IMG/VR virus record: IMGVR_UViG_3300032245_001466
Location: 18,938 to 82,937 of that record
Source of the DNA: a virus
Length of the DNA: 64,000 nt
Reading direction: 5' to 3' (one strand)
The position numbers and the translations under genes were made by a program. Shown here piece by piece: positions 1 through 64,000 of the stretch. Under the pieces are notes generated by a model. The model saw only the letters and a program-made list of their open reading frames with translations, did not search any database and was not told where the DNA came from. Positions within the stretch are counted from its first letter, which is position 1; each line of letters starts with the position of its first letter.

Positions 1-2
1 GC

Positions 3-131
3 TGGGCTCCTGGCCAGAAGGGATTCCCTTCAGCCGGAAGAATCGCGTGGGCTCTCTGGGGTGGAGATTCGGGCAAGGCGTGGTCAAACAAGGTCATGCG
101 TTCGGTTGAAGCCAAAGAGAGAAACGGCTAG
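3..131 (+). CDS. C-terminal fragment of an unidentified phage protein
   Basis: The frame is open from the window edge to a TAG at 129-131 and encodes about 42 residues. It includes an ALWGGDSGKAW motif and a charged tail. The composition is protein-like and the next gene starts seven bases later, so this is probably the end of a real gene lying mostly outside the window. The alternative frames give arginine-rich or short products. I cannot name the family. Confidence 0.5.
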   Translation, partial: WAPGQKGFPSAGRIAWALWGGDSGKAWSNKVMRSVEAKERNG

Positions 132-137
132 CGCTTT

Positions 138-287
138 ATGGCAGATAAATACTTTCACGTGCAGCCTTGCTTTTGCCTCCCCTGTAAGGTGCTAAAGCAG
201 GACAAGGGAGAGCGACTTCCGCTCAGAGCAGAAACAGCAGCGCCAGAGAAAAAGCCTAAGAAGGCACGTGGCGCAAAGAAGTCCTAA
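138..287 (+). CDS. small lysine-rich hypothetical protein (49 aa)
   Basis: A 49-residue protein starts with ATG seven bases after the previous stop and ends in a TAATG overlap with the HNH gene, which suggests translational coupling. It has a CFCLPC motif near residues 11-16 that could bind metal and a Lys/Ala-rich basic C-terminus, possibly nucleic-acid binding. There is no strong Shine-Dalgarno sequence in front of it. The function is unknown. Confidence 0.5.
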   Translation: MADKYFHVQPCFCLPCKVLKQDKGERLPLRAETAAPEKKPKKARGAKKS

Positions 288-601
288 TGGCGCACAAAGA
301 TCCCGTCACGCCGGAGCTGAGGAAGGCCATCTTGGATCGAGATCGAGGATGCGTTGGCCCAAGGGTTGGAATGCACGATCAATGTGGCAGCCAATTTGGG
401 TCGGGAGGTCAAGTTGTTTTAGAGCTCGACCACGTATTTAATTCTGGCATGGGGAAGCGGGGGCCATCGGAAATGTGGAATCTGGTCACCCTCTGTGGCT
501 GGCATCATAAGATTAAAACCGAATCGTCAAGAAAGTGGCGTGAGGTTTTGTATGAGTATTTGGAGACGTTTCAATATGACAGAGAACAATATCTACCGTA
601 A
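287..601 (+). CDS. HNH endonuclease
   Basis: This 104-residue protein has the core of an HNH nuclease. LELDHV around residues 46-51 supplies the first His, and NLVTLCGWHHKIKT around residues 66-79 supplies the Asn and the last His. Two upstream cysteines could help bind a structural zinc. HNH enzymes make metal-dependent nicks or cuts in DNA. In phages they either help terminase packaging or are mobile homing enzymes. The start overlaps the stop of the preceding small gene as TAATG. Its place in a co-directional operon, without insertion scars, favours a resident phage function, but a homing role is not excluded. Confidence 0.8.
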   Translation: MAHKDPVTPELRKAILDRDRGCVGPRVGMHDQCGSQFGSGGQVVLELDHVFNSGMGKRGPSEMWNLVTLCGWHHKIKTESSRKWREVLYEYLETFQYDREQYLP

Positions 602-749
602 CCAACCTTGCTCGAGCAAGATCTGCCCCTCAAAGCAGGCCAGCCTTGTGTCGCGGGGGCTTGGCCCAATGGTTAAGCGGGGAAATCAAAAATACCACCT
701 GTGCTGCCTTCCTGAGCGCGGCTTGACAAAGGGTGATACAATCAAGTAA
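576..749 (+). CDS. small cysteine-containing hypothetical protein
   Basis: The ATG at 576 is preceded by GGAG at good spacing and overlaps the end of the HNH gene by 26 bases. The 57-residue product has cysteines in PCSSKIC and HLCCL contexts, suggesting a small zinc-binding fold. A longer reading from 495 would lie mostly inside the HNH gene and is less likely. The function is unknown. Confidence 0.45.
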   Translation: MTENNIYRNQPCSSKICPSKQASLVSRGLGPMVKRGNQKYHLCCLPERGLTKGDTIK

Positions 750-752
750 GGT
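723..752 (+). promoter_or_regulatory. candidate sigma70-like promoter
   Basis: TTGACA (723-728) and TAAGGT (747-752) are separated by 18 bases, the same spacing as the class B promoters further right. They lie just before the strong AAGGAGGGA ribosome site of the gene at 773. The -10 box is weak, so this is tentative. Confidence 0.35.
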
Positions 753-772
753 GATACCGAAAAGGAGGGAGC

Positions 773-1093
773 ATGGCAGATAAGGGAATCTGGTGGCGAT
801 CTTGCTACGCGTGCGGCGGAAAGCTTTTTGAGCTATCTGCTGGTCCATTGTTTTGCTCAAACGAGCATTGCAAGCGTGGCGGAAGAATAATGTCGTTTGA
901 AGAAACGACAGATAAGCAGGGGCAGGCGCAATCGGTGTGCATCTTAGATGACTGCCTGATGCATAGAAAGGGAAGGTACGCAGATGACGGAAGCGGAGAT
1001 GGCGGATCTTGGGAGATCCCGGTTCGACCTTCAACTGAAAAGGGTTCTAGAAGGCGATCAGGGAGAAAGACCAAAGGTGGTTCTGGGGTTTGA
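773..1093 (+). CDS. hypothetical zinc-ribbon-like protein
   Basis: The start at 773 follows a strong Shine-Dalgarno sequence (AAGGAGGGA, 3-4 base gap). The first 60 residues look like a zinc ribbon with CYACGGK, CSNEHC and CILDDC elements. After about residue 70 the product turns into low-complexity Gly/Ser/Arg sequence and overlaps the next gene by 110 bases in another frame. The C-terminal part may therefore be spurious read-through, or the overlap may be real. The function is unknown. Confidence 0.5.
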   Translation: MADKGIWWRSCYACGGKLFELSAGPLFCSNEHCKRGGRIMSFEETTDKQGQAQSVCILDDCLMHRKGRYADDGSGDGGSWEIPVRPSTEKGSRRRSGRKTKGGSGV

Positions 1094-1217
1094 GGCAGCA
1101 AACGCAGCGGCCGCGATGGAACAGGGCCTCTCTTACGAGGATCGGGCGGCGTATCATTTAGGAATTAATTATGCACTTGAGGCGTGGCTGGTGTATGATC
1201 TCAGCCAGAAGGATTGA
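984..1217 (+). CDS. hypothetical protein (77 aa)
   Basis: This protein starts at ATG 984 behind GGGAAGG. It has a balanced, mostly helical composition, including the segments LGFEAANAAAAMEQGL and AAYHLGINYALEAW. It overlaps the end of the 773 gene by 110 bases in a +1 relation and leads directly into the Cro-like gene. The protein-like sequence argues that this is the real frame in the overlap. I do not recognise the family. Confidence 0.6.
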   Translation: MTEAEMADLGRSRFDLQLKRVLEGDQGERPKVVLGFEAANAAAAMEQGLSYEDRAAYHLGINYALEAWLVYDLSQKD

Positions 1218-1222
1218 GTTAC

Positions 1223-1492
1223 ATGAAGCAGACGGGTCCTAATTTTGCAGAGCAGCGACTAATTCAGCGGAAGAAAACCGCGCAGGTTTGGCGACTGCTT
1301 GAGGAGACCGGCATTAAGCGCAGGTTTCTTGCGCGACACCTTGGGGTGTCGTATGGTTATCTCAACCAGGTTCAGTATGGGCAGGCCCCAATCAGTGGGC
1401 CAATGCGAAAGCGCATCGCTGAGTTTCTTGGTGTAGACGAAAAGAAACTGTTCGAAGATCTCGATCAGTTCATTAGCAATAAGGAGAGCTAG
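1223..1492 (+). CDS. Cro/C1-type helix-turn-helix regulator
   Basis: This 89-residue DNA-binding protein has the helix-turn-helix around residues 32-50: RRFLARHLGVSYGYLNQVQ, followed by PMRKRIAEFLGV, as in the xre/Cro family. Such proteins repress or activate promoters as dimers. I chose ATG 1223 because AAGGA lies eight bases before it. A TTG at 1214 would overlap the preceding stop and has no proper spacing. It sits at the head of the recombination and replication genes, so it may regulate this operon. No lysogeny genes accompany it, so a CI-like role is unlikely. Confidence 0.75.
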   Translation: MKQTGPNFAEQRLIQRKKTAQVWRLLEETGIKRRFLARHLGVSYGYLNQVQYGQAPISGPMRKRIAEFLGVDEKKLFEDLDQFISNKES

Positions 1493-1493
1493 T

Positions 1494-2063
1494 ATGGCAT
1501 TCGACAAGAGCGCACTCAAGGATTACGTAGATGTTGCAGAGCGCATCCGTGCGTGGTACGAAGCGTACCCAAACGCACGTATTGAAACAAATATTATTGA
1601 GCACACCGAAAAGCGTGTGGTGATTGAGGCAAAAGCATATCGTGGCGAAACCCCCGAGGACAAGCCGGCTGGCGTTGGCCACAGCGCCATGCAGATTCCA
1701 GGAGCAACGCCATATACTCGTGGTTCCGAGATTGAGAACTGCGAGACATCGGCTGTTGGTCGCGCGCTGGTGATGGCGGGCCTCCCATCAAAGCGCATCG
1801 CCTCAGACGACGAGATCAAGTCAAAGGGCGGAACGTCCAAGACTCTGGCAAAGGCAGCGGCAGAGATTTTTGATGATGCCGTTTTGCCACCGCACGTTCA
1901 GAAGTATGTTGACGAGTTTGACGCCGCTACAACGGTTGAGCAGCTCAATGCAATTGGCCAGAAGATCAACAATTCTTCGGCAGACGGCGTTGAGATTGAC
2001 GATCTCTCTCGCCAGTACCTTGTGAATAAGTTCAAGACACGCCGAGCGGAGATTGCTGGATGA
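1494..2063 (+). CDS. erf: Erf-like single-strand annealing recombinase
   Basis: This 189-residue protein resembles the Erf superfamily of phage single-strand annealing proteins. These coat ssDNA and pair it with a complementary strand during recombination-dependent replication or end repair. The diagnostic parts are the N-terminal DYVDVAERIRAWYEAYP and the SEIENCETSAVGRALVMAG segment at about residues 81-99. The family GRAL motif falls in the second segment. The next gene is a RecB/Cas4-type nuclease, matching the usual annealing protein plus exonuclease pair. The two genes overlap by four bases (ATGA). The start has AAGGAGAGC upstream. Confidence 0.8.
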   Translation: MAFDKSALKDYVDVAERIRAWYEAYPNARIETNIIEHTEKRVVIEAKAYRGETPEDKPAGVGHSAMQIPGATPYTRGSEIENCETSAVGRALVMAGLPSKRIASDDEIKSKGGTSKTLAKAAAEIFDDAVLPPHVQKYVDEFDAATTVEQLNAIGQKINNSSADGVEIDDLSRQYLVNKFKTRRAEIAG

Positions 2064-2932
2064 TTCCAGAGAGGCACCCAGAGCACGTTAGCGTAAGCGA
2101 GTTACGCGAGTTTCTTTCCTGTCCTCTTAGGTGGTGGTACAAATACCGCCTGGGTATGTGGACGGAAAAAACAACGCCATACTTTGCTCTGGGCACCTCT
2201 GTCCACGCTGGTCTTCAGAAGTGGTACGAGCCAATTACTGGCGGCAAGCAGCATGGCGACCTTACGAAGGTCTTTGATTACTACCGAAAGACTTGGGCAC
2301 TTGAATCGTCAAAGGTTGACTGGACTGGAGAGAAAGATCGAGACCTTCTGAGTGAAGGTTTTAACGGCGAGGAGATGCTTCGCGCCGCGATCTATGCCGG
2401 CGACGATTGGGAGGCGAAGGCCGTTGAGCATGCGATGTTCTCGGAGATTAAGCACTCAAAACTTGGCAAACTACCAATTAAACTGAAGACGCAAGTTGAC
2501 ATGCTTACCAAGGGTCTTGACGTTGTGGAGCACAAGACCGCTCAGCGAAAATGGGAGGCCGAACGAGAGCACGGAGACATTCAGGCGACCGCTTATGCGC
2601 TTGCCGTCCGTGAGAACTATTCCCACGACCCGACGGTTACCTTTAACATCATTAGCAATTCCGCAAAGGGTCCGAATGTTGATCGAAGAATGACGACAAG
2701 AACGCAGAGCGAAATTGATAAGTTGTACATTGGCGCTCGGGCATTTGTTGACGCAATCGAAAAGGGTGCGATCTATCCAAACCCAACAGCGTTTGCCCAC
2801 GCGACGTGCGAGTTCAAATCGCTGTGCAATGATTGGGAGAGCCACCCGCAGAAACTTCCAGATACGCGAAAGAAACTTTATGATAAGGTTCCGACCCTAA
2901 AGAAAGATCTCTGGCCAGATCACGACTGGTAA
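2060..2932 (+). CDS. PD-(D/E)XK exonuclease, RecB/Cas4-like
   Basis: This is a 290-residue nuclease. The catalytic core is KTQVDML (Asp, about residue 147), VVEHKTA (Glu-x-Lys, about 156-158) and a QATAYA motif (about 175-180) typical of RecB-like enzymes. Cysteines sit near both ends (SCPLRWWYKYR at 20-31 and TCEFKSLC near 249), which could form an iron-sulphur cluster as in Cas4 and AddB, although a four-Cys set is not certain. It should resect DNA ends to feed the Erf-like annealing protein encoded just upstream. The two starts are coupled by an ATGA overlap. Confidence 0.8.
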   Translation: MIPERHPEHVSVSELREFLSCPLRWWYKYRLGMWTEKTTPYFALGTSVHAGLQKWYEPITGGKQHGDLTKVFDYYRKTWALESSKVDWTGEKDRDLLSEGFNGEEMLRAAIYAGDDWEAKAVEHAMFSEIKHSKLGKLPIKLKTQVDMLTKGLDVVEHKTAQRKWEAEREHGDIQATAYALAVRENYSHDPTVTFNIISNSAKGPNVDRRMTTRTQSEIDKLYIGARAFVDAIEKGAIYPNPTAFAHATCEFKSLCNDWESHPQKLPDTRKKLYDKVPTLKKDLWPDHDW

Positions 2933-2954
2933 CGCGCAAATTAAGGAGGGGAGA

Positions 2955-3119
2955 ATGTACGACTGGGCGATGAAGTGCGCCACTTGTGGCGAAATCAATA
3001 CTGCCGAGTTTTTCCAGGGCGATGACAACGTTTGTATTGATTGCCAGGTGGAAATCATTTCGGATGCGCCGAAATTTGACCAGCTTTCCTTTGCCCTTGA
3101 TGACGAGGGTAGTAAGTGA
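2955..3119 (+). CDS. small zinc-ribbon protein (54 aa)
   Basis: The reading frame starts at ATG 2955 behind AAGGAGGGGAGA and ends in a GTGA overlap with the replication gene. The product has CATC and CIDC pairs (about residues 8-11 and 27-30), a two-knuckle zinc ribbon, then an acidic tail. It probably binds zinc and either nucleic acid or a protein partner in the replication complex. The exact role is unknown. Confidence 0.65.
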   Translation: MYDWAMKCATCGEINTAEFFQGDDNVCIDCQVEIISDAPKFDQLSFALDDEGSK

Positions 3120-3805
3120 AGCAGCAGATTATTCCGATCGAGGAGATGGTCGAAGTGCGCGTTTATTGGCGCTGCTACAGTGATCTTCCGCGGCACGCGA
3201 AGCTGTGGAGGCTTCCCGACAATAATGCGCGCTGGGCATGGATTACGTTGCTCTGCGCGGCATCCGAGACTAACGGCGTCTTTGAGTCTGATCAGCACGT
3301 TGAGGCACTTATTGGAACACAGAACGCCAAGTATCTTCCGCACTTCCGCCGAGTCGGCCTGCTTGACGGGCTCGTTGTTCATGACTGGGATGAGTGGCAG
3401 GAGCCATCAGACGGGTTAACCGAGGCTCGTGAGCGCCTTGCTGAGGCGGGAAGGTCGAGACTTGATCGACTTGGCCTAAGGGATAATCATGAAACGCCAA
3501 TAACGCGCAGTCTTAAGGAGTGGCTTGGCTACGTTGTCGCTGGGCCAAACACGCAGGGCAGGCTTGGGGAGTTTTTTGGCGCAATGCTTGGCGTTGTCCC
3601 GCAGCGAAATGACTACAGCAGGATTGCGAAGTTGATGAAAGATTTTCCTGGCGGCATTCCTGCGCTTATGGCTGCCGTTTGCGACGCCGCCCTCCGTGAC
3701 CTCAAGGGCGACCCGATCTCGTATTTGACAGCGGTTGGGCAGAAGCGTAAGATGGCTGCTCCTCGGCAAACGAGCAGTACGCGCGATGCGCATTTGGAGG
3801 GATAA
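3116..3805 (+). CDS. replication initiator / replisome organiser-like protein
   Basis: This protein has 229 residues. Its N-terminal half (residues 14-100) looks like the winged-helix domain of phage replisome organisers: CYSDLPRHAKLWRL, WAWITLLCAASE, then HFRRVGLLDGLVVHDWDEWQ. It is followed by a charged linker and a C-terminal helical domain. Its partner just downstream is a DnaC-like loader, the normal pairing for proteins that open the origin and recruit helicase. The GTG start overlaps the previous stop. The assignment rests on fold-like patterns and context, not on a diagnostic motif. Confidence 0.6.
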   Translation: MKQQIIPIEEMVEVRVYWRCYSDLPRHAKLWRLPDNNARWAWITLLCAASETNGVFESDQHVEALIGTQNAKYLPHFRRVGLLDGLVVHDWDEWQEPSDGLTEARERLAEAGRSRLDRLGLRDNHETPITRSLKEWLGYVVAGPNTQGRLGEFFGAMLGVVPQRNDYSRIAKLMKDFPGGIPALMAAVCDAALRDLKGDPISYLTAVGQKRKMAAPRQTSSTRDAHLEG

Positions 3806-4446
3806 TGCAAGAGACGATCTATATGGGAGACATTGAGAATCGCGTCAAGCCACCAACGGACATCCACGCCGCACTACTGAAGGCTGGAATTCCGCAGCGG
3901 TATCTTGATAGTTCGTTTAAGAAGTTTAACGTGCAGAAAGAGTCTAAGACCGCGTTTGAGGCGGCAGCAGATTGGGCTCGGTCACCGATCACGGATCGTG
4001 GCCTGCTGTTCGTGGGCCCTCCGGGAACGGGTAAGACCCACCTTGCAGTCTCAGCCGTGCGAGAAAAAATCACAGAGGGGATCTCGGGAATCAAGTTTAT
4101 CAACGTGCCACTGTTTTTAGATAGAATTCGCATGTCGATGAAGTATACTGATTCGGAAGTGATCACTCTGTTTGAGCACTGTCTCGAGAAGGCTCCAGTC
4201 GTCGTTCTTGATGATCTTGGGAAAGAGAAAGCAACAGACTGGGCAGCCGAGCGGCTGTATGTGATGGTGGAGAGCCGATATAGTGCGTGCCGTGCGACGA
4301 TTGCCACGACGAATCGTGGGCTTGACGAACTCGACGCCCTTGGATATGGGGCTCTCGTCTCCCGCCTACAGCAAACCTGTCGCGCTGTCAAAGTGGGAGG
4401 GGAAGACCAGCGTATCCGACTTGGAAGGCTGGACCAGCCCGCTTGA
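3805..4446 (+). CDS. DnaC-like helicase loader ATPase
   Basis: This 213-residue AAA+ ATPase has a Walker A motif, GPPGTGKTH, at about residues 71-79. Walker B is VVVLDDLGKE at about 131-140, and a sensor region ATIATTNRGLDEL lies at about 164-176. This combination and length match DnaC/IstB-type loaders that place the replicative helicase on DNA. No helicase gene is visible in the window, so it may load the host DnaB or a phage enzyme encoded elsewhere. The start overlaps the upstream stop as TAATG. Confidence 0.85.
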   Translation: MQETIYMGDIENRVKPPTDIHAALLKAGIPQRYLDSSFKKFNVQKESKTAFEAAADWARSPITDRGLLFVGPPGTGKTHLAVSAVREKITEGISGIKFINVPLFLDRIRMSMKYTDSEVITLFEHCLEKAPVVVLDDLGKEKATDWAAERLYVMVESRYSACRATIATTNRGLDELDALGYGALVSRLQQTCRAVKVGGEDQRIRLGRLDQPA

Positions 4447-4798
4447 GATTTACCTACCGGGGCGGCCGCCGTCTTGGAATCGCGCATATCGAGTGGCGAA
4501 CAGAATTATCTACATGACACGAGAGGCAAAAGCGTGGAAGGAGGAAGTGACAAAGAGGACAGAGGCTGCTATACTCAGCAGACCGGATTTTATTCCGGTG
4601 GATAAGAAGCGAATTGTCATTGACATTTGGGCGCATCTCAATCGCCCGATGGACGCAGATAATTTGCTGAAGCTCACGCTCGATGCGGTCGCGACGGGGC
4701 TTCATGTGAACGATCGCTGGTTCATACCACGTGTGTGGGAACTAGAGTTTGGGAATAAGGATGAGCACATTGTCCTTGTTCTCAGTCAGGAGTTATAA
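4421..4798 (+). CDS. rusA: RusA-like Holliday junction resolvase
   Basis: This is a RusA-family endonuclease that cuts Holliday junctions and branched DNA before packaging. Visible family features are LPGRPPSWNRAYR near the N-terminus, MTREAKAWKEEV, and the catalytic DADNLLKLTLDAV with the following VNDRWF. The frame is open further upstream inside the loader gene. I chose TTG 4421 because it gives about 125 residues, the usual family length, with little extra sequence before the core. No start has an ideal ribosome site. It is directly followed by ssb. Confidence 0.85.
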   Translation: MEGWTSPLEIYLPGRPPSWNRAYRVANRIIYMTREAKAWKEEVTKRTEAAILSRPDFIPVDKKRIVIDIWAHLNRPMDADNLLKLTLDAVATGLHVNDRWFIPRVWELEFGNKDEHIVLVLSQEL

Positions 4799-5176
4799 AT
4801 GGCTAAGGAGAGACTAGAGATCACGGGGCGACTTGGCGCGAAGCCAGAGTTGCGCGCAACCAAGAACGGCAAGCAGGTAAGTTCATTCAGCGTTGCCGTA
4901 AAGAACAAGCGCGGCGGCGAAGAGACCACCAACTGGTACGACGTTTCCGTATGGGAGAAGCAGGCAGAGCTTGCGGTCCGACTGCTCGACAAGGGTGACC
5001 TTGTGTGCGTTGCTGGATCGCCAAGCGTGAAGACCTTCACCACCCGCAATGGTGAGCAGAAGGCTTCGATCCAGATCACCGCGCAGACGTTTGATTTGCT
5101 CGCAAAGGGCAAGGGCGCTGGCGGGAGCACGGCCGCAGCCGCGGAGGAGCCAGACTTCTCCGACATCCCATTCTAA
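4799..5176 (+). CDS. ssb: single-stranded DNA-binding protein
   Basis: This 125-residue SSB has an OB-fold core: RLGAKPELRATKNGKQVSSF, NWYDVSVWEKQAE and LLDKGDLVCVAGSP. A Gly/Ala linker leads to the acidic tip DFSDIPF, which in bacterial SSBs docks replication and repair enzymes. It coats ssDNA during phage replication. The start codon directly follows the rusA stop, so the two are cotranslated. Similarity to bacterial SSB is strong and the phage origin is shown by context only. Confidence 0.95.
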   Translation: MAKERLEITGRLGAKPELRATKNGKQVSSFSVAVKNKRGGEETTNWYDVSVWEKQAELAVRLLDKGDLVCVAGSPSVKTFTTRNGEQKASIQITAQTFDLLAKGKGAGGSTAAAAEEPDFSDIPF

Positions 5177-5178
5177 TC

Positions 5179-5280
5179 GTGGACCTCGGTACGTTCCTGA
5201 GTTACGTGGGCGCAGTTGTAGTTGGATCAACGCTCACGCTGGCTTTGTGGACAATCTGGTTCAGGATCGTTAATCGATAG
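5179..5280 (+). CDS. possible 33-residue single-pass membrane peptide
   Basis: A GTG start three bases after ssb gives a 33-residue peptide with one strong hydrophobic segment (YVGAVVVGSTLTLALWTIWF) and a basic end. Similar tiny coupled membrane peptides occur at 7042, 19018 and 28200. There is no clear Shine-Dalgarno sequence, so translation is uncertain. Confidence 0.35.
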   Translation: MDLGTFLSYVGAVVVGSTLTLALWTIWFRIVNR

Positions 5281-5302
5281 CAGTTCACTTCTCTTTATGA
5301 GA

Positions 5303-5341
5303 CCCGTACCCAAGAGTTGCCTAGTGGCTCTTGGGTACGGG
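5303..5341 (+). terminator. strong stem-loop after the replication operon
   Basis: CCCGTACCCAAGAG and CTCTTGGGTACGGG form a perfect 14-bp stem around an 11-base loop, placed between ssb and the gene at 5371. There is no U tract after it on either strand. It may attenuate transcription, protect the mRNA end, or be an operator. Confidence 0.5.
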
Positions 5342-5370
5342 AACTAGTGAACCTGCGCGCGAGGCTCAAG

Positions 5371-5667
5371 ATGAAACAGAATCGCATGGTTATCGCCATC
5401 AAAGACGATCTTGTCCAGATACTCCCGTTTTCTGCATTGTATTCAGATCACACGGGAAAAATTTTTTGCGGGAAAATTGAGGTAGCGGCTAGTGATGCTG
5501 TACACCACATACGCTTGCTACCCAACCGCCGCTACCAGCAACTCCGTTTGACAAAGTTCATCCCCATGTATTACCCTCAGTTGTACAAGGCTTGGGTATT
5601 GGATGCCTGGCATGTAAGTAGCCCGATGAGCGAGAACTCCATCGGAAAAATAAGGAGAGCAAAGTGA
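5371..5667 (+). CDS. hypothetical protein (98 aa)
   Basis: I chose ATG 5371 with GAGG about eight bases upstream. The upstream TTG at 5317 lies inside the loop of the stem-loop. The product has a basic, beta-rich composition (IAIKDDLVQILPFSAL, KIFCGKIEVAASD). Its stop overlaps the next GTG as GTGA. The family is not recognised. Confidence 0.65.
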   Translation: MKQNRMVIAIKDDLVQILPFSALYSDHTGKIFCGKIEVAASDAVHHIRLLPNRRYQQLRLTKFIPMYYPQLYKAWVLDAWHVSSPMSENSIGKIRRAK

Positions 5668-6038
5668 GAGAAGGTCTCGACGAGATTGTGGACGCCAGAA
5701 TGGAGACCACGGTCTACAAGCCTGTAATTGAACAGATTGAAGGCGTGATCTACGCAGACGGCTGGGAGGATTGCCTGGTCGGCCATGGAAACATCTTCCA
5801 CGGCAGCGATGGCCCAAAGGTTGTCGCCATCTATGACCGAACCAAGATGGTTGAGCGTCTTGGCAAGGATTTTGAAGACACCTGCGAGGCCAACAACGGC
5901 GCCCTACATGAGGATTGCGACCATATCGGCGAGGCAGATGAGTACATCTCCTACAACGTCGAAGGTGCGTTCTTTAAGACAGGAATGCCAGTCTACGCGT
6001 CTTTTCAGGCCCCAACAATCAACGTGGAGGAGATGTAA
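5664..6038 (+). CDS. hypothetical protein (124 aa)
   Basis: The GTG start is coupled to the preceding stop and has AAGGAGAGC in front. The product is acidic (many Asp/Glu), with IYADGWEDCLVGHGN near residues 28-42 and HEDCDHIGEADEY near 83-95. The sequence looks globular and cytosolic. It has no motif that I can assign. It ends in a TAATG overlap with the next gene. Confidence 0.7.
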   Translation: MREGLDEIVDARMETTVYKPVIEQIEGVIYADGWEDCLVGHGNIFHGSDGPKVVAIYDRTKMVERLGKDFEDTCEANNGALHEDCDHIGEADEYISYNVEGAFFKTGMPVYASFQAPTINVEEM

Positions 6039-6601
6039 TGGCAAAGAAAAAGACTGAAGCCACAGAGACGATTGAAGTCCGTATGTACGACGAAGAAGTC
6101 GGGGATTTCTACATGCGCTCCGTGCCAAAAGTGCCAGTCAGTGCTTGCGTCCTTTGCGGATGCGCAGGATGCCTCAGTGATAAGTGCTGTGAGCATCTTG
6201 AGTATTGGGGTTCGGAGCATGGTCAGCCAGCGCGCTATCAGGTGCGCACGCTTGCCGAGCGAATCGAACGACTCGAGGGGCTCATTACCAAGCTGGAGCG
6301 CAATCGTACCGACGCGGTTGCAGCGATTACCGCTGTGGTCTCGCAGTACGAAAAATCGAGTTACCAGCCGCAAGAGGTCTCGGTCCTCAGGACGCTCAAG
6401 GCAGCACTCAGCGAGGATGTTGTGGCGACCGGGCGAACGTTCTGCCATAAGGACGAGCACTTGTGCTCTGCGTGCAGTTGCCAGAAGTGCAGCGCTCGAA
6501 TCTATCAGGCGTTGAAGAACAAGCACAATTGGGATTCGTTTACGCCAGTTCCGGAATGCTGTGGTCACAAAGACTACACGCCGGATGAGTTGCCGTTTTA
6601 G
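6038..6601 (+). CDS. cysteine-rich coiled-coil hypothetical protein
   Basis: This 187-residue protein has two Cys clusters flanking a predicted coiled coil. The first is CVLCGCAGCLSDKCC (about residues 37-51). The coil is VRTLAERIERLEGLITKLERN (about 69-89). The second cluster is CHKDEHLCSACSCQKC (about 136-151) and then CCGHKD near the end. It probably binds several zinc ions and may bridge partners. The start is coupled to the previous stop. The function is unknown. Confidence 0.7.
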   Translation: MAKKKTEATETIEVRMYDEEVGDFYMRSVPKVPVSACVLCGCAGCLSDKCCEHLEYWGSEHGQPARYQVRTLAERIERLEGLITKLERNRTDAVAAITAVVSQYEKSSYQPQEVSVLRTLKAALSEDVVATGRTFCHKDEHLCSACSCQKCSARIYQALKNKHNWDSFTPVPECCGHKDYTPDELPF

Positions 6602-6610
6602 GCAGAAGGA

Positions 6611-7042
6611 ATGAAGATCATGACAAAGCGAACCGTTACAGTTGACACGTCGTGGATTGGCGGGGCTAAGGGGAAGGCTCTTGGCTTTGTCCTTGGGCTT
6701 ATCGTTGTGGCGCTCATTGCGTTCAGTGTCGGTCACGACGGCGGATACAAGGAAGGTCTTACCAAGGGACTTGAGGATGGCAATAAGGCAGGATTTGATC
6801 GCGGGGATCGAGCTGGATTTGAGAATGGCTACTGGAGCGGACGAGAAGATGGTTGCCTCTGGGTGATTGATTCTTCAGGTAAGCAGTACGTCATTGGTTC
6901 TGGCAATCCGTTCACCACGTGGTACTACCTGATGGACCTTGGGTCAATCTATATCACGCGATCTAATTGCAGCACTGATGGACACGGCAATGCTCCATAC
7001 GAGCCATCGACCTATGTTCCAAGCACAACGGATACCAACTAA
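6611..7042 (+). CDS. membrane protein with glycine-repeat helix
   Basis: The 143-residue protein has a transmembrane segment at about residues 25-42 (ALGFVLGLIVVALIAF). It is followed by a helical repeat with Gly every four residues (GGYKEGLTKGLEDG, KAGFDRGDRAGFENG), a pattern seen in glycine-zipper and membrane-associated domains. The C-terminal part has two cysteines that could pair outside the cytoplasm. It may be an envelope-targeted early protein. The gene downstream is a second small membrane protein in a TAATG overlap. Confidence 0.65.
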   Translation: MKIMTKRTVTVDTSWIGGAKGKALGFVLGLIVVALIAFSVGHDGGYKEGLTKGLEDGNKAGFDRGDRAGFENGYWSGREDGCLWVIDSSGKQYVIGSGNPFTTWYYLMDLGSIYITRSNCSTDGHGNAPYEPSTYVPSTTDTN

Positions 7043-7200
7043 TGTTGGCCATTGTGCAGGACCTTGTCATTGTTGTGGGCGGAGGAGTTTTGCTTTTGAG
7101 CGGAATTCTTGAACATAATCTCATCCACATGTCGATTGGCGGCGCGGTGGAGATCTTCGGTCTCCTCGCGCTGTTCTTCGATGTCACTAGGGGGAAGTGA
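7042..7200 (+). CDS. small two-segment membrane protein (52 aa)
   Basis: The ATG overlaps the previous stop and the frame ends at TGA 7198-7200. Two hydrophobic stretches are visible (LVIVVGGGVLLLSGIL and AVEIFGLLALFF) separated by a short polar turn. It is likely to be a membrane protein made together with its upstream neighbour. The function is unknown. Confidence 0.6.
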   Translation: MLAIVQDLVIVVGGGVLLLSGILEHNLIHMSIGGAVEIFGLLALFFDVTRGK

Positions 7201-7202
7201 GC

Positions 7203-7625
7203 ATGCAATACAGCGATCTGACAGTTCAGGATATCAATCGCAAGGTCGAGCTCCTCAATCGCCTTTCTGGTTTTCCAGACGGATTTAAGGGGTACACCAC
7301 GCCAGGTTTTTTCCGCACGCTGAGTGATTACGGTGGCATGAAACTTGTCAGGGTAATCAACTACGCCGGCGGGGTCCGCGCGGTGATTCAGGGTTATCAG
7401 CATCCAGACGTTCTCCTCACCAAGTTAGACGGCTTCATTGCCGGATGGCATGAGGGGAAGATGACGCTGGAAGAGTACAAGAATATCGCCGACGATTACG
7501 AGAAGCGTGGTAATCTCGTCTCGGCACCGTCAGGGGACGAGGCTGCTGAACGGAAGTTCCTTCAGCCGCTCAATCCAGATCCAATTGCGGCGCTGGCGAA
7601 AACACTTAGAGGAGGGAAGAGATGA
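7203..7625 (+). CDS. hypothetical protein (140 aa)
   Basis: ATG 7203 has AGGGGGAA at good spacing. A GTG at 7197 is too close to it. The product starts with MQYSDLTVQDINRKVELL and contains PGFFRTLSDYGG and LDGFIAGWHEGKMTLEEY, giving a mixed alpha/beta appearance. It ends in a four-base overlap with the MazG-like gene. The family is not recognised. Confidence 0.65.
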   Translation: MQYSDLTVQDINRKVELLNRLSGFPDGFKGYTTPGFFRTLSDYGGMKLVRVINYAGGVRAVIQGYQHPDVLLTKLDGFIAGWHEGKMTLEEYKNIADDYEKRGNLVSAPSGDEAAERKFLQPLNPDPIAALAKTLRGGKR

Positions 7626-8035
7626 TTAGCGAAGTAGAGTGCAATTGCGCGTGTGTTGGTTGCTCTGAGGGCAACTGCTGCGACCATAAGGCGTGGGTGC
7701 AGGGTTTTTCTGATTACCAGCGCGGTGCAGCGGTGACCGCTCGCGGAGAGGTGTACCTCACCCCAGAGTACGGCCGTATCGCCATCGCAGCCATGGGGCT
7801 CGCAGGAGAATCTGGCGAGTTGATTGACCACCTCAAAAAGGTCATCGGTCACGGTCACGCCGTAGACAAGGACTATCTGACCAAGGAGCTTGGTGATATA
7901 CTCTGGTACGTGGCGGAGATTGCCACCGTGTCTGGGATAGACCTTGGCGATGTCGCAGTTGCCAACGAGAAGAAACTACGACTTCGCTACCCGCAGGGGT
8001 TCTCTGTGGACCGAAGCGTTAACAGGAGAGACTAA
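7622..8035 (+). CDS. MazG-like nucleotide pyrophosphohydrolase
   Basis: This all-alpha NTP pyrophosphohydrolase has the MazG core GLAGESGELIDHLKKV (about residues 60-75) and ELGDILWYVAEIA (about 90-102). The two motifs supply the E-x-x-E and E-x-x-D metal-binding residues. Such enzymes remove non-canonical nucleotides or lower ppGpp-type signals, and phages use them to tune host nucleotide pools. An unusual N-terminal extension with CNCACVGCSEGNCC (about 7-20) may add a metal site. The gene overlaps both neighbours by one to four bases. Confidence 0.85.
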   Translation: MISEVECNCACVGCSEGNCCDHKAWVQGFSDYQRGAAVTARGEVYLTPEYGRIAIAAMGLAGESGELIDHLKKVIGHGHAVDKDYLTKELGDILWYVAEIATVSGIDLGDVAVANEKKLRLRYPQGFSVDRSVNRRD

Positions 8036-8745
8036 TGCCTGAACTGAACGCCAATATTCCGTCAATTGAGTGCTACGTTCGTGGCAACTATTTGCGCGAT
8101 CAGGAAGACAGCCACGACAAATACTTCCCAGTTGTCGTCTTCGGCGTCGCTTCTATTGCCGGAAGAAGCCCACTCTTTCACTTTATGATGGAAGACGGTG
8201 GGATCTGGTGGAGGGCCCCGCTTAGTGCCTTCTGCGCAAAGCCAGGCGTTCCAGAAGTGGACATCCACGATCTTGTGCTGTGGAATTCATTTTCACACAA
8301 CATCAGCGTGACAAAGTTTTACGCGCTGGATGGCATGCGCGTCTCGTACATTGATCGCCACAAGAACAACATTGGCGGAAAGTATCTGTTCACGCTGGAC
8401 TGGAGCGCGCCGGACTACAACACGCTGGATGTCGGGTATAGCCAGAACCCAGGGCAGCACAAGTGCGGTCACATGATCCTGCGCGACGATGGTAACTTTG
8501 CCATTCAGCCAAACAACCGCATTCATCTTTATGACCCATCGTTCTCTACGAAGCCGAACGAAAACCTGATTCAGCGTAAGGTCAATACCCGCAAGTGGGA
8601 TGTCGAGGATGCGGCAAAGTGGATCACGTCCGACGACGATCTCTACAACTACGGCGTGGTAAGCAACCCGCTTAATTTTACGGCGCAAGACCTTGAGCCG
8701 TTCTTCCTGACCAAGAAAGGACCGAACGATGCCGAAGCCAAATAA
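8035..8745 (+). CDS. hypothetical phage protein (236 aa)
   Basis: The protein looks globular and soluble, rich in aromatic residues (GGIWWRAPLSAFC, VLWNSFSHNISVTKFYALDG, YLFTLDWSAPDYNTLDVGYSQ). It carries no catalytic signature that I can name. The His/Cys pairs HKCGH near residue 142 could bind metal. It lies between the MazG-like enzyme and a glycosyltransferase, coupled to both. I read it as a conserved phage protein of unknown role. Confidence 0.7.
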   Translation: MPELNANIPSIECYVRGNYLRDQEDSHDKYFPVVVFGVASIAGRSPLFHFMMEDGGIWWRAPLSAFCAKPGVPEVDIHDLVLWNSFSHNISVTKFYALDGMRVSYIDRHKNNIGGKYLFTLDWSAPDYNTLDVGYSQNPGQHKCGHMILRDDGNFAIQPNNRIHLYDPSFSTKPNENLIQRKVNTRKWDVEDAAKWITSDDDLYNYGVVSNPLNFTAQDLEPFFLTKKGPNDAEAK

Positions 8746-9538
8746 GTACGCTCCGAACGCAAGGCCAGAACAGAAGCCAATCTCTTTGTATGTCGGTGGC
8801 CCAATTGCTCATGATATGCACCCCCGCAATACGATGGGGCTGATGACGCTCCAGCGCGAGTGCGGAAAAGCTGGCATCCCGTTTAAGTGGAAGATTGTCC
8901 ACGGCTCTTCGGTCTTGCCAGATGCGAGAAACATTGTGTGCTCGCAGTTTCTTGAATCAGACGCTACGCACCTCTTTATGGTGGACGCAGACATTGAGTT
9001 CCAGGGCGTTGATGTCTTGCGCGCAATTGTGACGGGTAAGGACATTGTTGGTCTGCCGTGCGCAAAGAGACAGCCACACTTTGACCTTGCGGCGGAAGTG
9101 CTTCGAAAGTACCCAGAAATTCCAGGAGAGAACCTGCCTGCTTATCTTGGCGGAATGAACTTCCTTCCGTTGAATGAAGAAACGCAGCCAGAGCAGGACA
9201 TGACGCTAAAAGTTACACACATTGGAACAGGCGCAATGATTATTAGCAGAAAGGCGCTGGAAACATTTATTGCCGCCTACCCAGACCGATGGTATAGAAA
9301 CACGATCACCGGTCAGGACCTTAAGGAATTCTTTAGATTTTGGAATAATCCTGAGACAAAAGAGCAGTGGGGTGAGGACTACGGATTCTGCATCGATATG
9401 CGGAACGCAGGTGTAGACGTTCACGTGCTTATTGACGCAAAAACGATTCATTACGGATCATTTGGCTTTGAGGCGGACTTCTCTAAGCTCGCCGTGCATT
9501 ACATTAAGGATGTGGATGTGGAGGTGGAAAATGGTTGA
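8729..9538 (+). CDS. GT-A fold glycosyltransferase
   Basis: This 269-residue protein has a GT-A-like layout. There is an N-terminal beta strand, ISLYVGGP, and the nucleotide-sugar site DATHLFMVDADIEF (about residues 74-87) with the metal-binding Asp-x-Asp. The acceptor region is HIGTGAMIISRKAL near 164-177. Related phage enzymes glucosylate modified bases or decorate virion or cell-surface glycans. The acceptor is not known here. AAAGGA precedes the ATG, which lies inside the end of the upstream gene. Confidence 0.75.
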   Translation: MPKPNKYAPNARPEQKPISLYVGGPIAHDMHPRNTMGLMTLQRECGKAGIPFKWKIVHGSSVLPDARNIVCSQFLESDATHLFMVDADIEFQGVDVLRAIVTGKDIVGLPCAKRQPHFDLAAEVLRKYPEIPGENLPAYLGGMNFLPLNEETQPEQDMTLKVTHIGTGAMIISRKALETFIAAYPDRWYRNTITGQDLKEFFRFWNNPETKEQWGEDYGFCIDMRNAGVDVHVLIDAKTIHYGSFGFEADFSKLAVHYIKDVDVEVENG

Positions 9539-9839
9539 GCAGAATAAAGAACTTGGGGTTATTGCCAGCGAGATTAGCAGCAACCTACGGAAGTTGATCT
9601 CTTCACTTCCAAGTGGTGAGCGCCTGTCGTCGATTGAATACAATCACGATCAGGCCGAGTGGATTGCGGCATCATCCCGATGGAACGAAGAAGAGATGTC
9701 CCCGCCGTCCATGCTGAATTACCTCCGACCAGAGGGTGAGCCACTTGCCCCAAGCGGCGCATGGGTAACGGTTGGTAGGGCAACGGGCGCAAGCATCGGC
9801 GAAGCAATCAAGAACCTTGTTGAGGACCGCGCAAAGTGA
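9531..9839 (+). CDS. hypothetical protein (102 aa)
   Basis: ATG 9531 follows GGAGGTGGAAA and overlaps the glycosyltransferase stop. The product begins with a helical segment (ELGVIASEISSNLRKLISSL) and has a central EYNHDQAEWIAASSRWNEEE. It ends in a four-base overlap with the next GTG. The function is unknown. Confidence 0.65.
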   Translation: MVEQNKELGVIASEISSNLRKLISSLPSGERLSSIEYNHDQAEWIAASSRWNEEEMSPPSMLNYLRPEGEPLAPSGAWVTVGRATGASIGEAIKNLVEDRAK

Positions 9840-10087
9840 GCCCGCGCTGGATGGACTACGCCACCCTCTCGCACGAAGAGGCAGAGGCAGAGATCAACCA
9901 ATCCGGCTATTTGCTCGCAGCCATTCACCACGCCTTCGTAGACGGGGACTGGATGGCAGTCTCCTACGACAAGAAGGGGCGCAGAATTACCGCAAAGGGC
10001 AGAAACCCGCAAGAAGCCGTCTGTAAGCTTGCGTGGGAGCTCCGGGTGCGGCTAGATGGTAAAGAGGGCTCTACGGGCCGCAAATAG
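9836..10087 (+). CDS. hypothetical protein (83 aa), last gene of the left operon
   Basis: The GTG start overlaps the previous stop. The product has a short acidic helix (LSHEEAEAEINQSGYLLAAIHHA) and a basic strand (MAVSYDKKGRRITAKGRNPQEAV). It resembles a small RNA-binding or HicB-like alpha/beta fold, but no motif is firm. After it the operon stops and the single-gene array begins. Confidence 0.6.
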   Translation: MSPRWMDYATLSHEEAEAEINQSGYLLAAIHHAFVDGDWMAVSYDKKGRRITAKGRNPQEAVCKLAWELRVRLDGKEGSTGRK

Positions 10088-10215
10088 GCCTTTCTGTGGG
10101 GTTTGGAAGGCGCTTGGGGGCTGATTATCGAACCGCCAACCCCACTGCTGTGAAAAATCCGCCGGTGTCCCTAGCGCAGGGGCCAGGGGGGGCCTCGAGG
10201 GCGCACGAGAGGGGT
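10088..10215. other. gene-free junction before the single-gene array
   Basis: No reading frame with a ribosome site is visible. The stretch has an AGGCCTTTCTG end directly after the last operon stop, and GC-rich partial inverted repeats around 10165-10200 that could terminate the long left transcript. It leads straight into the first class A regulatory unit. Confidence 0.4.
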
Positions 10216-10340
10216 TAGACCCGACCCTCCGGGTCTATCAGTCGACCAGATACAGACTGCGTGCGCGTGGCATTCTCTCCTCAGCGGCGAGACACTCTCG
10301 CCCATAGACGCATCGGACGCGATGCGAGAAGGAGTCAATC
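10216..10340 (+). promoter_or_regulatory. class A regulatory unit 0
   Basis: The order is palindrome TAGACCCG/CGGGTCTA (10216-10237), an extended -10 TGGCATTCT (-10 at 10271-10276), and a leader stem GGCGAG/CTCGCC (10286-10302). The ribosome site GAAGGAG comes before ATG 10341. The -35 position (AGATAC) is degenerate compared with the other class A units. Confidence 0.55.
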
Positions 10341-10637
10341 ATGACGGATCGAGTAGACGCAATCGGAGCCACGCTCCTCGCAATCTTCGCGGCAACGGTT
10401 GCCGCTATGATCTTCGGCAGCGTGCCGTTCAGCGTGCTGAACGATCACGCGTTCGCCTACGCGGTGATGTCGCTCACGATGGGCGTCATCGCAGCGGTAG
10501 CGTTCTTCGCTCTCATGGAGTTCGTTGTTGTTCCTGTTGTCGATAGGATCTACTGGGCGCGGCGAGCAGCACGCCAAGAGCGCGAGCGCATTGAGCGCGC
10601 TTATCGCTCGTGGTCAGTCACGCGCAATCAGCGCTAG
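10341..10637 (+). CDS. small membrane protein (98 aa)
   Basis: Two transmembrane segments are visible at about residues 9-30 (IGATLLAIFAATVAAMIFGS) and 40-68. A strongly basic, arginine-rich cytoplasmic tail follows (YWARRAARQERERIERAYRS). It is the first gene of the array in which each gene has its own promoter and terminator. The ribosome site is GAAGGAG. An inner-membrane host-takeover role is possible but not shown. Confidence 0.7.
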   Translation: MTDRVDAIGATLLAIFAATVAAMIFGSVPFSVLNDHAFAYAVMSLTMGVIAAVAFFALMEFVVVPVVDRIYWARRAARQERERIERAYRSWSVTRNQR

Positions 10638-10644
10638 TCGGATT

Positions 10645-10680
10645 CACCCGCTGTACCGCGGACGCGCGGTGCGGCGGGTG
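10645..10680 (+). terminator. terminator of gene 10341
   Basis: CACCCG (10645-10650) pairs with CGGGTG ending at 10680, around an inner ACCGCG/CGCGGT stem. No long U tract follows. The same layout recurs after each gene of this array. Confidence 0.6.
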
Positions 10681-10775
10681 GTTCGTTCGCGCCCACCTGT
10701 GGCCGCGTTCGATCTCACACACACATAATATAAGTAAGTAACTAAGTAATCTGACTAACCTAACAGGTTCGAGAC

Positions 10776-10868
10776 AGCGCTCCGCGCTTATCGAGGCCAC
10801 CTAATGACTGACCGCTATCGTGGCATTCTCTCGGTGCGGCAGTTGCCGTATAGTTTATTGGAGGGTGT
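10776..10868 (+). promoter_or_regulatory. class A regulatory unit 1
   Basis: The palindrome is AGCGC-TCC-GCGCT (10776-10788). The -35-like box is CTAATG (10801-10806), then an exact 17-base spacer and -10 CATTCT (10824-10829) with TG one base before it. The leader stem is GCGGC-AGTT-GCCGT (10836-10849), followed by TTGGAGGG. An irregular TAAC/TAAG tract lies upstream at 10725-10766. Confidence 0.65.
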
Positions 10869-11183
10869 ATGTTCGAGTATGGTGAACCAGTCGTATCCGC
10901 AACCTACCGCAACGACGCGGTCGCAACGGTCACGATGACCTATCCGTCATTGGAGGGCAAGCTTCCAATGTGGTACACGCTTGATTTGACAATCGGCGAT
11001 CTACCGCGTCTCGTTTGGGGCTACGGCGAATGGAAGGCGGGTAGCGTCAGCGATACGCCGCGCGTCTACTCACTGCTCAAGAATATTGGCGTGTGGACGG
11101 ATGTGCCAGCGTTCATCCGCAGGGATGTTCTCAACGACTACGCGTCATTGGTCGGCGTGACCATTCGCGGCAGCGTCCTGTAG
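10869..11183 (+). CDS. hypothetical protein (104 aa)
   Basis: This soluble-looking protein has beta-rich N-terminal sequence (VVSATYRNDAVATVTMTYPS) and a C-terminal helix-rich part (VPAFIRRDVLNDYASLVGV). The ribosome site is TTGGAGGGTGT. It is transcribed alone from class A unit 1 and ended by the stem-loop at 11193. I do not recognise it. Confidence 0.65.
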   Translation: MFEYGEPVVSATYRNDAVATVTMTYPSLEGKLPMWYTLDLTIGDLPRLVWGYGEWKAGSVSDTPRVYSLLKNIGVWTDVPAFIRRDVLNDYASLVGVTIRGSVL

Positions 11184-11192
11184 CGCACGCAA

Positions 11193-11227
11193 CCCCCATC
11201 GTCCAGACCATCGGGTCTGGGCGGTGG
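11193..11227 (+). terminator. terminator of gene 10869
   Basis: The GC-rich stem is built on CCAGACC/GGTCTGG with outer CCCCCATCG pairing toward CGGTGGG, ten bases after the stop. Confidence 0.55.
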
Positions 11228-11310
11228 GTGGTTCGTTGGCCGCCCCCCGATGGGCACAGTTCGATATCGAGACTCCATAATATAAGTAACAGCCTAACTA
11301 AGTTCGAAGC

Positions 11311-11408
11311 GGCGCTCCGCGCCTAACAACACCACCTAAACGAATCTGCTGCTCGTGGCACTCTCTTGGTGCGGGGCAACAGCACCGCAATAGTATGGAG
11401 GGAATCAA
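11311..11408 (+). promoter_or_regulatory. class A regulatory unit 2
   Basis: The palindrome is GGCGC-TCC-GCGCC (11311-11323). The -35-like box CTAAAC (11336-11341) is followed by a 17-base spacer and -10 CACTCT (11359-11364). The leader stem TGCGG/CCGCA spans 11370-11389. GGAGGG is the ribosome site. Confidence 0.65.
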
Positions 11409-11624
11409 ATGGCGTCAACGGCATGGAATCGCAAGAGTGCTGATTGGTATCAGCACAAGGCTACTGAGATCGTTGATATTGCGATGGACCTCACGAATCC
11501 ATCGGCAGACCTGGCGTTGGGTCTAGCCCACAAATGCGCAACGGCGTGGAGCCTCTCACCGCTCAATCGTGAGAAGTTCATGATGCTCGTATACGCAACG
11601 TTCAAGAACGCAATCAAGAAGTAG
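11409..11624 (+). CDS. hypothetical protein (71 aa)
   Basis: The small protein is mainly helical (RKSADWYQHKATEIVDIAMD, LGLAHKCATAWSLSPLNREK) with a basic end. It is driven by its own promoter and ribosome site (ATGGAGGGAATCAA). No motif is visible, and its role is unknown. Confidence 0.65.
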   Translation: MASTAWNRKSADWYQHKATEIVDIAMDLTNPSADLALGLAHKCATAWSLSPLNREKFMMLVYATFKNAIKK

Positions 11625-11650
11625 ATCGACCAATAGGTCGGCAACAGAAT

Positions 11651-11687
11651 CCACTCGCGGGTCGCAGTCGATGCGGCTCGCGGGTGG
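11651..11687 (+). terminator. terminator of gene 11409
   Basis: CCACTCGCG pairs with CGCGGGTGG, with one U-G pair in RNA. An inner partial stem (GTCGCA/TGCGGC) supports the fold. Confidence 0.6.
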
Positions 11688-11766
11688 TTCGTTCGCCACC
11701 ACACACAGGCCAGAGTTCTATCTCGAAGCTATGTAATATAAGTAAGTGGGTAACTAAGTTCGACGC

Positions 11767-11869
11767 GGCGCTCCGCGCCTAACATGCCCACCTAAACAAC
11801 ACTCTGGCGTGTGGCACTCTCTGGTCAGCGGCGGACGCGCCGCGTAATCGTATAGTAGTAGGAGGTAGT
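11767..11869 (+). promoter_or_regulatory. class A regulatory unit 3
   Basis: The palindrome is GGCGC-TCC-GCGCC (11767-11779). CTAAAC (11792-11797) lies 17 bases from -10 CACTCT (11815-11820). The leader stem is GCGGCG-GACG-CGCCGC (11828-11843), then GTAGGAGGTAGT. Confidence 0.65.
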
Positions 11870-12166
11870 ATGGTAGACGCAACCGTCAAGCACTACAACC
11901 CTATCGAGTGGGTTGTCTGGTTCGTAGAGGATAGGTCGCTATCTGATACGGAGAATAGCATCGAGTTCACGGAGCTTCAGGATCGTGTGAATGATCGGAT
12001 CACCGCCGCAATCACGGCGCTCCGTCATTCCAATCCAAACGGCTGGCTCGATAGCCTGGATCAGGGTGGCATGCGCATCATTAACGATGCGCTCGCGCCG
12101 ATCCAATGCCGCACGAATCGTCAGGACGATTCTGGCGCGTGGATCATTGAACGAGTAGACGCGTAA
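11870..12166 (+). CDS. hypothetical protein (98 aa)
   Basis: The protein has an aromatic N-terminus (HYNPIEWVVWFVEDRSLS) and a helical middle (FTELQDRVNDRITAAITALRH). The start follows TAGGAGGTAGT. It is a monocistronic member of the class A array with no recognised family. Confidence 0.65.
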   Translation: MVDATVKHYNPIEWVVWFVEDRSLSDTENSIEFTELQDRVNDRITAAITALRHSNPNGWLDSLDQGGMRIINDALAPIQCRTNRQDDSGAWIIERVDA

Positions 12167-12171
12167 AACAT

Positions 12172-12206
12172 CCCCCACTCATCGCGGACGCGCGGTGGGT
12201 GGGGGG
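12172..12206 (+). terminator. terminator of gene 11870
   Basis: CCCCCACTCATCGCG and CGCGGTGGGTGGGGG form a long stem around GACG, with the A/G and U/G positions tolerated as wobble or mismatch. Confidence 0.65.
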
Positions 12207-12288
12207 TTAGTTCGTCGCACCCCGTTCTGTGGCCAAGTTCTAACTCGAGATCCCATAATATAACTAACAGCCTAACTAAGTTCGAGTC

Positions 12289-12402
12289 AGCGCTCCGCGC
12301 TTAACGAGCACACCTAAATGAATCTGCTGCTCGTGGCATTCTCTTCTTGCGAGCGATGGCACCCGTATAGCAGCGGTGCTCGCAGAAAGGTAGGTGTTCA
12401 CG
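12289..12402 (+). promoter_or_regulatory. class A regulatory unit 4
   Basis: The palindrome is AGCGC-TCC-GCGCT (12289-12301). CTAAAT (12314-12319) lies 17 bases from -10 CATTCT (12337-12342). The leader stem is longer than usual: TGCGAGC (12348-12354) with GCTCGCA (12378-12384). The ribosome site is less ideal than in sister units. Confidence 0.65.
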
Positions 12403-12645
12403 ATGTCTAAGAATGACAATCTTGCCGTCGCGATCAAGCGCCGAGACAATGCTCTCGCGTTGCTTGTAAGCGCGAAGGCGGATGTTGTTGCTGCGACGCG
12501 TCGTATCGCCGAGAGCGGTGGTTCCTATTTGGGGAATCGCCCTTCGTCGCATCCGAGCGTTCAGACAGCACAACGCGTCCTCTGGAACGTTGAAGAGCAG
12601 TACGCCAAAGCGGCGGCTGATCTGGCAACGATCCAGAAGGCGTAG
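12403..12645 (+). CDS. hypothetical helical protein (80 aa)
   Basis: The product is almost fully helical and coiled-coil-like (AIKRRDNALALLVSAKADVV and VLWNVEEQYAKAAADLATIQ). I chose ATG 12403. A GTG at 12394 is in frame but too close to the AAAGG. It is monocistronic from class A unit 4. The function is unknown. Confidence 0.6.
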   Translation: MSKNDNLAVAIKRRDNALALLVSAKADVVAATRRIAESGGSYLGNRPSSHPSVQTAQRVLWNVEEQYAKAAADLATIQKA

Positions 12646-12662
12646 CGTCCGTCTGGATTCTC

Positions 12663-12731
12663 CGAACCGCTCGTCGCTGCTAGGCGAGCGGTTCCCCTTC
12701 TCCCCTCACCGAGCAAGCGCGGTGGGGGGAG
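12663..12731 (+). terminator. double stem-loop after gene 12403
   Basis: The first stem is GAACCGCTCG/CGAGCGGTTC (12663-12692), followed by CCCCTTCT. The second is CTCCCCTCACCG/CGGTGGGGGGAG (12700-12731). Two terminators in a row are unusual within the array. Confidence 0.65.
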
Positions 12732-12808
12732 AGGTCTATCGGGCCTCTCTCACTACGTTCGATCCCGACAGTCCATAATATAACTAACTAAGTAACTAAG
12801 TTCGAGTC

Positions 12809-12916
12809 AGCGCTCCGCGCTTAACGAGCCAACCTAAATGAATCTGCCGTCCGTGGGAATATTCATTTGCGACGGGAGAGACGTCGCCCATGTGGTTAAA
12901 GCAAATAGGAGGCTCT
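12809..12916 (+). promoter_or_regulatory. class A regulatory unit 5
   Basis: The palindrome is AGCGC-TCC-GCGCT (12809-12821). CTAAAT (12834-12839) is 17 bases from a weaker -10 GAATAT (12857-12862). The leader stem is GCGACG/CGTCGC (12869-12887), then ATAGGAGGCTCT. Confidence 0.6.
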
Positions 12917-13189
12917 ATGACGGATACCGAAAAGAAGGCAGCTCCGGTCACGTTGCTGCCATTTGTTGTCGTGGTCGCACGACTCGTTGAATTCTACATC
13001 CCTGTAGCAGCGGCTACAGCGGCTGATGCGAGTGATATCGCTCAGCAGATGGTCATGGATGGCCATGCTGATGATTTCTCCAACGAATGCGACATCCAGG
13101 AGGATGACGTTGACGTTCGGGGGGCGACGTTTGACGATCGCAACCTGTACAAATTCTTTGACGCGGACGGCGAAGAGCACCGCTTCTAG
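12917..13189 (+). CDS. hypothetical acidic protein (90 aa)
   Basis: ATG 12917 has the strong site AGGAGG at six bases, so the longer frame from 12890 is rejected. The N-terminal third contains a hydrophobic stretch (VTLLPFVVVVARLVEFYIPV) that could be a membrane or amphipathic helix. The rest is acidic (DDFSNECDIQEDDVDV). The function is unknown. Confidence 0.65.
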   Translation: MTDTEKKAAPVTLLPFVVVVARLVEFYIPVAAATAADASDIAQQMVMDGHADDFSNECDIQEDDVDVRGATFDDRNLYKFFDADGEEHRF

Positions 13190-13217
13190 ATCCTGACCGC
13201 CATCTCTCGGCGGTCAA

Positions 13218-13253
13218 CATCCCCCTCACCGCAGCGATGCGGTGAGGGGGATG
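13218..13253 (+). terminator. terminator of gene 12917
   Basis: A perfect 16-bp stem, CATCCCCCTCACCGCA with TGCGGTGAGGGGGATG, closes a GCGA tetraloop. Confidence 0.75.
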
Positions 13254-13302
13254 GTAGATCCCTAGTCTCTCTCACTACGTTCGAGCTCGAGAATCCGCAA
13301 TA

Positions 13303-13322
13303 TAACTAACTAACTAACTAAC
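13303..13322 (+). repeat. TAAC tandem repeat, five copies
   Basis: Five exact TAAC units precede class A unit 6. Three TAAC copies already put a stop codon in all three frames on both strands, so the tract also isolates neighbouring reading frames. Confidence 0.8.
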
Positions 13323-13336
13323 CCAGAGTTCGACTC

Positions 13337-13455
13337 GCCGCTCCGCGGCTAACATGCGTACCTAAATGAATCGGGCGGTCGGGGCATTATGTCGGCACGG
13401 GGACGCCCGACGCGTTGTGAATCGCAACGCGAAACAGAATCAAATAGGAGGCAGT
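13337..13455 (+). promoter_or_regulatory. class A regulatory unit 6
   Basis: The palindrome arms differ but still pair: GCCGC-TCC-GCGGC (13337-13349). CTAAAT (13362-13367) is 17 bases from -10 CATTAT (13385-13390). The leader stem CGGG-GACG-CCCG spans 13398-13409. A second stem, CGCGTTG/CAACGCG (13411-13431), precedes ATAGGAGGCAGT. Confidence 0.65.
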
Positions 13456-13716
13456 ATGGACGCACTGGAAATCTTGTACAAGGTATTCGCACTATCGTAT
13501 GTTGCCGAGCGCGAGGCGTATCGCAATGTTCAGCGTTGGGAGACGCTCGCAGCGGCGCAGGGGAAACCCGAACCGCAGTACGCAACCGATAGCGTGTACG
13601 CTTCGCTCATTGATGAGTGGGACGAAGCGCACAAGGAACTGAAGAAGTTTGAGCGCGAACTTCTCAAGGAGTACCGCAAGCAGCGAGCAGCGGGCACCTT
13701 CACAGTGATGGCGTAG
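13456..13716 (+). CDS. hypothetical helical protein (86 aa)
   Basis: ATG 13456 is set by AGGAGG at five bases. A longer frame from 13366 would start inside the promoter. The product is helical and charged (LIDEWDEAHKELKKFERELL) and may dimerise as a coiled coil. No family is recognised. Confidence 0.65.
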   Translation: MDALEILYKVFALSYVAEREAYRNVQRWETLAAAQGKPEPQYATDSVYASLIDEWDEAHKELKKFERELLKEYRKQRAAGTFTVMA

Positions 13717-13730
13717 ACACCGCCACGACA

Positions 13731-13770
13731 CCACACCCCATCAACCGCGGACGCGCGGTTGGTGGGGTGG
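13731..13770 (+). terminator. terminator of gene 13456
   Basis: CCACACCCCATCAACCGCG pairs with CGCGGTTGGTGGGGTGG around GACG. The A and U positions outside wobble pairing are few, and the stem is about 17 bp. Confidence 0.7.
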
Positions 13771-13818
13771 TCGGTCGGTACTCTCTCTCACGTTGTTCGA
13801 GCTCGGCAGCCCATAAGA

Positions 13819-13838
13819 TAACTAACTAACTAACTAAC
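13819..13838 (+). repeat. TAAC tandem repeat, five copies
   Basis: Five exact TAAC units, followed by CAATAACTGG, precede class A unit 7. The same tract, two to five copies long, recurs in this position before most genes of the array. Confidence 0.8.
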
Positions 13839-13856
13839 CAATAACTGGTTCGAATC

Positions 13857-13951
13857 GGCGCTCCGCGCCTAACGAGCCCACATAAACGAATCCGTCGCCT
13901 ATGACATTATTCAGGTGCGGCAGTTGCCGTGTAGTATGAAAGGGGAAAGAA
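13857..13951 (+). promoter_or_regulatory. class A regulatory unit 7
   Basis: The palindrome is GGCGC-TCC-GCGCC (13857-13869). ATAAAC (13882-13887) is 17 bases from -10 CATTAT (13905-13910). The leader stem GCGGC-AGTT-GCCGT spans 13917-13930, then AAAGGGG. Confidence 0.65.
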
Positions 13952-14278
13952 ATGTCACACGAGTTAGAGTTCAGTCACGATCCAAAGAGCGTCGCAGATC
14001 CCTGCTCTCTGGATAGTATCGTTGAGGCGTACATTGAATTCCGCAACGCACCTGTGCGTGGCACGAATCTCGTTTATCGGCAAATGCCCGTAGACGAGAT
14101 GCTCGCGATGACGCGCCGACCAGAGGATTTCATTGAGAGGCTAGGATCGTGGGCTGCGATCTGGGGTTCAGATTCTCAGCGATACGACATCGGCAAGTTC
14201 GGGTGGTGGTCCTGCTCCGAGTGCGGCGCCGATGACATTGAGTTAGGTTCATACGACGACGAGTGCGACGAAGAGTAG
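13952..14278 (+). CDS. hypothetical protein with C-terminal CxxC (108 aa)
   Basis: The protein has a mixed N-terminal part (LVYRQMPVDEMLAMTRRPED), a GWWSCSECGADD element near residue 88 and an acidic end (DDECDEE). A similar WECEEC or CSEC element ends the product at 15572, so the two genes may be distant relatives. The ribosome site is GAAAGGGGAAAG. The function is unknown. Confidence 0.65.
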   Translation: MSHELEFSHDPKSVADPCSLDSIVEAYIEFRNAPVRGTNLVYRQMPVDEMLAMTRRPEDFIERLGSWAAIWGSDSQRYDIGKFGWWSCSECGADDIELGSYDDECDEE

Positions 14279-14298
14279 TCGCCAATCGCTCCACTCTC

Positions 14299-14330
14299 CC
14301 ACCGCTCACCGCTTCGGCGGTGGGCGGTGG
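14299..14330 (+). terminator. terminator of gene 13952 with UUCG loop
   Basis: CCACCGCTCACCGC and GCGGTGGGCGGTGG pair around the very stable tetraloop UUCG. Confidence 0.7.
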
Positions 14331-14406
14331 TAGTTCCATCCCGAGTCTCTCACTTCGTTCGATCTCGAAACTCCATAAGATAACTAACTAACTGGGCGTT
14401 CGATCC

Positions 14407-14499
14407 GACGCTCCGCGTCTATCAGGAGAACCTAAACAATAATGGCGTCTATGTCATTGTCTCTCTGCGGCACCTGCCGTATAGTTTGTAGGAGGTAGT
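14407..14499 (+). promoter_or_regulatory. class A regulatory unit 8
   Basis: The palindrome is GACGC-TCC-GCGTC (14407-14419), a compensated variant. CTAAAC (14432-14437) is 17 bases from -10 CATTGT (14455-14460). The leader stem is GCGGC-ACCT-GCCGT (14467-14480), then TAGGAGGTAGT. Confidence 0.65.
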
Positions 14500-14823
14500 A
14501 TGTCGGACACAGAAACGATGAGCCTTCAGGAGATGGCTCGCGAACTGACGGTAATGCGCATTGAGCGTTCCCGCTGCTGCGATCCATACGATTGTATGCA
14601 TCACGAGATGTGCGGCGAAGAGTGGTACGGGAAATGCAGCGGCTGCGAGCGTCGTGCGTACCTTTCCAATGAATTCTACGCTGCGTGCGAAGCAGAGAAT
14701 GCAGATCCTGCCGCGCTGCTCAATGCAGAAGAGCGCGCTATTGAGGATGAGCGCTTTGACTTCTACTCGCGAATGAACGAGTGGGGCAATGACGACGCTG
14801 CCTTCTGGACCGATCAAGAGTAG
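14500..14823 (+). CDS. cysteine-rich hypothetical protein (107 aa)
   Basis: The middle holds six cysteines in CCDPYDCMHHEMC and CSGCERR (about residues 26-52), consistent with a small zinc-binding domain. The N- and C-termini are acidic and helical. The start follows TAGGAGGTAGT. It is monocistronic. The function is unknown. Confidence 0.65.
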   Translation: MSDTETMSLQEMARELTVMRIERSRCCDPYDCMHHEMCGEEWYGKCSGCERRAYLSNEFYAACEAENADPAALLNAEERAIEDERFDFYSRMNEWGNDDAAFWTDQE

Positions 14824-14829
14824 TCGCAT

Positions 14830-14863
14830 CACCCCGTTCACCGCTTTGGCGGTGGGCGGGGTG
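14830..14863 (+). terminator. terminator of gene 14500
   Basis: CACCCCGTTCACCGC pairs with GCGGTGGGCGGGGTG, with U-G wobbles, around a TTTG loop. Confidence 0.7.
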
Positions 14864-14936
14864 GTCTACCGAGGCTCTCTCACTACGTTCGATACCGAAC
14901 CCCCGTAAGATAACTAACTAACCCTGAGTTCGACTC

Positions 14937-15032
14937 GGCGCTCCGCGCCTAACGAGAGCACCTAAATGAATCACCCCCTCGTGGCATTCTCTTGGTGCGG
15001 CACTTGCCGCGTAGTATGAAAGGGGAGCGCAA
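14937..15032 (+). promoter_or_regulatory. class A regulatory unit 9
   Basis: The palindrome is GGCGC-TCC-GCGCC (14937-14949). CTAAAT (14962-14967) is 17 bases from extended -10 TGGCATTCT (-10 at 14985-14990). The leader stem is GCGGC-ACTT-GCCGC (14997-15010), then GAAAGGGGAG. This unit is closest to the class consensus. Confidence 0.7.
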
Positions 15033-15338
15033 ATGTTTGATTGCGTAAAGCACGGCGAGGTAGCGAAGAGTCTCAGTGGCTATTGCGTTGCTTGCTGCTC
15101 AGAGGATCATATCTGCGAAACCTGCGGATTGCGCAGCGGCAGTGATGATGGCTTCACTCTCGTTGAGTGGCGCAGCACGCAAATTTGGAAGGGTCAGATG
15201 CTTTGCGATGATTGCGTTGCGTGCGCAGATTGCGAAGTTTCTGGTGACGGTACCGTGAACACCCACAACGATTACAGCGAACTGCTTTGCGATGCTTGCG
15301 TTGAGGATCGCGACGCAGAGTGGGAGAGCGAAGAGTAG
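15033..15338 (+). CDS. zinc-finger-rich hypothetical protein (101 aa)
   Basis: At least ten cysteines lie in paired patterns: CVACC and CETCG near residues 18-32, CDDCVACADC near 58-67, and CDACVED near 86. This suggests two or three zinc knuckles resembling LIM or RING-like folds. The C-terminus is acidic. Phage proteins of this type often bind host transcription or degradation machinery, but no target can be read here. Confidence 0.65.
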   Translation: MFDCVKHGEVAKSLSGYCVACCSEDHICETCGLRSGSDDGFTLVEWRSTQIWKGQMLCDDCVACADCEVSGDGTVNTHNDYSELLCDACVEDRDAEWESEE

Positions 15339-15354
15339 TCACAACCGATCCACT

Positions 15355-15391
15355 CCACCATCGTCAACCGCTCGGCGGTTGGCGGTGGTGG
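15355..15391 (+). terminator. terminator of gene 15033
   Basis: CCACCATCGTCAACCGC pairs with GCGGTTGGCGGTGGTGG around TCG, with one U-G pair. Confidence 0.7.
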
Positions 15392-15438
15392 TTCAATCGG
15401 GAGTCTCTCACTTCGTTCGATCCCGACAGTCCGTAATA

Positions 15439-15458
15439 TAACTAACTAATTAACTAAC
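15439..15458 (+). repeat. TAAC tandem repeat with one TAAT
   Basis: TAAC-TAAC-TAAT-TAAC-TAAC precedes class A unit 10. The single variant copy shows that the tract is drifting rather than freshly copied. Confidence 0.75.
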
Positions 15459-15476
15459 TAATAACTGGTTCGACTC

Positions 15477-15571
15477 GGCCCTCCGGGCCTATCGGCCTAA
15501 CATAAATGAATCAATCGTTTGCCGTACTCTCTGGGTGCGGCGGTTGCCGTGTAGTAATAAGGAGGCTAGTA
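15477..15571 (+). promoter_or_regulatory. class A regulatory unit 10
   Basis: The palindrome is a further compensated variant, GGCCC-TCC-GGGCC (15477-15489). ATAAAT (15502-15507) is 17 bases from -10 TACTCT (15525-15530). The leader stem GCGGC-GGTT-GCCGT spans 15537-15550, then AAGGAGGCTAGT. Confidence 0.65.
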
Positions 15572-15916
15572 ATGGGAGCAATGAAGAATCAAGCAATAGA
15601 GGAGCGCAACGATAGCGTCGTTGATTATCACACATGGCGATTCGTAGAAGCCGATGGCGGTGCTGATCAGCACGCGCTAGAGTGGTGGGCGTCATCATAC
15701 GCTCGCCGTGCCGATACCGCCGACGAAGCGGTAGACGTCATGGAGAAGCCGCATCACTACGCTGAGGAGATTGCAGAGTTCGCCAGCATTTATGCTGACG
15801 CGAGCGATGACGACCTCTCGCTATTCGGCTATTGGGAGTGTGAAGAGTGCGGCGAAGAGTCCAAGAGGATCTCGCACTCGATAGACATGGCGAAGACCTG
15901 CTACGGTCAGCAGTAG
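15572..15916 (+). CDS. hypothetical protein with C-terminal zinc motif (114 aa)
   Basis: ATG 15572 is fixed by AAGGAGGCTAGTA. The frame upstream to 15506 lies in the promoter. The protein is acidic and helical (YAEEIAEFASIYADASDDDL) with WECEECGEES near residue 88, resembling the CSEC element of the 13952 product. The function is unknown. Confidence 0.65.
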   Translation: MGAMKNQAIEERNDSVVDYHTWRFVEADGGADQHALEWWASSYARRADTADEAVDVMEKPHHYAEEIAEFASIYADASDDDLSLFGYWECEECGEESKRISHSIDMAKTCYGQQ

Positions 15917-15919
15917 CGC

Positions 15920-15957
15920 ACCGCCCCACTCACCGCTTCGGCGGTGGGTGGGGCGGT
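15920..15957 (+). terminator. terminator of gene 15572 with UUCG loop
   Basis: A 17-base arm, ACCGCCCCACTCACCGC, pairs with GCGGTGGGTGGGGCGGT around UUCG. The only non-Watson-Crick pair is a U-G. Confidence 0.75.
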
Positions 15958-16002
15958 CTATCGGGCCTCTCTCACTTCGTTCGAGCTCGCCAACCTGACT
16001 AA

Positions 16003-16040
16003 TAACTAACTGCATAACTAACTAAGATAACTAACCTAAC
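16003..16040 (+). repeat. interrupted TAAC repeats
   Basis: Six TAAC copies, interrupted by TGCA and TAAGA, precede the last class A unit. Confidence 0.65.
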
Positions 16041-16145
16041 GTTCTGACGCTCGCTCCGCTCGCTTCGGCCGAACTATAATGAACCCAGCGATTCAGGCAC
16101 TATGTCGGTGCGGGGCTTCCCGTGTTGCGATAAGGAGGCAATAAA
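16041..16145 (+). promoter_or_regulatory. class A regulatory unit 11 (divergent)
   Basis: The upstream palindrome is largely lost; only GTTC/GAAC ends remain around a GCTCGCTCCGCTCGC core. TATAAT replaces CTAAAT (16075-16080) and is 17 bases from CACTAT (16098-16103). The leader stem is CGGG-GCTT-CCCG (16111-16122), then AAGGAGGCAATAAA. Confidence 0.55.
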
Positions 16146-16376
16146 ATGGTAGCGTGCCAAGATTGTGGCGTTGAGTTCTTCAACGAGTTTGAGCCACTAT
16201 CAACTATCTGCGCAGCGTGCGTAGATGAGCGCGATTCCTATTACGAGAAATGGGCGGCAGAATACGCTGACGCTATGGCGGAAGAAGATGACGCTTGGGA
16301 GCGCACCAAGCGCAGGATTAGCCCTGAGCGCGGGTTTATCGGAACGGATACCGACCCGCTACCAGGCGGCGACTAA
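16146..16376 (+). CDS. small zinc-ribbon protein (76 aa)
   Basis: CQDC (about residues 4-7) and CAAC (about 22-25) form a zinc ribbon, followed by an acidic helix (YADAMAEEDDAWERTKRR). It is the last gene of the plus-strand array. It ends just before the terminators that meet the opposing array. Confidence 0.65.
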   Translation: MVACQDCGVEFFNEFEPLSTICAACVDERDSYYEKWAAEYADAMAEEDDAWERTKRRISPERGFIGTDTDPLPGGD

Positions 16377-16380
16377 ACCA

Positions 16381-16417
16381 GAAGCCCCTCGTTGCCACGC
16401 GGCAGCGGGGGGCTTTC
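16381..16417 (+). terminator. terminator of gene 16146
   Basis: GAAGCCCC pairs with GGGGCTTTC around an inner GCC/GGC stem. It is followed by TGTTT. Confidence 0.6.
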
Positions 16418-16425
16418 TGTTTGAC

Positions 16426-16448
16426 CCCTCCTCGCCGGGCGAGGAGGG
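16426..16448. repeat. class B-like palindrome at the array junction
   Basis: CCCTCCTCGCC and GGCGAGGAGGG form a near-perfect palindrome. It is followed by AAATAATAA, as in the class B units, but no promoter adjoins it. Confidence 0.55.
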
Positions 16449-16462
16449 CTTGCCCAAATAAT

Positions 16463-16500
16463 AAGCCCCCCAAGAGCCTCGGCGGTTTCTTGGGGGGCTT
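16463..16500. terminator. bidirectional terminator between converging arrays
   Basis: AAGCCCCCCAAGA and TCTTGGGGGGCTT form a 13-bp stem between the last plus-strand gene and the first minus-strand gene stop. Confidence 0.8.
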
Positions 16501-16518
16501 GCTTTGCTTCTGGTGTGT

Positions 16519-16836
16519 TTATGCTTCTGCCTTTGCCTCGGCTTTCGCGTCATCTACATAGGTGCGTGCGATTTCGTGCCAGTTGATTGCCTCAACCGCG
16601 GCGCGCAATAGGTCTGCCTCAAGTCCTGCCGCCTTCGTTGTCCAAGTTTCGTCAATCTCGTTGCGCAAGGTGTCCGCGAGAGTGTCGGCGGCGTCGTCCG
16701 TGTCGCCTTCGTTGTCCGTAAGAATCTCGGCGGCAATCTCCGCAACATAGTCGCTGCCGCCCGCATAGCCTTCGCCAATCCACAACGCGGCAAGCCAAGT
16801 TTCGTAGTTGCTCCAGCCGTTGTATTGTCCGCTCAT
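16519..16836 (-). CDS. NYETW-type phage protein (105 aa)
   Basis: The N-terminus has GWSNYETWLAALWIGEG, a pattern I know from a widespread family of small phage proteins of unknown function that begin N-Y-x-T-W and L-W-I. The rest is acidic and helical (VAEIAAEILTDNEGDTDDAA) and ends in an Ala/Glu/Lys helix. The ribosome site is AAGGAGGCTAGACA. It is the most distal gene of the minus-strand array. Confidence 0.7.
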   Translation of the reverse strand: MSGQYNGWSNYETWLAALWIGEGYAGGSDYVAEIAAEILTDNEGDTDDAADTLADTLRNEIDETWTTKAAGLEADLLRAAVEAINWHEIARTYVDDAKAEAKAEA

Positions 16837-16859
16837 TGTCTAGCCTCCTTCTATGCCTT

Positions 16860-16941
16860 GCCCAAGTGGGCTAGTCGCATTATAGAGTGAGATTCTGCGC
16901 CCTGTCAAGCGTTCTATCTCAGGTAGCCGGGGCTACCTGAG
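16860..16941 (-). promoter_or_regulatory. class B regulatory unit 1
   Basis: Read on the minus strand, it has palindrome CTCAGGTAGCC/GGCTACCTGAG (16918-16941), TAGAAC, -35 TTGACA (16903-16908), an 18-base spacer and -10 TATAAT (16879-16884). Seven bases further is the leader stem GCCC-ACTT-GGGC (16860-16871). Confidence 0.8.
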
Positions 16942-16952
16942 CCATAACAATA

Positions 16953-16973
16953 AACCCCGCCGAAGCGGGGCTT
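16953..16973 (-). terminator. terminator of gene 17018
   Basis: On the minus strand, CCCCGC-TTCG-GCGGGG is followed by TTTATTGTT. Confidence 0.8.
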
Positions 16974-17017
16974 ATCGTTTCACGACGGGGGGCTAGTTCC
17001 CCGTAGCGAGCATCTAG

Positions 17018-17239
17018 TTATCGCGCAAGCGCGACGGCCTCTTGTACGCGGCTTGCCGCGCCCTCGGCGCTACCGAACTCCTCAATGCCGAACACCTCAA
17101 CGAGATTGTTTACAAAGTCGGTCGCCATCTTCTCAAAGTAGAAGGTCGTATCGCCCTCCGCGTCCTGCCCCTCATACCAACGGGCAAAGGTTGTGCTTGC
17201 TCCGTTTGTGTGAATCTGATACCAAGTGTTTGCGTTCAT
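17018..17239 (-). CDS. hypothetical protein (73 aa)
   Basis: The product starts MNANTWYQIHTNGASTTFARW and contains an acidic turn (EGQDAEGDTTFYFEKM) and a helical end. It looks like a small compact alpha/beta fold. GAGGAGTAGGACTA before the ATG is also the end of the upstream zinc gene, so the two are cotranscribed. The family is not recognised. Confidence 0.65.
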   Translation of the reverse strand: MNANTWYQIHTNGASTTFARWYEGQDAEGDTTFYFEKMATDFVNNLVEVFGIEEFGSAEGAASRVQEAVALAR

Positions 17240-17244
17240 TAGTC

Positions 17245-17394
17245 CTACTCCTCACATACGCAGGTTTCGCACCCGCAGTTGATTTTGTTGTGGCACTTCT
17301 CGCAAAGCACCTTGCCGCTCTGGTTGAGTGTTTCGCTCATACCATCGCCGCAGTTCTCGCAGGGCGAGTAGTCCAAGTCCTCAAAGGTCGCCAT
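17245..17394 (-). CDS. small zinc-ribbon protein (49 aa)
   Basis: The product has CENC, CEKC and a C-terminal CGCETCVC cluster, so one or two zinc sites are likely. It starts behind AGGAGGCTAGAA from class B unit 2 and precedes gene 17018 in the same transcript. The small size and Cys spacing suggest a nucleic-acid or protein adaptor. Confidence 0.65.
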   Translation of the reverse strand: MATFEDLDYSPCENCGDGMSETLNQSGKVLCEKCHNKINCGCETCVCEE

Positions 17395-17417
17395 TTCTAG
17401 CCTCCTATTCCTAGCCA

Positions 17418-17499
17418 GCCCAAGTGGGCTACGGGCATTATAGAGTCATCTTCTGCCTGCCGTCAAGTGGTTCTAGTCCAATCTGCCGAGGCAGATTGG
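17418..17499 (-). promoter_or_regulatory. class B regulatory unit 2
   Basis: Palindrome CCAATCTGCC/GGCAGATTGG spans 17478-17499. The -35 is TTGACG (17461-17466), the spacer 18 bases and the -10 TATAAT (17437-17442). Seven bases on is the leader stem GCCC-ACTT-GGGC (17418-17429). Confidence 0.8.
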
Positions 17500-17510
17500 A
17501 GGCAAACAAA

Positions 17511-17532
17511 AACGAGGGGCGCACCCCTCGTT
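17511..17532 (-). terminator. terminator of gene 17556
   Basis: On the minus strand, AACGAGGGG-TGCG-CCCCTCGTT runs into TTTTTGTTTG, a classical intrinsic terminator. Confidence 0.85.
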
Positions 17533-17555
17533 TCTGTTTTCTGAGCTGCGAAACC

Positions 17556-17963
17556 TTACGCGATAGGGTAGCCGCCCAGTTCTAGCAGCGTGCGGATTTC
17601 TTCCACCTGCTCATCATTGAGGGCGAGCGTCTGCCCGTCCTTATCCTCTGCGGTGAGTACGCAGTTGCCATAGATGCCGTCAAAGTTTCCGCCGAGGATT
17701 TCATTTCGCAGCGAAGTTGCCGCCTGATTGCGGACGACTGGCTCATTGAAAAGCCCTTCCTCATCGCACCAGAGCACCACACTCGTTGCGCCGTACTTGC
17801 CAGAAACCGCAACCTCGGTAATGTCAAACTCGCCCACGCGGTAAATCTCTTTGAGCGTGCTGCCGTCATCGTTGAAGTCCACCACCTCAACCCAGTTGAA
17901 GAGTGCGCCGTTTGGCGTTGCGTCCTCAAACTTGCCGACTCCGAACTTGAACGCCTTACCCAT
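17556..17963 (-). CDS. hypothetical protein (135 aa)
   Basis: This protein is beta-rich in its first half (FNWVEVVDFNDDGSTLKEIY, ITEVAVSGKYGATSVVLWCDEEG). The C-terminal half has ALNDEQVEEIRTLLELGGY. It resembles a small soluble domain protein but has no assignable motif. It is driven alone by class B unit 3 (GTAGGAGGCTAGAAA). Confidence 0.65.
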   Translation of the reverse strand: MGKAFKFGVGKFEDATPNGALFNWVEVVDFNDDGSTLKEIYRVGEFDITEVAVSGKYGATSVVLWCDEEGLFNEPVVRNQAATSLRNEILGGNFDGIYGNCVLTAEDKDGQTLALNDEQVEEIRTLLELGGYPIA

Positions 17964-17986
17964 TTTCTAGCCTCCTACTTTTTCCA

Positions 17987-18073
17987 TCGGGAAGCCCCGA
18001 CCTCTGAATCTTACGCGATAAATCCGCAGCCTGTCAAGCGGGTTCTACCCCTAATGGCCGGAGCCATTAGGGG
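17987..18073 (-). promoter_or_regulatory. class B regulatory unit 3
   Basis: Palindrome CCCCTAATGGC-CGGA-GCCATTAGGGG spans 18048-18073. The -35 is TTGACA (18032-18037), the spacer 18 bases and the -10 TAAGAT (18008-18013). Seven bases on is the leader stem TCGGG-GCTT-CCCGA (17987-18000). Confidence 0.75.
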
Positions 18074-18093
18074 CTGAACTATTATCTGGCGAT

Positions 18094-18435
18094 TTAGGCG
18101 AAGACGCTTGTGATGTCCTGCATTTCGCGCTCAGCGGCTTCGGCGGAATCAAAGACAACGAAGTCAATGAATCCATCGTTGCGCCAGTGAACGATTGCAT
18201 ACTGGAACCTATCGTAAGTCCCATCAAGTTCGGTTTCATACGATTCATCTGGGATAGCAACGCCATCCATCGTATCTCCATAGATGAGTTCAATCTTGAT
18301 AGCGTGCGGCTCAACGCGGCTCCGAACTTCTGGTCGGAGATACCAAACTGGGCACTTGCTGCACACTTCGCCCTGTGAGCAGTGGAACTGGTAGAAGTCG
18401 CTCTTCGTGAGTGAGATTGCAAACGCCTTGAACAT
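18094..18435 (-). CDS. hypothetical protein (113 aa)
   Basis: The protein contains CSQGEVCSKCPVWYL near residues 19-33, a possible zinc or disulphide element. An acidic beta-rich middle follows, then FIDFVVFDSAEAAEREM near the end. It starts behind AGGAGGCTAGG. No separate terminator follows; the unit 3 palindrome lies right after its stop. The function is unknown. Confidence 0.65.
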   Translation of the reverse strand: MFKAFAISLTKSDFYQFHCSQGEVCSKCPVWYLRPEVRSRVEPHAIKIELIYGDTMDGVAIPDESYETELDGTYDRFQYAIVHWRNDGFIDFVVFDSAEAAEREMQDITSVFA

Positions 18436-18457
18436 CCTAGCCTCCTGTTCTCAATCA

Positions 18458-18539
18458 GCCCAAGTGGGCTACGCCCATTGTAATGTGAACTTTCCCAGCC
18501 TGTCAAGCGTTCTATCCCAAGTGGCCTCGGCCACTTGGG
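18458..18539 (-). promoter_or_regulatory. class B regulatory unit 4
   Basis: Palindrome CCCAAGTGGCC/GGCCACTTGGG spans 18516-18539. The -35 is TTGACA (18501-18506), the spacer 18 bases and the -10 TACAAT (18477-18482). Seven bases on is the leader stem GCCC-ACTT-GGGC (18458-18469). Confidence 0.8.
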
Positions 18540-18553
18540 GCATAACAATAATA

Positions 18554-18589
18554 AAGCGGGCTAGTTGGCTGCGATCAACTAGCCCGCTT
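18554..18589 (-). terminator. terminator of gene 18637
   Basis: AAGCGGGCTAGTTG/CAACTAGCCCGCTT form a perfect 14-bp stem, followed on the minus strand by TATTATTGTT. Confidence 0.8.
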
Positions 18590-18636
18590 GGGGAAGAGGT
18601 GGTGGAGGCTGCCGCCACCTCGTAGACATTAGTCCG

Positions 18637-18900
18637 CTATGCGAACTCAAACTGGCGACAATCTGCGCCGAACAAACAACTGGCTGGCTCGTGTGGTTGT
18701 GGCTCTATTGCCCAGTTTAGGCAAGTGCCGCAAGAATCGCCACAAAGGTTGATGTCATCCCAGTCAAAGACAGGTCCGAGGGTGTTGCCCTCGCGGTCAG
18801 TTGTCTGTGGGTCGTCAAGCGCGTCGCCGAAGCGAACCTCAGCGCACGCCACGCAATGGAATGAACCCTCGTAAGTCCAAGCCAAGATTCTGCTATCCAT
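18637..18900 (-). CDS. cysteine-rich hypothetical protein (87 aa)
   Basis: ATG 18900 follows TAGGAGGACTT, so the longer frame from 18918 is rejected. The sequence has FHCVACAEVRFGDAL near residues 15-29, CGDSCGTCLNW near 58 and CLFGADC near 76. Six or more cysteines suggest a two-site zinc fold. The function is unknown. Confidence 0.65.
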   Translation of the reverse strand: MDSRILAWTYEGSFHCVACAEVRFGDALDDPQTTDREGNTLGPVFDWDDINLCGDSCGTCLNWAIEPQPHEPASCLFGADCRQFEFA

Positions 18901-18921
18901 AAGTCCTCCTACTCGCAACTA

Positions 18922-19002
18922 TCGGTAGTTCCCGACCACACGATTATACGCGATAAGTTCTGAGCCTGTCAAGTTCCACCGCAAGGAGCCGAGGCTCCTT
19001 GC
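18922..19002 (-). promoter_or_regulatory. class B regulatory unit 5
   Basis: Palindrome GCAAGGAGCC/GGCTCCTTGC spans 18981-19002. The -35 is TTGACA (18967-18972), the spacer 18 bases and the -10 TATAAT (18943-18948). Seven bases on is the weaker leader stem TCGG/CCGA (18922-18935). GTTCCA replaces GTTCTA. Confidence 0.75.
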
Positions 19003-19017
19003 GCCTACCCAATAATG

Positions 19018-19098
19018 CTATCTACTGCTGATGAGGGCGAGTGTGTACAGCATTAGGAGCAGGAGCAGCCCGTAGAAGATGGCGTACTCCACAATCAT
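19018..19098 (-). CDS. 26-residue membrane peptide
   Basis: The ATG overlaps the stop of gene 19095 as ATGA. The product is one hydrophobic helix (AIFYGLLLLLMLYTLALI) with a short tail. Translational coupling supports expression. Its size and position resemble the coupled peptide at 28200. It may act on the inner membrane or on a membrane partner. Confidence 0.5.
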   Translation of the reverse strand: MIVEYAIFYGLLLLLMLYTLALISSR

Positions 19099-19352
19099 AC
19101 AACCACGCTTTGGAGCGCGTCGTAGCAGTCATCGCATAGCGACTGCTTATGCTCGTAGGCGTTCTCGTAGCCGTTCCAGCCGTAGGCAAACGAACGCGTC
19201 TTGCCCTCAAACGGGCAACGCTTGTCCAGACCAAGAGCCTCCTCGCCCTCGCACTCCTGAACCATTGGGTGATCGTGCGTTTCGCACTCGCATTGGTCGT
19301 AGTAGCAATCGCCGTTGCCACACATCGTCATTGACGCTTGTAGGTATGCCAT
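19095..19352 (-). CDS. cysteine-rich hypothetical protein (85 aa)
   Basis: ATG 19352 is preceded by GGAGGCAACA. The frame upstream to 19403 crosses the promoter leader and is rejected. CGNGDCYYDQCECETHDH near residues 12-29 and CDDCYDAL near the end suggest zinc binding. The middle has GWNGYENAYEHK. The function is unknown. Confidence 0.65.
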   Translation of the reverse strand: MAYLQASMTMCGNGDCYYDQCECETHDHPMVQECEGEEALGLDKRCPFEGKTRSFAYGWNGYENAYEHKQSLCDDCYDALQSVVV

Positions 19353-19373
19353 TGTTGCCTCCTTCACTAGCCT

Positions 19374-19457
19374 CCCCAAGTGGGGTACTCGTATTCTATA
19401 CACACTCCTAGCCAGCCGTCAAGCGGGGTTCTAGTCATCTTTGCCGGAGCAAAGATG
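19374..19457 (-). promoter_or_regulatory. class B regulatory unit 6
   Basis: Palindrome CATCTTTGC-CGGA-GCAAAGATG spans 19436-19457. The -35 is TTGACG (19417-19422), the spacer 18 bases and the -10 TAGAAT (19393-19398). Seven bases on is the leader stem CCCC-ACTT-GGGG (19374-19385). Confidence 0.8.
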
Positions 19458-19470
19458 AGCAGAACAAATA

Positions 19471-19697
19471 GAAAGACCCCCCAGAGCCGTCGCCCTGAGA
19501 GGTCTTTCCTCGGATTCGTTGTCTGGGGCTAATCACTTCCCCAGACTCCTTTTCCTTCCGCTCCGCCGATACATTGGCTCCTAGCGGTCATCGTCCTTTG
19601 CGTCTCTATCCCCGCATTTCTTGGCTGCGGCATCTGCTCGCTCGTCCAGAGTCTCACCCAGTCGGTTGCTATTCCTAGGATCGCTTCCGACATAGGG
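19471..19697 (-). ncRNA. candidate structured small RNA
   Basis: A minus-strand promoter (TTGACA 19722-19727, 18 bases, GATACT 19698-19703) faces about 220 bases without a credible gene. The transcript would contain a stem GTCTGGGG/CCCCAGAC (19521-19546) and end at an intrinsic terminator GAAAGACC/GGTCTTTC (19471-19508) followed by TATTTGTT. A 54-codon frame exists near 19690, but it has no ribosome site. The usual leader stem and AGGAGG of the array genes are missing. Confidence 0.5.
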
Positions 19698-19758
19698 AGT
19701 ATCTCACCTCGTCTGGGGTCTTGTCAAGCACTTTCCCAAAGATTCTTTATGAATCTTT
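19698..19758 (-). promoter_or_regulatory. class B-like promoter of the small RNA
   Basis: TTGACA (19722-19727) and GATACT (19698-19703) are 18 bases apart. An AAAGATTC/GAATCTTT palindrome lies upstream at 19738-19758, in the same relative place as in the gene units but AT-rich. Confidence 0.55.
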
Positions 19759-19778
19759 TTTATCCACCAGCCGCCCCC

Positions 19779-19815
19779 TTGACAGTTCTATCCCGAAGTG
19801 CAGCTGCACTTCGGG
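19779..19815. repeat. orphan class B palindrome with inverted -35
   Basis: A perfect 24-bp palindrome, CCCGAAGTGCAG/CTGCACTTCGGG (19792-19815), has the usual GTTCTA before it and ATAATAA after it. TTGACA (19779-19784) points to the plus strand, opposite to every other unit. Confidence 0.6.
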
Positions 19816-19855
19816 CTGCCACAATAATAAACTCAAAGAACAAGGAGCCAAATAA

Positions 19856-19990
19856 CTAACTCTCTTGCGGGTGCTCGCAGTTTTCTGACTGCTCCAACTC
19901 GTAGCACGCGTTATCCCGAACGGGATTGTCTACACACTCGCAGACAATCTCATTGCGTTCGCAGTCATCGCACCAAACCATCGTACTCAT
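19856..19990 (-). CDS. small cysteine-rich protein (44 aa)
   Basis: The ATG overlaps the stop of the upstream gene as TAATG. The product has CDDCERNEIVCECVDN near the N-terminus and a second Cys pair near the end, so one zinc site is likely. It is the last gene of a three-gene operon (20414 to 19856). The function is unknown. Confidence 0.55.
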   Translation of the reverse strand: MSTMVWCDDCERNEIVCECVDNPVRDNACYELEQSENCEHPQES

Positions 19991-20208
19991 TAGAGCCTCC
20001 CAGTTCCGCCGCAGCCGCAGATGCCGCCCTCGCAGGTTGCGCCTTCCTCAACGAGCAGCGCGCAGCCGTACTTCTCGGCTCGGTGTTCCTCGCACGATTC
20101 GCAGTAAAGAGCAGATTTGCCAGACTCATTGTTGTCGGAGATGTACGCTGCCTGACCGTCGCAGAAGTCGCAGAAGCGCGACTCCAAGATGAACTCGCCC
20201 TCGCTCAT
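19990..20208 (-). CDS. zinc-finger hypothetical protein (72 aa)
   Basis: CDFCDGQ (about residues 13-19) and CESCEEHR (about 36-43) form a zinc ribbon, and CEGGICGCGGTG is a glycine/cysteine C-terminus. The ATG overlaps the stop of gene 20205 as ATGA, so all three genes in this operon are coupled. The function is unknown. Confidence 0.65.
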   Translation of the reverse strand: MSEGEFILESRFCDFCDGQAAYISDNNESGKSALYCESCEEHRAEKYGCALLVEEGATCEGGICGCGGTGRL

Positions 20209-20414
20209 AGTGCCACCTCAAATCCGTCAGCCTGAATACCATCTAGAATCTGCTGAACATAGCGGCGCTCAATCGCAAGACCGCGACCAAGATACATCGC
20301 GTCCTCGCCGATGTTCTCGTCCAGCCAGCGGCGAGCATCGCTCGTCGTCGGAGTGAGTAGGCAGACGGAGCCGCCGTCCGTGAGCGTGAAGTCCGCGCTG
20401 TGCTTCTTTGCCAT
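20205..20414 (-). CDS. hypothetical protein (69 aa)
   Basis: The protein reads as a small alpha/beta domain (SADFTLTDGGSVCLLTPTT, ARRWLDENIGEDAMYLG, YVQQILDGIQADGFEV). It leads a three-gene operon from class B unit 8, behind AGGAGGACACA. No motif is recognised. Confidence 0.65.
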   Translation of the reverse strand: MAKKHSADFTLTDGGSVCLLTPTTSDARRWLDENIGEDAMYLGRGLAIERRYVQQILDGIQADGFEVAL

Positions 20415-20433
20415 TGTGTCCTCCTATCGCAAC

Positions 20434-20515
20434 GCGCCCAAGTGAGCGTGAGGAAAGTGTAAATGATCATTGACCAGCCGTCAAGTTCTAACTCAAACAG
20501 CCGCGGCTGTTTGAG
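20434..20515 (-). promoter_or_regulatory. class B regulatory unit 8
   Basis: Palindrome CTCAAACAGCC/GGCTGTTTGAG spans 20492-20515. The -35 is TTGACG (20479-20484), the spacer 17 bases and the -10 TACACT (20456-20461). The leader stem around 20434-20448 is imperfect in this unit. Confidence 0.7.
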
Positions 20516-20528
20516 CCGAAACAATAAA

Positions 20529-20567
20529 GGGGAGCCGCGCCAGACACCACATCTGGCACGACTCCCC
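20529..20567 (-). terminator. long terminator after gene 20735
   Basis: GGGGAG and CTCCCC enclose a second GCCAGA/TCTGGC stem; the minus strand continues TTTATTGTT. It ends a 165-base non-coding tail. Confidence 0.8.
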
Positions 20568-20734
20568 GCGTATCGCCGCTATGACGCTTATCCCCTTGCG
20601 GAGGCAACCTTCGGCTCTCGCCTAGTTGCTGCTGACTCTACCTTCTCTGGTTAGGAGCCCAAGAGCCAGACCTTATCGTCGCGGGCAGTTCGTCAATCTG
20701 CCAACTAGCCGTCCTCTACACGGCGCGGATTTAT
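20568..20734 (-). ncRNA. non-coding tail or small RNA after gene 20735
   Basis: About 165 bases lie between the stop at 20735 and the terminator, far more than elsewhere in this compact array. No reading frame is supported. Short complementary stretches (CTGG/CCAG, CGGCGAT) suggest folding. It may be a processed small RNA or a long 3' untranslated region. Confidence 0.4.
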
Positions 20735-21019
20735 TTACGCTTTCACCTCGTACTGCTCGCCGCCGATTCGCAGCGCGGTGATTGCGTCAAGGGCGATTGA
20801 GCGATAGCCCTCTGCGGTAATGTCATAGACGAAGATGAGGTCTTTGGCAGCAGCGTCATACGCAGCCTCGCCGCCTTTGAGATGCTTCTTTACGCCAAGA
20901 CGCGCCGTCATCTTGCGAAGTTCGCCCGTGGTTCGCTTGATGAAGTCCACGCCGAAGATTGCGCCATTGCTGTTGCGAATCATCTCTGCCGCTTCGCTTC
21001 GCTTGATTGCCTTTGCCAT
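20735..21019 (-). CDS. WYL_2 / SH3-like beta-barrel phage protein
   Basis: This 94-residue protein has NGAIFGVDFIKRTTGELRKM near residues 17-36, then ARLGVKKHLKGG and LIFVYDITAEGYRSIALDAI. This series matches the phage family described as WYL_2, an Sm-like SH3 beta-barrel fold. Its biochemical role is not established; a nucleic-acid or ligand-binding role is plausible. ATG 21019 follows GGAGGAAGAA; the frame up to 21037 is less likely. Confidence 0.75.
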   Translation of the reverse strand: MAKAIKRSEAAEMIRNSNGAIFGVDFIKRTTGELRKMTARLGVKKHLKGGEAAYDAAAKDLIFVYDITAEGYRSIALDAITALRIGGEQYEVKA

Positions 21020-21041
21020 TTCTTCCTCCTTGTTCACAGCA

Positions 21042-21125
21042 CCCCAATCGGGGCAAGCCCATTATAGGGTCATCTTTTGCCAGCCGTCAAGTGGGTTCTA
21101 GCCCAAGAGGCCGGAGCCTCTTGGG
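21042..21125 (-). promoter_or_regulatory. class B regulatory unit 9
   Basis: Palindrome CCCAAGAGGC-CGGA-GCCTCTTGGG spans 21102-21125. The -35 is TTGACG (21085-21090), the spacer 18 bases and the -10 TATAAT (21061-21066). Seven bases on is the leader stem CCCC-GATT-GGGG (21042-21053). Confidence 0.8.
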
Positions 21126-21141
21126 GCTGAACTATAATCGC

Positions 21142-21318
21142 CTACTTCCAGTCTTCTGGAACTAACTGCCAATCCTTTTCGCAATCACTAGAATAAAGGT
21201 CGCAATGCCGACACCAGACGACAAAGCAGCCCTCCTCGTGTCCGTCTTTCTCGCAATCAGACCAGAGCCAATGCGCCTCGCGAAGATTGTCTGGGCAGTC
21301 GCAGCGAAGAACGCTCAT
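21142..21318 (-). CDS. cysteine/histidine-rich small protein (58 aa)
   Basis: ATG 21318 overlaps the stop of gene 21315 as ATGA. The product has CDCPDN, HWLWSDC and CFVVWCRHC elements, with at least six cysteines and nearby histidines, so zinc binding is likely. A longer frame from 21369 lies inside the upstream gene and is rejected. The function is unknown. Confidence 0.6.
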   Translation of the reverse strand: MSVLRCDCPDNLREAHWLWSDCEKDGHEEGCFVVWCRHCDLYSSDCEKDWQLVPEDWK

Positions 21319-21764
21319 AGGACTTCGCAACCTTTCAGGGTGCGGCAAAGACCCAGAAACTCTCGCCACTCCTCAATAATCGCAACCCAAGCCGTAGCCT
21401 CTTCATCTGGGTCAGCCTTCGTCTTATCGTCCGTGTACGGGCTGGCAAGAAGAATACCAGTAATAATCTTCTTGATTTCTTCTTCGCTCAACTTGGAGAT
21501 GGCATTGTGTAGTTCTTCGCACTCATAGTCCTTGATGATGTTGCCGCTGTTATCGTACAGATTCTCATTGACCTCGGTGAATCCAATCTCATCGTGGAAA
21601 GCGCGCAGGTAGCCCATACCCCAAATGTTCAGTCGGAAATAGACCGCGCTTGGAGCCTTCTCAGCGTAAGAGCCGTCTGGCTCAATCCACATTGAGCGGA
21701 ACTTCTTGGCGTGCGCCGCAGCCAGTTCACGATTCTCTCGCAATGAGTAGATGTCGTATCCCAT
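21315..21764 (-). CDS. hypothetical phage protein (149 aa)
   Basis: ATG 21764 has AAGGAGGACAAA, so the frame up to 21875 is rejected. The product starts MGYDIYSLRENREL and has YFRLNIWGMGYLRAFHDE near residues 43-60, a pattern I associate with small phage early proteins. The C-terminal part is helical and acidic (SEEEIKKIITGILLASPYTDD). The biochemical role is unknown. Confidence 0.65.
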   Translation of the reverse strand: MGYDIYSLRENRELAAAHAKKFRSMWIEPDGSYAEKAPSAVYFRLNIWGMGYLRAFHDEIGFTEVNENLYDNSGNIIKDYECEELHNAISKLSEEEIKKIITGILLASPYTDDKTKADPDEEATAWVAIIEEWREFLGLCRTLKGCEVL

Positions 21765-21784
21765 TTTGTCCTCCTTATTCCACA

Positions 21785-21866
21785 CCCCAATCAGGGCAAG
21801 GTCATTGTAAGGTACCGCTCTCCGCTCGTCAATAGGTTCTAGCCAAGATGGCCGGAGCCATCTTGG
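21785..21866 (-). promoter_or_regulatory. class B regulatory unit 10
   Basis: Palindrome CCAAGATGGC-CGGA-GCCATCTTGG spans 21843-21866. The -35 is TTGACG (21827-21832), the spacer 17 bases and the -10 TACAAT (21804-21809). A short CCC/GGG leader stem lies at 21785-21796. Confidence 0.75.
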
Positions 21867-21877
21867 GTACAACAAAA

Positions 21878-21895
21878 AACCGCCCGAAGGCGGTT
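21878..21895 (-). terminator. terminator of gene 21918
   Basis: On the minus strand, AACCGCC-TTCG-GGCGGTT is followed by TTTTGTTG. Confidence 0.85.
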
Positions 21896-21917
21896 AGTTG
21901 TTTGGAAATAATCCTGA

Positions 21918-22394
21918 CTAAACGATAACTTCCTGCGGCTCCATAAGCCCAGCCCAGATGTTTGGCACATTAGAGCGGATGCTCGTGTATCCGTCAGAGG
22001 AAATAACGAGATGGTCAAGAAACTCAATGTCCAACAGGCGCGCCCCTGCCACCAAGTCCTCAGTTAGTTTCTTGTCCTCGTCGGACGGAGTGTGGTCGCC
22101 GCTTGGGTGATTGTGAACAACCACAATGCCCTGACCGCCAGTCAGGATACAAGAGCGAAACACTTCGTTGATGCGAACGCTTGTGCCTGTTGCCGTGCCA
22201 AGATAGACCTGCTCAATCCCGATGAGATTATTCCTTGCCCCAAGCACCATCACAAACAGCGACTCCTGATTAGAGTCCTTTGCGAAATCGCGGAACATCT
22301 TTACTGCCTCGGCTGGCTGCTCAACCCTCTCATCGGACTGATCAGCAACCTTCTTTCTCTTTACCACCATTTCGTATGCTTTCCAGTTCTTCAC
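21918..22394 (-). CDS. radC: RadC-like JAB-domain protein
   Basis: This 158-residue protein carries the JAB/MPN+ metalloprotease-like core of RadC: VVVHNHPSGDHTPSDED at about residues 95-111. The two His and the final Asp are the zinc ligands. An upstream LFVMVLGARNNLIGIEQVYLG segment and a downstream LLDIEFLDHLVISSDGYTS complete the family pattern. The N-terminal helix-hairpin-helix of bacterial RadC is absent. RadC proteins sit in phages, plasmids and defence islands, but their reaction is unsettled. The start overlaps the stop of gene 22391. Confidence 0.85.
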   Translation of the reverse strand: MKNWKAYEMVVKRKKVADQSDERVEQPAEAVKMFRDFAKDSNQESLFVMVLGARNNLIGIEQVYLGTATGTSVRINEVFRSCILTGGQGIVVVHNHPSGDHTPSDEDKKLTEDLVAGARLLDIEFLDHLVISSDGYTSIRSNVPNIWAGLMEPQEVIV

Positions 22395-22939
22395 GCTACC
22401 ACCACCTTTGCTGCTTCCTCTTTGGTTGTCTTGCCGCTGCGAATCTCATCTCGCAACTCAATCCCTTCCTTCATCCAGATTGCGTCAAGTTCGGCGTTGC
22501 GCTTCTCAGCGTGCTTTGCCTCGCGCAAACCTTCCTCAGTCATACGCTCAACAACGCGCTTGCGCCAAGCCGTCGGCGACTCATAAGAGGCGTTTGTTGA
22601 GAGTCCGATGTGCCGAACGATGTCGGCACGCGTCAGAGGGCGAGCCTCAAAGCAATCTGCGTTCTTATCGCCGTCTGGCTCGTTTCCGTTCCATACGGTC
22701 ATCTTTGAGAGCCAACCGATTTCGTATGCGAGCGCGAGTCGCTGCTCCCACTCATCCACATTGGCTTCGGTGATTTCGTTTAGTCCAATCGTCATCGTCG
22801 CCCAGATGAAGGAGTTCGTGATTGGGCTGAGGTACTCCTCGCCGCGCACGCGTCCATCCATCACGCTGCTCTTTGTTGCGGTGAGCCAACAGACATCATC
22901 CGCGTCCTTGATGTTTCCCACGAACCAACTTAGTGGCAT
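22391..22939 (-). CDS. hypothetical protein (182 aa)
   Basis: The protein starts MPLSWFVGNIKDADDVCW and has FIWATMTIGLNEITEANVDE near residues 44-63. The C-terminal third is a long charged helix (RMTEEGLREAKHAEKRNAEL). This layout suggests a globular domain plus a coiled-coil tail. It is the first gene of an operon with radC, behind AAGGAGGCAGT. No family is recognised. Confidence 0.65.
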   Translation of the reverse strand: MPLSWFVGNIKDADDVCWLTATKSSVMDGRVRGEEYLSPITNSFIWATMTIGLNEITEANVDEWEQRLALAYEIGWLSKMTVWNGNEPDGDKNADCFEARPLTRADIVRHIGLSTNASYESPTAWRKRVVERMTEEGLREAKHAEKRNAELDAIWMKEGIELRDEIRSGKTTKEEAAKVVVA

Positions 22940-22961
22940 ACTGCCTCCTTATGTCCTCTTA

Positions 22962-23046
22962 TCGGGAAGCCCCGACCTGCTTATTCTAAGACCACGCTTG
23001 ACCCGCTGTCAAATGGGTTCTAGTCCAATGAGCCGGAGCTCATTGG
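22962..23046 (-). promoter_or_regulatory. class B regulatory unit 11
   Basis: Palindrome CCAATGAGC-CGGA-GCTCATTGG spans 23025-23046. The -35 is TTGACA (23007-23012), the spacer 18 bases and the -10 TAGAAT (22983-22988). Seven bases on is the leader stem TCGGG-GCTT-CCCGA (22962-22975). Confidence 0.8.
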
Positions 23047-23067
23047 AGGCGAACTATTATCTGCTTA

Positions 23068-23538
23068 TTACTTGATTTGGTTTGTCGTATAACCGCACGC
23101 CATACAAACTGGGACGGAGCAGCCTTCGGGATTGTCGCCCGTATCTACGCCCTCATCTGGGTCGCACAATCCACACGGCGCATAATCGACATCACGGCAG
23201 AGGCACTCGCTTTTCGCATCTCGCGGCAAGTCGTTGTAGTGCCTGTGCCAGTTTGCGTCGCCGTCGCGATTCAGCGCAAACTCGCAATCAGGGCGGAAGC
23301 ACCAACCATCAGCAACGGCTTCCTTGTCCGACATAAATGGCGGGTGAAACTCACACTCGCACGGAGCGCAGTCCAAGCAGTAGACGAGATAGCCATCTGG
23401 CACGCTTCCATCATACTGATCAAAGTCAAGCGTATCGAATCGCGTGTACGGCATACCATTCCAAGTGCCGATGACCTTCTCGTCGGCGTAGAAGACCATC
23501 GTGGAGCAGCGAACGCATTTGTCCATCTGCCCACTCAT
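23068..23538 (-). CDS. cysteine-rich hypothetical protein (156 aa)
   Basis: This protein has at least fourteen cysteines in several pairs: CVRCS near the N-terminus, CLDCAPCECEFH near residues 57-68, CLCRDV, CGLCDPD and CMACGY near the end. Several zinc sites are likely. The start overlaps the stop of gene 23535 as ATGA. A longer frame to 23553 lies inside the upstream gene. The function is unknown. Confidence 0.65.
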   Translation of the reverse strand: MSGQMDKCVRCSTMVFYADEKVIGTWNGMPYTRFDTLDFDQYDGSVPDGYLVYCLDCAPCECEFHPPFMSDKEAVADGWCFRPDCEFALNRDGDANWHRHYNDLPRDAKSECLCRDVDYAPCGLCDPDEGVDTGDNPEGCSVPVCMACGYTTNQIK

Positions 23539-23843
23539 TCTGCTTCCTCCCACTCCGCGCCCTGCTCAATCAGGGAAACGAATCCTTCATTTGGATCATC
23601 GTGGTTGGTGTGAACTGCCTGTACGAATCGCAACGAACAAGAGTTCTCGTACCACTCCATCACCGCGCTCAGCATCTCATCTGGCGTGGTGTCTTCCGCG
23701 GAGATCAGCGGATCATAGCCGTACCCGCGCATCTCCGACATCTGCTCATCGTCCATCAAGACATAGATCTTGTGGCAGGTATCAAACGCGATGCCCTTCG
23801 CATTTTCTAGATACTCCTCAACCTTGTCGAAACTCGCTGCCAT
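23535..23843 (-). CDS. hypothetical acidic protein (102 aa)
   Basis: The protein is acidic and helical (FDKVEEYLENAKGIAFDTCH, DEMLSAVMEWYENSC) and ends EWEEAE. It begins behind TAGGAGGACGAA from class B unit 12 and leads a two-gene operon. No motif is visible. Confidence 0.65.
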   Translation of the reverse strand: MAASFDKVEEYLENAKGIAFDTCHKIYVLMDDEQMSEMRGYGYDPLISAEDTTPDEMLSAVMEWYENSCSLRFVQAVHTNHDDPNEGFVSLIEQGAEWEEAE

Positions 23844-23863
23844 TTCGTCCTCCTAGTTTCTAC

Positions 23864-23948
23864 ACGGCAACTGCCGTAGGTGGATTGTAAGGCACAACCT
23901 AGCGGCTCGTCAAATGTTCTACTCCAAGTGGCCGGAGCCACTTGGAGT
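23864..23948 (-). promoter_or_regulatory. class B regulatory unit 12
   Basis: Palindrome ACTCCAAGTGGC-CGGA-GCCACTTGGAGT spans 23921-23948. The -35 is TTGACG (23908-23913), the spacer 18 bases and the -10 TACAAT (23884-23889). Six bases on is the leader stem ACGGC-AGTT-GCCGT (23864-23877). This leader matches the class A type. Confidence 0.8.
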
Positions 23949-23957
23949 AAAACAAAA

Positions 23958-23980
23958 ATCCCGCCCCGAAGGGCGGGATT
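23958..23980 (-). terminator. terminator of gene 24004
   Basis: On the minus strand, AATCCCGCCC-TTCG-GGGCGGGATT is followed by TTTGTTTT. Confidence 0.85.
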
Positions 23981-24003
23981 TCTGGTTGATCTTCTGGTGA
24001 AGA

Positions 24004-24966
24004 TTACGCGAGGGCGAGAATCGCCTCGCGCTTTGTCTTCGCTGCGAAGCCCGTATCCAACATCACGCTTGACGCTCGCGCATCAAGAGCCGTTGAGCGA
24101 ACGCCGCCACGATACGAAACGCCGTGATCGAGGTACTCCGCGATGGCGTTGTACACGCCCCACTTCGTATCGCGAAGCCCGTCAAGATTCTCCGCGTTAT
24201 TGAGAATCGCGAAAGTTGCCTTAGCGCGCTCCGACATTACTTCCTTATCGCGCTTCTCCGATTCAGAGAGCGGGAAGATCTTTGAGATGATGCGGAACGC
24301 CTCAGATCGCTCAATCTTCTGGGCAACCATCTGCGAGCCGATGCGCGAGAACTCATCAACAGCGGCAGAGGCAAGCCCAAGAGCGCGCTTCGCCTCCGCG
24401 ACTTTCTCCTCAATCTTCGCCGTGTGGCGAAGTGTGAACGACATCTTCGCGCTTCCAAGAGCCGCGTTGAGCGTATTCTGGCATACCACGCGCACAGGAG
24501 TGATCATCGCTTTGAGCGGGAACAGCCCGTTGTGCCCATTGGCGATGACGAGGTAAGTCGTCGTGCCGCCGTTGTCGCCCTTGATCTCGATCTTCTCAGG
24601 AATCTCCAACGCCGCGAAGATCACCTGACCGCCTTTGAGTGAACCAGCCGTTTCGTAGCGCGCACCCTCATCAAGCAGCGCGTCCGCGAACGACAGCATC
24701 TCATCGTTCTGGATTGGCGTGTAGCGGTCGCCGACAACGCCAAGAACCGCGCCGTCAGTTGATCGAACATTTGCGCGCTTGCCCTCGATGGCGAGCGTCT
24801 TGTTGTCGAGCGTTGTGAAGATCGGCTGCTGCTTGACCTGCCAATCAAGACCCGCGGCAACGATCATTTCCGCGCTCGTAGTAAGACCTGCGTTTGCTAC
24901 GCCAAGTCCGTGCCACGGCATACCGCGCTCCGCGTTGTATGCCATCGTTTCTACCTCGTGTGCCAT
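24004..24966 (-). CDS. DUF932 phage/plasmid-like protein
   Basis: This 320-residue protein matches the DUF932 family. It has an N-terminal PWHGLG near residues 15-20, GDRYTPIQNDEMLSFADAL near 80-98 and VRVVCQNTLNAAL near 159-171, and a long helical C-terminus. These proteins are common on phages and plasmids near recombination and anti-defence genes. No activity is firmly established. ATG 24966 follows AAGGAGGACACA; the frame up to 25035 crosses the promoter. Confidence 0.85.
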   Translation of the reverse strand: MAHEVETMAYNAERGMPWHGLGVANAGLTTSAEMIVAAGLDWQVKQQPIFTTLDNKTLAIEGKRANVRSTDGAVLGVVGDRYTPIQNDEMLSFADALLDEGARYETAGSLKGGQVIFAALEIPEKIEIKGDNGGTTTYLVIANGHNGLFPLKAMITPVRVVCQNTLNAALGSAKMSFTLRHTAKIEEKVAEAKRALGLASAAVDEFSRIGSQMVAQKIERSEAFRIISKIFPLSESEKRDKEVMSERAKATFAILNNAENLDGLRDTKWGVYNAIAEYLDHGVSYRGGVRSTALDARASSVMLDTGFAAKTKREAILALA

Positions 24967-24986
24967 TGTGTCCTCCTTCTTTACAT

Positions 24987-25066
24987 ACGGCAACTGCCGT
25001 AAGAAGATTCTCCCACAAGCACAAGATCGCGTCAAGTTCTAGCCCAAAGGGCCGGAGCCCTTTGGG
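24987..25066 (-). promoter_or_regulatory. class B regulatory unit 13
   Basis: Palindrome CCCAAAGGGC-CGGA-GCCCTTTGGG spans 25043-25066. The -35 is TTGACG (25030-25035), the spacer 17 bases and the -10 GAGAAT (25007-25012). Six bases on is the leader stem ACGGC-AGTT-GCCGT (24987-25000). Confidence 0.75.
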
Positions 25067-25077
25067 TGGAACATAAT

Positions 25078-25109
25078 AATAAGCCCCCCGAATAATCGAG
25101 GGGCTTATT
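25078..25109 (-). terminator. terminator of gene 25152
   Basis: AATAAGCCCC and GGGGCTTATT form a 10-bp stem; the minus strand continues ATTATGTT. Confidence 0.7.
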
Positions 25110-25151
25110 ACTTTGTGGGGCGCAGGGAGGACGCCTTGCGCCCCGAAGTCA

Positions 25152-25964
25152 TCAGCCTCCGACGATGCCGCCGAAATGCTCCTCGCAGAACGACTCAAAC
25201 TCCGTCTGCGGAACGGCATCATAATCTCGCTCGCCGTATTGCGGCTTGCCATCTTCGCCCTTGTACCACGCCTCATCTGGCAGCGAGTCGCCATCGCCAA
25301 ACTCACGCCGCGAGATTTCGTTTCCCGCGTGATAGACAACTTCGCCAGCGTAGCCCATACCGCCTTCGCAATAACGATGAGTAATGGTCAGCGTTGGGAA
25401 TAACCCAGAGAGCGCGTGAATCACAGGCTCGGCAGGGCTCCACGCGGTATCAAAGTTGTATGAAGTTATACCCGCGACAAATGAGTCGTCGCGGTCGTGC
25501 CAAGCCTCGGAGCAGTTCCACTTTGTTCCCCAATGCTCAACATTCCAGTTGTACCACCAGTCTGGGTGTGAGGAAATCTTTGGGGTGTTGTGCTTTGGGC
25601 AGACCTCTGAGCCGCCGAACATCTGAGCAACAGAGTCAGTAATCGTGCCGTTATCAAGGTTCGTCTTCTTTACCTCAACGCCGTCCACAGCCCAATAGCC
25701 TTCTTGAGGCTCAAAGCCGTAGTCCTTCTCGTACTCGTGTCCTTCGGCTCCCTTGACCACCGCCTTGGTGATAACGAACTCTGGGTGGCAGCCACAAAGG
25801 AAATCGTTCTGATTCTCGTTGGCTGAATAGTACGGAACATCAGGAGTCGGAACAATCTTCGCGAAATCGAAGCCGTCCTCTTCGCCCTTGACCAACTCAA
25901 TGAGTCGGACAATCTCCTGCTCGTTTCCGCTGATGTCTACTTGGTTTACGCACCAGTTTGGCAT
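25152..25964 (-). CDS. Api92-like ferredoxin-fold protein (DUF1281)
   Basis: This 270-residue protein has the signature MPNWCVNQVDISG at the N-terminus, WNVEHWGTKWNC near residues 139-150 and DTAWSPAEPVIHALSGLFP near 172-190. These match the Api92-like family of phage and plasmid proteins. The C-terminal half holds a ferredoxin-like fold in this family. The function is unknown. ATG 25964 has AAGGAGGACACA. Confidence 0.8.
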   Translation of the reverse strand: MPNWCVNQVDISGNEQEIVRLIELVKGEEDGFDFAKIVPTPDVPYYSANENQNDFLCGCHPEFVITKAVVKGAEGHEYEKDYGFEPQEGYWAVDGVEVKKTNLDNGTITDSVAQMFGGSEVCPKHNTPKISSHPDWWYNWNVEHWGTKWNCSEAWHDRDDSFVAGITSYNFDTAWSPAEPVIHALSGLFPTLTITHRYCEGGMGYAGEVVYHAGNEISRREFGDGDSLPDEAWYKGEDGKPQYGERDYDAVPQTEFESFCEEHFGGIVGG

Positions 25965-25984
25965 TGTGTCCTCCTTGTGTCCTC

Positions 25985-26067
25985 GCGGGAAGCCCCGCAC
26001 CATTGGATTGTAAGCCACCGCTTCCGCTGCTGTCAAGTTCTACCTCAACAAGCCGGAGCTTGTTGAG
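25985..26067 (-). promoter_or_regulatory. class B regulatory unit 14
   Basis: Palindrome CTCAACAAGC-CGGA-GCTTGTTGAG spans 26044-26067. The -35 is TTGACA (26031-26036), the spacer 18 bases and the -10 TACAAT (26007-26012). Eight bases on is the leader stem GCGGG-GCTT-CCCGC (25985-25998). Confidence 0.8.
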
Positions 26068-26085
26068 CGCGAACTAATTATTTTT

Positions 26086-26418
26086 TTATTTATCGAAAGA
26101 GAGTGCACTAACTCCGTCAGGCGTCATGACCACATGTCCACCTTCGACGAAGATGCGTCCGCCATCGTTAGCCTCATCATCAGATGAAATAATCAGGGAA
26201 TAACGCTTGCCGTTCTGCTTGACGAATAACACGGGCATGTATGGCTCTTCCTCGCCATCGCCAATAACTGTCCCACCAATAATCGTCGCCCCAATAAATG
26301 GCTCGACCATCTCTGTCCGAAGGTAGTGGCGCTCAATGGCATCGCGGCTCAAGCCAGTCCGCTCTTTCACTAACTGATTCCTATTGCTCAATAACTGCGC
26401 AATCGTTTCGACAGCCAT
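26086..26418 (-). CDS. hypothetical protein (110 aa)
   Basis: ATG 26418 has AAGGAGGAAGTT. The first part is helical (IAQLLSNRNQLVKERTGLSR) and the second beta-rich (IGATIIGGTVIGDGEEEPYM, RIFVEGGHVVMTPDG). It is the promoter-most gene of the minus-strand array. The family is not recognised. Confidence 0.65.
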   Translation of the reverse strand: MAVETIAQLLSNRNQLVKERTGLSRDAIERHYLRTEMVEPFIGATIIGGTVIGDGEEEPYMPVLFVKQNGKRYSLIISSDDEANDGGRIFVEGGHVVMTPDGVSALSFDK

Positions 26419-26437
26419 AACTTCCTCCTTACACCTA

Positions 26438-26515
26438 TAGGCTAACTGCCTAACCGCATTATAAGTCAGCCAATAACCGTCTGTCAAATAATAAGGTTCG
26501 GGCCTCGCTTGCGAG
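26438..26515 (-). promoter_or_regulatory. class B regulatory unit 15
   Basis: This divergent variant has a short palindrome CTCGC/GCGAG (26504-26515). The -35 is TTGACA (26482-26487), the spacer 18 bases and the -10 TATAAT (26458-26463). Five bases on is the leader stem TAGGC/GCCTA (26438-26452), again with changed but paired arms. Confidence 0.7.
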
Positions 26516-26571
26516 CTCGGGACTGCCCCAAATAATAAGTCTTGTCAACTCCCCCCACCCCCACCCCAAAC

Positions 26572-26601
26572 TTGACTCCCCGCTATCCCCTGCCTTACAA
26601 T
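26572..26601 (+). promoter_or_regulatory. sigma70-like promoter of the 26.6-28.5 kb operon
   Basis: TTGACT (26572-26577) and TACAAT (26596-26601) are 18 bases apart, followed by GGAAAGGAG and ATG 26624. It points away from class B unit 15. Confidence 0.7.
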
Positions 26602-26623
26602 GCCCCCATAGGAAAGGAGTCGC

Positions 26624-26839
26624 ATGGAAATCATCACGATCATTCTCTTCTCGCCGATCCTGTTGGTTGCGTATCTCTGGCAGGTCGCAGAGGCAGACTG
26701 GTGGCAGCGGCTACATCTGGTCATGCTGCCAGTCATCTTCTTCGTAGCGGCGGGTAAGGCGTATCTGGGAGTTCTTGGCGGTATCGGAGCGATTGTCGTT
26801 TCCACGCCATTTCTGATTTGGGCACTAAGGAGGATTTGA
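26624..26839 (+). CDS. small membrane protein (71 aa)
   Basis: Two hydrophobic segments are visible (IITIILFSPILLVAYLW and LVMLPVIFFVAAGKAYLG, running into GAIVVSTPFLIWAL). AAAGGAG precedes the start. It opens the plus-strand operon and its stop overlaps the next start. It is likely an inner-membrane protein of unknown role. Confidence 0.65.
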   Translation: MEIITIILFSPILLVAYLWQVAEADWWQRLHLVMLPVIFFVAAGKAYLGVLGGIGAIVVSTPFLIWALRRI

Positions 26840-27081
26840 TGAAGCGTTTCAGAGTGTACATTAAGAAGATCGATGACTTCTCAGTCGATCTCTCTTACGA
26901 TGGAGAGGACTTGGCTGGCTTAGAGGGTAATCAGTTGCTTGCCGCGGTTGCGGACGATGCAGCCGAGCAGGGGCTTGGCAACTGGGATTTCCTTGAAGGC
27001 AACACTATCGCGGTGACGGTAGCCGAAATCAATGAGGACGGCACCGAAGGTAACTCCTTGCAGATCAATAAGGAGGTCTAA
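26839..27081 (+). CDS. hypothetical protein (80 aa)
   Basis: ATG 26839 has AAGGAGGATTTG. The product is acidic and compact, with FRVYIKKIDDFSVDLSYDGE at the start and AVTVAEINEDGTEGN near the end. It could be a small beta-grasp-like domain. The function is unknown. Confidence 0.6.
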   Translation: MKRFRVYIKKIDDFSVDLSYDGEDLAGLEGNQLLAAVADDAAEQGLGNWDFLEGNTIAVTVAEINEDGTEGNSLQINKEV

Positions 27082-27082
27082 G

Positions 27083-27472
27083 ATGTGGCACATCATTCAC
27101 GACGAGAGCATCACGGCAAACGAGAATCTGTCGATCTGGGCGAAGGATGGCAAGGGTGATCGAGAGGTTCTCTTCGAGAAGAGCAATCAAGGTCTTGAGG
27201 TTGTCTACTATCACACAGCCTTCGACGGGATCAATGAGAAGTTCCCCGCAGCGCGGATCTGCTACGGCTGGGATGTGATCCAGATGGAGAGCGAGGAGAA
27301 GGACGCGTTCCTTGAGCGCGTTGTTGACAACCAAGACATCCATCGGGTACTCTCTTGTGAGCATGACTTCACCTGCGAGGAGATCTTCCACGCAGCAGCG
27401 GTCATGCTGAGCAATGAAGAGTGCGACGGCTGTGAGCCATGCGCCCGCTATGGGTACAAGGAGGAAGAATGA
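27083..27472 (+). CDS. hypothetical protein (129 aa)
   Basis: ATG 27083 follows AAGGAGGTCTAAG; the frame from 27032 overlaps the upstream gene. The product has WHIIHDESITANENLSIWAK at the start and a Cys cluster ECDGCEPCARYG near the end, so it may bind zinc. No family is recognised. Confidence 0.65.
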   Translation: MWHIIHDESITANENLSIWAKDGKGDREVLFEKSNQGLEVVYYHTAFDGINEKFPAARICYGWDVIQMESEEKDAFLERVVDNQDIHRVLSCEHDFTCEEIFHAAAVMLSNEECDGCEPCARYGYKEEE

Positions 27473-27663
27473 AGTACACGGTGAAAGTACAGTATCCGCT
27501 CTATCTCGACATCGAGATCGAAGCAGACGACGTGCCAGAGGCGCGGGCAGAGGCGATGAAGATCGCTGAGGCTACGCCCATTGGCGAGTGGGACGCGTAT
27601 GCGCTCCCTGAGGTCTTTGAAACTGAGTGGACAGACGAGAGCGGTATCCACACCATCATTTAG
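27469..27663 (+). CDS. hypothetical protein (64 aa)
   Basis: ATG 27469 is coupled to the previous stop and has AAGGAGGAAGA. The sequence KYTVKVQYPLYLDIEIEADD followed by a helix looks like a small beta-alpha-beta domain of the kind that senses or binds small ligands. No motif is definite. Confidence 0.65.
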   Translation: MKYTVKVQYPLYLDIEIEADDVPEARAEAMKIAEATPIGEWDAYALPEVFETEWTDESGIHTII

Positions 27664-27671
27664 GAGGAATA

Positions 27672-27992
27672 ATGTTAGTTCATAAATCGTGTGATCTTCA
27701 GGACGTAGACGGTAGGGACGCGGTTGCTCGCGTTCGCCGCGGGGTCTACTTCCTTGGCAATACGCCTGTATCGTTTGAGTTGTTCAGCACCACATCGGCA
27801 GAGGGCGGCATTCAGATTGCCGTTGCCAATGATTACGCAATCGGAGAGGGCGGCGGGTACATCGACTCGATCGAGTGCTACGACTGCGGCAAGACGGTTG
27901 AGTCGTTCCCAGAGATCGAGATGTACAAGTTGGAGCGGATTCTTGACGCGTCCCCAGAAGACTACGACTTGGTTGAATACCATGCCGAGTGA
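27672..27992 (+). CDS. hypothetical protein (106 aa)
   Basis: ATG 27672 follows TAGGAGGAATA. The product is beta-rich (GVYFLGNTPVSFELFSTTS, GGIQIAVANDYAIGEG) with a SIECYDCGKTV element near residue 68 that resembles half a zinc site. A similar LECLDCSAVIVD occurs in the next protein, suggesting a duplication. The function is unknown. Confidence 0.65.
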   Translation: MLVHKSCDLQDVDGRDAVARVRRGVYFLGNTPVSFELFSTTSAEGGIQIAVANDYAIGEGGGYIDSIECYDCGKTVESFPEIEMYKLERILDASPEDYDLVEYHAE

Positions 27993-28203
27993 ACACCGAG
28001 GACACGAGATCGAGGTTGGGGTCTACGGCCCTAATCTTGTCAAGAATGATCAGTTGTTATTCGATATGAGCGACATACACAACTTATCACTGGAATGCCT
28101 TGACTGTTCCGCGGTCATCGTGGATTATGACATCGACGCAGAGATGACTGTGGCGAAGGCCCGCAATCTGATCTCTGACGCAATCAAGGAGGTACTCGCA
28201 TGA
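27982..28203 (+). CDS. hypothetical protein (73 aa), possible paralogue of the previous gene
   Basis: ATG 27982 overlaps the end of the previous gene by 11 bases. LSLECLDCSAVIVDYDID near residues 34-51 aligns with the SIECYDCGKTV part of its neighbour. A helical end follows. The short repeat of the motif in adjacent genes suggests tandem duplication and divergence. The function is unknown. Confidence 0.6.
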   Translation: MPSEHRGHEIEVGVYGPNLVKNDQLLFDMSDIHNLSLECLDCSAVIVDYDIDAEMTVAKARNLISDAIKEVLA

Positions 28204-28280
28204 TCGAAACTGTCCTACCCCAAAGTTCAATTGTTTTCTTGATCGCAGTCTGGCTCTTTGCTTGGGTAACTGCTCGATGA
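28200..28280 (+). CDS. 26-residue membrane peptide
   Basis: The start overlaps the upstream stop as ATGA and the end overlaps the next ATG in the same way. The product is one hydrophobic helix (SIVFLIAVWLFAWV). Double coupling supports translation. It parallels the 26-residue peptide at 19018. Confidence 0.5.
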   Translation: MIETVLPQSSIVFLIAVWLFAWVTAR

Positions 28281-28450
28281 TCGTGGAGGAGGCGACGGAA
28301 CGGTTCCTCTGCTACGACTGCGAGGACTACCATCACGGCAAGCCATACTTCACCATGATCGCCGCGACAAAGCGCGACCCAGGCGCGTTCCTCTGTAAGG
28401 AGTGCTTCGCGGGACTAGAGAAGCGGGGGTACGTTCCCGATTCTGAATAA
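28277..28450 (+). CDS. small zinc-ribbon protein (57 aa)
   Basis: CYDCEDYHHGK (about residues 12-22) and CKECFAGL (about 41-48) make a two-pair zinc ribbon. ATG 28277 overlaps the previous stop. It is the last gene before an intrinsic terminator. The function is unknown. Confidence 0.6.
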   Translation: MIVEEATERFLCYDCEDYHHGKPYFTMIAATKRDPGAFLCKECFAGLEKRGYVPDSE

Positions 28451-28493
28451 TAATAGCCCCGATTAGGGGGCTAGGAGCCCTGGAAACGATAGA

Positions 28494-28524
28494 CCCCCTC
28501 CTGGGACACCAGGTTGGGGGTTTT
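28494..28524 (+). terminator. intrinsic terminator of the 26.6-28.5 kb operon
   Basis: CCCCCTCCTGG and CCAGGTTGGGGG pair around GACA and are followed by TTTT. Confidence 0.85.
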
Positions 28525-28569
28525 CGTTGCTCTCCGTGGCGCAAATCTGGGTGTGCGGTTGTTCTAACT

Positions 28570-28646
28570 CGGGACTCTGTCCCCTGGTTCTATCCCGCCA
28601 GCCCGGACAATAACTTTTGTTCGATCCCGCCAGCCCAGAAAATAAC
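28570..28646. repeat. degenerate class B-like repeats
   Basis: GTTCTAACTCGGGAC, GTTCTATCCCGCCAGCCC and GTTCGATCCCGCCAGCCC occur within 75 bases, the last two with ACAATAAC or AAAATAAC after them. They look like decayed class B elements without palindrome or promoter. Confidence 0.5.
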
Positions 28647-28817
28647 CTAGCCGCGCCGTGCCCAGCCCTCTCCGCGGTATACAACCTGGATACTATTTAT
28701 GCAGCGCACTAACTCACCCCCACAGTCTTCGTGGACAAGGTCCGGCACTTCGTCTGCCTTATGGAGGAGCTCAATAACTGCCTCGCACTTCTGGCACTGG
28801 TAGTCGTAGGTGGGCAT
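28647..28817 (-). CDS. FmdB-like zinc-ribbon regulatory protein
   Basis: This 56-residue protein fits the FmdB/CxxC_CxxC_SSSS family: MPTYDYQCQKCEAVIELL at the start, then CGGELVRCINSIQVVYRG and GWARRG at the end. The second zinc pair is altered to EDCGG, so one ligand may be missing. Such proteins are thought to be regulators or adaptor proteins. It starts behind AGGAGGCCCAT just after the tRNA. Confidence 0.75.
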   Translation of the reverse strand: MPTYDYQCQKCEAVIELLHKADEVPDLVHEDCGGELVRCINSIQVVYRGEGWARRG

Positions 28818-28835
28818 ATGGGCCTCCTGAATAAC

Positions 28836-28911
28836 TGGTGGGGGCGCCTGGATTTGAACCAGGGGCCGTCCGGATATAAGCCGGATGCTCTAACCGCTGA
28901 GCTACGCCCCC
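28836..28911 (-). tRNA. tRNA-Ile (anticodon UAU), CCA encoded
   Basis: The acceptor arms GGGGGCG/CGCCCCC pair fully. The anticodon stem TCCGG/CCGGA carries loop CTTATAT with UAU, reading AUA. The T arm CCTGG-TTCAAAT-CCAGG is complete. 3' ACCA is encoded. A gene for this rare isoacceptor suggests compensation for codon use different from the host. The 5' end overlaps the stop codon of the upstream gene. Confidence 0.95.
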
Positions 28912-29108
28912 TCGGTGTCGTAGCGGTTCCATTCTTTGCGGGCGCGCAACTTCTTCATTTTTTGATCAATCTCTAACCTGGTGATGACGTCCTTGATGCA
29001 TCGCTTACAGACCAGGAAAATAACCCGTTGCTCGTCTTCCTGCTCATAGATAGGACCCAGTTCCTGGCAGTAGTTGCACATCCCTATCTTTTGCTCTGAT
29101 TTCGCCAT
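28902..29108 (-). CDS. zinc-finger helical protein (68 aa) overlapping the tRNA
   Basis: ATG 29108 gives MAKSEQKIGMCNYCQELG with a second CKRC pair near residue 34, then a basic helix (DQKMKKLRARKEWNRYD). The frame up to 29225 is not supported. The stop TAG is formed by bases 8-10 of tRNA-Ile, so the last codons are encoded by the tRNA acceptor stem. The product may bind nucleic acid. Confidence 0.65.
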   Translation of the reverse strand: MAKSEQKIGMCNYCQELGPIYEQEDEQRVIFLVCKRCIKDVITRLEIDQKMKKLRARKEWNRYDTEGA

Positions 29109-29221
29109 ATGGGCCCCCGGAATAACTACGTGGTTAGCGCGAAAACCTAACGAATGAGCGTGAACCTGCTCGAGAGGCATTCGGCCGGGGGGTGGCCCAG
29201 GTGTTTCCACCCCACCCCACC

Positions 29222-29590
29222 TCACGCAATAGTATCACCTTTTTCACCATCCGCAACCCCATCGCCACGATCCTCTGTGCTCAAACTGCGGAACGACCCC
29301 AAGATTTCCTCACCTGACGGCATCCCGTATAAATCCCCCACACGTAGGGTATCGATGGTGCCTTTCAGCCCCTTTATCATTGCGACCCGAAGATCCATAT
29401 GATCGCTGTTCATACAGATCAACCCTGTGCGATTTCCGCCACACTCGCAGTCATTACGCTTTGCGATAGAGAGCACGGTGACATGGGAGAGGGAGCCCGC
29501 ATTCCATAACTCCCATGCCTTCTCCAAAGAGATGATCTCTGCAAGATGGGCTTCCAGTGCGTTATCAATCACTCCTTGCACCTCACTCAC
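29222..29590 (-). CDS. hypothetical protein (about 122 aa)
   Basis: Several GTG starts are possible just after the sigma gene stop. 29590 overlaps it and is used here; 29581 and 29572 are alternatives. The product is helical at the start (NALEAHLAEIISLEKAWELW) and has a CECGGNRTGLIC element near residue 47 and an acidic Gly-rich end. The function is unknown. Confidence 0.6.
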   Translation of the reverse strand: MSEVQGVIDNALEAHLAEIISLEKAWELWNAGSLSHVTVLSIAKRNDCECGGNRTGLICMNSDHMDLRVAMIKGLKGTIDTLRVGDLYGMPSGEEILGSFRSLSTEDRGDGVADGEKGDTIA

Positions 29591-29798
29591 CCAAGAAGTC
29601 ACGGATGAGCCATGCACGTGCTGGGTGCTTGAGCTTCTTCAGTGCTCGCTGTTCAATCTGTCGCACGCGTTCACGAGAGATACGGAACTCTGCTGCGATC
29701 TCCTCCAATGTCCATGGACGACCTGTGCCAATGGTGAGATTCCCTGCGTCGTAGGTGCCTTGTTCGTCTTTTGTCACTGCTACCTTTTTGCGTCCCAT
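29583..29798 (-). CDS. stand-alone sigma70 region 4 protein
   Basis: The 71-residue product ends in RPWTLEEIAAEFRISRERVR followed by QIEQRALKKLKHP. This is the helix-turn-helix of sigma70 region 4.2 almost word for word, which binds the -35 box and the RNA polymerase beta flap. Regions 1-3 are absent. The 25-residue N-terminal tail is unrelated. Such a protein could replace host region 4 on the polymerase, activate phage promoters or act as an anti-sigma. GGAGAGGAGAAACAC precedes the ATG. Confidence 0.85.
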   Translation of the reverse strand: MGRKKVAVTKDEQGTYDAGNLTIGTGRPWTLEEIAAEFRISRERVRQIEQRALKKLKHPARAWLIRDFLGE

Positions 29799-29915
29799 GT
29801 GTTTCTCCTCTCCTTAGGTGCCCATGTGGGCGTGCCCCTCGCAGGCTCGGGTCGGGCTCTCGCCTCACGGTCAAGCCTCGCTGTCGCGAGTCTTGCCCCT
29901 ACGGGCTTCGATCCC

Positions 29916-30392
29916 TCACGTGTCTGCTGGGAAATATCCGCTATTCCAACCGAACTTTCTGCTCTCAGGGATGATACCATCATGCACCATCTCTCGCGCA
30001 GCGACCATCGCTTGCGGGTATGAGTTTGCCACAGTCCACACCTCGGTGTCAAATAGGTCTGGTGTGTATTGCTTCATAAGCGCAAAGAAGCCCATCGCCC
30101 AATCCTTCGAGTGCGCCTCGTTCAGCCACACATGGGCCAACTCATGCAGCGCAATCAGGATGTCTGGCCGACAAAGCTGGACAGAGCGCTCCGAGAATGT
30201 CGTAAGCCCAAGAGGATGGTTGTCTTGTGGGTATCCGTCTCCATGGCGATGAAGCACTAACTCTGCGAGCGGGATGTCGTAGGAGGAGCAAGCGTCGGCA
30301 AGTGTTGCCACAACAGTATCCCACTCATCCAGATTTTCATACTCAATGCCGTCGCCAAAAGAGAGGAGGAACGGCAAGCCTTCAAGCGGCAC
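29916..30392 (-). CDS. HExxH zinc metallopeptidase-like protein
   Basis: The zincin motif HELAHVWLNEAHSKDW occurs near residues 84-99 and could supply the two His and the catalytic Glu. The third ligand is not obvious. There is no signal peptide, so the protein should act in the cytoplasm or virion. The upstream neighbour is a second HExxH protein four bases away. The GTG start has no strong ribosome site, so translational coupling is likely. The substrate is unknown. Confidence 0.65.
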   Translation of the reverse strand: MPLEGLPFLLSFGDGIEYENLDEWDTVVATLADACSSYDIPLAELVLHRHGDGYPQDNHPLGLTTFSERSVQLCRPDILIALHELAHVWLNEAHSKDWAMGFFALMKQYTPDLFDTEVWTVANSYPQAMVAAREMVHDGIIPESRKFGWNSGYFPADT

Positions 30393-30395
30393 GAA

Positions 30396-30797
30396 TTAAC
30401 TCTTAGGGAATTGTGGGAGCGGCAGGAGTGGTGAAACAATGCGCGCCCAGTGGTCTGTCGCCCGCTCGGTAGCGTCAAGATAGTTTGGCTCAAACGTCGA
30501 CCAGCCAATCTTCCCCAGCGCCTCTTCTAGGTTCTCAACAACGCGATCGGTTCCGGCGTTGACGATGTGTCCTAACTCGTGGCACAGCGTGACGCGTTGC
30601 TTCTCTGGGTCGTAAGAGAAAAAATCTTTTTGCAGTCGCATCTCAGCATAGCTTCTCTGGGGTGATACTTCAATGTCAGCGTCAGCATCTGGATCAGCAA
30701 AGTCGCGAGAGATGGCAATCTCCCAGTGCGAAATACCAAACACAATAGCGGCGGCGGTGACCCACTCTTCAACAGCCTTAAACTTGTCTACCTTCAT
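30396..30797 (-). CDS. HExxH zinc metallopeptidase-like protein (ImmA-like)
   Basis: VTLCHELGHIVNAGTDRVVENLEEAL near residues 69-94 holds the HELGH zincin motif, and the downstream EENL-like acidic helix could supply a third ligand. The size and motif resemble ImmA/IrrE minimal peptidases, which cleave repressors or anti-repressors. It starts divergently from the thioredoxin gene. The match is motif-level, so activity is uncertain. Confidence 0.65.
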   Translation of the reverse strand: MKVDKFKAVEEWVTAAAIVFGISHWEIAISRDFADPDADADIEVSPQRSYAEMRLQKDFFSYDPEKQRVTLCHELGHIVNAGTDRVVENLEEALGKIGWSTFEPNYLDATERATDHWARIVSPLLPLPQFPKS

Positions 30798-30913
30798 TGC
30801 ACACGCTCCGTACTACGCACCAGCATTGGGTGGGGGCAGAGCATAACAGCGGTGCATCTTCCGCCGCAATCTGTCATAATGCTGCCTATAACCACCATAG
30901 ATAGGAGCCCCCC

Positions 30914-31216
30914 ATGATCATCAACCTTGAGTCGTCGACCCTCCAAGAGACCATCGGAACCGCCAGTGCCATTGTAGACTTTTGGGCGCCGTGGTGCAAC
31001 CCATGCAAGGCAATCAATGCGGAGTTGGAAAAGGTTAATCAAACTCGACCAGACATCACGATTGTCAAGGTGAATGTGGATAACCATCAAGAACTGGTAC
31101 GGGAATATCATATCAAATCAGTACCCACCGTCTTGTTTATTCGCGATGGCGGGGCACCCACCTCGGTGGCGGGACTGATCCGCGCCGAAGAAATGATCAA
31201 GAAGGTTAGCCGTTGA
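30914..31216 (+). CDS. thioredoxin-like protein
   Basis: This 100-residue thioredoxin fold has the active site FWAPWCNPCKAI near residues 24-35 (WCNPC instead of WCGPC). The cis-proline KSVPTVLFIRDG lies near residues 70-81. It should reduce disulphides, for example to support a phage ribonucleotide reductase encoded elsewhere, or serve as a polymerase cofactor. GATAGGAGCCCCCC precedes the start. Confidence 0.9.
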   Translation: MIINLESSTLQETIGTASAIVDFWAPWCNPCKAINAELEKVNQTRPDITIVKVNVDNHQELVREYHIKSVPTVLFIRDGGAPTSVAGLIRAEEMIKKVSR

Positions 31217-31443
31217 AGCTCGTTGCGACAATCACCCTGCTTCCTGGGCGGGTGCAGGTATGGCGGGTTGACGCCAATGGAGAGGTGCATCTTGCCATTA
31301 CCCCAGAAGAGGCGCTTGACGCAGTGCTCTCCGCTGCGACCGGTCGGTCAGTGAGTGTAAACTGGATTGGCGTCCCTCAGGACTTTGACCCGCCCGGATG
31401 GGATGGTCGCCTTGATCGTCTTCCACCAAACGCAATGGCGTGA
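31213..31443 (+). CDS. hypothetical protein (76 aa)
   Basis: A TTG start overlaps the thioredoxin stop as TTGA. The product has VATITLLPGRVQVWRVDANG at the start and a conserved-looking PPGWDGRLDRLPPN end. It converges with the ParB-like gene and overlaps it by 67 bases at the 3' ends. The function is unknown. Confidence 0.5.
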   Translation: MKLVATITLLPGRVQVWRVDANGEVHLAITPEEALDAVLSAATGRSVSVNWIGVPQDFDPPGWDGRLDRLPPNAMA

Positions 31444-31895
31444 AATTTGTGCCCACACATCGGGCACTCAGTCTTTTTCTCGTCAAGGTCCATTGGGTCT
31501 GGCTCCATCGCCTGCCGAACCAGTCGGTCCATATCTTCAAGGTCATAGCCAGTAGAGTCAAGGAGCCCATCTACGGCGGACTCGTACACAACGCGCGCCA
31601 GGATTTCGTCGTCATAGCCACCAAGATCTGACGCTCGATTGTCGGCAAGAAGAATTGCCCTTGCCCGCTGATCGTCGACATCTGCCCATTGCACGGGGAT
31701 CTCTTCAAGATTAAGAATGAGCGCGGCCTTAACTCGATGGTTTCCAACCAAGATTCTTCGCGTAGACTTTTGGCAAACGACTACGCCGTGCCAGCCATTC
31801 TTTTTGATTGACTCGACAATTGCCCCAACGTCACCCGAGCGCGGATTGTCTGGGTGCGGCTTTAGGGTTGCTGGTCGCTCTTGCGTGATTTCCAA
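31377..31895 (-). CDS. ParB/sulfiredoxin-domain protein
   Basis: The N-terminal domain shows PHPDNPRSGDVGAIVESIKK near residues 13-32, RRILVGNHRVKAAL near 46-59, and ILLADNRASDLGGYDDEI near 80-97. This matches the ParB-like nuclease/CTPase fold. A helix-turn-helix region is not clear. A C-terminal zinc pair (CPMCGHKF) and a basic tail follow. In phages such proteins are found as chromosome-partition relatives, modification regulators or toxins. It closes a four-gene operon with glycan genes. Confidence 0.8.
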   Translation of the reverse strand: MEITQERPATLKPHPDNPRSGDVGAIVESIKKNGWHGVVVCQKSTRRILVGNHRVKAALILNLEEIPVQWADVDDQRARAILLADNRASDLGGYDDEILARVVYESAVDGLLDSTGYDLEDMDRLVRQAMEPDPMDLDEKKTECPMCGHKFHAIAFGGRRSRRPSHPGGSKS

Positions 31896-32593
31896 GCTTC
31901 ACCCCCATCGTTGGGGAAGCCCTTATGCTTTCGGGCCTCAAAGATCATCTTGTCATATGTGTATAGCCATGGCTGCTCGTTTCTCTCAAGCAATGGATCG
32001 CGAAATTCATTTGTGCCAATCCATTCGTGCTTAACAATATCATCAGAAATGTACGTCAATTTACCAAGGGCATTGCCAACTTCGGTATACTCGTTGTCGG
32101 CAAAAAGAGATTTGTACCCAGGGTAGTATATATGACCAAAGCGTTCATAATACTTTCTCCCAGAGGCGACAATTGTGCAGTTATTGCTTCCGCCCATTGC
32201 ATGATCATCCAGCCATAGCGCGCCGTCCGTGTCCGGATAGTGCTCAATTAGGCGAGAGAGCATCATGTCATCATAGCCAAATGAGAGCGGGATCATGTCG
32301 TCCTGCCCATTGAAGACCATATCCCAGTCGTCGCTTGCCTTGTCCATGTCGGCGTTAATTGCCTCAATCTTTGTGGAAGAGTTTCCGTAGAAATATTTAA
32401 GATCCGTGCCGTTTGACTTAATGCGCTCAAGCTTTTCCTTCACGGCGTCGTTGTTCATTAGCTTGTCGTCTTCGTCCATAGAAATAAGAATCTCAATCTG
32501 ATGTCGACCAGATGCCATGGCAATGTACTTTTCTAACGTCTTAAAGAAAAGCTCAGGGCGCTGTCTAGTTGGAAATTTAATAAGTAGTTTCAC
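31862..32593 (-). CDS. glycosyltransferase-like protein
   Basis: This 243-residue protein starts with KLLIKFPTRQRPELFFKTLE. It has a candidate donor motif EILISMDEDDKL near residues 34-45 with an Asp-x-Asp-like arrangement, and VFNGQDDMIPLSFGYDD near 94-110. This matches a GT-A family 2-like enzyme. It overlaps the next glycosyltransferase by four bases. A role in virion or host-surface glycosylation is inferred from the neighbours. Confidence 0.7.
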   Translation of the reverse strand: MKLLIKFPTRQRPELFFKTLEKYIAMASGRHQIEILISMDEDDKLMNNDAVKEKLERIKSNGTDLKYFYGNSSTKIEAINADMDKASDDWDMVFNGQDDMIPLSFGYDDMMLSRLIEHYPDTDGALWLDDHAMGGSNNCTIVASGRKYYERFGHIYYPGYKSLFADNEYTEVGNALGKLTYISDDIVKHEWIGTNEFRDPLLERNEQPWLYTYDKMIFEARKHKGFPNDGGEAWKSRKSDQQP

Positions 32594-33177
32594 TTGATGT
32601 TCTTCAACAGTTCTGCCCGGAGTGCCAGCGGGAACTCATGGGACTGATAGTAATAATAAATCACGCCATCCACCTTTCCTTCCGTCTTCAGATATTTCTG
32701 AAGATCCTTTGAGTATTGATGGTCCTCGCCATGATTAATCTCTTGGAACCGAACTTGCAGCGCATACTCTCGCTTGATAGCGTTTAGGTGACTTGGCATG
32801 CGGTAGTCAATGCCCTCGCTTGTATACCAGCTTGTGTACTCGATTGAATGCCTAAAGAGCCGCTTGCTTCCGTCGCGCCAGTAAACATACCCATCGAGAG
32901 AAGCGCAGTCTGGGTTGCCCTCAAGGGCCGCCAAGACCTTTTCCACATAATCCTTGCTGATCATGTCGTCATCGTCAATGAACGCGACGTAATCGCCGGT
33001 AGCACCCTCAAGCAGCGTGTTCCTCTTGGCCCCAATGGTCTGCTCCCCATTGTCGGGGAGGATGAGCATCTCAACGTCAGTTGTCAGTTGATTGACAATT
33101 TCTGACGTAATTTGCTCACAAATTTTTGAGCGCTCATGCAGCGTTGGGATTAAGAGCGAAAGCCGCTTGTGACCCAT
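32590..33177 (-). CDS. family 2 glycosyltransferase
   Basis: This GT-A enzyme has SLLIPTLHERSKICEQI at the start, GAKRNTLLEGATGDYVAFID near residues 48-67 and the donor motif IDDDDMIS. The C-terminal part includes EINHGEDHQYSKDL, which can supply the catalytic base. It belongs to an operon with an epimerase and a second transferase. The acceptor is not known. Confidence 0.85.
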   Translation of the reverse strand: MGHKRLSLLIPTLHERSKICEQITSEIVNQLTTDVEMLILPDNGEQTIGAKRNTLLEGATGDYVAFIDDDDMISKDYVEKVLAALEGNPDCASLDGYVYWRDGSKRLFRHSIEYTSWYTSEGIDYRMPSHLNAIKREYALQVRFQEINHGEDHQYSKDLQKYLKTEGKVDGVIYYYYQSHEFPLALRAELLKNIK

Positions 33178-34163
33178 TACTCCGATCCCCGCTTCTTCTT
33201 CTCTACCTGCTCAAATACCCATGCATACGTTTTTTCTAAGCCGCTGCGCAAAGAGATAGACGGCTGCCAACCAAGGCGCTCCTGAATCATGGTGTTGTCG
33301 CTGTTTCTTCCGCGAACGCCCTTTGGCGCATCAAGGTTGTATTGCCGCTCAAGTTTTATCCCCGCAATGTCTTCCACAATAGAAACCAGTTGATTAATCG
33401 AAACCAACTCAGACGACCCAAGGTTTAGCGGATCATGAATGTCCGACTGCATAATGCGAATCGTCCCCTGGACACAATCGTCAATGTACATAAATGATCG
33501 CGTCTGTTCGCCATCGCCCCAAATCTCAATTTCATGCTTTCTACCAATGACCGCCTCTGCAACTTTTCGACAAATAGCGGCGGGGGCTTTTTCTCTTCCG
33601 CCAATCCACGTTCCATTTGGTCCGTATACATTGTGATATCGAGCAATGCGAGTCTCAAGTTTAAAGTCTTCGTAAAAGTGTCGGGCCATGCGCTCAGAAA
33701 AAAGTTTCTCCCAGCCATAGCCGTCCTCTGCCATTGCGGGATAGGCATCAGACTCTTTTAGCGCGGTGACATTGGGGTCAATCTGCTTATCTGCCGCATA
33801 CACACAGGCGCTGGAAGAATAGAAAAATCGTTTAACGTTTGCTTTTCGGGCAGCAACCAACATGTTGGTGCTAGTTAAGACGGAAAGCATGCAGGCGGCT
33901 TTGTTGTGTTCAATAAAACCCATACCGCCCATGTCGGCGGCAAGATTGTACACCTCGTCCATGCCAAGCGCTGACATATTGGCATACTCCGCAATAGAAA
34001 GATTTGTCTCACCATGCGACTTTGCCGTTGGGGAAATTTGCTCCCACTCCGAGAGCGGCTTTTTATCCACGGCAAAAACTTGGCCCTCATCGCGACGCAC
34101 AAGTTCACGAACAAGCCACCCGCCAATAAAGCCACCCGCACCCGTAACAAGAATTCGCTTCAT
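33177..34163 (-). CDS. GDP-mannose epimerase-like NAD-dependent SDR
   Basis: This extended short-chain dehydrogenase has the NAD site ILVTGAGGFIGGWLVREL near residues 4-21, NLAADMGGMGFIEHNKAA near 68-85, the SSSACVYAAD serine and the catalytic YGWEKLFSE (Tyr-x-x-x-Lys). The DMGGMGF motif is typical of GDP-mannose 3,5-epimerase. It would make a nucleotide sugar for the two downstream glycosyltransferases. ATG 34163 lies six bases after a TATACT box, which suggests a leaderless mRNA; a longer frame to 34289 overlaps the upstream gene. Confidence 0.85.
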   Translation of the reverse strand: MKRILVTGAGGFIGGWLVRELVRRDEGQVFAVDKKPLSEWEQISPTAKSHGETNLSIAEYANMSALGMDEVYNLAADMGGMGFIEHNKAACMLSVLTSTNMLVAARKANVKRFFYSSSACVYAADKQIDPNVTALKESDAYPAMAEDGYGWEKLFSERMARHFYEDFKLETRIARYHNVYGPNGTWIGGREKAPAAICRKVAEAVIGRKHEIEIWGDGEQTRSFMYIDDCVQGTIRIMQSDIHDPLNLGSSELVSINQLVSIVEDIAGIKLERQYNLDAPKGVRGRNSDNTMIQERLGWQPSISLRSGLEKTYAWVFEQVEKKKRGSE

Positions 34164-34210
34164 GGGGGGAGTATACACAACCTTTGGATATTGCCAGGGT
34201 TGTTTGTGTT

Positions 34211-34513
34211 TTAGCCTGTGCCAAGCATACTTTGTAACTTTTTTCTGTCGCGTTTTCTTCTCTGACGCTCGGCCATCTTTGCCTTCCATACCGGGTCCCC
34301 TTTACGGCGTTGCCAGCGGAGGCGCTGTTTTTCCGCCGCCCTTGCCCTCTGCTCTGGGGTTCTTACCCTGCTTGGGTCTCGATCGTGCTGCGCTTTTTTT
34401 ACTTCGTATTTGCAGGCCTTACAGTTTTTGTCCGTACTTTTTTGATAAAAATCCGCAGAGTCTGGCCAGTTCTCGCCACATCGACCGCACGTTTTTACAT
34501 CAACCCAAGCCAT
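34211..34513 (-). CDS. basic zinc-finger protein (100 aa)
   Basis: The N-terminus has CGRCGENWPDSADFYQ and CKACKYEV (about residues 10-38), the zinc pattern found in HNH-type nucleases and related DNA-binding proteins. No complete HNH motif follows. The rest is strongly basic (EQRARAAEKQRLRWQRRKGD), so DNA or RNA binding is likely. Confidence 0.65.
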   Translation of the reverse strand: MAWVDVKTCGRCGENWPDSADFYQKSTDKNCKACKYEVKKAQHDRDPSRVRTPEQRARAAEKQRLRWQRRKGDPVWKAKMAERQRRKRDRKKLQSMLGTG

Positions 34514-34526
34514 TCCCGAACCCCAC

Positions 34527-35246
34527 CTACGGAAGATATTCTACCGTGATCCAGTTGCTTCCCCACTGCGCGCCCGTTAATGCATTTCGGTAGTATCTCT
34601 TGCCGTTTATGTAATACGTTTCTCGCCCCATCTCGGCCCACGCCTCTGGGCTTAAGTCTACCAAAGGACGAATCTTTTTGCCATCAGAAACCACGTATCC
34701 ACTACACTCGCATGAATCAGCAACCCAGACAACAACACGAATACCTGTCTCCAGGGATGTGATTCTAAGTTTGTGAGCCGGAACCGTGTGGTGTCTTGGA
34801 ATTTGCTTCGCAATGATGCTTCGCAAATATGGCCCAAGCGCTGCATAAAGATTTTCTGTTGTTGAGGTCCATTTCCTTCGATACTGAATCCATCCGCCCA
34901 TATTAACAGCGCGACACTTCCATTGCGGGTTTTTTGCACATGACTTTTTTGTCTCAACGAGATATCCATTTCTGCCGGGCTTACCTTTTCTGCTAAGCGA
35001 ATACCACGCCTGGACGTTACCAGCATAAAAAGCGTCATAAGTTGTCGCGTATCCAGTAACTGATTCAGAAAAAATCCACTCAAGTGGCTCCGAACATTCC
35101 GGCAGTTGCCTATCTACCCCAGCGCATTCTGCCTTCGTAATCTGAAAATTAATTGGCTGTTTTGGCTCGACCAAAATCGTCGTCGGGAGAGCCAGCGACG
35201 CAATGACGATTGCGGAAACTACAAGGCGCAAAAGCCTTAGCTGCAA
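34527..35246 (-). CDS. secreted double-psi beta-barrel-like protein
   Basis: The N-terminus looks like a signal peptide (RLVVSAIVIASLALPTTILV). The C-terminal third has ITSLETGIRVVVWVADSC, CECSGYVVSDG and VDLSPEAWAEMG, resembling the RlpA or 3D-domain barrel with its conserved Asp-Leu-Ser. Related domains bind or cleave peptidoglycan. No separate endolysin is visible in the window, so this is a candidate cell-wall protein. The fold call is by pattern only. Confidence 0.55.
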   Translation of the reverse strand: MQLRLLRLVVSAIVIASLALPTTILVEPKQPINFQITKAECAGVDRQLPECSEPLEWIFSESVTGYATTYDAFYAGNVQAWYSLSRKGKPGRNGYLVETKKSCAKNPQWKCRAVNMGGWIQYRRKWTSTTENLYAALGPYLRSIIAKQIPRHHTVPAHKLRITSLETGIRVVVWVADSCECSGYVVSDGKKIRPLVDLSPEAWAEMGRETYYINGKRYYRNALTGAQWGSNWITVEYLP

Positions 35247-35455
35247 ATCCCGATACCACGACGAGTCATCTCCTCGTCAACAAGTGCGATGCCACCCATC
35301 GCGCTGGCAATGTAGCGAAGGCGATCTTTTTCGCTTCGATCCTCAAGATACGCTACCCAGCTAAACATTAGCGATCTTCTTTCTGCTGCGCGAATCAGAT
35401 CGCTGTCGCTCATTTTTGAGAAATCTTTTCTAGGCTTATGCCTATGCTTTGCCAC
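35237..35455 (-). CDS. hypothetical basic protein (72 aa)
   Basis: GTG 35455 follows GAGGAAAAGC and overlaps the end of the next gene. The start is basic (AKHRHKPRKDFSKMSDSDLI) and the rest helical. A longer frame to 35545 lies inside the upstream gene. The function is unknown. Confidence 0.6.
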   Translation of the reverse strand: MAKHRHKPRKDFSKMSDSDLIRAAERRSLMFSWVAYLEDRSEKDRLRYIASAMGGIALVDEEMTRRGIGICS

Positions 35456-35774
35456 GCTTTTCCTCCTCTTCGTAAAAAGCAAGCCAAACGCAAAGCGCCA
35501 TTGCTTTGCACTGTGCGGCAATGCCTTGCTTTTGATTGTATTCATCAGGGTTTACTTCTAACACATCACAAAGCGCCTGAAGAAATTCTTTATGCCAAAT
35601 GCCATACGAAACAACTGGCTCTGACTGATGTGGGCGGACCAACTGGTCAACAAAACTTTTTGGCCACCCACCGTCAATGTAGAACGATGGGTCAACAACT
35701 TCTCGCCAGTTGTCACCGACGGTTAGTTGCGCCTTGGTCTCACGCATAATTTGCAGTGCTTCCGACCTAGTCAT
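35442..35774 (-). CDS. hypothetical protein (110 aa), leaderless
   Basis: A TATACT box lies six bases before the ATG, without a ribosome site, so translation is probably leaderless. The product has MTRSEALQIMRETKAQL, WREVVDPSFYIDGGWP and WHKEFLQALCDVLEVNPDEY. It looks soluble. No family is recognised. Confidence 0.65.
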   Translation of the reverse strand: MTRSEALQIMRETKAQLTVGDNWREVVDPSFYIDGGWPKSFVDQLVRPHQSEPVVSYGIWHKEFLQALCDVLEVNPDEYNQKQGIAAQCKAMALCVWLAFYEEEEKRGKA

Positions 35775-35796
35775 GATGCGAGTATAGCAGAAATCG

Positions 35797-35872
35797 TGGC
35801 GCCGCCGACAGGAATCGAACCTGCGACTAACTGCTTAGAAGGCAGCTGCTCTATCCACTGAGCTACGGCGGC
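35797..35872 (-). tRNA. tRNA-Arg (anticodon UCU), CCA encoded
   Basis: The acceptor arms GCCGCCG/CGGCGGC pair fully. The anticodon stem GCTGC/GCAGT holds loop CTTCTAA with UCU, reading AGA. T arm GCAGG-TTCGATT-CCTGT is complete and CCA is encoded. Like the tRNA-Ile it serves a codon that is rare in many GC-rich hosts. Confidence 0.95.
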
Positions 35873-35877
35873 GAAGA

Positions 35878-36228
35878 TTACCGCTTCCCCTTGCTCACCA
35901 GTTCGTATGCCGCACTGCCAATCAAGAAGTGACTTACGCCCAACTCTTTTGCAATGCGGCCAATGGGCTTTTTATTTTTTGCTGCGGATTCAACCGCTCG
36001 CAAAAGATTCTCATCAACCTTCTTTGACTTAAATGTTTGTCGGTTGCGATTACTTCCGTAAGACTCCACCTCTGAGCGAACGTACATGATCCGCGGACGC
36101 CCACCGTTAGGTCCTTGGCCGGCGTTAAACTTCTGCCACCCATAGCGTCGAGCGGCCTGTACTGCCGCAGAATACGAGACTCCAAGAATCTCTGCCGCTT
36201 CGGAAATCGAAACGTGCTCTGTCTTCAT
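35878..36228 (-). CDS. DNA-binding helix-turn-helix protein (116 aa)
   Basis: ATG 36228 follows AAGGAGAAA; the frame up to 36270 crosses the promoter. The N-terminal VSISEAAEILGVSYSAAVQA (residues 5-24) is a helix-turn-helix of the excisionase or MerR type, and IGRIAKELGVSHFLIGSAAY near residue 90 is a second one. It faces the block of inverted repeats and may bind there. No integrase accompanies it, so an excisionase role is unlikely. Confidence 0.7.
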   Translation of the reverse strand: MKTEHVSISEAAEILGVSYSAAVQAARRYGWQKFNAGQGPNGGRPRIMYVRSEVESYGSNRNRQTFKSKKVDENLLRAVESAAKNKKPIGRIAKELGVSHFLIGSAAYELVSKGKR

Positions 36229-36268
36229 TTTCTCCTTCTTTCCCCAAGTCATCTTCGCTTGGACAACC

Positions 36269-36298
36269 ACTATACGCGACCCACAATGAGGCTGTCAA
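36269..36298 (-). promoter_or_regulatory. promoter of gene 35878
   Basis: On the minus strand, TTGACA (36293-36298), 18 bases, and TATAGT (36269-36274) precede the gene. Confidence 0.7.
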
Positions 36299-36381
36299 GT
36301 TGGCGATCAAAGTAAGACATCACTCAAAATGCGTCAACGGGGGAAAAAGGGTAGGGATAAAGGGGGAAATAGGATTACGAA

Positions 36382-36430
36382 GGTATCTTAAGAACATGAG
36401 GTATGAAATACCGAATGTTCTTGAGATACC
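36382..36430. repeat. nested inverted repeat 1
   Basis: GGTATCTTAAGAACAT and ATGTTCTTGAGATACC are reverse complements with one mismatch. Inside them GGTAT/ATACC forms a second stem around GAA. It is part of a 210-base gene-free block. Confidence 0.85.
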
Positions 36431-36438
36431 GTAGTAAT

Positions 36439-36506
36439 CGGGTACAGTATCCCGAGAGTTCCTGAGGTACGTAGTACCGAAGGAACTAGAGGGATAGCTG
36501 TACCCG
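36439..36506. repeat. nested inverted repeat 2
   Basis: Outer arms CGGGTACAGTATCCC and GGGATAGCTGTACCCG pair with one extra base. Inner arms AGTTCCT/AGGAACT and GGTAC/GTACC continue the stem to a three-base loop. It could extrude as a 68-base cruciform. Confidence 0.85.
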
Positions 36507-36511
36507 GAAGT

Positions 36512-36552
36512 TAACGGTATTTCTAAGAGTACATAATACTTAAGTACCGTTA
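36512..36552. repeat. inverted repeat 3
   Basis: TAACGGTA and TACCGTTA are perfect arms. The interior has a weaker AAGAGTA/TACTTAAG pairing. GGTA and TTCTTA words recur from the first two repeats. Confidence 0.75.
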
Positions 36553-36566
36553 TACCTAAGAACCAT

Positions 36567-36591
36567 ATTGTTCCTGTTACCTGAGAACAAT
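36567..36591. repeat. inverted repeat 4
   Basis: ATTGTTC and GAACAAT flank an 11-base spacer that contains CCTGTTACCTGA. It ends 16 bases before the GTG of the next gene. Confidence 0.65.
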
Positions 36592-36607
36592 AGAGAGGAT
36601 TGTACAG

Positions 36608-36766
36608 GTGGAAATTGACTTGTCAAGTCCAGACACACAAACTGCCGAGCAGTCGCCTGAAGATATTATATTAACTTGCGCAAATTGTGGAAAAAAGATG
36701 GAAGAGCGAAAATGCAAGTTGATTTGCGAGTGCGGCTATTACGCGTCGTGTTCTGACTACTATTAA
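36608..36766 (+). CDS. small zinc-ribbon protein (52 aa)
   Basis: The GTG start follows AGAGAGGATTGTACAG. The product has CANCGKK near residue 26 and CKLICECGYYASC near the end, typical of a zinc ribbon. It is the first plus-strand gene beside the inverted-repeat block, which may hold its regulatory region. The function is unknown. Confidence 0.55.
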   Translation: MEIDLSSPDTQTAEQSPEDIILTCANCGKKMEERKCKLICECGYYASCSDYY

Positions 36767-36839
36767 ATTTGCGGCAAAGGGAGAAATGTTGTAGGCTATC
36801 CACAAGCAGGTAAATACCCCTGCAAAAAGTGGAGGAGCA

Positions 36840-37208
36840 ATGAATCAAGGGCAAGGCGTTGTTGACCAAATTATTGTTCAACAAGTTTTAATGCATCGAG
36901 CGCCAGCGGGTGTTTCAAGTATTTCTGGAGCTTGTCGCGCACTTGCGTCAGATTACGGAATTACTCCGGAAACTATGCGGACGTATGCCCACAAGGGTGT
37001 TCCTGGGAAGTCAAAAATTGCAAGAAGGATCTTGATGGAATTTTCCGAAGTTGAAGCAAGTCAACATTCCGCCGTCGTTAAAGTTTCTGCGAGCAAAGAA
37101 AACCTTATAAAATCAATTGAAGAAATTACGCAAGCGTTTGAATCCTCAGCAGAAACGCTTCGCGCATTGAAAAAAACCGTTGCAGAAGAAATTGGAGTTT
37201 CAAAGTGA
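36840..37208 (+). CDS. hypothetical protein with helix-turn-helix-like start (122 aa)
   Basis: The protein has SGACRALASDYGITPETMRT near residues 29-48, resembling a helix-turn-helix, followed by a helical tail (ENLIKSIEEITQAFESSAET). GTGGAGGAGCA precedes the start. The next gene is ParB-like and overlaps it by four bases, so it may be a partner DNA-binding protein. This is an inference. Confidence 0.6.
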   Translation: MNQGQGVVDQIIVQQVLMHRAPAGVSSISGACRALASDYGITPETMRTYAHKGVPGKSKIARRILMEFSEVEASQHSAVVKVSASKENLIKSIEEITQAFESSAETLRALKKTVAEEIGVSK

Positions 37209-37885
37209 TTATTGACGATCTTATCCCACTTGCCACGCCCATTGAAGGGCTAAAGCCATGGGGGAAAAACCCACGGCGGGGAAACGTTGACGCCATTGCG
37301 CGCTCGCTTGCAAAGTTTGGACAGCGACGACCAATTGTTGTTCGCAAAAGCACAAACGAAGTTATTGCGGGAAACCACACGCTTCAGGCAGCGCAGCAAC
37401 TTGGCTGGAAGCAAATTGCCGTAGTTTGGGTGCAGGACGACGACCAAACTGCGACCGCCTTTGCTCTTGCTGACAACCGCACGCAAGACCTTGGTTTCTA
37501 CGACGAAGATTTGCTTGAAGAGTTGATTAACAGCATTAACGAGCAGGACTTGTTCCTAGCAACTGGGTATTCCGAAGAAGAGCCAGAGTTAGATTTTTCT
37601 AGCGGCACACAGACCGCAACCGTTCCGCAAATTCCGCAAATTTCTGACCCAAACGCAATGCGAACGGAATTTGTCGAGGGCCTTGACGGGAGCATTTCTC
37701 AGCGACCAGCGCCACCGCTTGACCCCAATATGGCAATGCTGGTAAAGATTGGTGGCATTGAGCTACGCCTTGCAAGGGAAGAGGCAGAACCGCTGGTTAT
37801 GGCGTATCGCAGGTACGTTGAAAAGAAGGGAACATCAACGGGATTCTTCCTTTGGCTGGTTGAGGGGAAAGATATCCCCGAGTAA
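37205..37885 (+). CDS. ParB/sulfiredoxin-domain protein
   Basis: The N-terminal domain has GLKPWGKNPRRGNVDAIARSLA near residues 15-36, NEVIAGNHTLQAAQQLG near 50-66 and FALADNRTQDLGFYDEDL near 84-101, the ParB-like fold. It resembles the 31377 protein in the same three blocks, so the two are paralogues. The C-terminal half is different, with a proline-rich stretch and VEKKGTSTGFFLWLVEG. Related phage proteins are nucleases or accompany DNA modification. The GTG start overlaps the upstream stop. Confidence 0.8.
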   Translation: MIIDDLIPLATPIEGLKPWGKNPRRGNVDAIARSLAKFGQRRPIVVRKSTNEVIAGNHTLQAAQQLGWKQIAVVWVQDDDQTATAFALADNRTQDLGFYDEDLLEELINSINEQDLFLATGYSEEEPELDFSSGTQTATVPQIPQISDPNAMRTEFVEGLDGSISQRPAPPLDPNMAMLVKIGGIELRLAREEAEPLVMAYRRYVEKKGTSTGFFLWLVEGKDIPE

Positions 37886-38027
37886 GGAAGTGGCCGCCGA
37901 GGGGAAAAGGAGGAAACCCCAAGGCGGCCAGGGCCAAAGACCCTACCGGCATAGGCCGGTTGGTCAATAATGCCAGATTGTTTTTATTTTTGCCATAAAT
38001 TTACTTTTTCTGTGTTATGCTTTTTTT

Positions 38028-38237
38028 ATGGCAGGTAAGACAGCGGTCAAGAAGCAATCCGGCCCACCCTCAAAGGTGGCGATGTCTTCGCGCGTCTGTA
38101 ATGAGTGCGGCTCCCGCCTGATGAGCAATGCCATTTTCTGCTACAAGGAGATTGCCTTTAGTGGGGCGTCGGCATCAGCCAGAATGCGCTATACTTGCAA
38201 GGAACATGCAAAGAGAACAGAAGCAGGAAGAAAGTAA
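38028..38237 (+). CDS. zinc-ribbon protein (69 aa), probably leaderless
   Basis: CNECGSRLMSNAIFC and CKEHAKR form a zinc motif. TTATGCT lies a few bases before the ATG, with no ribosome site, so the mRNA is probably leaderless. The basic N-terminus could touch nucleic acid. The next gene overlaps its end. Confidence 0.6.
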   Translation: MAGKTAVKKQSGPPSKVAMSSRVCNECGSRLMSNAIFCYKEIAFSGASASARMRYTCKEHAKRTEAGRK

Positions 38238-38400
38238 CCCAAGAAACCAGCGGTGTGGCGTTTGCCATATGCGCAAAAGTTCTTGCATTAACGTTGGTTA
38301 CGACGATGGGAGCGGATGGGGAAACCGCATGGTTTGCTCTGAATGCTTCCCAATGATTTTCAAAAAGGGGAAGAAAGATGGATCAGGTATTACTAGGTAA
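38206..38400 (+). CDS. zinc-finger protein (64 aa)
   Basis: ATG 38206 has AAGGA upstream and overlaps the previous gene by 32 bases. CGVCHMRKSSC and CSECFPMIF make a zinc-ribbon, and the tail is basic. A frame to 38128 lies inside the upstream gene. The function is unknown. Confidence 0.6.
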   Translation: MQREQKQEESNPRNQRCGVCHMRKSSCINVGYDDGSGWGNRMVCSECFPMIFKKGKKDGSGITR

Positions 38401-38569
38401 AATCATCATTGGTTGGCTGTTTTTGCTGACCATATTCCACGCTACAATGTTTGTTCAGGTTTATAGGCGGTCAAATGAGCCGGGTGGAGGGCTTGCTGTT
38501 ACCGTTGCTGGGGCCGTTTTCTTTGGCAGCCTGTTGGCGATGCTTTGGATTGCGCGGAACAACGTATGA
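38378..38569 (+). CDS. small membrane protein (63 aa)
   Basis: Two transmembrane segments are visible (IIIGWLFLLTIFHATMFV and LAVTVAGAVFFGSLLAMLW) with a basic loop between them. The start is behind GGGGAAGAAAG, inside the end of the upstream gene. The function is unknown. Confidence 0.6.
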   Translation: MDQVLLGKIIIGWLFLLTIFHATMFVQVYRRSNEPGGGLAVTVAGAVFFGSLLAMLWIARNNV

Positions 38570-38919
38570 CCAAAGAAGAAAAAACTTTTCAAGAAACGTT
38601 TAGGGAAATTTATGGTGAGGCGTTTGCCCTGCTTGTTGAAAGACAGGCAAAGTATGGCAATCTCAACATTGAGCAGCTAGGATTGTATGGGGTTCTTAGC
38701 AGGGTTGCCAACGACAAGATGTCTCGAGTCATGAAGAGTTTGAATGGCAAGATTGTCGACGGAAAAGTCCTGCTTGACCCAATAAAAGAGGAGCATGTTG
38801 ACGAGGTTCTGGAAGACGCTCTTCTTGACATTGCCAACTACGCCCTCATTGCCATTGCTTTAAAGCGTGGCGTCTGGGGCAAGGAATTTGACAAAAAAGA
38901 CACAAGGCTGGTGAAGTAA
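38566..38919 (+). CDS. MazG/dGTP pyrophosphohydrolase-like protein
   Basis: LVERQAKYGNLNIEQLGLYG near residues 23-42, SRVANDKMSRVM near 45-56 and EDALLDIANYALIAIALKRG near 83-102 give an all-alpha NTP pyrophosphohydrolase pattern with acidic metal ligands. This resembles the phage family linked to nucleotide modification and dATP/dGTP removal. It differs from the MazG-like protein at 7622. The ATG overlaps the upstream stop. Confidence 0.7.
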   Translation: MTKEEKTFQETFREIYGEAFALLVERQAKYGNLNIEQLGLYGVLSRVANDKMSRVMKSLNGKIVDGKVLLDPIKEEHVDEVLEDALLDIANYALIAIALKRGVWGKEFDKKDTRLVK

Positions 38920-39083
38920 TGAGCAAGAAAGATCGCTACGAAGTTATTCATATTGGCCTTCATGGGGCTGAGTGGATTGCTGTTGTTTGGGACCGCAGAG
39001 ATAAGCGGGTTGTTGGAAGCGCCGTTAGCAAGAGCCTGGACGAGGTTGTCTCTGCCGTTGTGGACCTTATTGCTGCTTTGTAG
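38919..39083 (+). CDS. hypothetical protein (54 aa)
   Basis: The start overlaps the previous stop (TAATG). The product reads EVIHIGLHGAEWIAVVWDRR followed by a helix, a compact beta-beta-alpha arrangement. The stop is directly followed by the next ATG. The function is unknown. Confidence 0.6.
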   Translation: MSKKDRYEVIHIGLHGAEWIAVVWDRRDKRVVGSAVSKSLDEVVSAVVDLIAAL

Positions 39084-39725
39084 ATGTATTCGCAAAATAA
39101 CGAAGAAGAGGTAATTCTTAGAGTTTTTGAGGGACAGATTGGGTCCTTTCTAGACATTGGCGCATACGATGGCGTGTCGCTAAGCAATACTCGAGCCCTT
39201 GCCGAGCGCGGTTGGTCGGGTGCGTTAATTGAAGGCTCTTCGTTTTCTTTTCAAAAGCTTTTTTCTCTTTATGGGGGAAATAAAAAGTTTACTCTGATTA
39301 ACGCAATGCTTGACCCCTTTGGAAAAAACGCTGGGAAAATTGTTAAAATGTGGGAGGCGCCCAATTGCGCCGTCACAACCATAAGCCCACAAAACTTTGA
39401 AAAATGGCAAAACGACGTTGTAATGCACAGCGATGGTGGGGCTAAGTTTTCTGAGATATTTGTTGCCCCAACGCCGTTTGCTGCAATTCTTGACTTTTTT
39501 AAGAGTCAAGACCTCAAGTTTGATTTTGTATCAATTGACATTGAGGGCGGGTCTGCTGACGTTGCAATGCTTTATGAACCGGACGAATTTGGCACATCTC
39601 TTCTTTGCGTAGAGCACGATGACAGGGACAGTGAAATCGTGGCCAGGTATGCAAAACTTGGCTTTGTTCTCATCTTAAAAAACGATGAAAATATCATCTT
39701 GTCAAGGGGTTCGCAGCAGGGCTGA
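39084..39725 (+). CDS. FkbM-family methyltransferase
   Basis: The SAM-binding site SFLDIGAYDGVSLSNT lies near residues 21-36, and DFVSIDIEGG near 149-158 with LLCVEHDD further on fits FkbM-type O-methyltransferases. Such enzymes methylate sugars or lipids. With the glycosyltransferases at 31.9-33.2 kb it may modify a surface glycan. It directly follows the preceding stop. The codon use looks more AT-rich than its neighbours, which may mean transfer. Confidence 0.8.
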   Translation: MYSQNNEEEVILRVFEGQIGSFLDIGAYDGVSLSNTRALAERGWSGALIEGSSFSFQKLFSLYGGNKKFTLINAMLDPFGKNAGKIVKMWEAPNCAVTTISPQNFEKWQNDVVMHSDGGAKFSEIFVAPTPFAAILDFFKSQDLKFDFVSIDIEGGSADVAMLYEPDEFGTSLLCVEHDDRDSEIVARYAKLGFVLILKNDENIILSRGSQQG

Positions 39726-39762
39726 CCCTAGAAAAACACAGGGTCCTTGCTACCATTTGCCA

Positions 39763-40149
39763 ATGGACGAGTTTGAAAGGTACCTTGCTTGGTCAAAGCC
39801 CAGCCGCGATGCAGTGGGCGACTTTTACGCGTCCTCCCTCAAAGTTTTTACCAAGAAGTTCTTTGGGCAAAGCGAAGAAGAGCAGGCCAGTGAAATTGTT
39901 GCTCACATCTTTCGGGTACTGAGCGGCATTATTTCTGTTTACGGAGTTGAGGGAGAACAGGATAATATTGCCGTAAAATGTCAGCCCCCCAGGGAGACTG
40001 GTGGGATTTGGACGTTTGATGTACGATTCTCAATTAATGGAAGAAACTCACAGGTCTTAGCGGCAGCTAGGGATATCAAAGAAATTGCTGAAAGTCTAAA
40101 TAAGGAGATCAATGTCATCCTCAGATCAAACCCAGAAATTAGCCGCTAA
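39763..40149 (+). CDS. hypothetical protein (128 aa), probably leaderless
   Basis: ATG 39763 lies six bases after TACCAT, without a ribosome site, so it looks leaderless. The product has a helical start (FERYLAWSKPSRDAVGDFY), a beta-rich middle and LAAARDIKEIAESLNKEINV near the end. The frame from 39685 overlaps the methyltransferase. The function is unknown. Confidence 0.6.
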   Translation: MDEFERYLAWSKPSRDAVGDFYASSLKVFTKKFFGQSEEEQASEIVAHIFRVLSGIISVYGVEGEQDNIAVKCQPPRETGGIWTFDVRFSINGRNSQVLAAARDIKEIAESLNKEINVILRSNPEISR

Positions 40150-40330
40150 GCGCATTGTCGCAAGGCTGTCCGGGGCAATCTCTGCCGCCTTTACAGAGCA
40201 CTCTGGGGATAAGTTCCCAGGCAAAGTAGACTCAGTTTCCCGGCTTTCATACGTGCTTGGTCTCCGCAGAGCCCTTGAGATCGTTATGGAGGAAATTGAC
40301 CCAAGCGATTACCCCCCAAAAAAGAAGTGA
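40112..40330 (+). CDS. hypothetical protein (72 aa)
   Basis: The ATG has AATAAGGAGATCA and overlaps the upstream gene by 38 bases. The product is helical (KRIVARLSGAISAAFTEHSG, RLSYVLGLRRALEIVMEEID) and ends in a lysine run. The function is unknown. Confidence 0.6.
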   Translation: MSSSDQTQKLAAKRIVARLSGAISAAFTEHSGDKFPGKVDSVSRLSYVLGLRRALEIVMEEIDPSDYPPKKK

Positions 40331-40407
40331 TTCTGGCTAGTTTCCTTGAATATTTGCAAGATTATAAGGGCAGTTTTATGGGGAAAAACAAGCATTGCTG
40401 CTTAATT

Positions 40408-40437
40408 GACAAATATGCTGCCACAGTTGTATCATCC
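40408..40437 (+). promoter_or_regulatory. sigma70-like promoter of gene 40479
   Basis: TTGACA near 40408, 18 bases, then TATCAT precedes the AGAAGGAGG ribosome site of the next gene by about 30 bases. Confidence 0.55.
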
Positions 40438-40478
40438 ACGCAGATACATAAACGTATCACCTAGAAGGAGGTTTGAGC

Positions 40479-40856
40479 GTGAATCAGAGCAAGAAGACTA
40501 GGAAGCAGTTGGTGCTAGAGGTCTTAGAGAAAAACCTCAATGTATGGATTGACGGGAGCGTGCTGATGCAGCCAGACTGCGGCGGTGGCCGCTTTGGCGC
40601 AAGAATTGAGGAGTTGCGCAAAGATGGCCACACGGTAGAGGCCCGTCCGCACCCAGATCCAAAGCGCGACATCTGGCAATACAGAATTTGCGATAAGGCA
40701 TCTCCAGCTGGGTTTTGGGAGTGTTCTAGGTGCGGGACGAGATCGCAAGACAAGCCGGGGGGCAACTTGCGGGCAAGCGTTGTTGAGACGATGATTATGG
40801 CTGCTTGCTGGAAATGCAAAAAGCAGTCGGTTATTTGGCAGTTTCGGAAGATCTAG
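40479..40856 (+). CDS. winged-helix plus zinc-ribbon protein (125 aa)
   Basis: GTG 40479 has AGAAGGAGG at seven bases. Residues 4-70 resemble a winged helix (RKQLVLEVLEKNLNVWIDGS, RFGARIEELRKDGHTVEARP). A zinc ribbon follows with CSRCG near residue 80 and CWKCKK near 111. It meets the large terminase gene tail to tail with a four-base overlap of the stops. A late-gene regulator is possible. Confidence 0.65.
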   Translation: MNQSKKTRKQLVLEVLEKNLNVWIDGSVLMQPDCGGGRFGARIEELRKDGHTVEARPHPDPKRDIWQYRICDKASPAGFWECSRCGTRSQDKPGGNLRASVVETMIMAACWKCKKQSVIWQFRKI

Positions 40857-42313
40857 CGTTTAGCGGAAGTAAAGTAGAAGCCCACAGTCCCAACGTCAGC
40901 AGCATAGACAAGAGCGTCAACAAGGTCGTCATGCTCGCTGTTTGGGAATGACATCATTTCTGACTCAAGCTGCCTGATCCCAGGGCCATTTTTAAGGTGA
41001 AATACCTTGCCGGCCTCGTACCTGGCGGCAAGCGATCTAGAGCGGAAAACCTTGTCTCTTTCAGGGCGTACTGCCCGAGCCGGAAGTCTGGTTTCATTGA
41101 CAAGTTCCCGGACAAAAGTGGATTGGTACTGAACGGCCTCAATGTTTACCTCGGTAAACTTCCTTGGCTCATCCCCCCAGGTGTCCCTTTGGCCTCGCAG
41201 GCCAACAAACTTTGCTGGCCAAAGCAGTTTTGGACTTGACGCATCGTCAATGATTGACCCATCTCGCTCTACTCCAGTTAGCCACTTTTGATGCCCTTGC
41301 TGAATTCTGGTCCGATAGGCGCCAACCACGTATAGGTTGTGATCGTCGTCTTCCACCACCTCAACGGCAGCTGTGTAGTCCGAACGCTCTTTCTCGGAGG
41401 CTGCAAGGTCAACTCCAATTCTTCTTGCCCCTGGTGGAATTTGATCAACATACTGAAAGAACTCATAGCGGAAGATATTGCCACCCATGGAGGTAACGTC
41501 GTTTTGATATTGAAGGTTAAAGATTGGCGTTCCAAGCTCTTCCCGTTTTCGTTCAAGGTCTTCAACCGTGTACATGTCTGGCCATAGCGGGCCGGAATCC
41601 TCAATTGATCTCCGGAGATACGTAGGAATGCCCTTGCTGGTCAATTCGGCATAGAAATCGTCTTCATGCCAACGCGTGCCGATATACCACCTTGTTGCAC
41701 CGGGAACAAGCATTGGATCGATGACCTGCCAATACGTTTCACTTGCTTTCTGACGCTGGGTGGGGGTGGCATTTTCCTTAAGCCCAACAATGTCGTCTGC
41801 GATCAGCAAGTCAAGGCGCGGGCCCGGCTTAATAGAGGTTAGTCCGTCAGCAAAGCAAGTGGCATCTTTACCAAGGTTTACGCCCTTGATGGTCCAAACC
41901 TCGTCGGTCCATTTTCCGCCCGCAACGCCACCCCTTGCCCACGGGAACACTTCTGCAAATTTTGCAGATTCGACAATGGTCTTGATAGCCCTAGATCGCG
42001 CAAGGGCGTCAGAAAGAACAGATGTAACAATACCAATACGAATTTTGCCTTCCGTCACGCCAACAAGGCGAGCGGCGCGATGAATTAATTGCGTGGTTTT
42101 TGCGTGACCGCGCGGCATAAGCACTAAGGCCCTTGGGTTGCCGGTGAGAAAATTCTCCATCTCTCGAAGATGGCGAGGAAAGACTAGCCCGCTGACATAT
42201 TCAGCAAACGCCGCGTCATCAGAAGCGGCACGGTCCCGAAGCCATGAGCGATACTGCTCGTTAGTCGGCGGCGGCGGTATCTTCGATTTGCTTTGCTTCT
42301 TCGTGCTCTGCAA
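40853..42313 (-). CDS. terL: terminase large subunit
   Basis: This 486-residue packaging ATPase and nuclease has Walker A ALVLMPRGHAKTTQ near residues 62-75, Walker B LLIADDIVG near 160-168 and the coupling motif GTRWHEDDFY near 206-215. The RNaseH-like nuclease has RRIGVDLAASEKERSDYTAA near 285-304 and HDDLVDALVYAAD near 462-474. It cuts and pumps concatemeric DNA into the prohead. The only start in frame is TTG 42313, which overlaps terS by 53 bases. It is encoded opposite to the tail genes. Confidence 0.95.
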   Translation of the reverse strand: MQSTKKQSKSKIPPPPTNEQYRSWLRDRAASDDAAFAEYVSGLVFPRHLREMENFLTGNPRALVLMPRGHAKTTQLIHRAARLVGVTEGKIRIGIVTSVLSDALARSRAIKTIVESAKFAEVFPWARGGVAGGKWTDEVWTIKGVNLGKDATCFADGLTSIKPGPRLDLLIADDIVGLKENATPTQRQKASETYWQVIDPMLVPGATRWYIGTRWHEDDFYAELTSKGIPTYLRRSIEDSGPLWPDMYTVEDLERKREELGTPIFNLQYQNDVTSMGGNIFRYEFFQYVDQIPPGARRIGVDLAASEKERSDYTAAVEVVEDDDHNLYVVGAYRTRIQQGHQKWLTGVERDGSIIDDASSPKLLWPAKFVGLRGQRDTWGDEPRKFTEVNIEAVQYQSTFVRELVNETRLPARAVRPERDKVFRSRSLAARYEAGKVFHLKNGPGIRQLESEMMSFPNSEHDDLVDALVYAADVGTVGFYFTSAKR

Positions 42314-42797
42314 TCTTTGATGCCTCCTCTAGCTGCTTTGACCATATTGCCAGCCGACCAGAAAGCTCGCTGGCAGTCAGAGTATCAATTTCATGCGGTG
42401 TTTTAGAAATCTCAATTGCCCCGCCGTCAACCCCGCTGACCTCTTGGCGAACTGGGGCATAGGCTCCGGTAAGCTTTGCAACTTTATCTAATATTTCAAT
42501 TTGCACTTTTAAATATTGAATCTCCATGGCGGAACCGCGGGCCTTTGAGGCACCCACCGCAGCCTGCTGCCCAATCATGCGAGCCCTCTGCACCAGTTCC
42601 GCCCGCGTAAGGATCTGGTCCGGCTGATCTTCTGCCCACTTTTTGCGAATAGCCCGAATGTGCTCTCGGACCGTGTGGACTGAAAGGTCGGTTGCTTTGG
42701 AAATCTGTGCGGTAGGCACGCCATTAAGGAGCAGTTGCGTAATCTGCTCTCGCAATGCGTCAATCTGTGCTTGTGGCTTTCGCCCCGGCTTACCCAT
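42261..42797 (-). CDS. terS: terminase small subunit
   Basis: The 178-residue protein has an N-terminal helix-turn-helix, LREQITQLLLNGVPTAQIS followed by DLSVHTVREHIRAIRKK, used by small terminases to recognise packaging DNA. A central helical oligomerisation region and an acidic C-terminus (EHEEAKQIEDTAAAD) follow. It lies directly upstream of terL and overlaps it. The -10-like TAATAT lies about six bases before the ATG, so the mRNA may be leaderless. Confidence 0.85.
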   Translation of the reverse strand: MGKPGRKPQAQIDALREQITQLLLNGVPTAQISKATDLSVHTVREHIRAIRKKWAEDQPDQILTRAELVQRARMIGQQAAVGASKARGSAMEIQYLKVQIEILDKVAKLTGAYAPVRQEVSGVDGGAIEISKTPHEIDTLTASELSGRLAIWSKQLEEASKIAEHEEAKQIEDTAAAD

Positions 42798-42837
42798 ACT
42801 TGTATATTACACTATACCCAACGTAAAACCACACAGC

Positions 42838-42868
42838 ATTGACTTTGCTGCAAATCTGAAGGACAATC
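42838..42868 (+). promoter_or_regulatory. leaderless late promoter before gene 42874
   Basis: TTGACT near 42840, a 17-base spacer and GACAAT end six bases before ATG 42874. There is no close ribosome site, so the transcript probably starts at the start codon. Confidence 0.55.
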
Positions 42869-42873
42869 CGGCT

Positions 42874-43221
42874 ATGCCTGCAAGTATTTATGACATTATC
42901 TGCGAACAGGGTGCAACGCTTGTCCGGGTGGTTACGTATAAGGATTCTGCTGGTAATCCGGTAAACCTCTCTACGTACACAGCCCGAATGAAGGTGCGCT
43001 CTTCTCGGGGCGCCCCAGGAGCGCAGCTTGCGCTGACTACTGGTGGCTCTGGAATTGTTTTGCAATCTAACGGAGAGATTGAAATTACTGTTCCCGCAGC
43101 AACTACCGCAATTATTCCTGCGGGAAAGTATCGCTACGATTTGGAAATTATGTCGTCTAGTGGAATTGTTACAAGAGTTATTGAGGGAGAATTTACCGTT
43201 AGCGGCGAGGTCACTCGGTGA
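42874..43221 (+). CDS. tail fibre/baseplate-associated beta protein (115 aa)
   Basis: The protein is beta-rich: YDIICEQGATLVRVVTYKDS near residues 5-24, then YTARMKVRSSRGAP and RYDLEIMSSSGIVTRVIEGE. This resembles the BppU-like or fibre-proximal domains found just before phage receptor-binding genes. The frame upstream to 42643 overlaps terS and is rejected. Its end overlaps the next GTG. Confidence 0.6.
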   Translation: MPASIYDIICEQGATLVRVVTYKDSAGNPVNLSTYTARMKVRSSRGAPGAQLALTTGGSGIVLQSNGEIEITVPAATTAIIPAGKYRYDLEIMSSSGIVTRVIEGEFTVSGEVTR

Positions 43222-43517
43222 CAGACGACTATAATGTAATTATTACCGACCCAGATGGCAACATTGTTGTTCAAGATACTGCGTTAAATGTAACCACAAC
43301 GTCGCTAATTTCTCTTGTTGGCGGATCAACCTATGTTCACACTCAATCCTTCCCCTCCGCAACATGGACAATTAGTCACAATCTTGGCCGAAGACCAAGC
43401 GTAACAGTTGTGGATTCCGCAGGTAGCGTGGTTATTGGAGAAGTGACTTATTTGAGCGATAATAGCCTTCGAGTTGAGTTTTCGGCTGGCTTTAGTGGCC
43501 AAGCATATTTGAATTAG
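43218..43517 (+). CDS. small fibre-related protein (99 aa)
   Basis: The C-terminal half, [20 protein letters not shown] followed by [20 protein letters not shown], is a short beta domain. It resembles the ends of the fibres at 43526 and 45260. It is coupled to its neighbour by a GTGA overlap. It may be an adaptor or trimerisation unit of the fibre system. Confidence 0.65.
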
Positions 43518-43525
43518 GAGATAAA

Positions 43526-45250
43526 ATGGCAGTAAAATTTCTAGCTGGTATTGACCTTCAGAAAAATGAGCTGCTAAATGCTGCTATTCAAAATCTGCCA
43601 ACTGCTCCGCCAAGTCCAGTTCAGGGGCAAATTTATTACGACACTGCTGCTGACGCCATTAAGGTTTGGGACGGAGCTGCCTGGCAAACTCTTGCCACTG
43701 GTGGCGGAACAGTTACTTCCGTTGGCGCATCCAGTCCGCTTGCGTCGACCGGCGGCAGCACCCCAACAATTAGTATTCAGGACGGCACAACCATTCAGAA
43801 GGGCGCGGTTCAGCTTGAGGACTCAACAAGCAGCACCTCAACAAGCAAGGCTGCAACGCCAAATAGCGTCAAGACTGCTTATGATACGGCTGCTGCCAAA
43901 GCAAACCCATCAGACGTTACGTACATTGGTACGACTAGCGTTGCCCTTAATCGATCATCTGCAAATCTTGCCCTTACCGGAATTACCAGCGTCACCATGC
44001 CGGGCTCCACTTCTGGTAGTGCGCAAATTATCCCGTCAGCGGTTGCCGGAACTGGCACCGTTATTACACTTCCGGCAACAACCGGCACAGTTGCTTTAAC
44101 AAGCAATAAGATTTCAGATTTTGCCTCAAGCACATCTTCTGAGCTTGCGGGAAAAATCTCTGACGAGACTGGTACTGGCGCGCTCGTCTTTGCCAATACG
44201 CCAACACTTGTAACGCCAATTCTTGGAACGCCACAAAGCGCCACGCTAACAAACGCAACTGGGCTTCCAATTAGCACAGGTGTCTCTGGTCTTGGAACTG
44301 GCGTTGCGACGTTCCTTGCAACTCCATCTTCAGCAAACCTCATCAGCGCAATTACCGATGAGACCGGAACCGGTGCGTTGGTATTTGCTAACACCCCAAC
44401 GCTCGTCACGCCAAACATTGGCGTAGCAACTGGTACAAGCCTGGTGCTTTCTGGTGATTTGACGGTCAACGGAACCACAACAACAATTAACTCGACAACT
44501 ATTACGGTCGACGACAAGAACATTGAACTCGGCTCTGTTGCAAGTCCAACAGATGCCGGTGCTGATGGTGGCGGTATCACCCTCAAGGGCACCACGGACA
44601 AGACGATCAACTGGGTTGATGCGACCGACGCATGGACCTCATCGGAACACGTTAATCTCCTTGCCGGCAAGGCGTATTACATTAACGGAGCCTTAGTTCT
44701 TAGCGGCACAACTCTTGGCAGCGGAGTTACTGGCTCCAGCCTAACGTCGGTTGGAACTATTGGTACTGGCGTTTGGCAGGGAACAGCCGTTGGCATCTCT
44801 TACGGTGGTACTGGGGCAACCAGCGCTAGCGCAGCACGAACGGCCCTTGGGCTTGCTATTGGCACTGATGTCCAGGCTTATAACAGCACACTCGCGGCGG
44901 TTGCTGGCGGAACGTACAGCGGTGATGACAGCATAACGACTGTTGGCACAATTTCTGCTGGCACATGGAACGGCACAGACATTGCCGTAGCCGACGGCGG
45001 AACTGGCGCAAGCACGGCCGCAGGGGCAAAGACCAACCTTGGATTTATGACCCGCTACAGCACGTCCGCAACCTGGACGGCCGGGGAGGCTAAGACGGTC
45101 ACTCACTCACTTAATACCAAGGATGTTGTGGTATCGCTATACGACTCTACTGACAACCTGGTTTTTGCCGATGTTGTAACCGCCACTGTTAACACTTTGA
45201 CAGTCACAATTAGTGCGGCGGGGACGTATCGAGTCGTCGTTATCGGGTAA
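43526..45250 (+). CDS. tail fibre protein 1
   Basis: This 574-residue fibre begins with an attachment domain ([20 protein letters not shown]). It has [20 protein letters not shown] near residue 93, as in phage tail-fibre repeat proteins. Repeats of [19 protein letters not shown] occur twice in the middle. It ends in [20 protein letters not shown] and YRVVVIG, a beta domain shared with its neighbours. Ser/Thr/Gly-rich repeats suggest a trimeric, elongated beta structure. GGAGATAAA precedes the start. Confidence 0.85.
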
Positions 45251-45259
45251 GATACGCCT

Positions 45260-47548
45260 ATGACTAAGTTCGTAGGCAACAACATTGGGCTTCCAACCCT
45301 GGCGACAGCGCCATCATCCCCTGCTGCCGGGGATACCTACTACAACACGACCTTTAACAAGCCATATACCTATAACGGTACGGTTTGGGTTGACCTCACT
45401 GAAACAGGCACCGTAGATGGTGCAATTGGCTACTGGGGCTCATTCTGGTCAACGCAAAGCCAGACCGCCGCATCTGCCAACACCGAATACCTGCTTACTT
45501 TTAACAATACTGATGCTGATTCAAGCGGCGTCTCCATTGCCTCGTCTAACCGACTTACCTTTGCCAACGCTGGCGTGTACAGCATTATTTTCTCCGTGCA
45601 GTGGGTTAATACCTCAAGCAGCATCTATGACGCAAATATTTGGCTAAAGAAAAATGGCTCAAACATTGCAGATTCAGATAGCAAGTGGAGCGTTGTTAGC
45701 TCGCACGGCGGGACTAATGGGCACGCAATTGGTGCGGTCAACTTTGTTTTGAAGGTCAACGCAGGGGATTACATTCAACTTGCGTGGCAAGTAACAAATA
45801 CCGCAGTATCTATTGAATATATTGCCGCAGCATCTCCTGCCCCAGCAATCCCAAGCGTGATCCTTACCGCAACGCAGGTCATGCATCAGCAAGTTGGTCC
45901 TGGCGTAGCCGCTGGCGGAACAACTGGTCAGGTTCTTACGAAGAACAGCGGAACAGACTATGACACATCATGGACAACGGTATCCTCTGGATCTGGCGAC
46001 ATTACGGATGTCGTTGCTGGCTCTGGTCTAACTGGCGGTGCCACATCTGGCTCCGCCACACTCAACGTGGGGGCGGGCACGGGCATTACCGTCAATGCCG
46101 ATGATGTGGCAATTGACCCTACCGTTGTTGCAACTCTTAGCGGAACGCAGACGCTTACAAACAAGACGCTAACCAGTCCAATCCTAACCACTCCAAATCT
46201 TGGAACTCCATCCGCAGTCAACCTTAGCAACGCTACAAGCCTTGCTGATTCTGCTCTTGCAGCAACGGGAACGGCAGGAACGTATACCAAGGTCACAACG
46301 GACTCTAAGGGTCGCGTATCTTCTGGAACTACGCTATCCGCTTCTGATATTCCAACGCTTACCGCAAGCAAGATTAGCGACTTTGACACGCAGGTAAGGA
46401 CATCTAAGGTCACTGACCTTACTGCACCAACCTCATCATTCTCAATGAACAGCCAGAAGATTGTATCTGTTCTTGACCCAACATTAGCACAAGATGCCGC
46501 TACTAAAGCTTATGTAGACAACGTGACCTCTGGCATTAACACCCACGCCCCAGTTGTTGCTGCATCAACAGCAAATATCTCTGGAACATATACCAACGGC
46601 ACATCAGATCAAAGCGGCGGAACTGGAATTGGCGCAACATTTACTGCATCTGCAAACGGGGCAATTTCCCTTGACTCTGTGTCGCCAACAATCGGCCAGC
46701 GGGTCCTTATAAAGAATCAGACAGATCAAAAGCAAAACGGCGTCTATACGGTCACTACAGTAGGAACTGCTGGCACACCATTTGTCCTAACCCGTGCCAC
46801 AGACTCAGACAACAGCACGGCGAATCAAGTGCGTGCTGGAGACTTTGTCTACGTCAACAGTGACCCAGCAACAACCTCAAATGGCGGACAAGGTTGGGTA
46901 ATGAATACCGTTGGAACTGGCACTGGCGGAACGATTGTAATTGGCACAAACAATCTTAACTGGGTGCAGTTCACTGGGGTATCTGATACTACTGCCGGCG
47001 GAGGTTTAACTCGATCAGGTAACATTATTGCCGTCGGAGCCGGAACTGGAATTACGGTTAATGCAAATGATGTTGCAGTTAATACTTTAGTAGTTCCTAC
47101 AATCTCTGGATCAAATACCGTTACGCTCACCACCAGCGGAACAACTGCGCTTACGCTTCCAACTTCAGGAACAGTTGCAACTACATCAAATAATCTTGGC
47201 GCATTTTCTACCTCAACATCTGCTGCAATTGGTGTAGGAACCATTGAGCTTGGCGCAGCAAGCGATACAACGATTGCGCGAGCTTCTGCTGGGGTTATTT
47301 CCGTAGAGGGAATTACCATTCCTAGGCTGTATAGCGCGGCGCTCACTGGGACGGGAACGTCATTCACCGTCCCCCACGGACTTGGCGCAGTCTGGGTAAC
47401 TGTCATGGTTTACGATGTGACCACAGGTAAATACATCATTCCAGACCACACGATTAACTTGTCATCTGGAACCCCGACAGGAACCGTCACCATTACCTTC
47501 CCTGCTTCCGTCACCGGGAGCAACTACAGGGTTGTTATCACGGGGTAA
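45260..47548 (+). CDS. tail fibre protein 2 with jelly-roll domain
   Basis: This 762-residue fibre starts with the same attachment pattern (SSPAAGDTYYNTTFNKPYTY). Residues about 65-190 look like a C1q/TNF-type jelly roll (SNRLTFANAGVYSIIFSVQW). Long Thr/Ser repeats follow (NVGAGTGITVNADDVAI, repeated as VGAGTGITVNANDVAV). The end is VPHGLGAVWVTVMVYDV and YRVVITG. It likely forms the receptor-binding part of a side fibre. Confidence 0.85.
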   Translation: MTKFVGNNIGLPTLATAPSSPAAGDTYYNTTFNKPYTYNGTVWVDLTETGTVDGAIGYWGSFWSTQSQTAASANTEYLLTFNNTDADSSGVSIASSNRLTFANAGVYSIIFSVQWVNTSSSIYDANIWLKKNGSNIADSDSKWSVVSSHGGTNGHAIGAVNFVLKVNAGDYIQLAWQVTNTAVSIEYIAAASPAPAIPSVILTATQVMHQQVGPGVAAGGTTGQVLTKNSGTDYDTSWTTVSSGSGDITDVVAGSGLTGGATSGSATLNVGAGTGITVNADDVAIDPTVVATLSGTQTLTNKTLTSPILTTPNLGTPSAVNLSNATSLADSALAATGTAGTYTKVTTDSKGRVSSGTTLSASDIPTLTASKISDFDTQVRTSKVTDLTAPTSSFSMNSQKIVSVLDPTLAQDAATKAYVDNVTSGINTHAPVVAASTANISGTYTNGTSDQSGGTGIGATFTASANGAISLDSVSPTIGQRVLIKNQTDQKQNGVYTVTTVGTAGTPFVLTRATDSDNSTANQVRAGDFVYVNSDPATTSNGGQGWVMNTVGTGTGGTIVIGTNNLNWVQFTGVSDTTAGGGLTRSGNIIAVGAGTGITVNANDVAVNTLVVPTISGSNTVTLTTSGTTALTLPTSGTVATTSNNLGAFSTSTSAAIGVGTIELGAASDTTIARASAGVISVEGITIPRLYSAALTGTGTSFTVPHGLGAVWVTVMVYDVTTGKYIIPDHTINLSSGTPTGTVTITFPASVTGSNYRVVITG

Positions 47549-47557
47549 GGAGGTAAC

Positions 47558-48694
47558 GTGCCAGACATTCCAACATCAGCACAGTTGCCTAAATACTCGT
47601 CAGCACCATCTAGTCCTGCGGCTGGTGATATTTATTTTGACATTACTGATAACGAGCTAAAAGTGTATGTCGCTATTGGCGGAGTGTCCTCATGGTTTAA
47701 CCTGGGACAAAAAACTATTGTTCAAGCATATACGCCAGGATCATATACATGGACACGTCCAGAAAATGTAAAACAACTTGATTTTATTTTTATACGAGGG
47801 TCCGGTGGCGGGGGGGCCAGTGGAAATCTTAACTCCACTAACGTCACAACATCATCTACCGCGGGTAATGGAGGCGGTGGCTCTGCCAACTTAATGTTTT
47901 ATACAAATATATATATTGGCGATATCTCAAGCTTGTCAATTGCAGTTGGGGCTGGTGGCGCTGGCGGCGCTGCACGAACATTCTCTAAGGCAGCGACGGG
48001 GACGGCCACATCTTCTCAAATCGGAAATCCTGGGTCGGCTGGCGGCACTACAGCGCTAGGTTCGTTAATAAGTATTGATGGCGGAGCTGGTGGCGGCGTG
48101 GGCGGATCAATGAATACTGCTGGATCTGGTGGCGGAGCTGGGGCTATTACCAATAGCATGCTGCGGTATAGCACTGTTTCGGGGGCCAGCGGTGGAAATG
48201 GTGGAGCAAGTACCGCAGCAGGAACCGCTGGCGGTGCTTCAAGCATACAGCTTTCAAACTTTTTGTATTATAACCAAACAACCGTTACTGCCACTGCTGG
48301 AGGTGCCCCATCGGGCACTGGTGGATCTACGGCAACTGGAACGGCAGGCGCAGCCGCAGGCGCTGGAAATTCCGTTTTAGGTGGCGGTGGTGGCGGTGGT
48401 GGTGGAATCGCTGGGGCATCTGGCGCAACGGCACGCGCAGGGGGGGCAGGAGGAGCAGGTGGTGGAGGTGCTGCTGGTTCATGTCTGCATATTCATGTTG
48501 CGTCAACGCTTACGGTCTCTCGTGCCGCCGGGTCAGGATCTGCTGGTGTGCAGGGCGGCGGAGGCGGAGCAGGTGGATCAATCTCTCTTACAAGCGGCAG
48601 CACAGCAAACTACAACGCCTCTACGCTAACGCTAACATCTGGTGCAGGCGGCGCTGGTGGCGACGGCCTTATTATTATTGCGTATCAGGGATAG
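47558..48694 (+). CDS. glycine-rich receptor-binding protein A
   Basis: The GTG start follows AAGGAGGTAAC. An attachment domain (SAPSSPAAGDIYFDITDNEL) is followed by YTPGSYTWTRPENVKQLDFI. After it comes a long Gly-rich region (GSGGGGASG to the end) with poly-Gly stretches near residues 265-310. The end, GAGGAGGDGLIIIAYQG, is shared with the next two genes. Poly-Gly adhesins of this type set host range in T4-like and other phages. It is one of three tandem paralogues. Confidence 0.85.
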   Translation: MPDIPTSAQLPKYSSAPSSPAAGDIYFDITDNELKVYVAIGGVSSWFNLGQKTIVQAYTPGSYTWTRPENVKQLDFIFIRGSGGGGASGNLNSTNVTTSSTAGNGGGGSANLMFYTNIYIGDISSLSIAVGAGGAGGAARTFSKAATGTATSSQIGNPGSAGGTTALGSLISIDGGAGGGVGGSMNTAGSGGGAGAITNSMLRYSTVSGASGGNGGASTAAGTAGGASSIQLSNFLYYNQTTVTATAGGAPSGTGGSTATGTAGAAAGAGNSVLGGGGGGGGGIAGASGATARAGGAGGAGGGGAAGSCLHIHVASTLTVSRAAGSGSAGVQGGGGGAGGSISLTSGSTANYNASTLTLTSGAGGAGGDGLIIIAYQG

Positions 48695-48696
48695 TT

Positions 48697-49854
48697 ATGC
48701 CACAAATACTTACTAGTACCAATTTGCCAAATTACTCATCAGATCCATCTTCCCCAAATGAGGGTGAAATATATTTCAATACCGCAACTAACTCTGTTCG
48801 CATTTATGTTAACTCGACAGCCCTTAGCGCATCTAGATGGGTTGACCTTTCTGGATATCAAGTTCAATCATTTTCTGCTGGATCAACTACATGGACCCGC
48901 CCAAGCAATGTAAGTTATTTGAAATTTGTTTTTGTTGCAGGAGCTGGTGGTGGCGGTCAAAATGGTGAACTATTTACAACGCGAGGTGTAACTGGATCTG
49001 TCGTTAGCGCAAATGGCGCAAGCGGCGGAGGTTCAGGCGCGTGGGTTTACGCCGAAAATGTATATATTGGAAATCAATCAACAATTTCTGTTTTTGTACC
49101 TACTGGAGGATCTGGGGCAACTGCAAAAACGTTTACTAAATCTGCTGGCTCAACAACGGTAAGCACACAAGGATATGGGCAAGCCAGTCTTTCTGGTTCA
49201 ACAACAACGTTTGGCTCTTATATTTCAGCAGCAAGCGGAGTAGACTACCTTGGCGGCCAGACATCAACATCTACTATCTATGGTTTTTTAAATAGCGCTG
49301 GTAATGATGGCGGAGGTGCCGGCGGGACAATAAGCTATAATCCTGGAGATCCAGGAAGTGGCTCGGCCTTTCGTGATGCGTTGCCTCCGCAAAGCGGTTT
49401 CTCGCCAACGGCCGGAAGTGCAACAGTAACTTCTGGTTCTTCAACCGGAATCGTTACCATGGTCGGAACAAGTGTTGCTGGCGGAAATGTCTCTGCTTCG
49501 GCAAGTGCCAGTGGAGCGCGAACGGCAAGCGGCGGCGGGACAGGAATATCTTCAATATCAACTGCTGGGGTTGGAAGTGGTGGGCAGCCTGGTCAAGGTG
49601 GCGGAAATGGAGGGGGTTCTGCTGGGTCTGGAGCGGCAATGGGCATTAGTGCGTCGGCGGCAACAAGCGGTGTTTCTGTTAGCATTACATCAGGAAAAGG
49701 GGCAGATGGAAAGCCAGGATGTGGCGGGGGGGCTTCTGGGTCAGTTGCACTCGTTGCCCCAGCCGCGCAATATGATGGATTAACAATTAGCGCAACAGTG
49801 CCAGCAGGCGGGAATGGGGGCGATGGAATTGTTTACATTGCGTATGTGGCGTAA
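48697..49854 (+). CDS. glycine-rich receptor-binding protein B
   Basis: ATG 48697 gives the attachment domain (SDPSSPNEGEIYFNTATNSV), FSAGSTTWTRPSNVSYLKFV and a Gly/Ser-rich body with short aromatic or charged inserts. A longer frame to 48481 lies inside gene A. The C-terminus NGGDGIVYIAYVA matches the A and C copies less well. It is the middle tandem paralogue and the most diverged. Confidence 0.85.
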   Translation: MPQILTSTNLPNYSSDPSSPNEGEIYFNTATNSVRIYVNSTALSASRWVDLSGYQVQSFSAGSTTWTRPSNVSYLKFVFVAGAGGGGQNGELFTTRGVTGSVVSANGASGGGSGAWVYAENVYIGNQSTISVFVPTGGSGATAKTFTKSAGSTTVSTQGYGQASLSGSTTTFGSYISAASGVDYLGGQTSTSTIYGFLNSAGNDGGGAGGTISYNPGDPGSGSAFRDALPPQSGFSPTAGSATVTSGSSTGIVTMVGTSVAGGNVSASASASGARTASGGGTGISSISTAGVGSGGQPGQGGGNGGGSAGSGAAMGISASAATSGVSVSITSGKGADGKPGCGGGASGSVALVAPAAQYDGLTISATVPAGGNGGDGIVYIAYVA

Positions 49855-49856
49855 TC

Positions 49857-50993
49857 ATGCCTAAAATTACAACAAAACTTACGCTTCCAAAATATGCAAC
49901 CGCACCATCGAGTCCCGTTGCTGGAGATATGTTTCTTAATACCACAACGGATACTATTGATGTGCATGACGGAACTAACTGGCTTTCGTTAAATAGCAAA
50001 CTGACCATTGTTACATACACCGCTGGCTCATACACATGGACGCGACCAGAAACGGTTGAGGTTATTGATACCGTCGTTGGACTTGGGGCTGGTGGCGGCG
50101 GTGGTGCCGGGTTACTTCGGGTTAACACTGTAACAGGCTTTAATAATGGCGCCGGCGGTGGCGGCTCTGGGAGCGTTGGATTAATTCGTGGATTATATGT
50201 TGGAAATATTTCAACAATAAGCATTTTTGTTGCAACTGGCGGCTCTGGGGGGATTGCGGCAACCTATGCAAAAGCCTCTGGCGTTGTTGGAGATACTTCG
50301 TTGGTGACCCCAGCAACTCCAGCAAACCCATCGGCAACCACCTTTGGTTCATATCTTAACCTTGGTGCCGGGACACCTGGGTTGTCTTCTAGTACGCGGG
50401 GAGTTGGCGCATTTACAAGAAGCTCAACCGTTTATGGAGCAGTACTTTCTAATGGATCTACAGGCGGAACAGGGGCTGCTGGTGCCGCTGTTAACGGAGG
50501 CAGTGACGGCGGAGCGTCACCGCTTGCCTCATATTCATCTTTCAACGGTTTAACTGCCGCCTCTGGAAATCCTGGCTCCGCATTGACAAATAGCTCAAGT
50601 GGAATTTCAACAACCGTATATACTATTCCCGGGACTGGCTTGGCTACTGGTTCTGGTGGGTCCTCTGCAATCGGGGGCGGCGGGGGCGGAGCAAGTGGGG
50701 GCTCTGGTAGCACCGGTCGCGGCCCTTCTGGCTCAGGCGGGTCCGGCGGCGGCGGTGGTGCTGGTGGAAGCATTGGATTTGCTAGTATTACCGCAGCATC
50801 TGGTGTGACACTAAGCGCTTCCGCTGGCAATGGCGGTGCAGCTGCCGCTGCTGGCGCTGGTGGTGGTGGTGGTGGAACAATTTACGCAATGTTTTCTAGC
50901 GCTGCTACATACCAGGCGGCAACAGTAAATATTAGTTCTGGCGCTGGCGGGGCAGGTGGCGATGGCCTTATAATCATTGCATATCAAGGATAG
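49857..50993 (+). CDS. glycine-rich receptor-binding protein C
   Basis: The product is the same length as copy A (378 residues). It has an N-terminal APSSPVAGDMFLNTTTDTID, YTAGSYTWTRPETVEVIDTV and a Gly-rich body with a (GGGG)n core near residues 265-305. It ends GAGGAGGDGLIIIAYQG, identical to copy A. The repeated gene suggests duplication or recombination between copies to vary host range. Confidence 0.85.
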   Translation: MPKITTKLTLPKYATAPSSPVAGDMFLNTTTDTIDVHDGTNWLSLNSKLTIVTYTAGSYTWTRPETVEVIDTVVGLGAGGGGGAGLLRVNTVTGFNNGAGGGGSGSVGLIRGLYVGNISTISIFVATGGSGGIAATYAKASGVVGDTSLVTPATPANPSATTFGSYLNLGAGTPGLSSSTRGVGAFTRSSTVYGAVLSNGSTGGTGAAGAAVNGGSDGGASPLASYSSFNGLTAASGNPGSALTNSSSGISTTVYTIPGTGLATGSGGSSAIGGGGGGASGGSGSTGRGPSGSGGSGGGGGAGGSIGFASITAASGVTLSASAGNGGAAAAAGAGGGGGGTIYAMFSSAATYQAATVNISSGAGGAGGDGLIIIAYQG

Positions 50994-51002
50994 GAGAGAA
51001 GC

Positions 51003-51221
51003 ATGGCACGATACGCTTTTGCGGACGCAAATAACGTCTGCAAGCAGATTATTGTTGGAGATCTAACTGAAGAGCAGTTAGCAGTTTTTGACAGAGACTA
51101 CGCTATCCTGTTTCAATCAACCGCTCGGTATGAGATTGGTGCGGAAGACCCGGTGCAGATTGGCTGGGAGCTAATAGATGGTGTATTTATAAATCCAAAC
51201 GCAACAAATGAGGAGATTTGA
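51003..51221 (+). CDS. hypothetical fibre-linked protein (72 aa)
   Basis: GGAGAGAAGC precedes ATG 51003. The product has YAFADANNVCKQIIVGDLTE and PVQIGWELIDGVFINPNA. It resembles the short chaperone or fibre-assembly proteins that follow receptor-binding genes. This is supported only by position and size. Confidence 0.6.
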   Translation: MARYAFADANNVCKQIIVGDLTEEQLAVFDRDYAILFQSTARYEIGAEDPVQIGWELIDGVFINPNATNEEI

Positions 51222-51222
51222 T

Positions 51223-51387
51223 ATGGAAGAAAGACAAATAACAATTGACGATCTGCTAAGAAAAATTGGCGCAATGACAATTCAGTTAGAAATTGCGCAA
51301 GCAACGATTGAGTCGCTTAAAAATGAACTGGAAAAAACCCGCTCTCTTAACGAACAAAAAGCAGACAAGAAAACCGTTGATAAGTAG
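51223..51387 (+). CDS. small coiled-coil protein (54 aa)
   Basis: ATG 51223 follows GAGGAGATTTGAT. The product is one long coiled coil (IGAMTIQLEIAQATIESLKN) with a lysine-rich end. It may link fibre or holin components. The function is unknown. Confidence 0.55.
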   Translation: MEERQITIDDLLRKIGAMTIQLEIAQATIESLKNELEKTRSLNEQKADKKTVDK

Positions 51388-51417
51388 TTGTACACAACTT
51401 ATAGTGTGGGTGTAAAA
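51384..51417 (+). promoter_or_regulatory. promoter of the holin genes
   Basis: TTGATA, 17 bases, and TATAGT lie at about 51378-51406. ATG 51443 is about 37 bases downstream and has GAGGT just before it. Confidence 0.55.
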
Positions 51418-51442
51418 CCAACCCTACACCATAGGTTGAGGT

Positions 51443-51628
51443 ATGACTGCGAACAACATCAACCAGATCCTTGATCGACTAGACAAGATTGACGAAGAAA
51501 TCTCCGCAATGCGTGTGGAGATGGCAGAAACACGCGGGGCATATCGCCTGGCAAAGTTTGTTATTGGCATTCTTGGCCTGACTGGAATTAGCGGCCTTAT
51601 GGCGTGGCTATCGGGGCAGGGAAAATGA
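51443..51628 (+). CDS. holin-like protein (61 aa)
   Basis: An N-terminal coiled coil ([20 protein letters not shown]) precedes one membrane segment ([18 protein letters not shown]) and a short basic end. This is the layout of small class III-like phage holins or of membrane-anchored spacers. The next gene overlaps the stop. Confidence 0.6.
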
Positions 51629-53190
51629 GCACAAAACTTATTGCAATTCTTGCAACCATTTGGCTCATTGCCGCCACGTTTGCCTATAGCGTTATTGCCT
51701 CGCCTGCTTTTGGGTCGCAAAACAATTACGTAGACCGCACGCAAGATTTTTGGATTACTGTTCCAGAGCAAAGTCTTTTACACATCTGGACTGATTTGTG
51801 CGACAACACCAATAGTGGTTGGTGTGGTGGAATTGTTGATTCCATGCTTTGGCTATATGACAGCAATGGCAACCTGGTTGCGGCCAATGACGATTCCTAC
51901 ACCGACCATACTGGTGGCTATTCTTTGGCCTCAACAATTCGCGTTTCTGTCCCAGCGGGAAATTATCGCATTCGAGCTGGAGTTTGCTGCGGTGACCCTG
52001 CTGCTGACAGGTTTTACGGCAATCATTACTACATGATTAGCAACTTTGAAGCCGAATTGGCACCAGGTACGCCATCGGCTACGTGGACGCCAACCCCGCC
52101 ACCAACTCCAACACCGGAGCCGACCCCGACATTAACGCCGGAGCCTACGCCAACGCCAGTGCCAGATCCATACCTCAACGCGCCAACTGGTTTGATGGTC
52201 ACTGTTTACAACGATGGCAATGTCTATCTTACGTGGAATGCTCCAGAGGAAAGTGGAACCAGCATTGAACGGTACGGGGTCTTCTGGACCACTGGAGATC
52301 TTGTGGGCTGGGGTGCCGCTTCTGGCGAAACCAATATGGGCATTGAAAACAGCGTCTTTGTTATTAACGGCGGCGTTGATCAAACCTATACATTCTGGGT
52401 CAGGGCTGACAATGACACGCTAGGCGTTTACTCGCCCGTTTCAGCGGCTGTTTCGGTGTTTGTTCCGGCCCCGCCGCCGCCAACTCCAAGCCCCACTCCG
52501 GAACCTACCCCAGAGCCTACCCCAGAGCCCACCCCCGAGCCAACCCCTACTCCGACCCCAGAGCCACCAAGTCCAAGCCCTAGCGTGGCTCCTACGCCTA
52601 CGCCAGAGCCTTCTGTAATCCCATCGCCGGTGCCAACGCCGACGCCAACCCCGGAGGTAACCAATGCGCCAACGCCAGACCCGACTGCCACACCCGAGCC
52701 GTCGCCCGAGCCAACGGCCACCCCTACGGACTCTCCTGCCCCTTCTGTTGATCCCAGCCCTGTACCTACTGACACACCTGGACCAATTGATCCGGGCGCT
52801 GCCGTAGGAGCAGTTACGGAGGCGGTTGGCGAGGCCGTAGCCGCAGTCGGCGAGGCGGTTAGTGCCGCTATTGACGCCGTTGCAAATCTCGGTAACGACA
52901 TTACTGAAAAAGAGCGCGAAGAAGCAAGAACTGTTGTTGGACCGGCGGTCATCATGACCACGATTGCTCAGGCTGCCGCATCCGCGGCGGCTGCAAGATC
53001 GGGTGGAGGCGGTGGTTGGTCTGGTGGTGGCGGTGATGGACCAAAGAAGCGCCCGGGAGGCGGGCGTGGTAAGGGTCCAGGCCGTCGCGCAGCCGCACGA
53101 GCAGCAGCAAGGAACGCAGCAAAGCCATCGCCGGCCAAGGCGCAAGATAGCAAGCCCATCAAGGGTGGGCAGAGGAGAAATCTGAAGTGA
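51625..53190 (+). CDS. secreted surface protein: beta domain, FN3 and Pro/Thr/Glu tract
   Basis: This 521-residue protein has an N-terminal signal or anchor ([20 protein letters not shown]). A beta domain resembling a pre-peptidase C-terminal fold follows ([40 protein letters not shown]). A fibronectin-III-like part ([20 protein letters not shown]) spans about residues 180-275, then comes about 100 residues of TPEPTP repeats and a Gly/Arg-rich basic end. It could be a virion surface adhesin or a host-derived surface protein. It sits between two holin-like genes. Confidence 0.7.
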
Positions 53191-53384
53191 GCAAGTGGAA
53201 GAGCATTCTTATTCAAGCAGTTAACGATGTGGTTGGTCAATCTTGGACAATATTTGGTCTCCTTGTTGGCTGGATCGTCCTGCCAGACGGCGAGACCAGA
53301 GACTTCATTGGGACAACCCTTGCGGTCTTGACGCTTGCGTGGGCAATCACCATGCCGCTGCGCGTCTCTGCCGAAGAAGAGTAA
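53187..53384 (+). CDS. holin-like membrane protein (65 aa)
   Basis: Two hydrophobic segments ([14 protein letters not shown] and [19 protein letters not shown]) are joined by a short turn, with charged ends, the layout of small class II holins. The GTG overlaps the upstream stop. No endolysin gene adjoins it in the window. Confidence 0.6.
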
Positions 53385-53423
53385 TTAAGAACTTTTTCTT
53401 TAACGTTATGGTATGCTCCCTGT

Positions 53424-53876
53424 ATGGAGCAAGTTACCAAGCGTGGAAGACCCAAAACCGACCCATTGGTTCGGTTTCTTAATCATGTCTCTAAGGCCGG
53501 GAACGGCTGCTGGGAATGGGCTGGCGCAAAAGACCCATCTGGCTATGGGGCGTTTAAGGACCAGCATGGCAAGAAGATCAACGCCCACAAGTGGCACTAT
53601 GAGCACGTCAATGGCCCTATCCCCAAGGGCCTTCAGGTGGACCACTTGTGTAGAAATCGCAAATGCGTTAACCTTGAGCACCTCGAGGTCGTAACCCCGA
53701 GAATGAACACCCGCAGGGGTGATGCTGGGAAGCTTCGGGCAACCCATTGCAGACACGGCCACGAATATACGTGGGAAAACACGTATTGGCGAAGGAATGG
53801 CGATCGAGAGTGCCGAACTTGTAAGTATTACGGCGGCAGGCTTGACCCAGCAATTAGGGGGCTAAACCAAAGATAG
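53424..53876 (+). CDS. HNH homing-type endonuclease
   Basis: The 150-residue protein has the HNH core INAHKWHYEHVNGPIPKGLQ and VDHLCRNRKCVNLEHLEVVT near residues 53-95. A zinc-binding tail follows (CRHGHEYTWENTYWRRNGDR, CRTCKYY). Free-standing HNH nucleases of this form are usually selfish homing enzymes. A TATGCT box lies six to seven bases before the ATG, without a ribosome site, so it is probably leaderless. It lies between lysis and tail genes. Confidence 0.85.
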   Translation: MEQVTKRGRPKTDPLVRFLNHVSKAGNGCWEWAGAKDPSGYGAFKDQHGKKINAHKWHYEHVNGPIPKGLQVDHLCRNRKCVNLEHLEVVTPRMNTRRGDAGKLRATHCRHGHEYTWENTYWRRNGDRECRTCKYYGGRLDPAIRGLNQR

Positions 53877-53895
53877 CCTCGGAAAAGGAGAAAAA

Positions 53896-54333
53896 GTGAG
53901 CGAGGTAGCAAGGGAGACAAAGTTCTGGAAGAGCCTAGCCCCAAGCGGGCCATGGAGGGAATTCCAGTACCTAACCGAGACAAAATGCAAGGGTAAAAGC
54001 CTTGGCGATTTTGTTGATTTCTGGTCCGCTGAGCTGGGGTATAGCAAGTCCTCTGTGTGGTCTTGGCTTCGGGGGGAGCGATCTATTCCGGCAAACGCCC
54101 TCCAAAAGGCAGGTATTAAAGTTGACATTCAGGCTAAGTCCGTAAAGATTGTCTCGTCTGAATCGAACAGCGGTCTTTTGGCCCGACAGTCAGCAATTGA
54201 CATGATGTGCAACGGGTGCACGCTTGGTGACAGATTTTGTCGGATTAGCGACTGCCCGCTTCGGCCATTTAGCCCAAAACCACTTCACCCAAAGGCAAAC
54301 CCTATGGGCTGGAACAGAGTTGACGCTGAGTAG
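53896..54333 (+). CDS. hypothetical protein (145 aa) with C-terminal Cys motif
   Basis: GTG 53896 follows GGAAAAGGAGAAAAA. The protein has WREFQYLTETKCKGKSLGDF and a helix-turn-helix-like region (LGYSKSSVWSWLRGERSIPA near residues 47-66). CNGCTLGDRFCRISDCPLRP near the end looks like a metal site. It may be a DNA-binding regulator inserted before the tail tube genes. The function is unknown. Confidence 0.6.
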   Translation: MSEVARETKFWKSLAPSGPWREFQYLTETKCKGKSLGDFVDFWSAELGYSKSSVWSWLRGERSIPANALQKAGIKVDIQAKSVKIVSSESNSGLLARQSAIDMMCNGCTLGDRFCRISDCPLRPFSPKPLHPKANPMGWNRVDAE

Positions 54334-54370
54334 TAGAATCGATACACCTTGCCCCTAGGGTCAGATAGCG

Positions 54371-54376
54371 TATTAT
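54371..54376 (+). promoter_or_regulatory. -10 box of a leaderless tail transcript
   Basis: TATTAT lies seven bases before GTG 54384. There is no ribosome site, so the mRNA may start at the GTG. Confidence 0.4.
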
Positions 54377-54383
54377 CCTCTTT

Positions 54384-54779
54384 GTGAAGGGAATCTATGA
54401 GTCGCTCTTTAGTAAACTTGGCGGGGATGCAACCTTGCAGACCTCGCTCAGCGGTACTGCTGGCGACAAGAAGATCTACCCGATCACCGCAACAGTCCGG
54501 ACTGCCTTGCCAGCGATAAAGATTTCGGTGGAGAGCGGAACGTCTGATGCTGGATTTGGGATTAATCGCCCAGAAGTGGAAATTATGGTGGTTTCGGCTA
54601 CCGGATCTCCGCAACTGAGCGAGATCTCAAACCGCGTTGACGCTCTAATCAATACCAAAAACTTTCTTGGGTCGGGTATAACCGTTCATTTCGTTAAGAA
54701 AGTCGCCGAACGAGATGAATACGACGAGGCGACATTGGAGTATCGAAGGCGCCTTCGATACAAATTGATAGTAGTTTGA
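54384..54779 (+). CDS. tail terminator/connector-like protein (131 aa)
   Basis: The protein has the size and position of a tail terminator or minor tail connector, directly before the tail tube. It is alpha/beta with IYPITATVRTALPAIKISVE, INRPEVEIMVVSATGSPQLS and VDALINTKNFLGSGITVHFV, resembling gpU/Gp17-like proteins. The C-terminus DEATLEYRRRLRYKLIVV is typical of a beta strand pair. The match is contextual. Confidence 0.6.
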   Translation: MKGIYESLFSKLGGDATLQTSLSGTAGDKKIYPITATVRTALPAIKISVESGTSDAGFGINRPEVEIMVVSATGSPQLSEISNRVDALINTKNFLGSGITVHFVKKVAERDEYDEATLEYRRRLRYKLIVV

Positions 54780-54791
54780 GGAGTATATAGC

Positions 54792-55355
54792 ATGCTAACT
54801 CTAGGATCGGGTACCCTTTCAGTGGCCCCATGGGTTGCTGGTGCTGACCCAGCAAATATTGCGGCCACGTATTCAACGATTTACACCATTGGTGAAGTCG
54901 GTGGCGATGTTGAGCTGAACATTGAGTTCCAGGAGGCCGAATTCCGCGGCCAGTCAAACTTTGTGATCGCCCGCGGTTACTACGGTGGCAACGTCACCGC
55001 AGCTGCCCGCTCGGTCGAGCTGAACTTTGAAAACCTTGCTCGCTTCTTCACCGTTGCAAAGTCAACGGTAAGCGCTGGCAGCGGCAACAGCAACATCATT
55101 TCCGCGACGCACAACGTGTTCACCGCAGAGTATGATGACAAGCCAACCGCAATGTATGTGCGCTTTGTGCACAAGCGAACCGACGACCCAGATAAGAAGG
55201 TTGTTGTTCACCTCTGGAAGGCGTTCTCAACCGCTCTGAACTTCCCGTTCATGCGTGAGGACATCTCGACGACCGACATTGACTTCAATGCCATCGTCGA
55301 CACGACCCTTGCCGGAAGCCTGGATGCAATCATCCGCGTCGAAATCGAAGGCTAA
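54792..55355 (+). CDS. major tail (tube) protein
   Basis: The 187-residue protein is beta-rich with IYTIGEVGGDVELNIEFQEA, YYGGNVTAAARSVELNFEN and a C-terminal DFNAIVDTTLAGSLDAIIRV. It has the expected size, lies before the chaperones and tape measure, and is followed by a strong terminator as highly expressed tube genes often are. GAGGAGTATATAGC precedes the ATG. It forms the stacked rings around the tape measure. Confidence 0.75.
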   Translation: MLTLGSGTLSVAPWVAGADPANIAATYSTIYTIGEVGGDVELNIEFQEAEFRGQSNFVIARGYYGGNVTAAARSVELNFENLARFFTVAKSTVSAGSGNSNIISATHNVFTAEYDDKPTAMYVRFVHKRTDDPDKKVVVHLWKAFSTALNFPFMREDISTTDIDFNAIVDTTLAGSLDAIIRVEIEG

Positions 55356-55382
55356 TTTAGCCTTGGGCCAGTGAGCCCACAG

Positions 55383-55413
55383 AACCCCCGAGGCTTGTCC
55401 TCGGGGGTTTTCT
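55383..55413 (+). terminator. terminator of the tail tube gene
   Basis: AACCCCCGAGG pairs with CCTCGGGGGTT around CTTGT and is followed by TTCTGC. It should reduce read-through into the chaperone genes. Confidence 0.85.
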
Positions 55414-55501
55414 GCTTTATAAATACATGTGGCGCTGGTTGCGCTATGATATCCACGCGGCGACTTGCCGTGATTGGAATGTAGGGAGATAGAAGGAAAA
55501 A

Positions 55502-55801
55502 ATGGCAAATCTAGTGGAAATTAGCCCTAAGAAGGCGCTTAACCTCAATGACCTGGCGGACCTTGAGGAGAAGTACGGGTCGGTTGACAAGATCGACTTT
55601 AACAAGTTCAACGTGCTCCGATATGTGCTCTGGCTTGCGATCAAGCGCAATGAGCCAGAAGTGACCGAGCGCGAAGTGGGCGATCGATTCGACATTAAGA
55701 GCATGCAGGATACCGTCACGAAGGTTCTTCGCGACAGCGGACTTTTGCCTGAAGAGCCCGAGGAGGGCGAGCAGGTGGGAAAAGCAGTAAATCCGGCGTA
55801 A
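55502..55801 (+). CDS. tail assembly chaperone, short form (gpG-like)
   Basis: This 99-residue protein begins MANLVEISPKKALNLNDLAD and is helical and acidic in its end (LPEEPEEGEQVGKAVNPA). It holds the place of lambda gpG before a -1 frameshift. Most ribosomes should stop at TAA 55799-55801. It would bind the tape measure during tail assembly. The start has AGAAGGAAAAA. Confidence 0.75.
   Translation: MANLVEISPKKALNLNDLADLEEKYGSVDKIDFNKFNVLRYVLWLAIKRNEPEVTEREVGDRFDIKSMQDTVTKVLRDSGLLPEEPEEGEQVGKAVNPA
55777..55783 (+). other. -1 programmed frameshift slippery heptamer GGGAAAA
   Basis: The heptamer is read G-GGA-AAA in the zero frame and re-pairs as GGG-AAA in the -1 frame. The -1 frame is open from here to 56115 and continues as SGVSWSDIDWGVIMGSYADA, which is protein-like before the ATG at 55831. 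The position near the end of the short chaperone fits the lambda G/GT arrangement. Confidence 0.85.
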
Positions 55802-55830
55802 GTTGGTCAGATATTGATTGGGGAGTAATT

Positions 55831-56115
55831 ATGGGGTCATATGCAGACGCCTTTGGATATACGCCAACGGACTTCATGCATATGACCCTTCCCCAGATCG
55901 CCTCTTTCGGGCGCTACATGGAAGAGCGCGATAAGAAGACCAAGTCTTCTTCAACGCACTCAAAAACCGGCGCAGGAAAGAAGATCCTTGATGCACCGGA
56001 TAAGCAGTCATCTATCGAAGCATTGGTCATGCAGTTTGGCAGCCCAGAGGCAAAGCAGAAGCTTCTGAATGAGCGCATTGATGCGCTCCGCAAGCGATCT
56101 GAGGAAAAGAAGTAA
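55831..56115 (+). CDS. tail assembly chaperone, frameshift part (gpT-like)
   Basis: This frame probably makes the C-terminal part of a G-T fusion after a -1 shift at 55777-55783. Its reading is open upstream of ATG 55831 back to the slippery site. The sequence DAFGYTPTDFMHMTLPQIAS continues with a charged linker and helix. A separate start at 55831 (GGGGAGTAATT) is possible, so both forms may exist. The tape measure gene starts directly after its stop. Confidence 0.75.
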   Translation: MGSYADAFGYTPTDFMHMTLPQIASFGRYMEERDKKTKSSSTHSKTGAGKKILDAPDKQSSIEALVMQFGSPEAKQKLLNERIDALRKRSEEKK

Positions 56116-59100
56116 ATGGCCGAAGATCAGGTTAAACTTTCAGAAATCCTTGAAGACATACGTGGCGCCTTTTATGGCGAAATTCTTGATGATCCTAAAA
56201 CCGGTAATCTTCCGGCAGCTTCAATTAACAAAATTGTTTCTGCCCTTATGTCGGAAGCTGGTCTTACGGGAAACTCAAAAAGCACAGCAACGGCAGCTCT
56301 TGAGTTTCTTGAGGGCAGAAAAAGTTTAACAATTGGCGGGAAGCCATTTAATTCCCAAAAACAGGAATCGGTTCGTCGGCAGGTTCTTGAAAATAACGAA
56401 GGGGCAATTGACGCCCTTCAAAAGAAAACTCTTAGTGTCTCTCAGGTAAGGGCAGCAAGTCAGCAGGCACTTCTTGATCGATATCTTTCAAGACTTGCAT
56501 CCCTTGGTATTGACGCAAAGCGAGTTGATCTAGTAAAGGCTATCAAGGAAAGCGGAGACCTTCGCGGCGTTCTTAAAAAGGCAATTGCAAAAGACGAAAA
56601 GGGAATGCTTACCAAGCATGAATACGAAATTGCCGAAAACGACTTTATTGAAACATTTGTTGCCTCACAGCTAAGATCAAAGCTTAGCCCGCCAAAGCCA
56701 AGAAAATACGCAAGTAAGCAAGCCAAGTCCAGCGGAACTGTGTCTCCGGCGTATCTTAAAGCCGATGCAGAATCTAAAGCAGTTAACAGCATCCTTGGTG
56801 AGCTTGGGTTTGCGACTTCCGGAAATATTGCTGGCGGCATTACTCGGGGTGTTGCGCTAAAGATCCGATCGATTTCGATGTCAGACCCAGAAACTGCCTC
56901 AATGCTTTTGAGCATGTTGACATACGACTCAAGGGGAAAGCCTAGAAGCTCAAAGGATATTGCTGGCTTCAAGAGCGACTGGGTAAAGGTTGTTAATGCA
57001 GTTTCAAGAACTAGCGTTGGCTCTGTTGAGGAAAGAATCACCGAGGCTCTTATTGAGCTTGGTGACTCCGCAAAGAGATGGGCAGCAACCAAAAACCTTC
57101 CATTTGTTCCTGTTTTTAATAAGAAGGGCGCCGTCGACATTGAGGCAACGCTTGCCGGATATAGGGAGGGATCAAAAGAATACAAGGCGCTATATAAGCT
57201 TGCCTCTACGCTTACCCTTCCGCAAGCCGAAGAAGCAGTTTCTAAGGTCAAGACCAAGAGGAGCACGCGCGCTGCTGCTGATGCGGAGAGATCCCGCAGG
57301 AAACTTGAAAGGCTTCAGAAGCAGTCAGACAAAAGACAAGCAGAGGCAGATCGTGCCAGTAGCGTCTCCGCGGCAGTTTCTTCAGCAAAAAGAATTAGAA
57401 AATCCCTGGGCATAACTGGTTCGAAGACACCGCAACAGTTTTTGGCAACTCAGGAAGCAAGGCTTAGGGAAATTAAAGCAAGTCTTTCCAGGGCAGTAGG
57501 AAAAGACAATGCAATATCTGATCTAAAAGAAAGACAAGCCCTTGCCGATGAGGCGGCTGAGATTGGTAAAACAATTGAAAAACTTGTCACTCTTTCTGGT
57601 GTATTTTCAGGGGTAAGGCTCAAGCCTGGAGAGAGGCAGACCGCAAGAGATCTTGGCGTAAAGATTTCAGCAAAAAAACTTGAATCATTGGGCAATCTTA
57701 TTACCGTTGCATCTGATCCGTTTAGCACTTCGTTAACTCTTTCTGACCAAGAGCAAATTAAGGTAACAAAAAGAATTCAAACAGTTCTTAGTGCTGCTGG
57801 TATTAAGCTAAGTCAGCAAGAGGCGGAACTGATTCTTGGAAGTGGTTCAGTTATGGCGATCGACGAAGCCGCCGCTGCAAGGATATTTACGGCGGCAAAG
57901 GATTCCGCCAAGGACATTAGGGCCGCTCTTGATCAAGTCAAAACAGAACTTGGTATTGGCACTTCATCAAGAGAAAAAGCCGTAACGAAAGCTCAGGATT
58001 TAGCGCTTACAAAAATTCTTAAAGACGCAAAATCAAAAAATAGTCCCCTTAATCAGTACCAGGAATTTGCGCAGAGGTACATTAAAGCGGCCCAGGAAGA
58101 ATATGCTTCTTTGGACCCTAGTGATGAGGCTGGAAGGCTTAGGCTTACGGCTCAATTCACCAGGTCGCTCTATGAGCTTGTCAGGGGTGAGCGTCGACTT
58201 CTTTCCTCAATTTTTGGCCATAGTATTTCTCCAGAAAAGCATCAAGAATTAACGAAATTTGGCGGTGACCTTGTTAGGGTTGTTGCAGAGACTGGCCCAA
58301 ATCTTTATGTGTCGGTAAATAAAAGTAAAACCGGAGGACTTGCCGGGGATAGCGCAAGGTCTTCTGGGATGTCTGCTAGCGGAATGCTTGCGCTTGGTCT
58401 TCTTGCTAAAGACCCAAGAATCCTTAAGGGGACAAGCTACCAGGCGATTAGAGACGCTGCTGAAAGCATTCTTCCTGGCTATAGGGATATTGCGGCTGTT
58501 GTTTCTGGAAAAGCAACTATTTCTAAAGGCAAAATTGTTACTGCTGAAGAAGTTGCAAGAAAGAGATCTGAGGCAAAATCAACAAAAGACAAAGAAGCTC
58601 TTGAAACGATTAGGAAAATCCTTGCCGGAGACAAAGCTGCATTTACTGATCCAAAAGAAATGCTTAAGCTTGTTTCATACATTTCAAGCGCAAGGGGCGG
58701 AAAGCTAACTGCTACTAACTTTATTCAGTCGCTTCTTCAAAAGGCATCTGACCAAGGAAAGCTTGGAGCATCTGCTGGCGACCTATCTAAGCTTGCCGGC
58801 CTGTTTAAGATGGGGGCGGACGGATCAATTGCTGGTCCCGGTCCAAAAGCGCTCATGGGTGCCGGCGGAGTCGGCCTAGTTCAACTTGCAGACAGCCTCA
58901 GAAAGGTTCTAGATCCAAAGGGCGGAGACGTATCAGACGTCGGCAAGGCCCTTGGCGCAACTATTACAAAGTCCTTCCTCGAAGGTGGAGACCTCTTTAA
59001 AAAGGTTGCGACTAAGAATCTAGAAAAAACGCTTACAGATGCTGCAACTGAAACCGCAGCAAAGCTTGAAAAATCTCAAGCAGCAAGAACGAAGAGAGAA

Positions 59101-62100
59101 GAGCGAGCGGCTGCTGGTCCAAGGGTAAGAACAACTCGAGCAAAGCTTGGCGAGCTGACAAAAAATGAAACCGGCGCTTTTGTAGACAGCAAGGGGCTTC
59201 CACTCGGATTTAAGGACAGAGGATTTAAGGCTCAGGGTATTCCGCCTGCCGGCGCTGGGGCCCTGGCAAGCTACCTTGTTAAGCAGGGGCTCATTGAGAA
59301 GCCAGAAGACCTTGTTATGTCTAAGGGCGGCAGGGGGGCAAAGCCGCTTATTGATCTTTCTGCGTCTAAGTTTGTAAGCGAGACCGCCAAGGAAATTGCT
59401 GGCATCGTTCAGGACGTTCGCGCAAAGGCAATGAAGATTGACTCGGCCACGGGAGGAAAGCTTGCCAATGCGGCAGCGGGATCACTTGCCGATCTTGTCA
59501 AAGGCAAGGGGTTTGAGAGCGGGGCAGCCGGGAAGAAGGCAAGAGAAACGTTTAACGCAGCAGTTGACGCTGCAATGCAAGACGCTACCGTCAAGCGATC
59601 GTTCACAAAAGGCGGCGTAAAGCAGGAGCAGACAGCTCCGGAATTCCTTAAGAGCCTACAGGATCAGGCGGCGGAAAAGGGCAAGGTGCTTACGCCTCGT
59701 GCGGCAAGGGCAAAATTCCTTAAGACATTTAAGGGCGATGCGGCAACCGCTGTTGCCTCCAGGCTTGGCGTTGACGTTGGGGCTGGAGCCGATGCGGGCA
59801 GCGCCATCCTCGGAAAGCTTACGCAACAGCAACAAAGCGCGGCAAATGCCAAGGCTGCGGCAAAAGTAATTGCCGACCTCAGAAAGCAGGTACTAGCCCG
59901 ACAGGCAAAACTTGGTCGACTTGCCCAGGGCCCAGAAATGACCAGAAGAAGCAGGGAGCAGTACGCACAGGCAATTCCATTCCAACAGAGAATGACCGCC
60001 TATGACCGGGCAGGGCTTCGTGGCGCTCCAGCTGTTGCAGCAGGTGGGTCTGCCCCCTCTGCGGCCATTGGCGGCCATGGGATGCAGTTTGTTCCTGGAG
60101 CTACTATTGCCATTCCACAGGTAGACATTGGCCCGCTTAAGGAACTTGCCTCGCAGATGGCAGAGGTTGGAAAGGTTCTTGCACTTATCCCAAAGGCAAC
60201 TATACCGAAGACAATGTCTGGCTCCGTAAAAGAAATTGCCAGCCTGATGCAGGTGCTGGCAACGGTCAAGTCGCCACCATCAGGAACAAATATCTCTAGT
60301 TTTAAGAAGCTTATTCAAGACCTAAATTCTCTTACTTCATCATTTGGCGGCAAGGCTCCAAACGCAACCAACATTGGAAACGTTGTTAATGCCATGAAGG
60401 CAGTAAACAAGATACTTGACGCACTCTCAAACATTGGAACAAAGACTCCTGCCAAGACCCTTCTTGAGAACATGCAAGAATTCAAGAAGTCGCTTTCCTT
60501 TATTCCAAAGATGTTTAGCACGCTTGGGAATATGGACTTTGCCGCCATCAGCAATATTGGCGCAACGATTGCCTCGACTAAGTTCCCAAGCCAGCAGCGA
60601 CTAGCGGGTATTAATGAAGCCCTGCTAATGATCAAGCAGATCTTGGAGACCGCCAATGGCATGAAGGGCGGCAGAATGCCAACCATTACTGGCGGAGGAA
60701 ATGTTGGCGGCGGCGGGGTATTAGGCAGGATAAGGGGTCGAGTTTACGCGCGGCAAGAAGCGCTTGCCCAAAAGATTCAGGGGCCTGGATTTGGCCGATA
60801 CGGTAGAAGCGACAGGTTTGGGGCAAGGTCTATCGATGCGGCTCGCGCAATCCCGCTTTCCAGAAGATTGGACTACTACGATCAGATTCGCGCCGGAGCG
60901 GCTGGCGGTGGTGGTCAGCGTCCTCCGCGAGAGCGACCAGTTCGGTCAGGCGGTGGTGGCAATAGATTTGGTGGCGGAAGACAGATTGCCCCAGCTGGGC
61001 AGTTTGGAATGCCACGTCAAGTTGGCGGCCCAATGGGTCCAGAGATTTCTGCCAATGGAGTAAGACAGTTCTCCAATGACGCAATGGGCATACTTGGTAA
61101 TCTTGCGCAGCAAATCAGGTTCGGTTTTACGCAAGAAGTTACAAGAGAGATTGCTCAGTCGTTTGGTCGAATACTTGCGCACCTTAAAGACGGCATTGTT
61201 AAGTTTAACTCAGTTCTTGAGACCGCAACAGTTGCCTTCCAAACGCTCTTTGAGAATGAGCAAAAAGCACAGGGAATGGAAGTTAATTTCAAGAAAGCAA
61301 AAGAAGAGGCCGAGGGGCTTGTTGAGCAACTCAAGAAGTTTGCTAACGTAACGCCATTCCGATTCCCACAACTTGCCGAATCGGCAAGAAGAATGCGCGC
61401 GTTTGGATTTGAGACAAAAGAAATTCTTCCAAACATGCAGGCAATTGGTGACGCAGTTGCGGCGCTCGGTGGTGAAGACGACAAGATCTTTAGAATTACA
61501 TACGCTCTTGGTCAAATGCGCCAAGCGGGACGCGTCTACCAAAACGACATGATGCAGCTGGCAAACGCCGGTATTGCTGGTTATGACATTCTCTCAAAGG
61601 CACTCCTTCAAGACTTTGTCAAGCTTGGGCAGCTAAGCCTTAGCTACAACGGCACAATTATTGACAAGACAACCATTCAAACAGAAGAAGGCTATAACAA
61701 GCTTGTTGCGGCAGTAAACGCAGCAACAAACGATGCAACAAGGGGCCAGGTAAAGATTGTTAAATCAACAAGCTCTGAAATTGCCAATATTTTTGATAGG
61801 GTCTCAAAAGATCCAATTGAGGCAATCCGTGACCTAACGCAAAGCGGACAGATTGCCGGTGGTGCCGCATCTAGCGCAATTATTGAGGGACTTGGGCAGG
61901 AATACGGCGGCGGCATGAGAAAGCTGTCGAAGACGTTTGAGGGAGCGTTCTCAACGCTTTCTGACGTCACCCAGGCGTTCGTGGCGGATATTACAAGACC
62001 AGTGTTCGAGTCTATTAGAAATGAAATGATTGATCTTGGAACATTCCTTCAGTCAATGTTTGTTTCTAACATTGTCAAAAATGTGGCAAAAGGGTTTAGC

Positions 62101-64000
62101 AAGATTGTCGGTCCGGTTCAGGAAGTAATTGGATCTCTCTACAGTGCAATTACCTCAGTTGTAACTGGCCTTGTAAAGCTTTTTGGCGAAGTCAGTGGTG
62201 CATTTAGTTTAATGGATAATGTCACTACAAAATTTGTTGGAGGATTTAAGCAGGTTACCTATACATTTAGCAAGGCAAAAGGCGCAGGGCAGGAGTTTAT
62301 TACAAGAATCGGTGGCGGTCTAAAGATTATTGCTGATTTGATGCAATTCCCACTTGCCAAGGGAATTGCTGGAGCAATTGTTGGATTTAAGCTTCTCAGT
62401 GCGGCGTGGAACATGAATCCAATGCTGCTAACAATGACAGCAATTACAGTTGGGCTAACGTACTTAAGAGACTTCCTATCAAGCGATATCGGAAAGCCAT
62501 TTGCCGCCTCTCTTTCTGGGGCAGCCGCATCGTTGAGCGCGCTTGCTAGAAACTTTAAGCAGCAAATATTGCCAGTGCTTGAAAAGATCATGATTGGCAT
62601 TGGTGGCGATTTTGTCGTTGGGCTGGTTGCATCTATCACTTTAATGATACCAATACTTAAGCAGATTCTAGTTTTGTTCAACTCGATCCTAGAGGTCATG
62701 AATGCAGTCCCATTCCTTCCGCAGGTAATGGGTCTTCTCCTTGGTCTTTCTTTGCTAAGAAAGATGACTGCGCCATTTGGGAAAATGATTATGGGCGTGC
62801 CAGCAGGTATGGATGTTCGTGGAAACCCAATTCCGGCTACTAAGGGTCTTCTTGGCACGCTTGAATCAACAGTAAGAACTATCACCGCAAAATTGCTTCC
62901 AAGAACAACACTTATTAATCGCGCCCCAACTGAGGCACTGCAAAGACTTACCCCTCAGGTTCCGGCCGGAACGCTTGGGCCACTTGGCAGGCCATCTGGC
63001 TTTGGTGCCGTGGCCGGCGGTATTGAGAAGGTTCTTGTTCAACCAGCGCAAAAGAAGATGCTTTCAAGCCAAATGCTCAAGCAACTTCTTGGCAGCGGAA
63101 CCATTAATCAAACTGAATACGAAGCGGCGATGGCGGCAAGAAGGGCTGCTGCGGAGGCTGCGGCCAGAGCAGGAACTGGCCCTGGTGGAATCAGTGGACT
63201 TCGTGAGCTTGCAAGAACTGGTGGCGGAACCAAGGCAGCTCTGAAAGCTCTTGGTGGCTCGTTTGCCGACCCAACACTTAATACAACTGTAAGAATTAAC
63301 TCCCTGGTCGAGGCAATTAAGGGGATGTTTAAGGCATTTAGAAATCTAAACCTTGTTATTGGAAGCATCAACAAGGTAAAGATTGCTGGAAATGCTATTG
63401 GCAATATATTTAAATCTATTGGTCTTGCTGCAAAGTCAATTCCAAAAGCAGCACTAAGCGGAATCAATCGACTTATGAAGTCGTTTGTTCTTGCGGCAGC
63501 TTTGAAGTTTAATTCCTCTGTCTTTAGCCTTGTTCCAAAAGTATTTGTGCCGTTTATGGACACAGTCAAAACCATGGGGCCAAGGGGGACTGGTGGCGAT
63601 CTTATTGGCTCGGTAAGAAGAGCCGCATCTGCGGGGGTAAGCAGGGCGGGAAGGCTTTCTCTTGCTGGGGCTCAGGTTCCATTCGCGATGCCAAGAAGCG
63701 GCGTAACTGGCGGCCCGCTTGGATATCTAGTCAGAGCAATTCGCGGCCTTCGGCCGAATAGGCTTCCGTTTGAGGCGCCAGGTGGCGTGGCGACATCAAT
63801 TGCCCAGAGAATCAGACCGCAAGCACTTGGCGGCTCTCCATCGATGTACGGGGTATCTATCTTCAAGGTAATTCAGGAAAGAATTAAGTATCTGACCATG
63901 AAGGTCAGCGACACGGCTGGACTATACGCTGCAAGAATAACAACAACGTTTGAGAGATCGTTCATGGCGTTCCACAGGATGATGATTCGCCTTGCCGGAG
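56116..64000 (+). CDS. tape measure protein, partial (at least 2,628 aa)
   Basis: The frame is open from ATG 56116 to the window edge without a stop. The first 1,600 residues are mostly charged helix and linker, including ERSRRKLERLQKQSDKRQAE. The TIGR02675-like tape measure core lies near residues 1,680-1,790 (FNSVLETATVAFQTLFENEQ, FRFPQLAESARRMRAFGFET). Hydrophobic segments follow (FVVGLVASITLMIPILKQIL and MGLLLGLSLL near 2,170-2,220). It sets tail length and may deliver a membrane-active domain. Confidence 0.95.
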   Translation, partial: MAEDQVKLSEILEDIRGAFYGEILDDPKTGNLPAASINKIVSALMSEAGLTGNSKSTATAALEFLEGRKSLTIGGKPFNSQKQESVRRQVLENNEGAIDALQKKTLSVSQVRAASQQALLDRYLSRLASLGIDAKRVDLVKAIKESGDLRGVLKKAIAKDEKGMLTKHEYEIAENDFIETFVASQLRSKLSPPKPRKYASKQAKSSGTVSPAYLKADAESKAVNSILGELGFATSGNIAGGITRGVALKIRSISMSDPETASMLLSMLTYDSRGKPRSSKDIAGFKSDWVKVVNAVSRTSVGSVEERITEALIELGDSAKRWAATKNLPFVPVFNKKGAVDIEATLAGYREGSKEYKALYKLASTLTLPQAEEAVSKVKTKRSTRAAADAERSRRKLERLQKQSDKRQAEADRASSVSAAVSSAKRIRKSLGITGSKTPQQFLATQEARLREIKASLSRAVGKDNAISDLKERQALADEAAEIGKTIEKLVTLSGVFSGVRLKPGERQTARDLGVKISAKKLESLGNLITVASDPFSTSLTLSDQEQIKVTKRIQTVLSAAGIKLSQQEAELILGSGSVMAIDEAAAARIFTAAKDSAKDIRAALDQVKTELGIGTSSREKAVTKAQDLALTKILKDAKSKNSPLNQYQEFAQRYIKAAQEEYASLDPSDEAGRLRLTAQFTRSLYELVRGERRLLSSIFGHSISPEKHQELTKFGGDLVRVVAETGPNLYVSVNKSKTGGLAGDSARSSGMSASGMLALGLLAKDPRILKGTSYQAIRDAAESILPGYRDIAAVVSGKATISKGKIVTAEEVARKRSEAKSTKDKEALETIRKILAGDKAAFTDPKEMLKLVSYISSARGGKLTATNFIQSLLQKASDQGKLGASAGDLSKLAGLFKMGADGSIAGPGPKALMGAGGVGLVQLADSLRKVLDPKGGDVSDVGKALGATITKSFLEGGDLFKKVATKNLEKTLTDAATETAAKLEKSQAARTKREERAAAGPRVRTTRAKLGELTKNETGAFVDSKGLPLGFKDRGFKAQGIPPAGAGALASYLVKQGLIEKPEDLVMSKGGRGAKPLIDLSASKFVSETAKEIAGIVQDVRAKAMKIDSATGGKLANAAAGSLADLVKGKGFESGAAGKKARETFNAAVDAAMQDATVKRSFTKGGVKQEQTAPEFLKSLQDQAAEKGKVLTPRAARAKFLKTFKGDAATAVASRLGVDVGAGADAGSAILGKLTQQQQSAANAKAAAKVIADLRKQVLARQAKLGRLAQGPEMTRRSREQYAQAIPFQQRMTAYDRAGLRGAPAVAAGGSAPSAAIGGHGMQFVPGATIAIPQVDIGPLKELASQMAEVGKVLALIPKATIPKTMSGSVKEIASLMQVLATVKSPPSGTNISSFKKLIQDLNSLTSSFGGKAPNATNIGNVVNAMKAVNKILDALSNIGTKTPAKTLLENMQEFKKSLSFIPKMFSTLGNMDFAAISNIGATIASTKFPSQQRLAGINEALLMIKQILETANGMKGGRMPTITGGGNVGGGGVLGRIRGRVYARQEALAQKIQGPGFGRYGRSDRFGARSIDAARAIPLSRRLDYYDQIRAGAAGGGGQRPPRERPVRSGGGGNRFGGGRQIAPAGQFGMPRQVGGPMGPEISANGVRQFSNDAMGILGNLAQQIRFGFTQEVTREIAQSFGRILAHLKDGIVKFNSVLETATVAFQTLFENEQKAQGMEVNFKKAKEEAEGLVEQLKKFANVTPFRFPQLAESARRMRAFGFETKEILPNMQAIGDAVAALGGEDDKIFRITYALGQMRQAGRVYQNDMMQLANAGIAGYDILSKALLQDFVKLGQLSLSYNGTIIDKTTIQTEEGYNKLVAAVNAATNDATRGQVKIVKSTSSEIANIFDRVSKDPIEAIRDLTQSGQIAGGAASSAIIEGLGQEYGGGMRKLSKTFEGAFSTLSDVTQAFVADITRPVFESIRNEMIDLGTFLQSMFVSNIVKNVAKGFSKIVGPVQEVIGSLYSAITSVVTGLVKLFGEVSGAFSLMDNVTTKFVGGFKQVTYTFSKAKGAGQEFITRIGGGLKIIADLMQFPLAKGIAGAIVGFKLLSAAWNMNPMLLTMTAITVGLTYLRDFLSSDIGKPFAASLSGAAASLSALARNFKQQILPVLEKIMIGIGGDFVVGLVASITLMIPILKQILVLFNSILEVMNAVPFLPQVMGLLLGLSLLRKMTAPFGKMIMGVPAGMDVRGNPIPATKGLLGTLESTVRTITAKLLPRTTLINRAPTEALQRLTPQVPAGTLGPLGRPSGFGAVAGGIEKVLVQPAQKKMLSSQMLKQLLGSGTINQTEYEAAMAARRAAAEAAARAGTGPGGISGLRELARTGGGTKAALKALGGSFADPTLNTTVRINSLVEAIKGMFKAFRNLNLVIGSINKVKIAGNAIGNIFKSIGLAAKSIPKAALSGINRLMKSFVLAAALKFNSSVFSLVPKVFVPFMDTVKTMGPRGTGGDLIGSVRRAASAGVSRAGRLSLAGAQVPFAMPRSGVTGGPLGYLVRAIRGLRPNRLPFEAPGGVATSIAQRIRPQALGGSPSMYGVSIFKVIQERIKYLTMKVSDTAGLYAARITTTFERSFMAFHRMMIRLAG

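Follow-up and report, generated by a model that had tools for sequence, protein, structure and literature searches.

A stem-loop at the inferred 5' end of nearly every array mRNA in a phage lineage, with evidence of compensatory change

Array units and their leader hairpins

The window, the whole 64,000-nucleotide stretch of viral DNA analysed here (positions 18,938 to 82,937 of IMG/VR record IMGVR_UViG_3300032245_001466), holds 12 class A array units on the plus strand (10.27-16.15 kb) and 14 class B units on the minus strand (16.8-26.5 kb). A leader stem-loop lies directly 3' of the promoter in all 26 of them, which bears out the proposal of the initial annotation that nearly every array mRNA carries a hairpin; every arm pair listed there is present in the window.

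Class B has a stem in 14/14 units, with all coordinates on the minus strand. The gene starting at 26418 has a TTGACA-18-TATAAT promoter (26487..26458) and, at an inferred +1 of 26451, the stem-loop AGGC AGTTA GCCT (TAGGC/GCCTA; 26439..26451). The DUF1281_C gene starting at 25964 (+1 at 26000) is preceded by TGCGGG GCTT CCCGCG (25984..25999), which is conserved in orthologues across contigs. Three stem-loops each occur twice: ACGGC AGTT GCCGT at 24987..25000 (DUF932 gene, start 24966) and 23864..23877 (gene start 23843), GTCGGG GCTT CCCGAT at 22961..22976 (22939) and 17986..18001 (17963), and AGCCC ACTT GGGCT at 18457..18470 (18435) and 17417..17430 (17394). The others are GCCCT GATT GGGGT at 21784..21797 (21764), GCCCC GATT GGGGT at 21041..21054 (21019), CGCTC ACTT GGGCG at 20435..20448 (20414), CCCC ACTT GGGG at 19374..19385 (19352), GTCGG GAACTA CCGAT at 18921..18936 (18900), and GCCC ACTT GGGC at 16860..16871 (16836).

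The class B stem had been placed about seven bases after the -10 box, and this can be refined: pairing starts with the 7th base after the box (+1) in 10 units and with the 8th (+2) in 4. The 7th position is a purine in 14/14 units and in 60/61 array leaders, as expected if transcription starts there and the stem closes on that base or the next. The starts are inferred from promoter geometry, without mapped 5' ends.

In class A, the hairpin (12/12 units, plus strand) lies approximately 6-9 bases 3' of a C/T-A-Y-T-N-T box. GGCGAGA CAC TCTCGCC (10286..10302, gene start 10341) begins 9 bases past the box, and the hairpins of units 11409 and 12403, both identified by folding, are imperfect or long: TGCGG..CCGCA with an internal G.A mismatch (11370..11389, gene start 11409) and GCGAGC..GCTCGC (12349..12383, gene at about 12403). 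Four units share the left arm GCGGC, with AGTT GCCGT at 13917..13930 (gene start 13952), ACCT GCCGT at 14467..14480 (14500), ACTT GCCGC at 14997..15010 (15033), and GGTT GCCGT at 15537..15550 (15572). The remaining units have GTGCGGC AGTT GCCGTAT at 10834..10851 (10869), GCGGCG GACG CGCCGC at 11828..11843 (11870), GCGACG GGAGAGA CGTCGC at 12869..12887 (12917), CGGG GACG CCCG at 13398..13409 (13456; a second hairpin follows at 13411-13431), and GCGGG GCTT CCCGT at 16110..16123 (16146).

Enrichment and covariation in related phages

Across 31 loci of related IMG/VR contigs, a strong stem begins exactly at +1/+2 in 187 of 239 distinct leaders, against a mean of 8.9 and a maximum of 15 in dinucleotide shuffles, and the count of stem starts drops on either side of +2. 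In predicted folds, 0-1 bases are unpaired at the 5' end in 212/239 leaders versus 106/239 after shuffling. Among the 61 distinct array leaders of seven contigs, a stem of at least 4 bp is found at +1/+2 in 60 (shuffle mean 5.8, maximum 13). In these same genomes, TTGAC promoters outside the arrays have such a stem in only 2/31 cases, not counting one array gene that escaped the GAAC filter in three copies. Class A units in three genomes carry the hairpin in 28/31 cases (shuffle mean 2.3, maximum 8). DUF1281 genes without a promoter of their own directly upstream (L138, L146, L149, and L152) lack the hairpin, and such stems occur in 4-6% of leaders in distant phages. The hairpin is kept under three unrelated promoter types (sigma70-like, class A, and class C); in class C and some class A units, including unit 10341, it starts a few bases later, given the -10 placement used.

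Related DUF932 genes occur in the cultured phages Sonali and Blett, where they lack a leader of this kind. No Rfam release 15 family matched at its gathering score in 9500-27500, and nothing except a tRNA was found at the loci of five relatives. Most records with a relative of the DUF932 gene are phages of actinobacteria; a host search in bacterial genomes returned remote protein relatives only.

The stem arms differ widely, with 101 distinct arm pairs among the 239 leaders and 30 among the 61 leaders closest to the window. The initial annotation had read this as compensatory change, and covariation analysis across the leaders of related phages agrees: in orthologous leaders, 95% of cells are paired and the covariation score is 1.13 versus 0.28 for shuffled data, with 0/500 shuffles matching. 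A second family of orthologous leaders adds to this support. A whole-leader MAFFT alignment misplaced the stems, and pair counts were taken instead from loop-centred 14-mers, which are biased toward structure. The fixed-register tests are free of that bias: with the register chosen without pairing information, the two halves of a leader pair in 180/237 cases, whereas random redistribution of halves between leaders gives 43. A.C pairs are depleted: at pair 4 none is observed where 10 would be expected, and at pair 5 there are 2 against an expected 13.9. G.T stands at its expected level. Tolerance of G.U together with exclusion of A.C points to coding-strand RNA and not to a DNA operator. With the orthologous leaders, the fixed-register test, and the G.U/A.C asymmetry in agreement, an RNA structure maintained through compensatory change is well supported at the level of sequence comparison. 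A nearby upstream inverted repeat, with many different arms, consists almost purely of Watson-Crick pairs.

The loop rule and competing explanations

The tetraloops follow a rule absent from the initial annotation. RNUU accounts for 132 of 151 tetraloops (87%), against 2.3% by chance, and is kept even as arm length moves the loop relative to +1. Such conservation is far above what pure protection of the 5' end needs, counts against that reading taken alone, and gives a separate clue that a factor may read these hairpins. One possible reading of the whole, if a rather unlikely one, is that an RNA-binding protein encoded by phage or host recognises the RNUU tetraloop and thereby regulates, stabilises, or marks the array mRNAs collectively. 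It gains from the recurrence of identical loops in class A leaders and from the absence of RNUU, to our knowledge, from the usual lists of extra-stable tetraloops; it loses in that protein binding would not require a position at +1, and in that other loops (GACG and AACC in class A, 5-7 nt in some relatives) occur without loss of the +1 position. A protein-family scan sought an explanation for the class A promoters or the loop, and no phage sigma factor, RNA polymerase, Nudix protein, or RNA-binding protein was among the 25 commonest families listed. Among the scanned proteins none could be recognised as RNA-binding, which is a weak test, as most of them are unknown.

An action on translation or ribosome loading, with the hairpin as a standby or spacer structure and not as a block to decay, seems improbable. 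The leaders are short and uniform, as this would predict (30-39 nt in 167/187 leaders with a recognised core, and 6-17 nt from stem to Shine-Dalgarno sequence), but the tightly constrained distance is that to the transcription start and not to the start codon. The Shine-Dalgarno sequence is unpaired with probability 0.63, versus 0.59 when the hairpin letters are permuted, and its sequestration is rejected on this unchanged accessibility. An intrinsic terminator or attenuator can also be set aside, since the U-run is absent (at least five T in the next eight bases after the stem in 2/201).

Transcription starts are a common operator location and the arrays appear co-regulated, both of which would suit a DNA operator just 3' of the promoters, to which a regulator binds as a dimer. 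In a double-stranded site, however, G.T would not be tolerated while A.C is excluded, nor would one expect more than 100 arm pairs in related phages (30 of them in the nearest 61 leaders) and a non-palindromic loop as the most conserved part; we consider the operator very improbable and reject it on the base-pair asymmetry and the arm diversity. Hardly any credence remains for the view that templated mutation (quasi-palindrome correction) made the palindromes and that they serve little selected function. Such a process would yield the near-exclusive Watson-Crick pairs and many arms of the nearby upstream repeat, but it is disfavoured by the G.U/A.C asymmetry and does not predict G.U tolerance, a fixed place at three promoter kinds, or the loop rule.

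A proposed 5'-terminal cap hairpin and its precedents

Of the functions that the initial annotation had offered, a block to 5'-end-dependent decay fits best, an inference from position and precedents; a tuning of initiation has found no specific support, and protein binding remains possible because the RNUU loop is conserved. We therefore regard a 5'-terminal cap hairpin as the probable, though far from certain, function. This reading takes a structure whose form, place relative to the promoter, covariation, RNA-level nature, and spread over relatives and three promoter types are demonstrated, and adds starts and a stabilising function that are inferred, with no half-life data. Each array promoter would give a short mRNA, in most cases carrying a single gene, whose compact leader of approximately 30-39 nt would have a 4-7 bp hairpin at +1/+2 followed by some 9-14 free bases, a strong Shine-Dalgarno sequence, and the start codon. 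The hairpin would hold the 5' triphosphate end with 0-1 bases left unpaired, so that RppH-type pyrophosphohydrolases and the 5'-monophosphate-sensing RNase E and RNase J may be barred from starting decay, and, lying just upstream of the Shine-Dalgarno site, it would leave that site uncovered. With the host unknown, the choice of these decay enzymes is guesswork.

Protective 5' hairpins on single mRNAs are textbook cases. The stem-loop of DrrS, a small RNA of the actinobacterium M. tuberculosis, is 5 bp long, GC-rich, and opens at the first transcribed base; it stabilises the RNA, at least two added unpaired 5' bases destabilise it, and expression rose threefold when it was put at the lacZ start site (PMC5360333). 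DrrS is, unlike the phage leaders, one host small RNA without a loop rule. B. subtilis RppH requires at least two unpaired 5' bases (PMC3997798). In ompA and papA of E. coli and aprE of B. subtilis, 5'-terminal stem-loops upstream of the Shine-Dalgarno sequence block 5'-end-dependent decay (references in PMC3997798). Those are single genes, whereas here more than 200 phage leaders follow one plan with different sequences. The T7 gene 10 mRNA, which T7 RNA polymerase transcribes from late promoters, is also a phage message with a leader stem-loop, but not one of a series with a hairpin per small gene and covarying arms. In another host, its stem-loop increases both the amount of mRNA and expression (PMC6146998), and stabilisation was reported by Mertens 1996, as cited in PMC6146998. 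What ompA, T7 gene 10, and DrrS have in common, a stem 0-1 base from the 5' end and structure over arm sequence, is seen here for the inferred start (187/239 and 212/239 leaders) and in the arms (101 pairs; 0/500 shuffles).

Two other systems share the arrangement in part. The SPO1 host-takeover module is, like these arrays, a set of small early genes with strong promoters; its promoter-like leaders have a stem in 1/3 (strict) or 0/5 (loose) cases, and the 3-5 leaders that fitted the patterns used are too few to compare. The SAS/ESAS elements of Cluster K mycobacteriophages are repeated inverted-repeat elements upstream of many small non-structural actinophage genes, SAS being a 13-bp GGGATAGGAGCCC adjoining start codons; their arms, in contrast, have a fixed consensus, and the differences do not support pairing (PMC3203893). 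A search of the 64 kb for GGGATAGGAGCCC with up to two mismatches gave 4 matches (chance mean 1.1; at least as many in 4/100 shuffles), which is no clear enrichment, and all of them lie outside the array leaders; identity with SAS/ESAS is rejected on this and on the free, compensating variation of the leader arms.

Systematic use of a cap hairpin across whole gene arrays, together with a loop code, appears to have no prior description known to us. The cap might be genome-wide and combine a sequence-free 5' structure with an RNUU loop code, which a dedicated protein would read so as to tag phage messages as self; we hold this to be speculative and unlikely, and, if true, phage messages would be protected or preferentially translated during the clearance of host messages. 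In large arrays across a whole lineage of uncultured phages, almost all messages are apparently hairpinned, in more than 200 natural variants. If the end-protecting cap is right, it would be a bacterial-virus counterpart of capping, and would offer a ready-made set of short 5' stabilising elements for use in gene expression, as well as a direct route to testing how phage messages are protected against host 5'-end decay.

The array and its leader hairpins

The analyzed sequence (bases 18,938-82,937 of an 82,937-base IMG/VR virus contig) encodes phage head, terminase, DnaC-like loader, SSB, and exonuclease functions, and our search for a close cultured relative found none. Most of the cultured phages with relatives of the array DUF932 gene infect Mycobacterium, Streptomyces, Microbacterium, Arthrobacter, or Gordonia, which makes an actinobacterial host likely by sequence kinship, though unproven. 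The small-gene array spans 10.3-26.5 kb, reading on the plus strand to about 16.4 kb (class A units) and on the minus strand past that (class B); function is unknown for nearly all its genes, with Pfam matches in only 3 of 28 scanned, one of them marginal.

Class B promoters are near-perfect sigma70-like (TTGAC-17/18-TANNNT), several matching 11-12 of 12 positions. In all 14 units the first stem base is the 7th or 8th after the -10 box, and the 7th base, our inferred +1, is a purine in every one. All 12 class A units carry a C/T-A-Y-T-N-T box followed about 6-9 bases on by a hairpin. The class A promoters (10271-16103, plus strand), a type also found in the phage loci L114 and L116, have this -10-like box without a -35 consensus, and the protein families listed include neither a phage sigma factor nor a phage RNA polymerase that would explain them. 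The arms listed in the initial annotation are indeed present in the window leaders.

The hairpin is independent of promoter type. It is retained with sigma70-like promoters, whether the upstream repeat is present or absent, with class A promoters, and, in two relatives whose genes are 64-73% identical, with a third type (class C, CGGTGGA..TGGCATNNT). In class C it mostly starts 6-9 bases after the box. DUF1281 genes without a promoter directly upstream have no hairpin. Class A units (e.g., 15442-15500) also carry, 5' of each promoter, TAACTAAC repeats followed by GTTCGA and a hairpin resembling GGCGCTCCGCGCC, and a related motif with CTCGCCTCCGGCGAG in L110 and L122 marks yet another unit type.

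A candidate non-coding RNA and a further conserved non-coding stretch lie in the array, both on the minus strand. The first, about 230 nt (19470-19727), has its own TTGACA-18-GATACT promoter and a strong terminator, recurs in about 20 relatives' loci with 72-99% identity across most of it or a part, matches no Rfam family, and by eye alone seems to have a closed stem (GTCGG/CCGAC) at its inferred +1. The second, about 207 nt (20529-20735), ends in a long terminator hairpin, has counterparts in about 16 relatives' loci that are 72-99% identical to the whole stretch or a part of it (93% in L114), and matches no Rfam family at gathering score.

Stem frequency and compensatory change

Class B promoters were picked on their -35, -10, Shine-Dalgarno, and ORF, with an upstream GAAC as the mark of array membership; pairing was never used. 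Of 61 distinct class B leaders from seven contigs, 60 have a stem of 4 bp or more at +1/+2; 200 rounds of dinucleotide shuffling give 5.8 on average and 13 at most. Among the remaining TTGAC promoters in these genomes the count is 5/34, three of these being copies of one array gene missed by the GAAC filter. Class A leaders from three genomes have a stem in 28/31 (shuffled mean 2.3, maximum 8). Collecting further relatives through the DUF1281 gene gave 239 distinct leaders, 187 with strong stems (8.9 expected, maximum 15); best stems start chiefly at offsets 5-7, and counts fall steeply past offset 8. Promoter-like sequences of distant phages reach a stem rate of only 4.3-6.2%. In the more distant loci L180 and L169, promoter-like sequences precede strong +1/+2 hairpins, and the trait may extend past the window phage lineage.

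The compensatory change proposed earlier holds: orthologous genes retain the stem with differing bases, as in the 112-aa (AGCCC/GGGCT, CCCC/GGGG, AGTCC/GGACT), 94-aa (GCCCC/GGGGT, GTACC/GGTAC), and 270-aa (TGCGGG/CCCGCG, GCAGGG/CCCTGT) families. Eight distinct 14-mers from DUF1281 orthologue leaders have 95% of cells paired and a covariation score of 1.13 versus 0.28 shuffled, matched by 0/500 shuffles; centering on the loop biases this set towards structure. Two tests with the register set from the -10 box are free of that bias: at a single exact register, 33/61 leaders pair fully (shuffled 6.3, maximum 15), and 180/237 leaders pair their own halves versus 43 (maximum 62) after the 3' halves are redistributed among the leaders. 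These shuffles do not remove kinship among sequences; inheritance alone is nevertheless an unlikely cause of the pairing, because distinct leaders use 101 different arm pairs and orthologues can have entirely different arms.

Pairing at the RNA and DNA levels

A G.T on the coding strand is G.U in the transcript and A.C on the opposite strand. Counted outside the Watson-Crick core of three pairs, A.C is avoided (0 versus 10 expected at pair 4; 2 versus 13.9 at pair 5), whereas G.T stands at its expected level (14 versus 15.8; 28 versus 28.4), so by base counts the leader stem is selected in the coding-strand RNA. Pair 6 has more G.T than expected (35 versus 20.4), and its A.C is undepleted (9 versus 6.1).

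Just 5' of each class B -35 box lies an inverted repeat (e.g., 18513-18540) of at least 7 pairs, with CGCG/TCCG/GGCG/CGCC loops, 46 distinct arm sequences across 67 units, and a position nearly always 3 bases before GAAC. In contrast to the leader stem, it has 9 G.T in 691 pairs and looks like a structure-conserved DNA element, putatively paired at the DNA level, whose role is unknown.

A proposed guard at the 5' end

The principle of a protective 5' hairpin is already known. B. subtilis RppH requires two or more unpaired bases at the 5' end; E. coli RNase E has a preference for accessible 5' monophosphates (PMC3997798). The M. tuberculosis sRNA DrrS opens at +1 with the first base of a 5-bp stem and is destabilized by two or more added bases; placed where a lacZ transcript starts, its stem-loop raises expression threefold (PMC5360333). 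This actinobacterial RNA shares with the array leaders a stem at the 5' end, which for the leaders is inferred. In Cupriavidus, mRNA levels and expression both rise with the T7 gene 10 stem-loop (PMC6146998). Among actinophages, the closest repeated leader elements are SAS/ESAS of cluster K, which their authors judged not to pair as RNA (PMC3203893) and which were not found in the window array leaders. No Rfam family fits the leader hairpins, and literature searches confined to an open-access library turned up no account of phage gene arrays that carry 5'-terminal hairpins systematically.

Folded from the inferred +1, 212/239 leaders are predicted to leave 0-1 unpaired 5' bases. Shine-Dalgarno accessibility is 0.63 with the hairpin and 0.59 with its letters permuted, and no U-run was found after the leader stem. 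The 5'-end location, the freedom of arm sequence, the Shine-Dalgarno outside the hairpin, and the 30-39 nt leader fit a hairpin that would guard against 5'-end-dependent decay.

The loop obeys a rule that exceeds what end protection needs: the tetraloop is A/G-N-U-U (RNUU) in 132/151 (2.3% from composition), and since this is true for arms of 4, 5, 6, and 7 bp, the rule tracks the stem rather than the distance from +1. Other loops are GACG and AACC in class A and GATGT, among others, in class C, and some of the relatives have loops of 5-7 nt. RNUU may favor a compact loop, with an inferred R-U pair possible across a two-base turn; that a protein reads it is a minority reading that we keep in play at low confidence. 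The structure, position, and RNA-level selection of the leader hairpin are established; its function, inferred as are the start sites, is most likely to guard array mRNAs against decay that depends on the 5' end.
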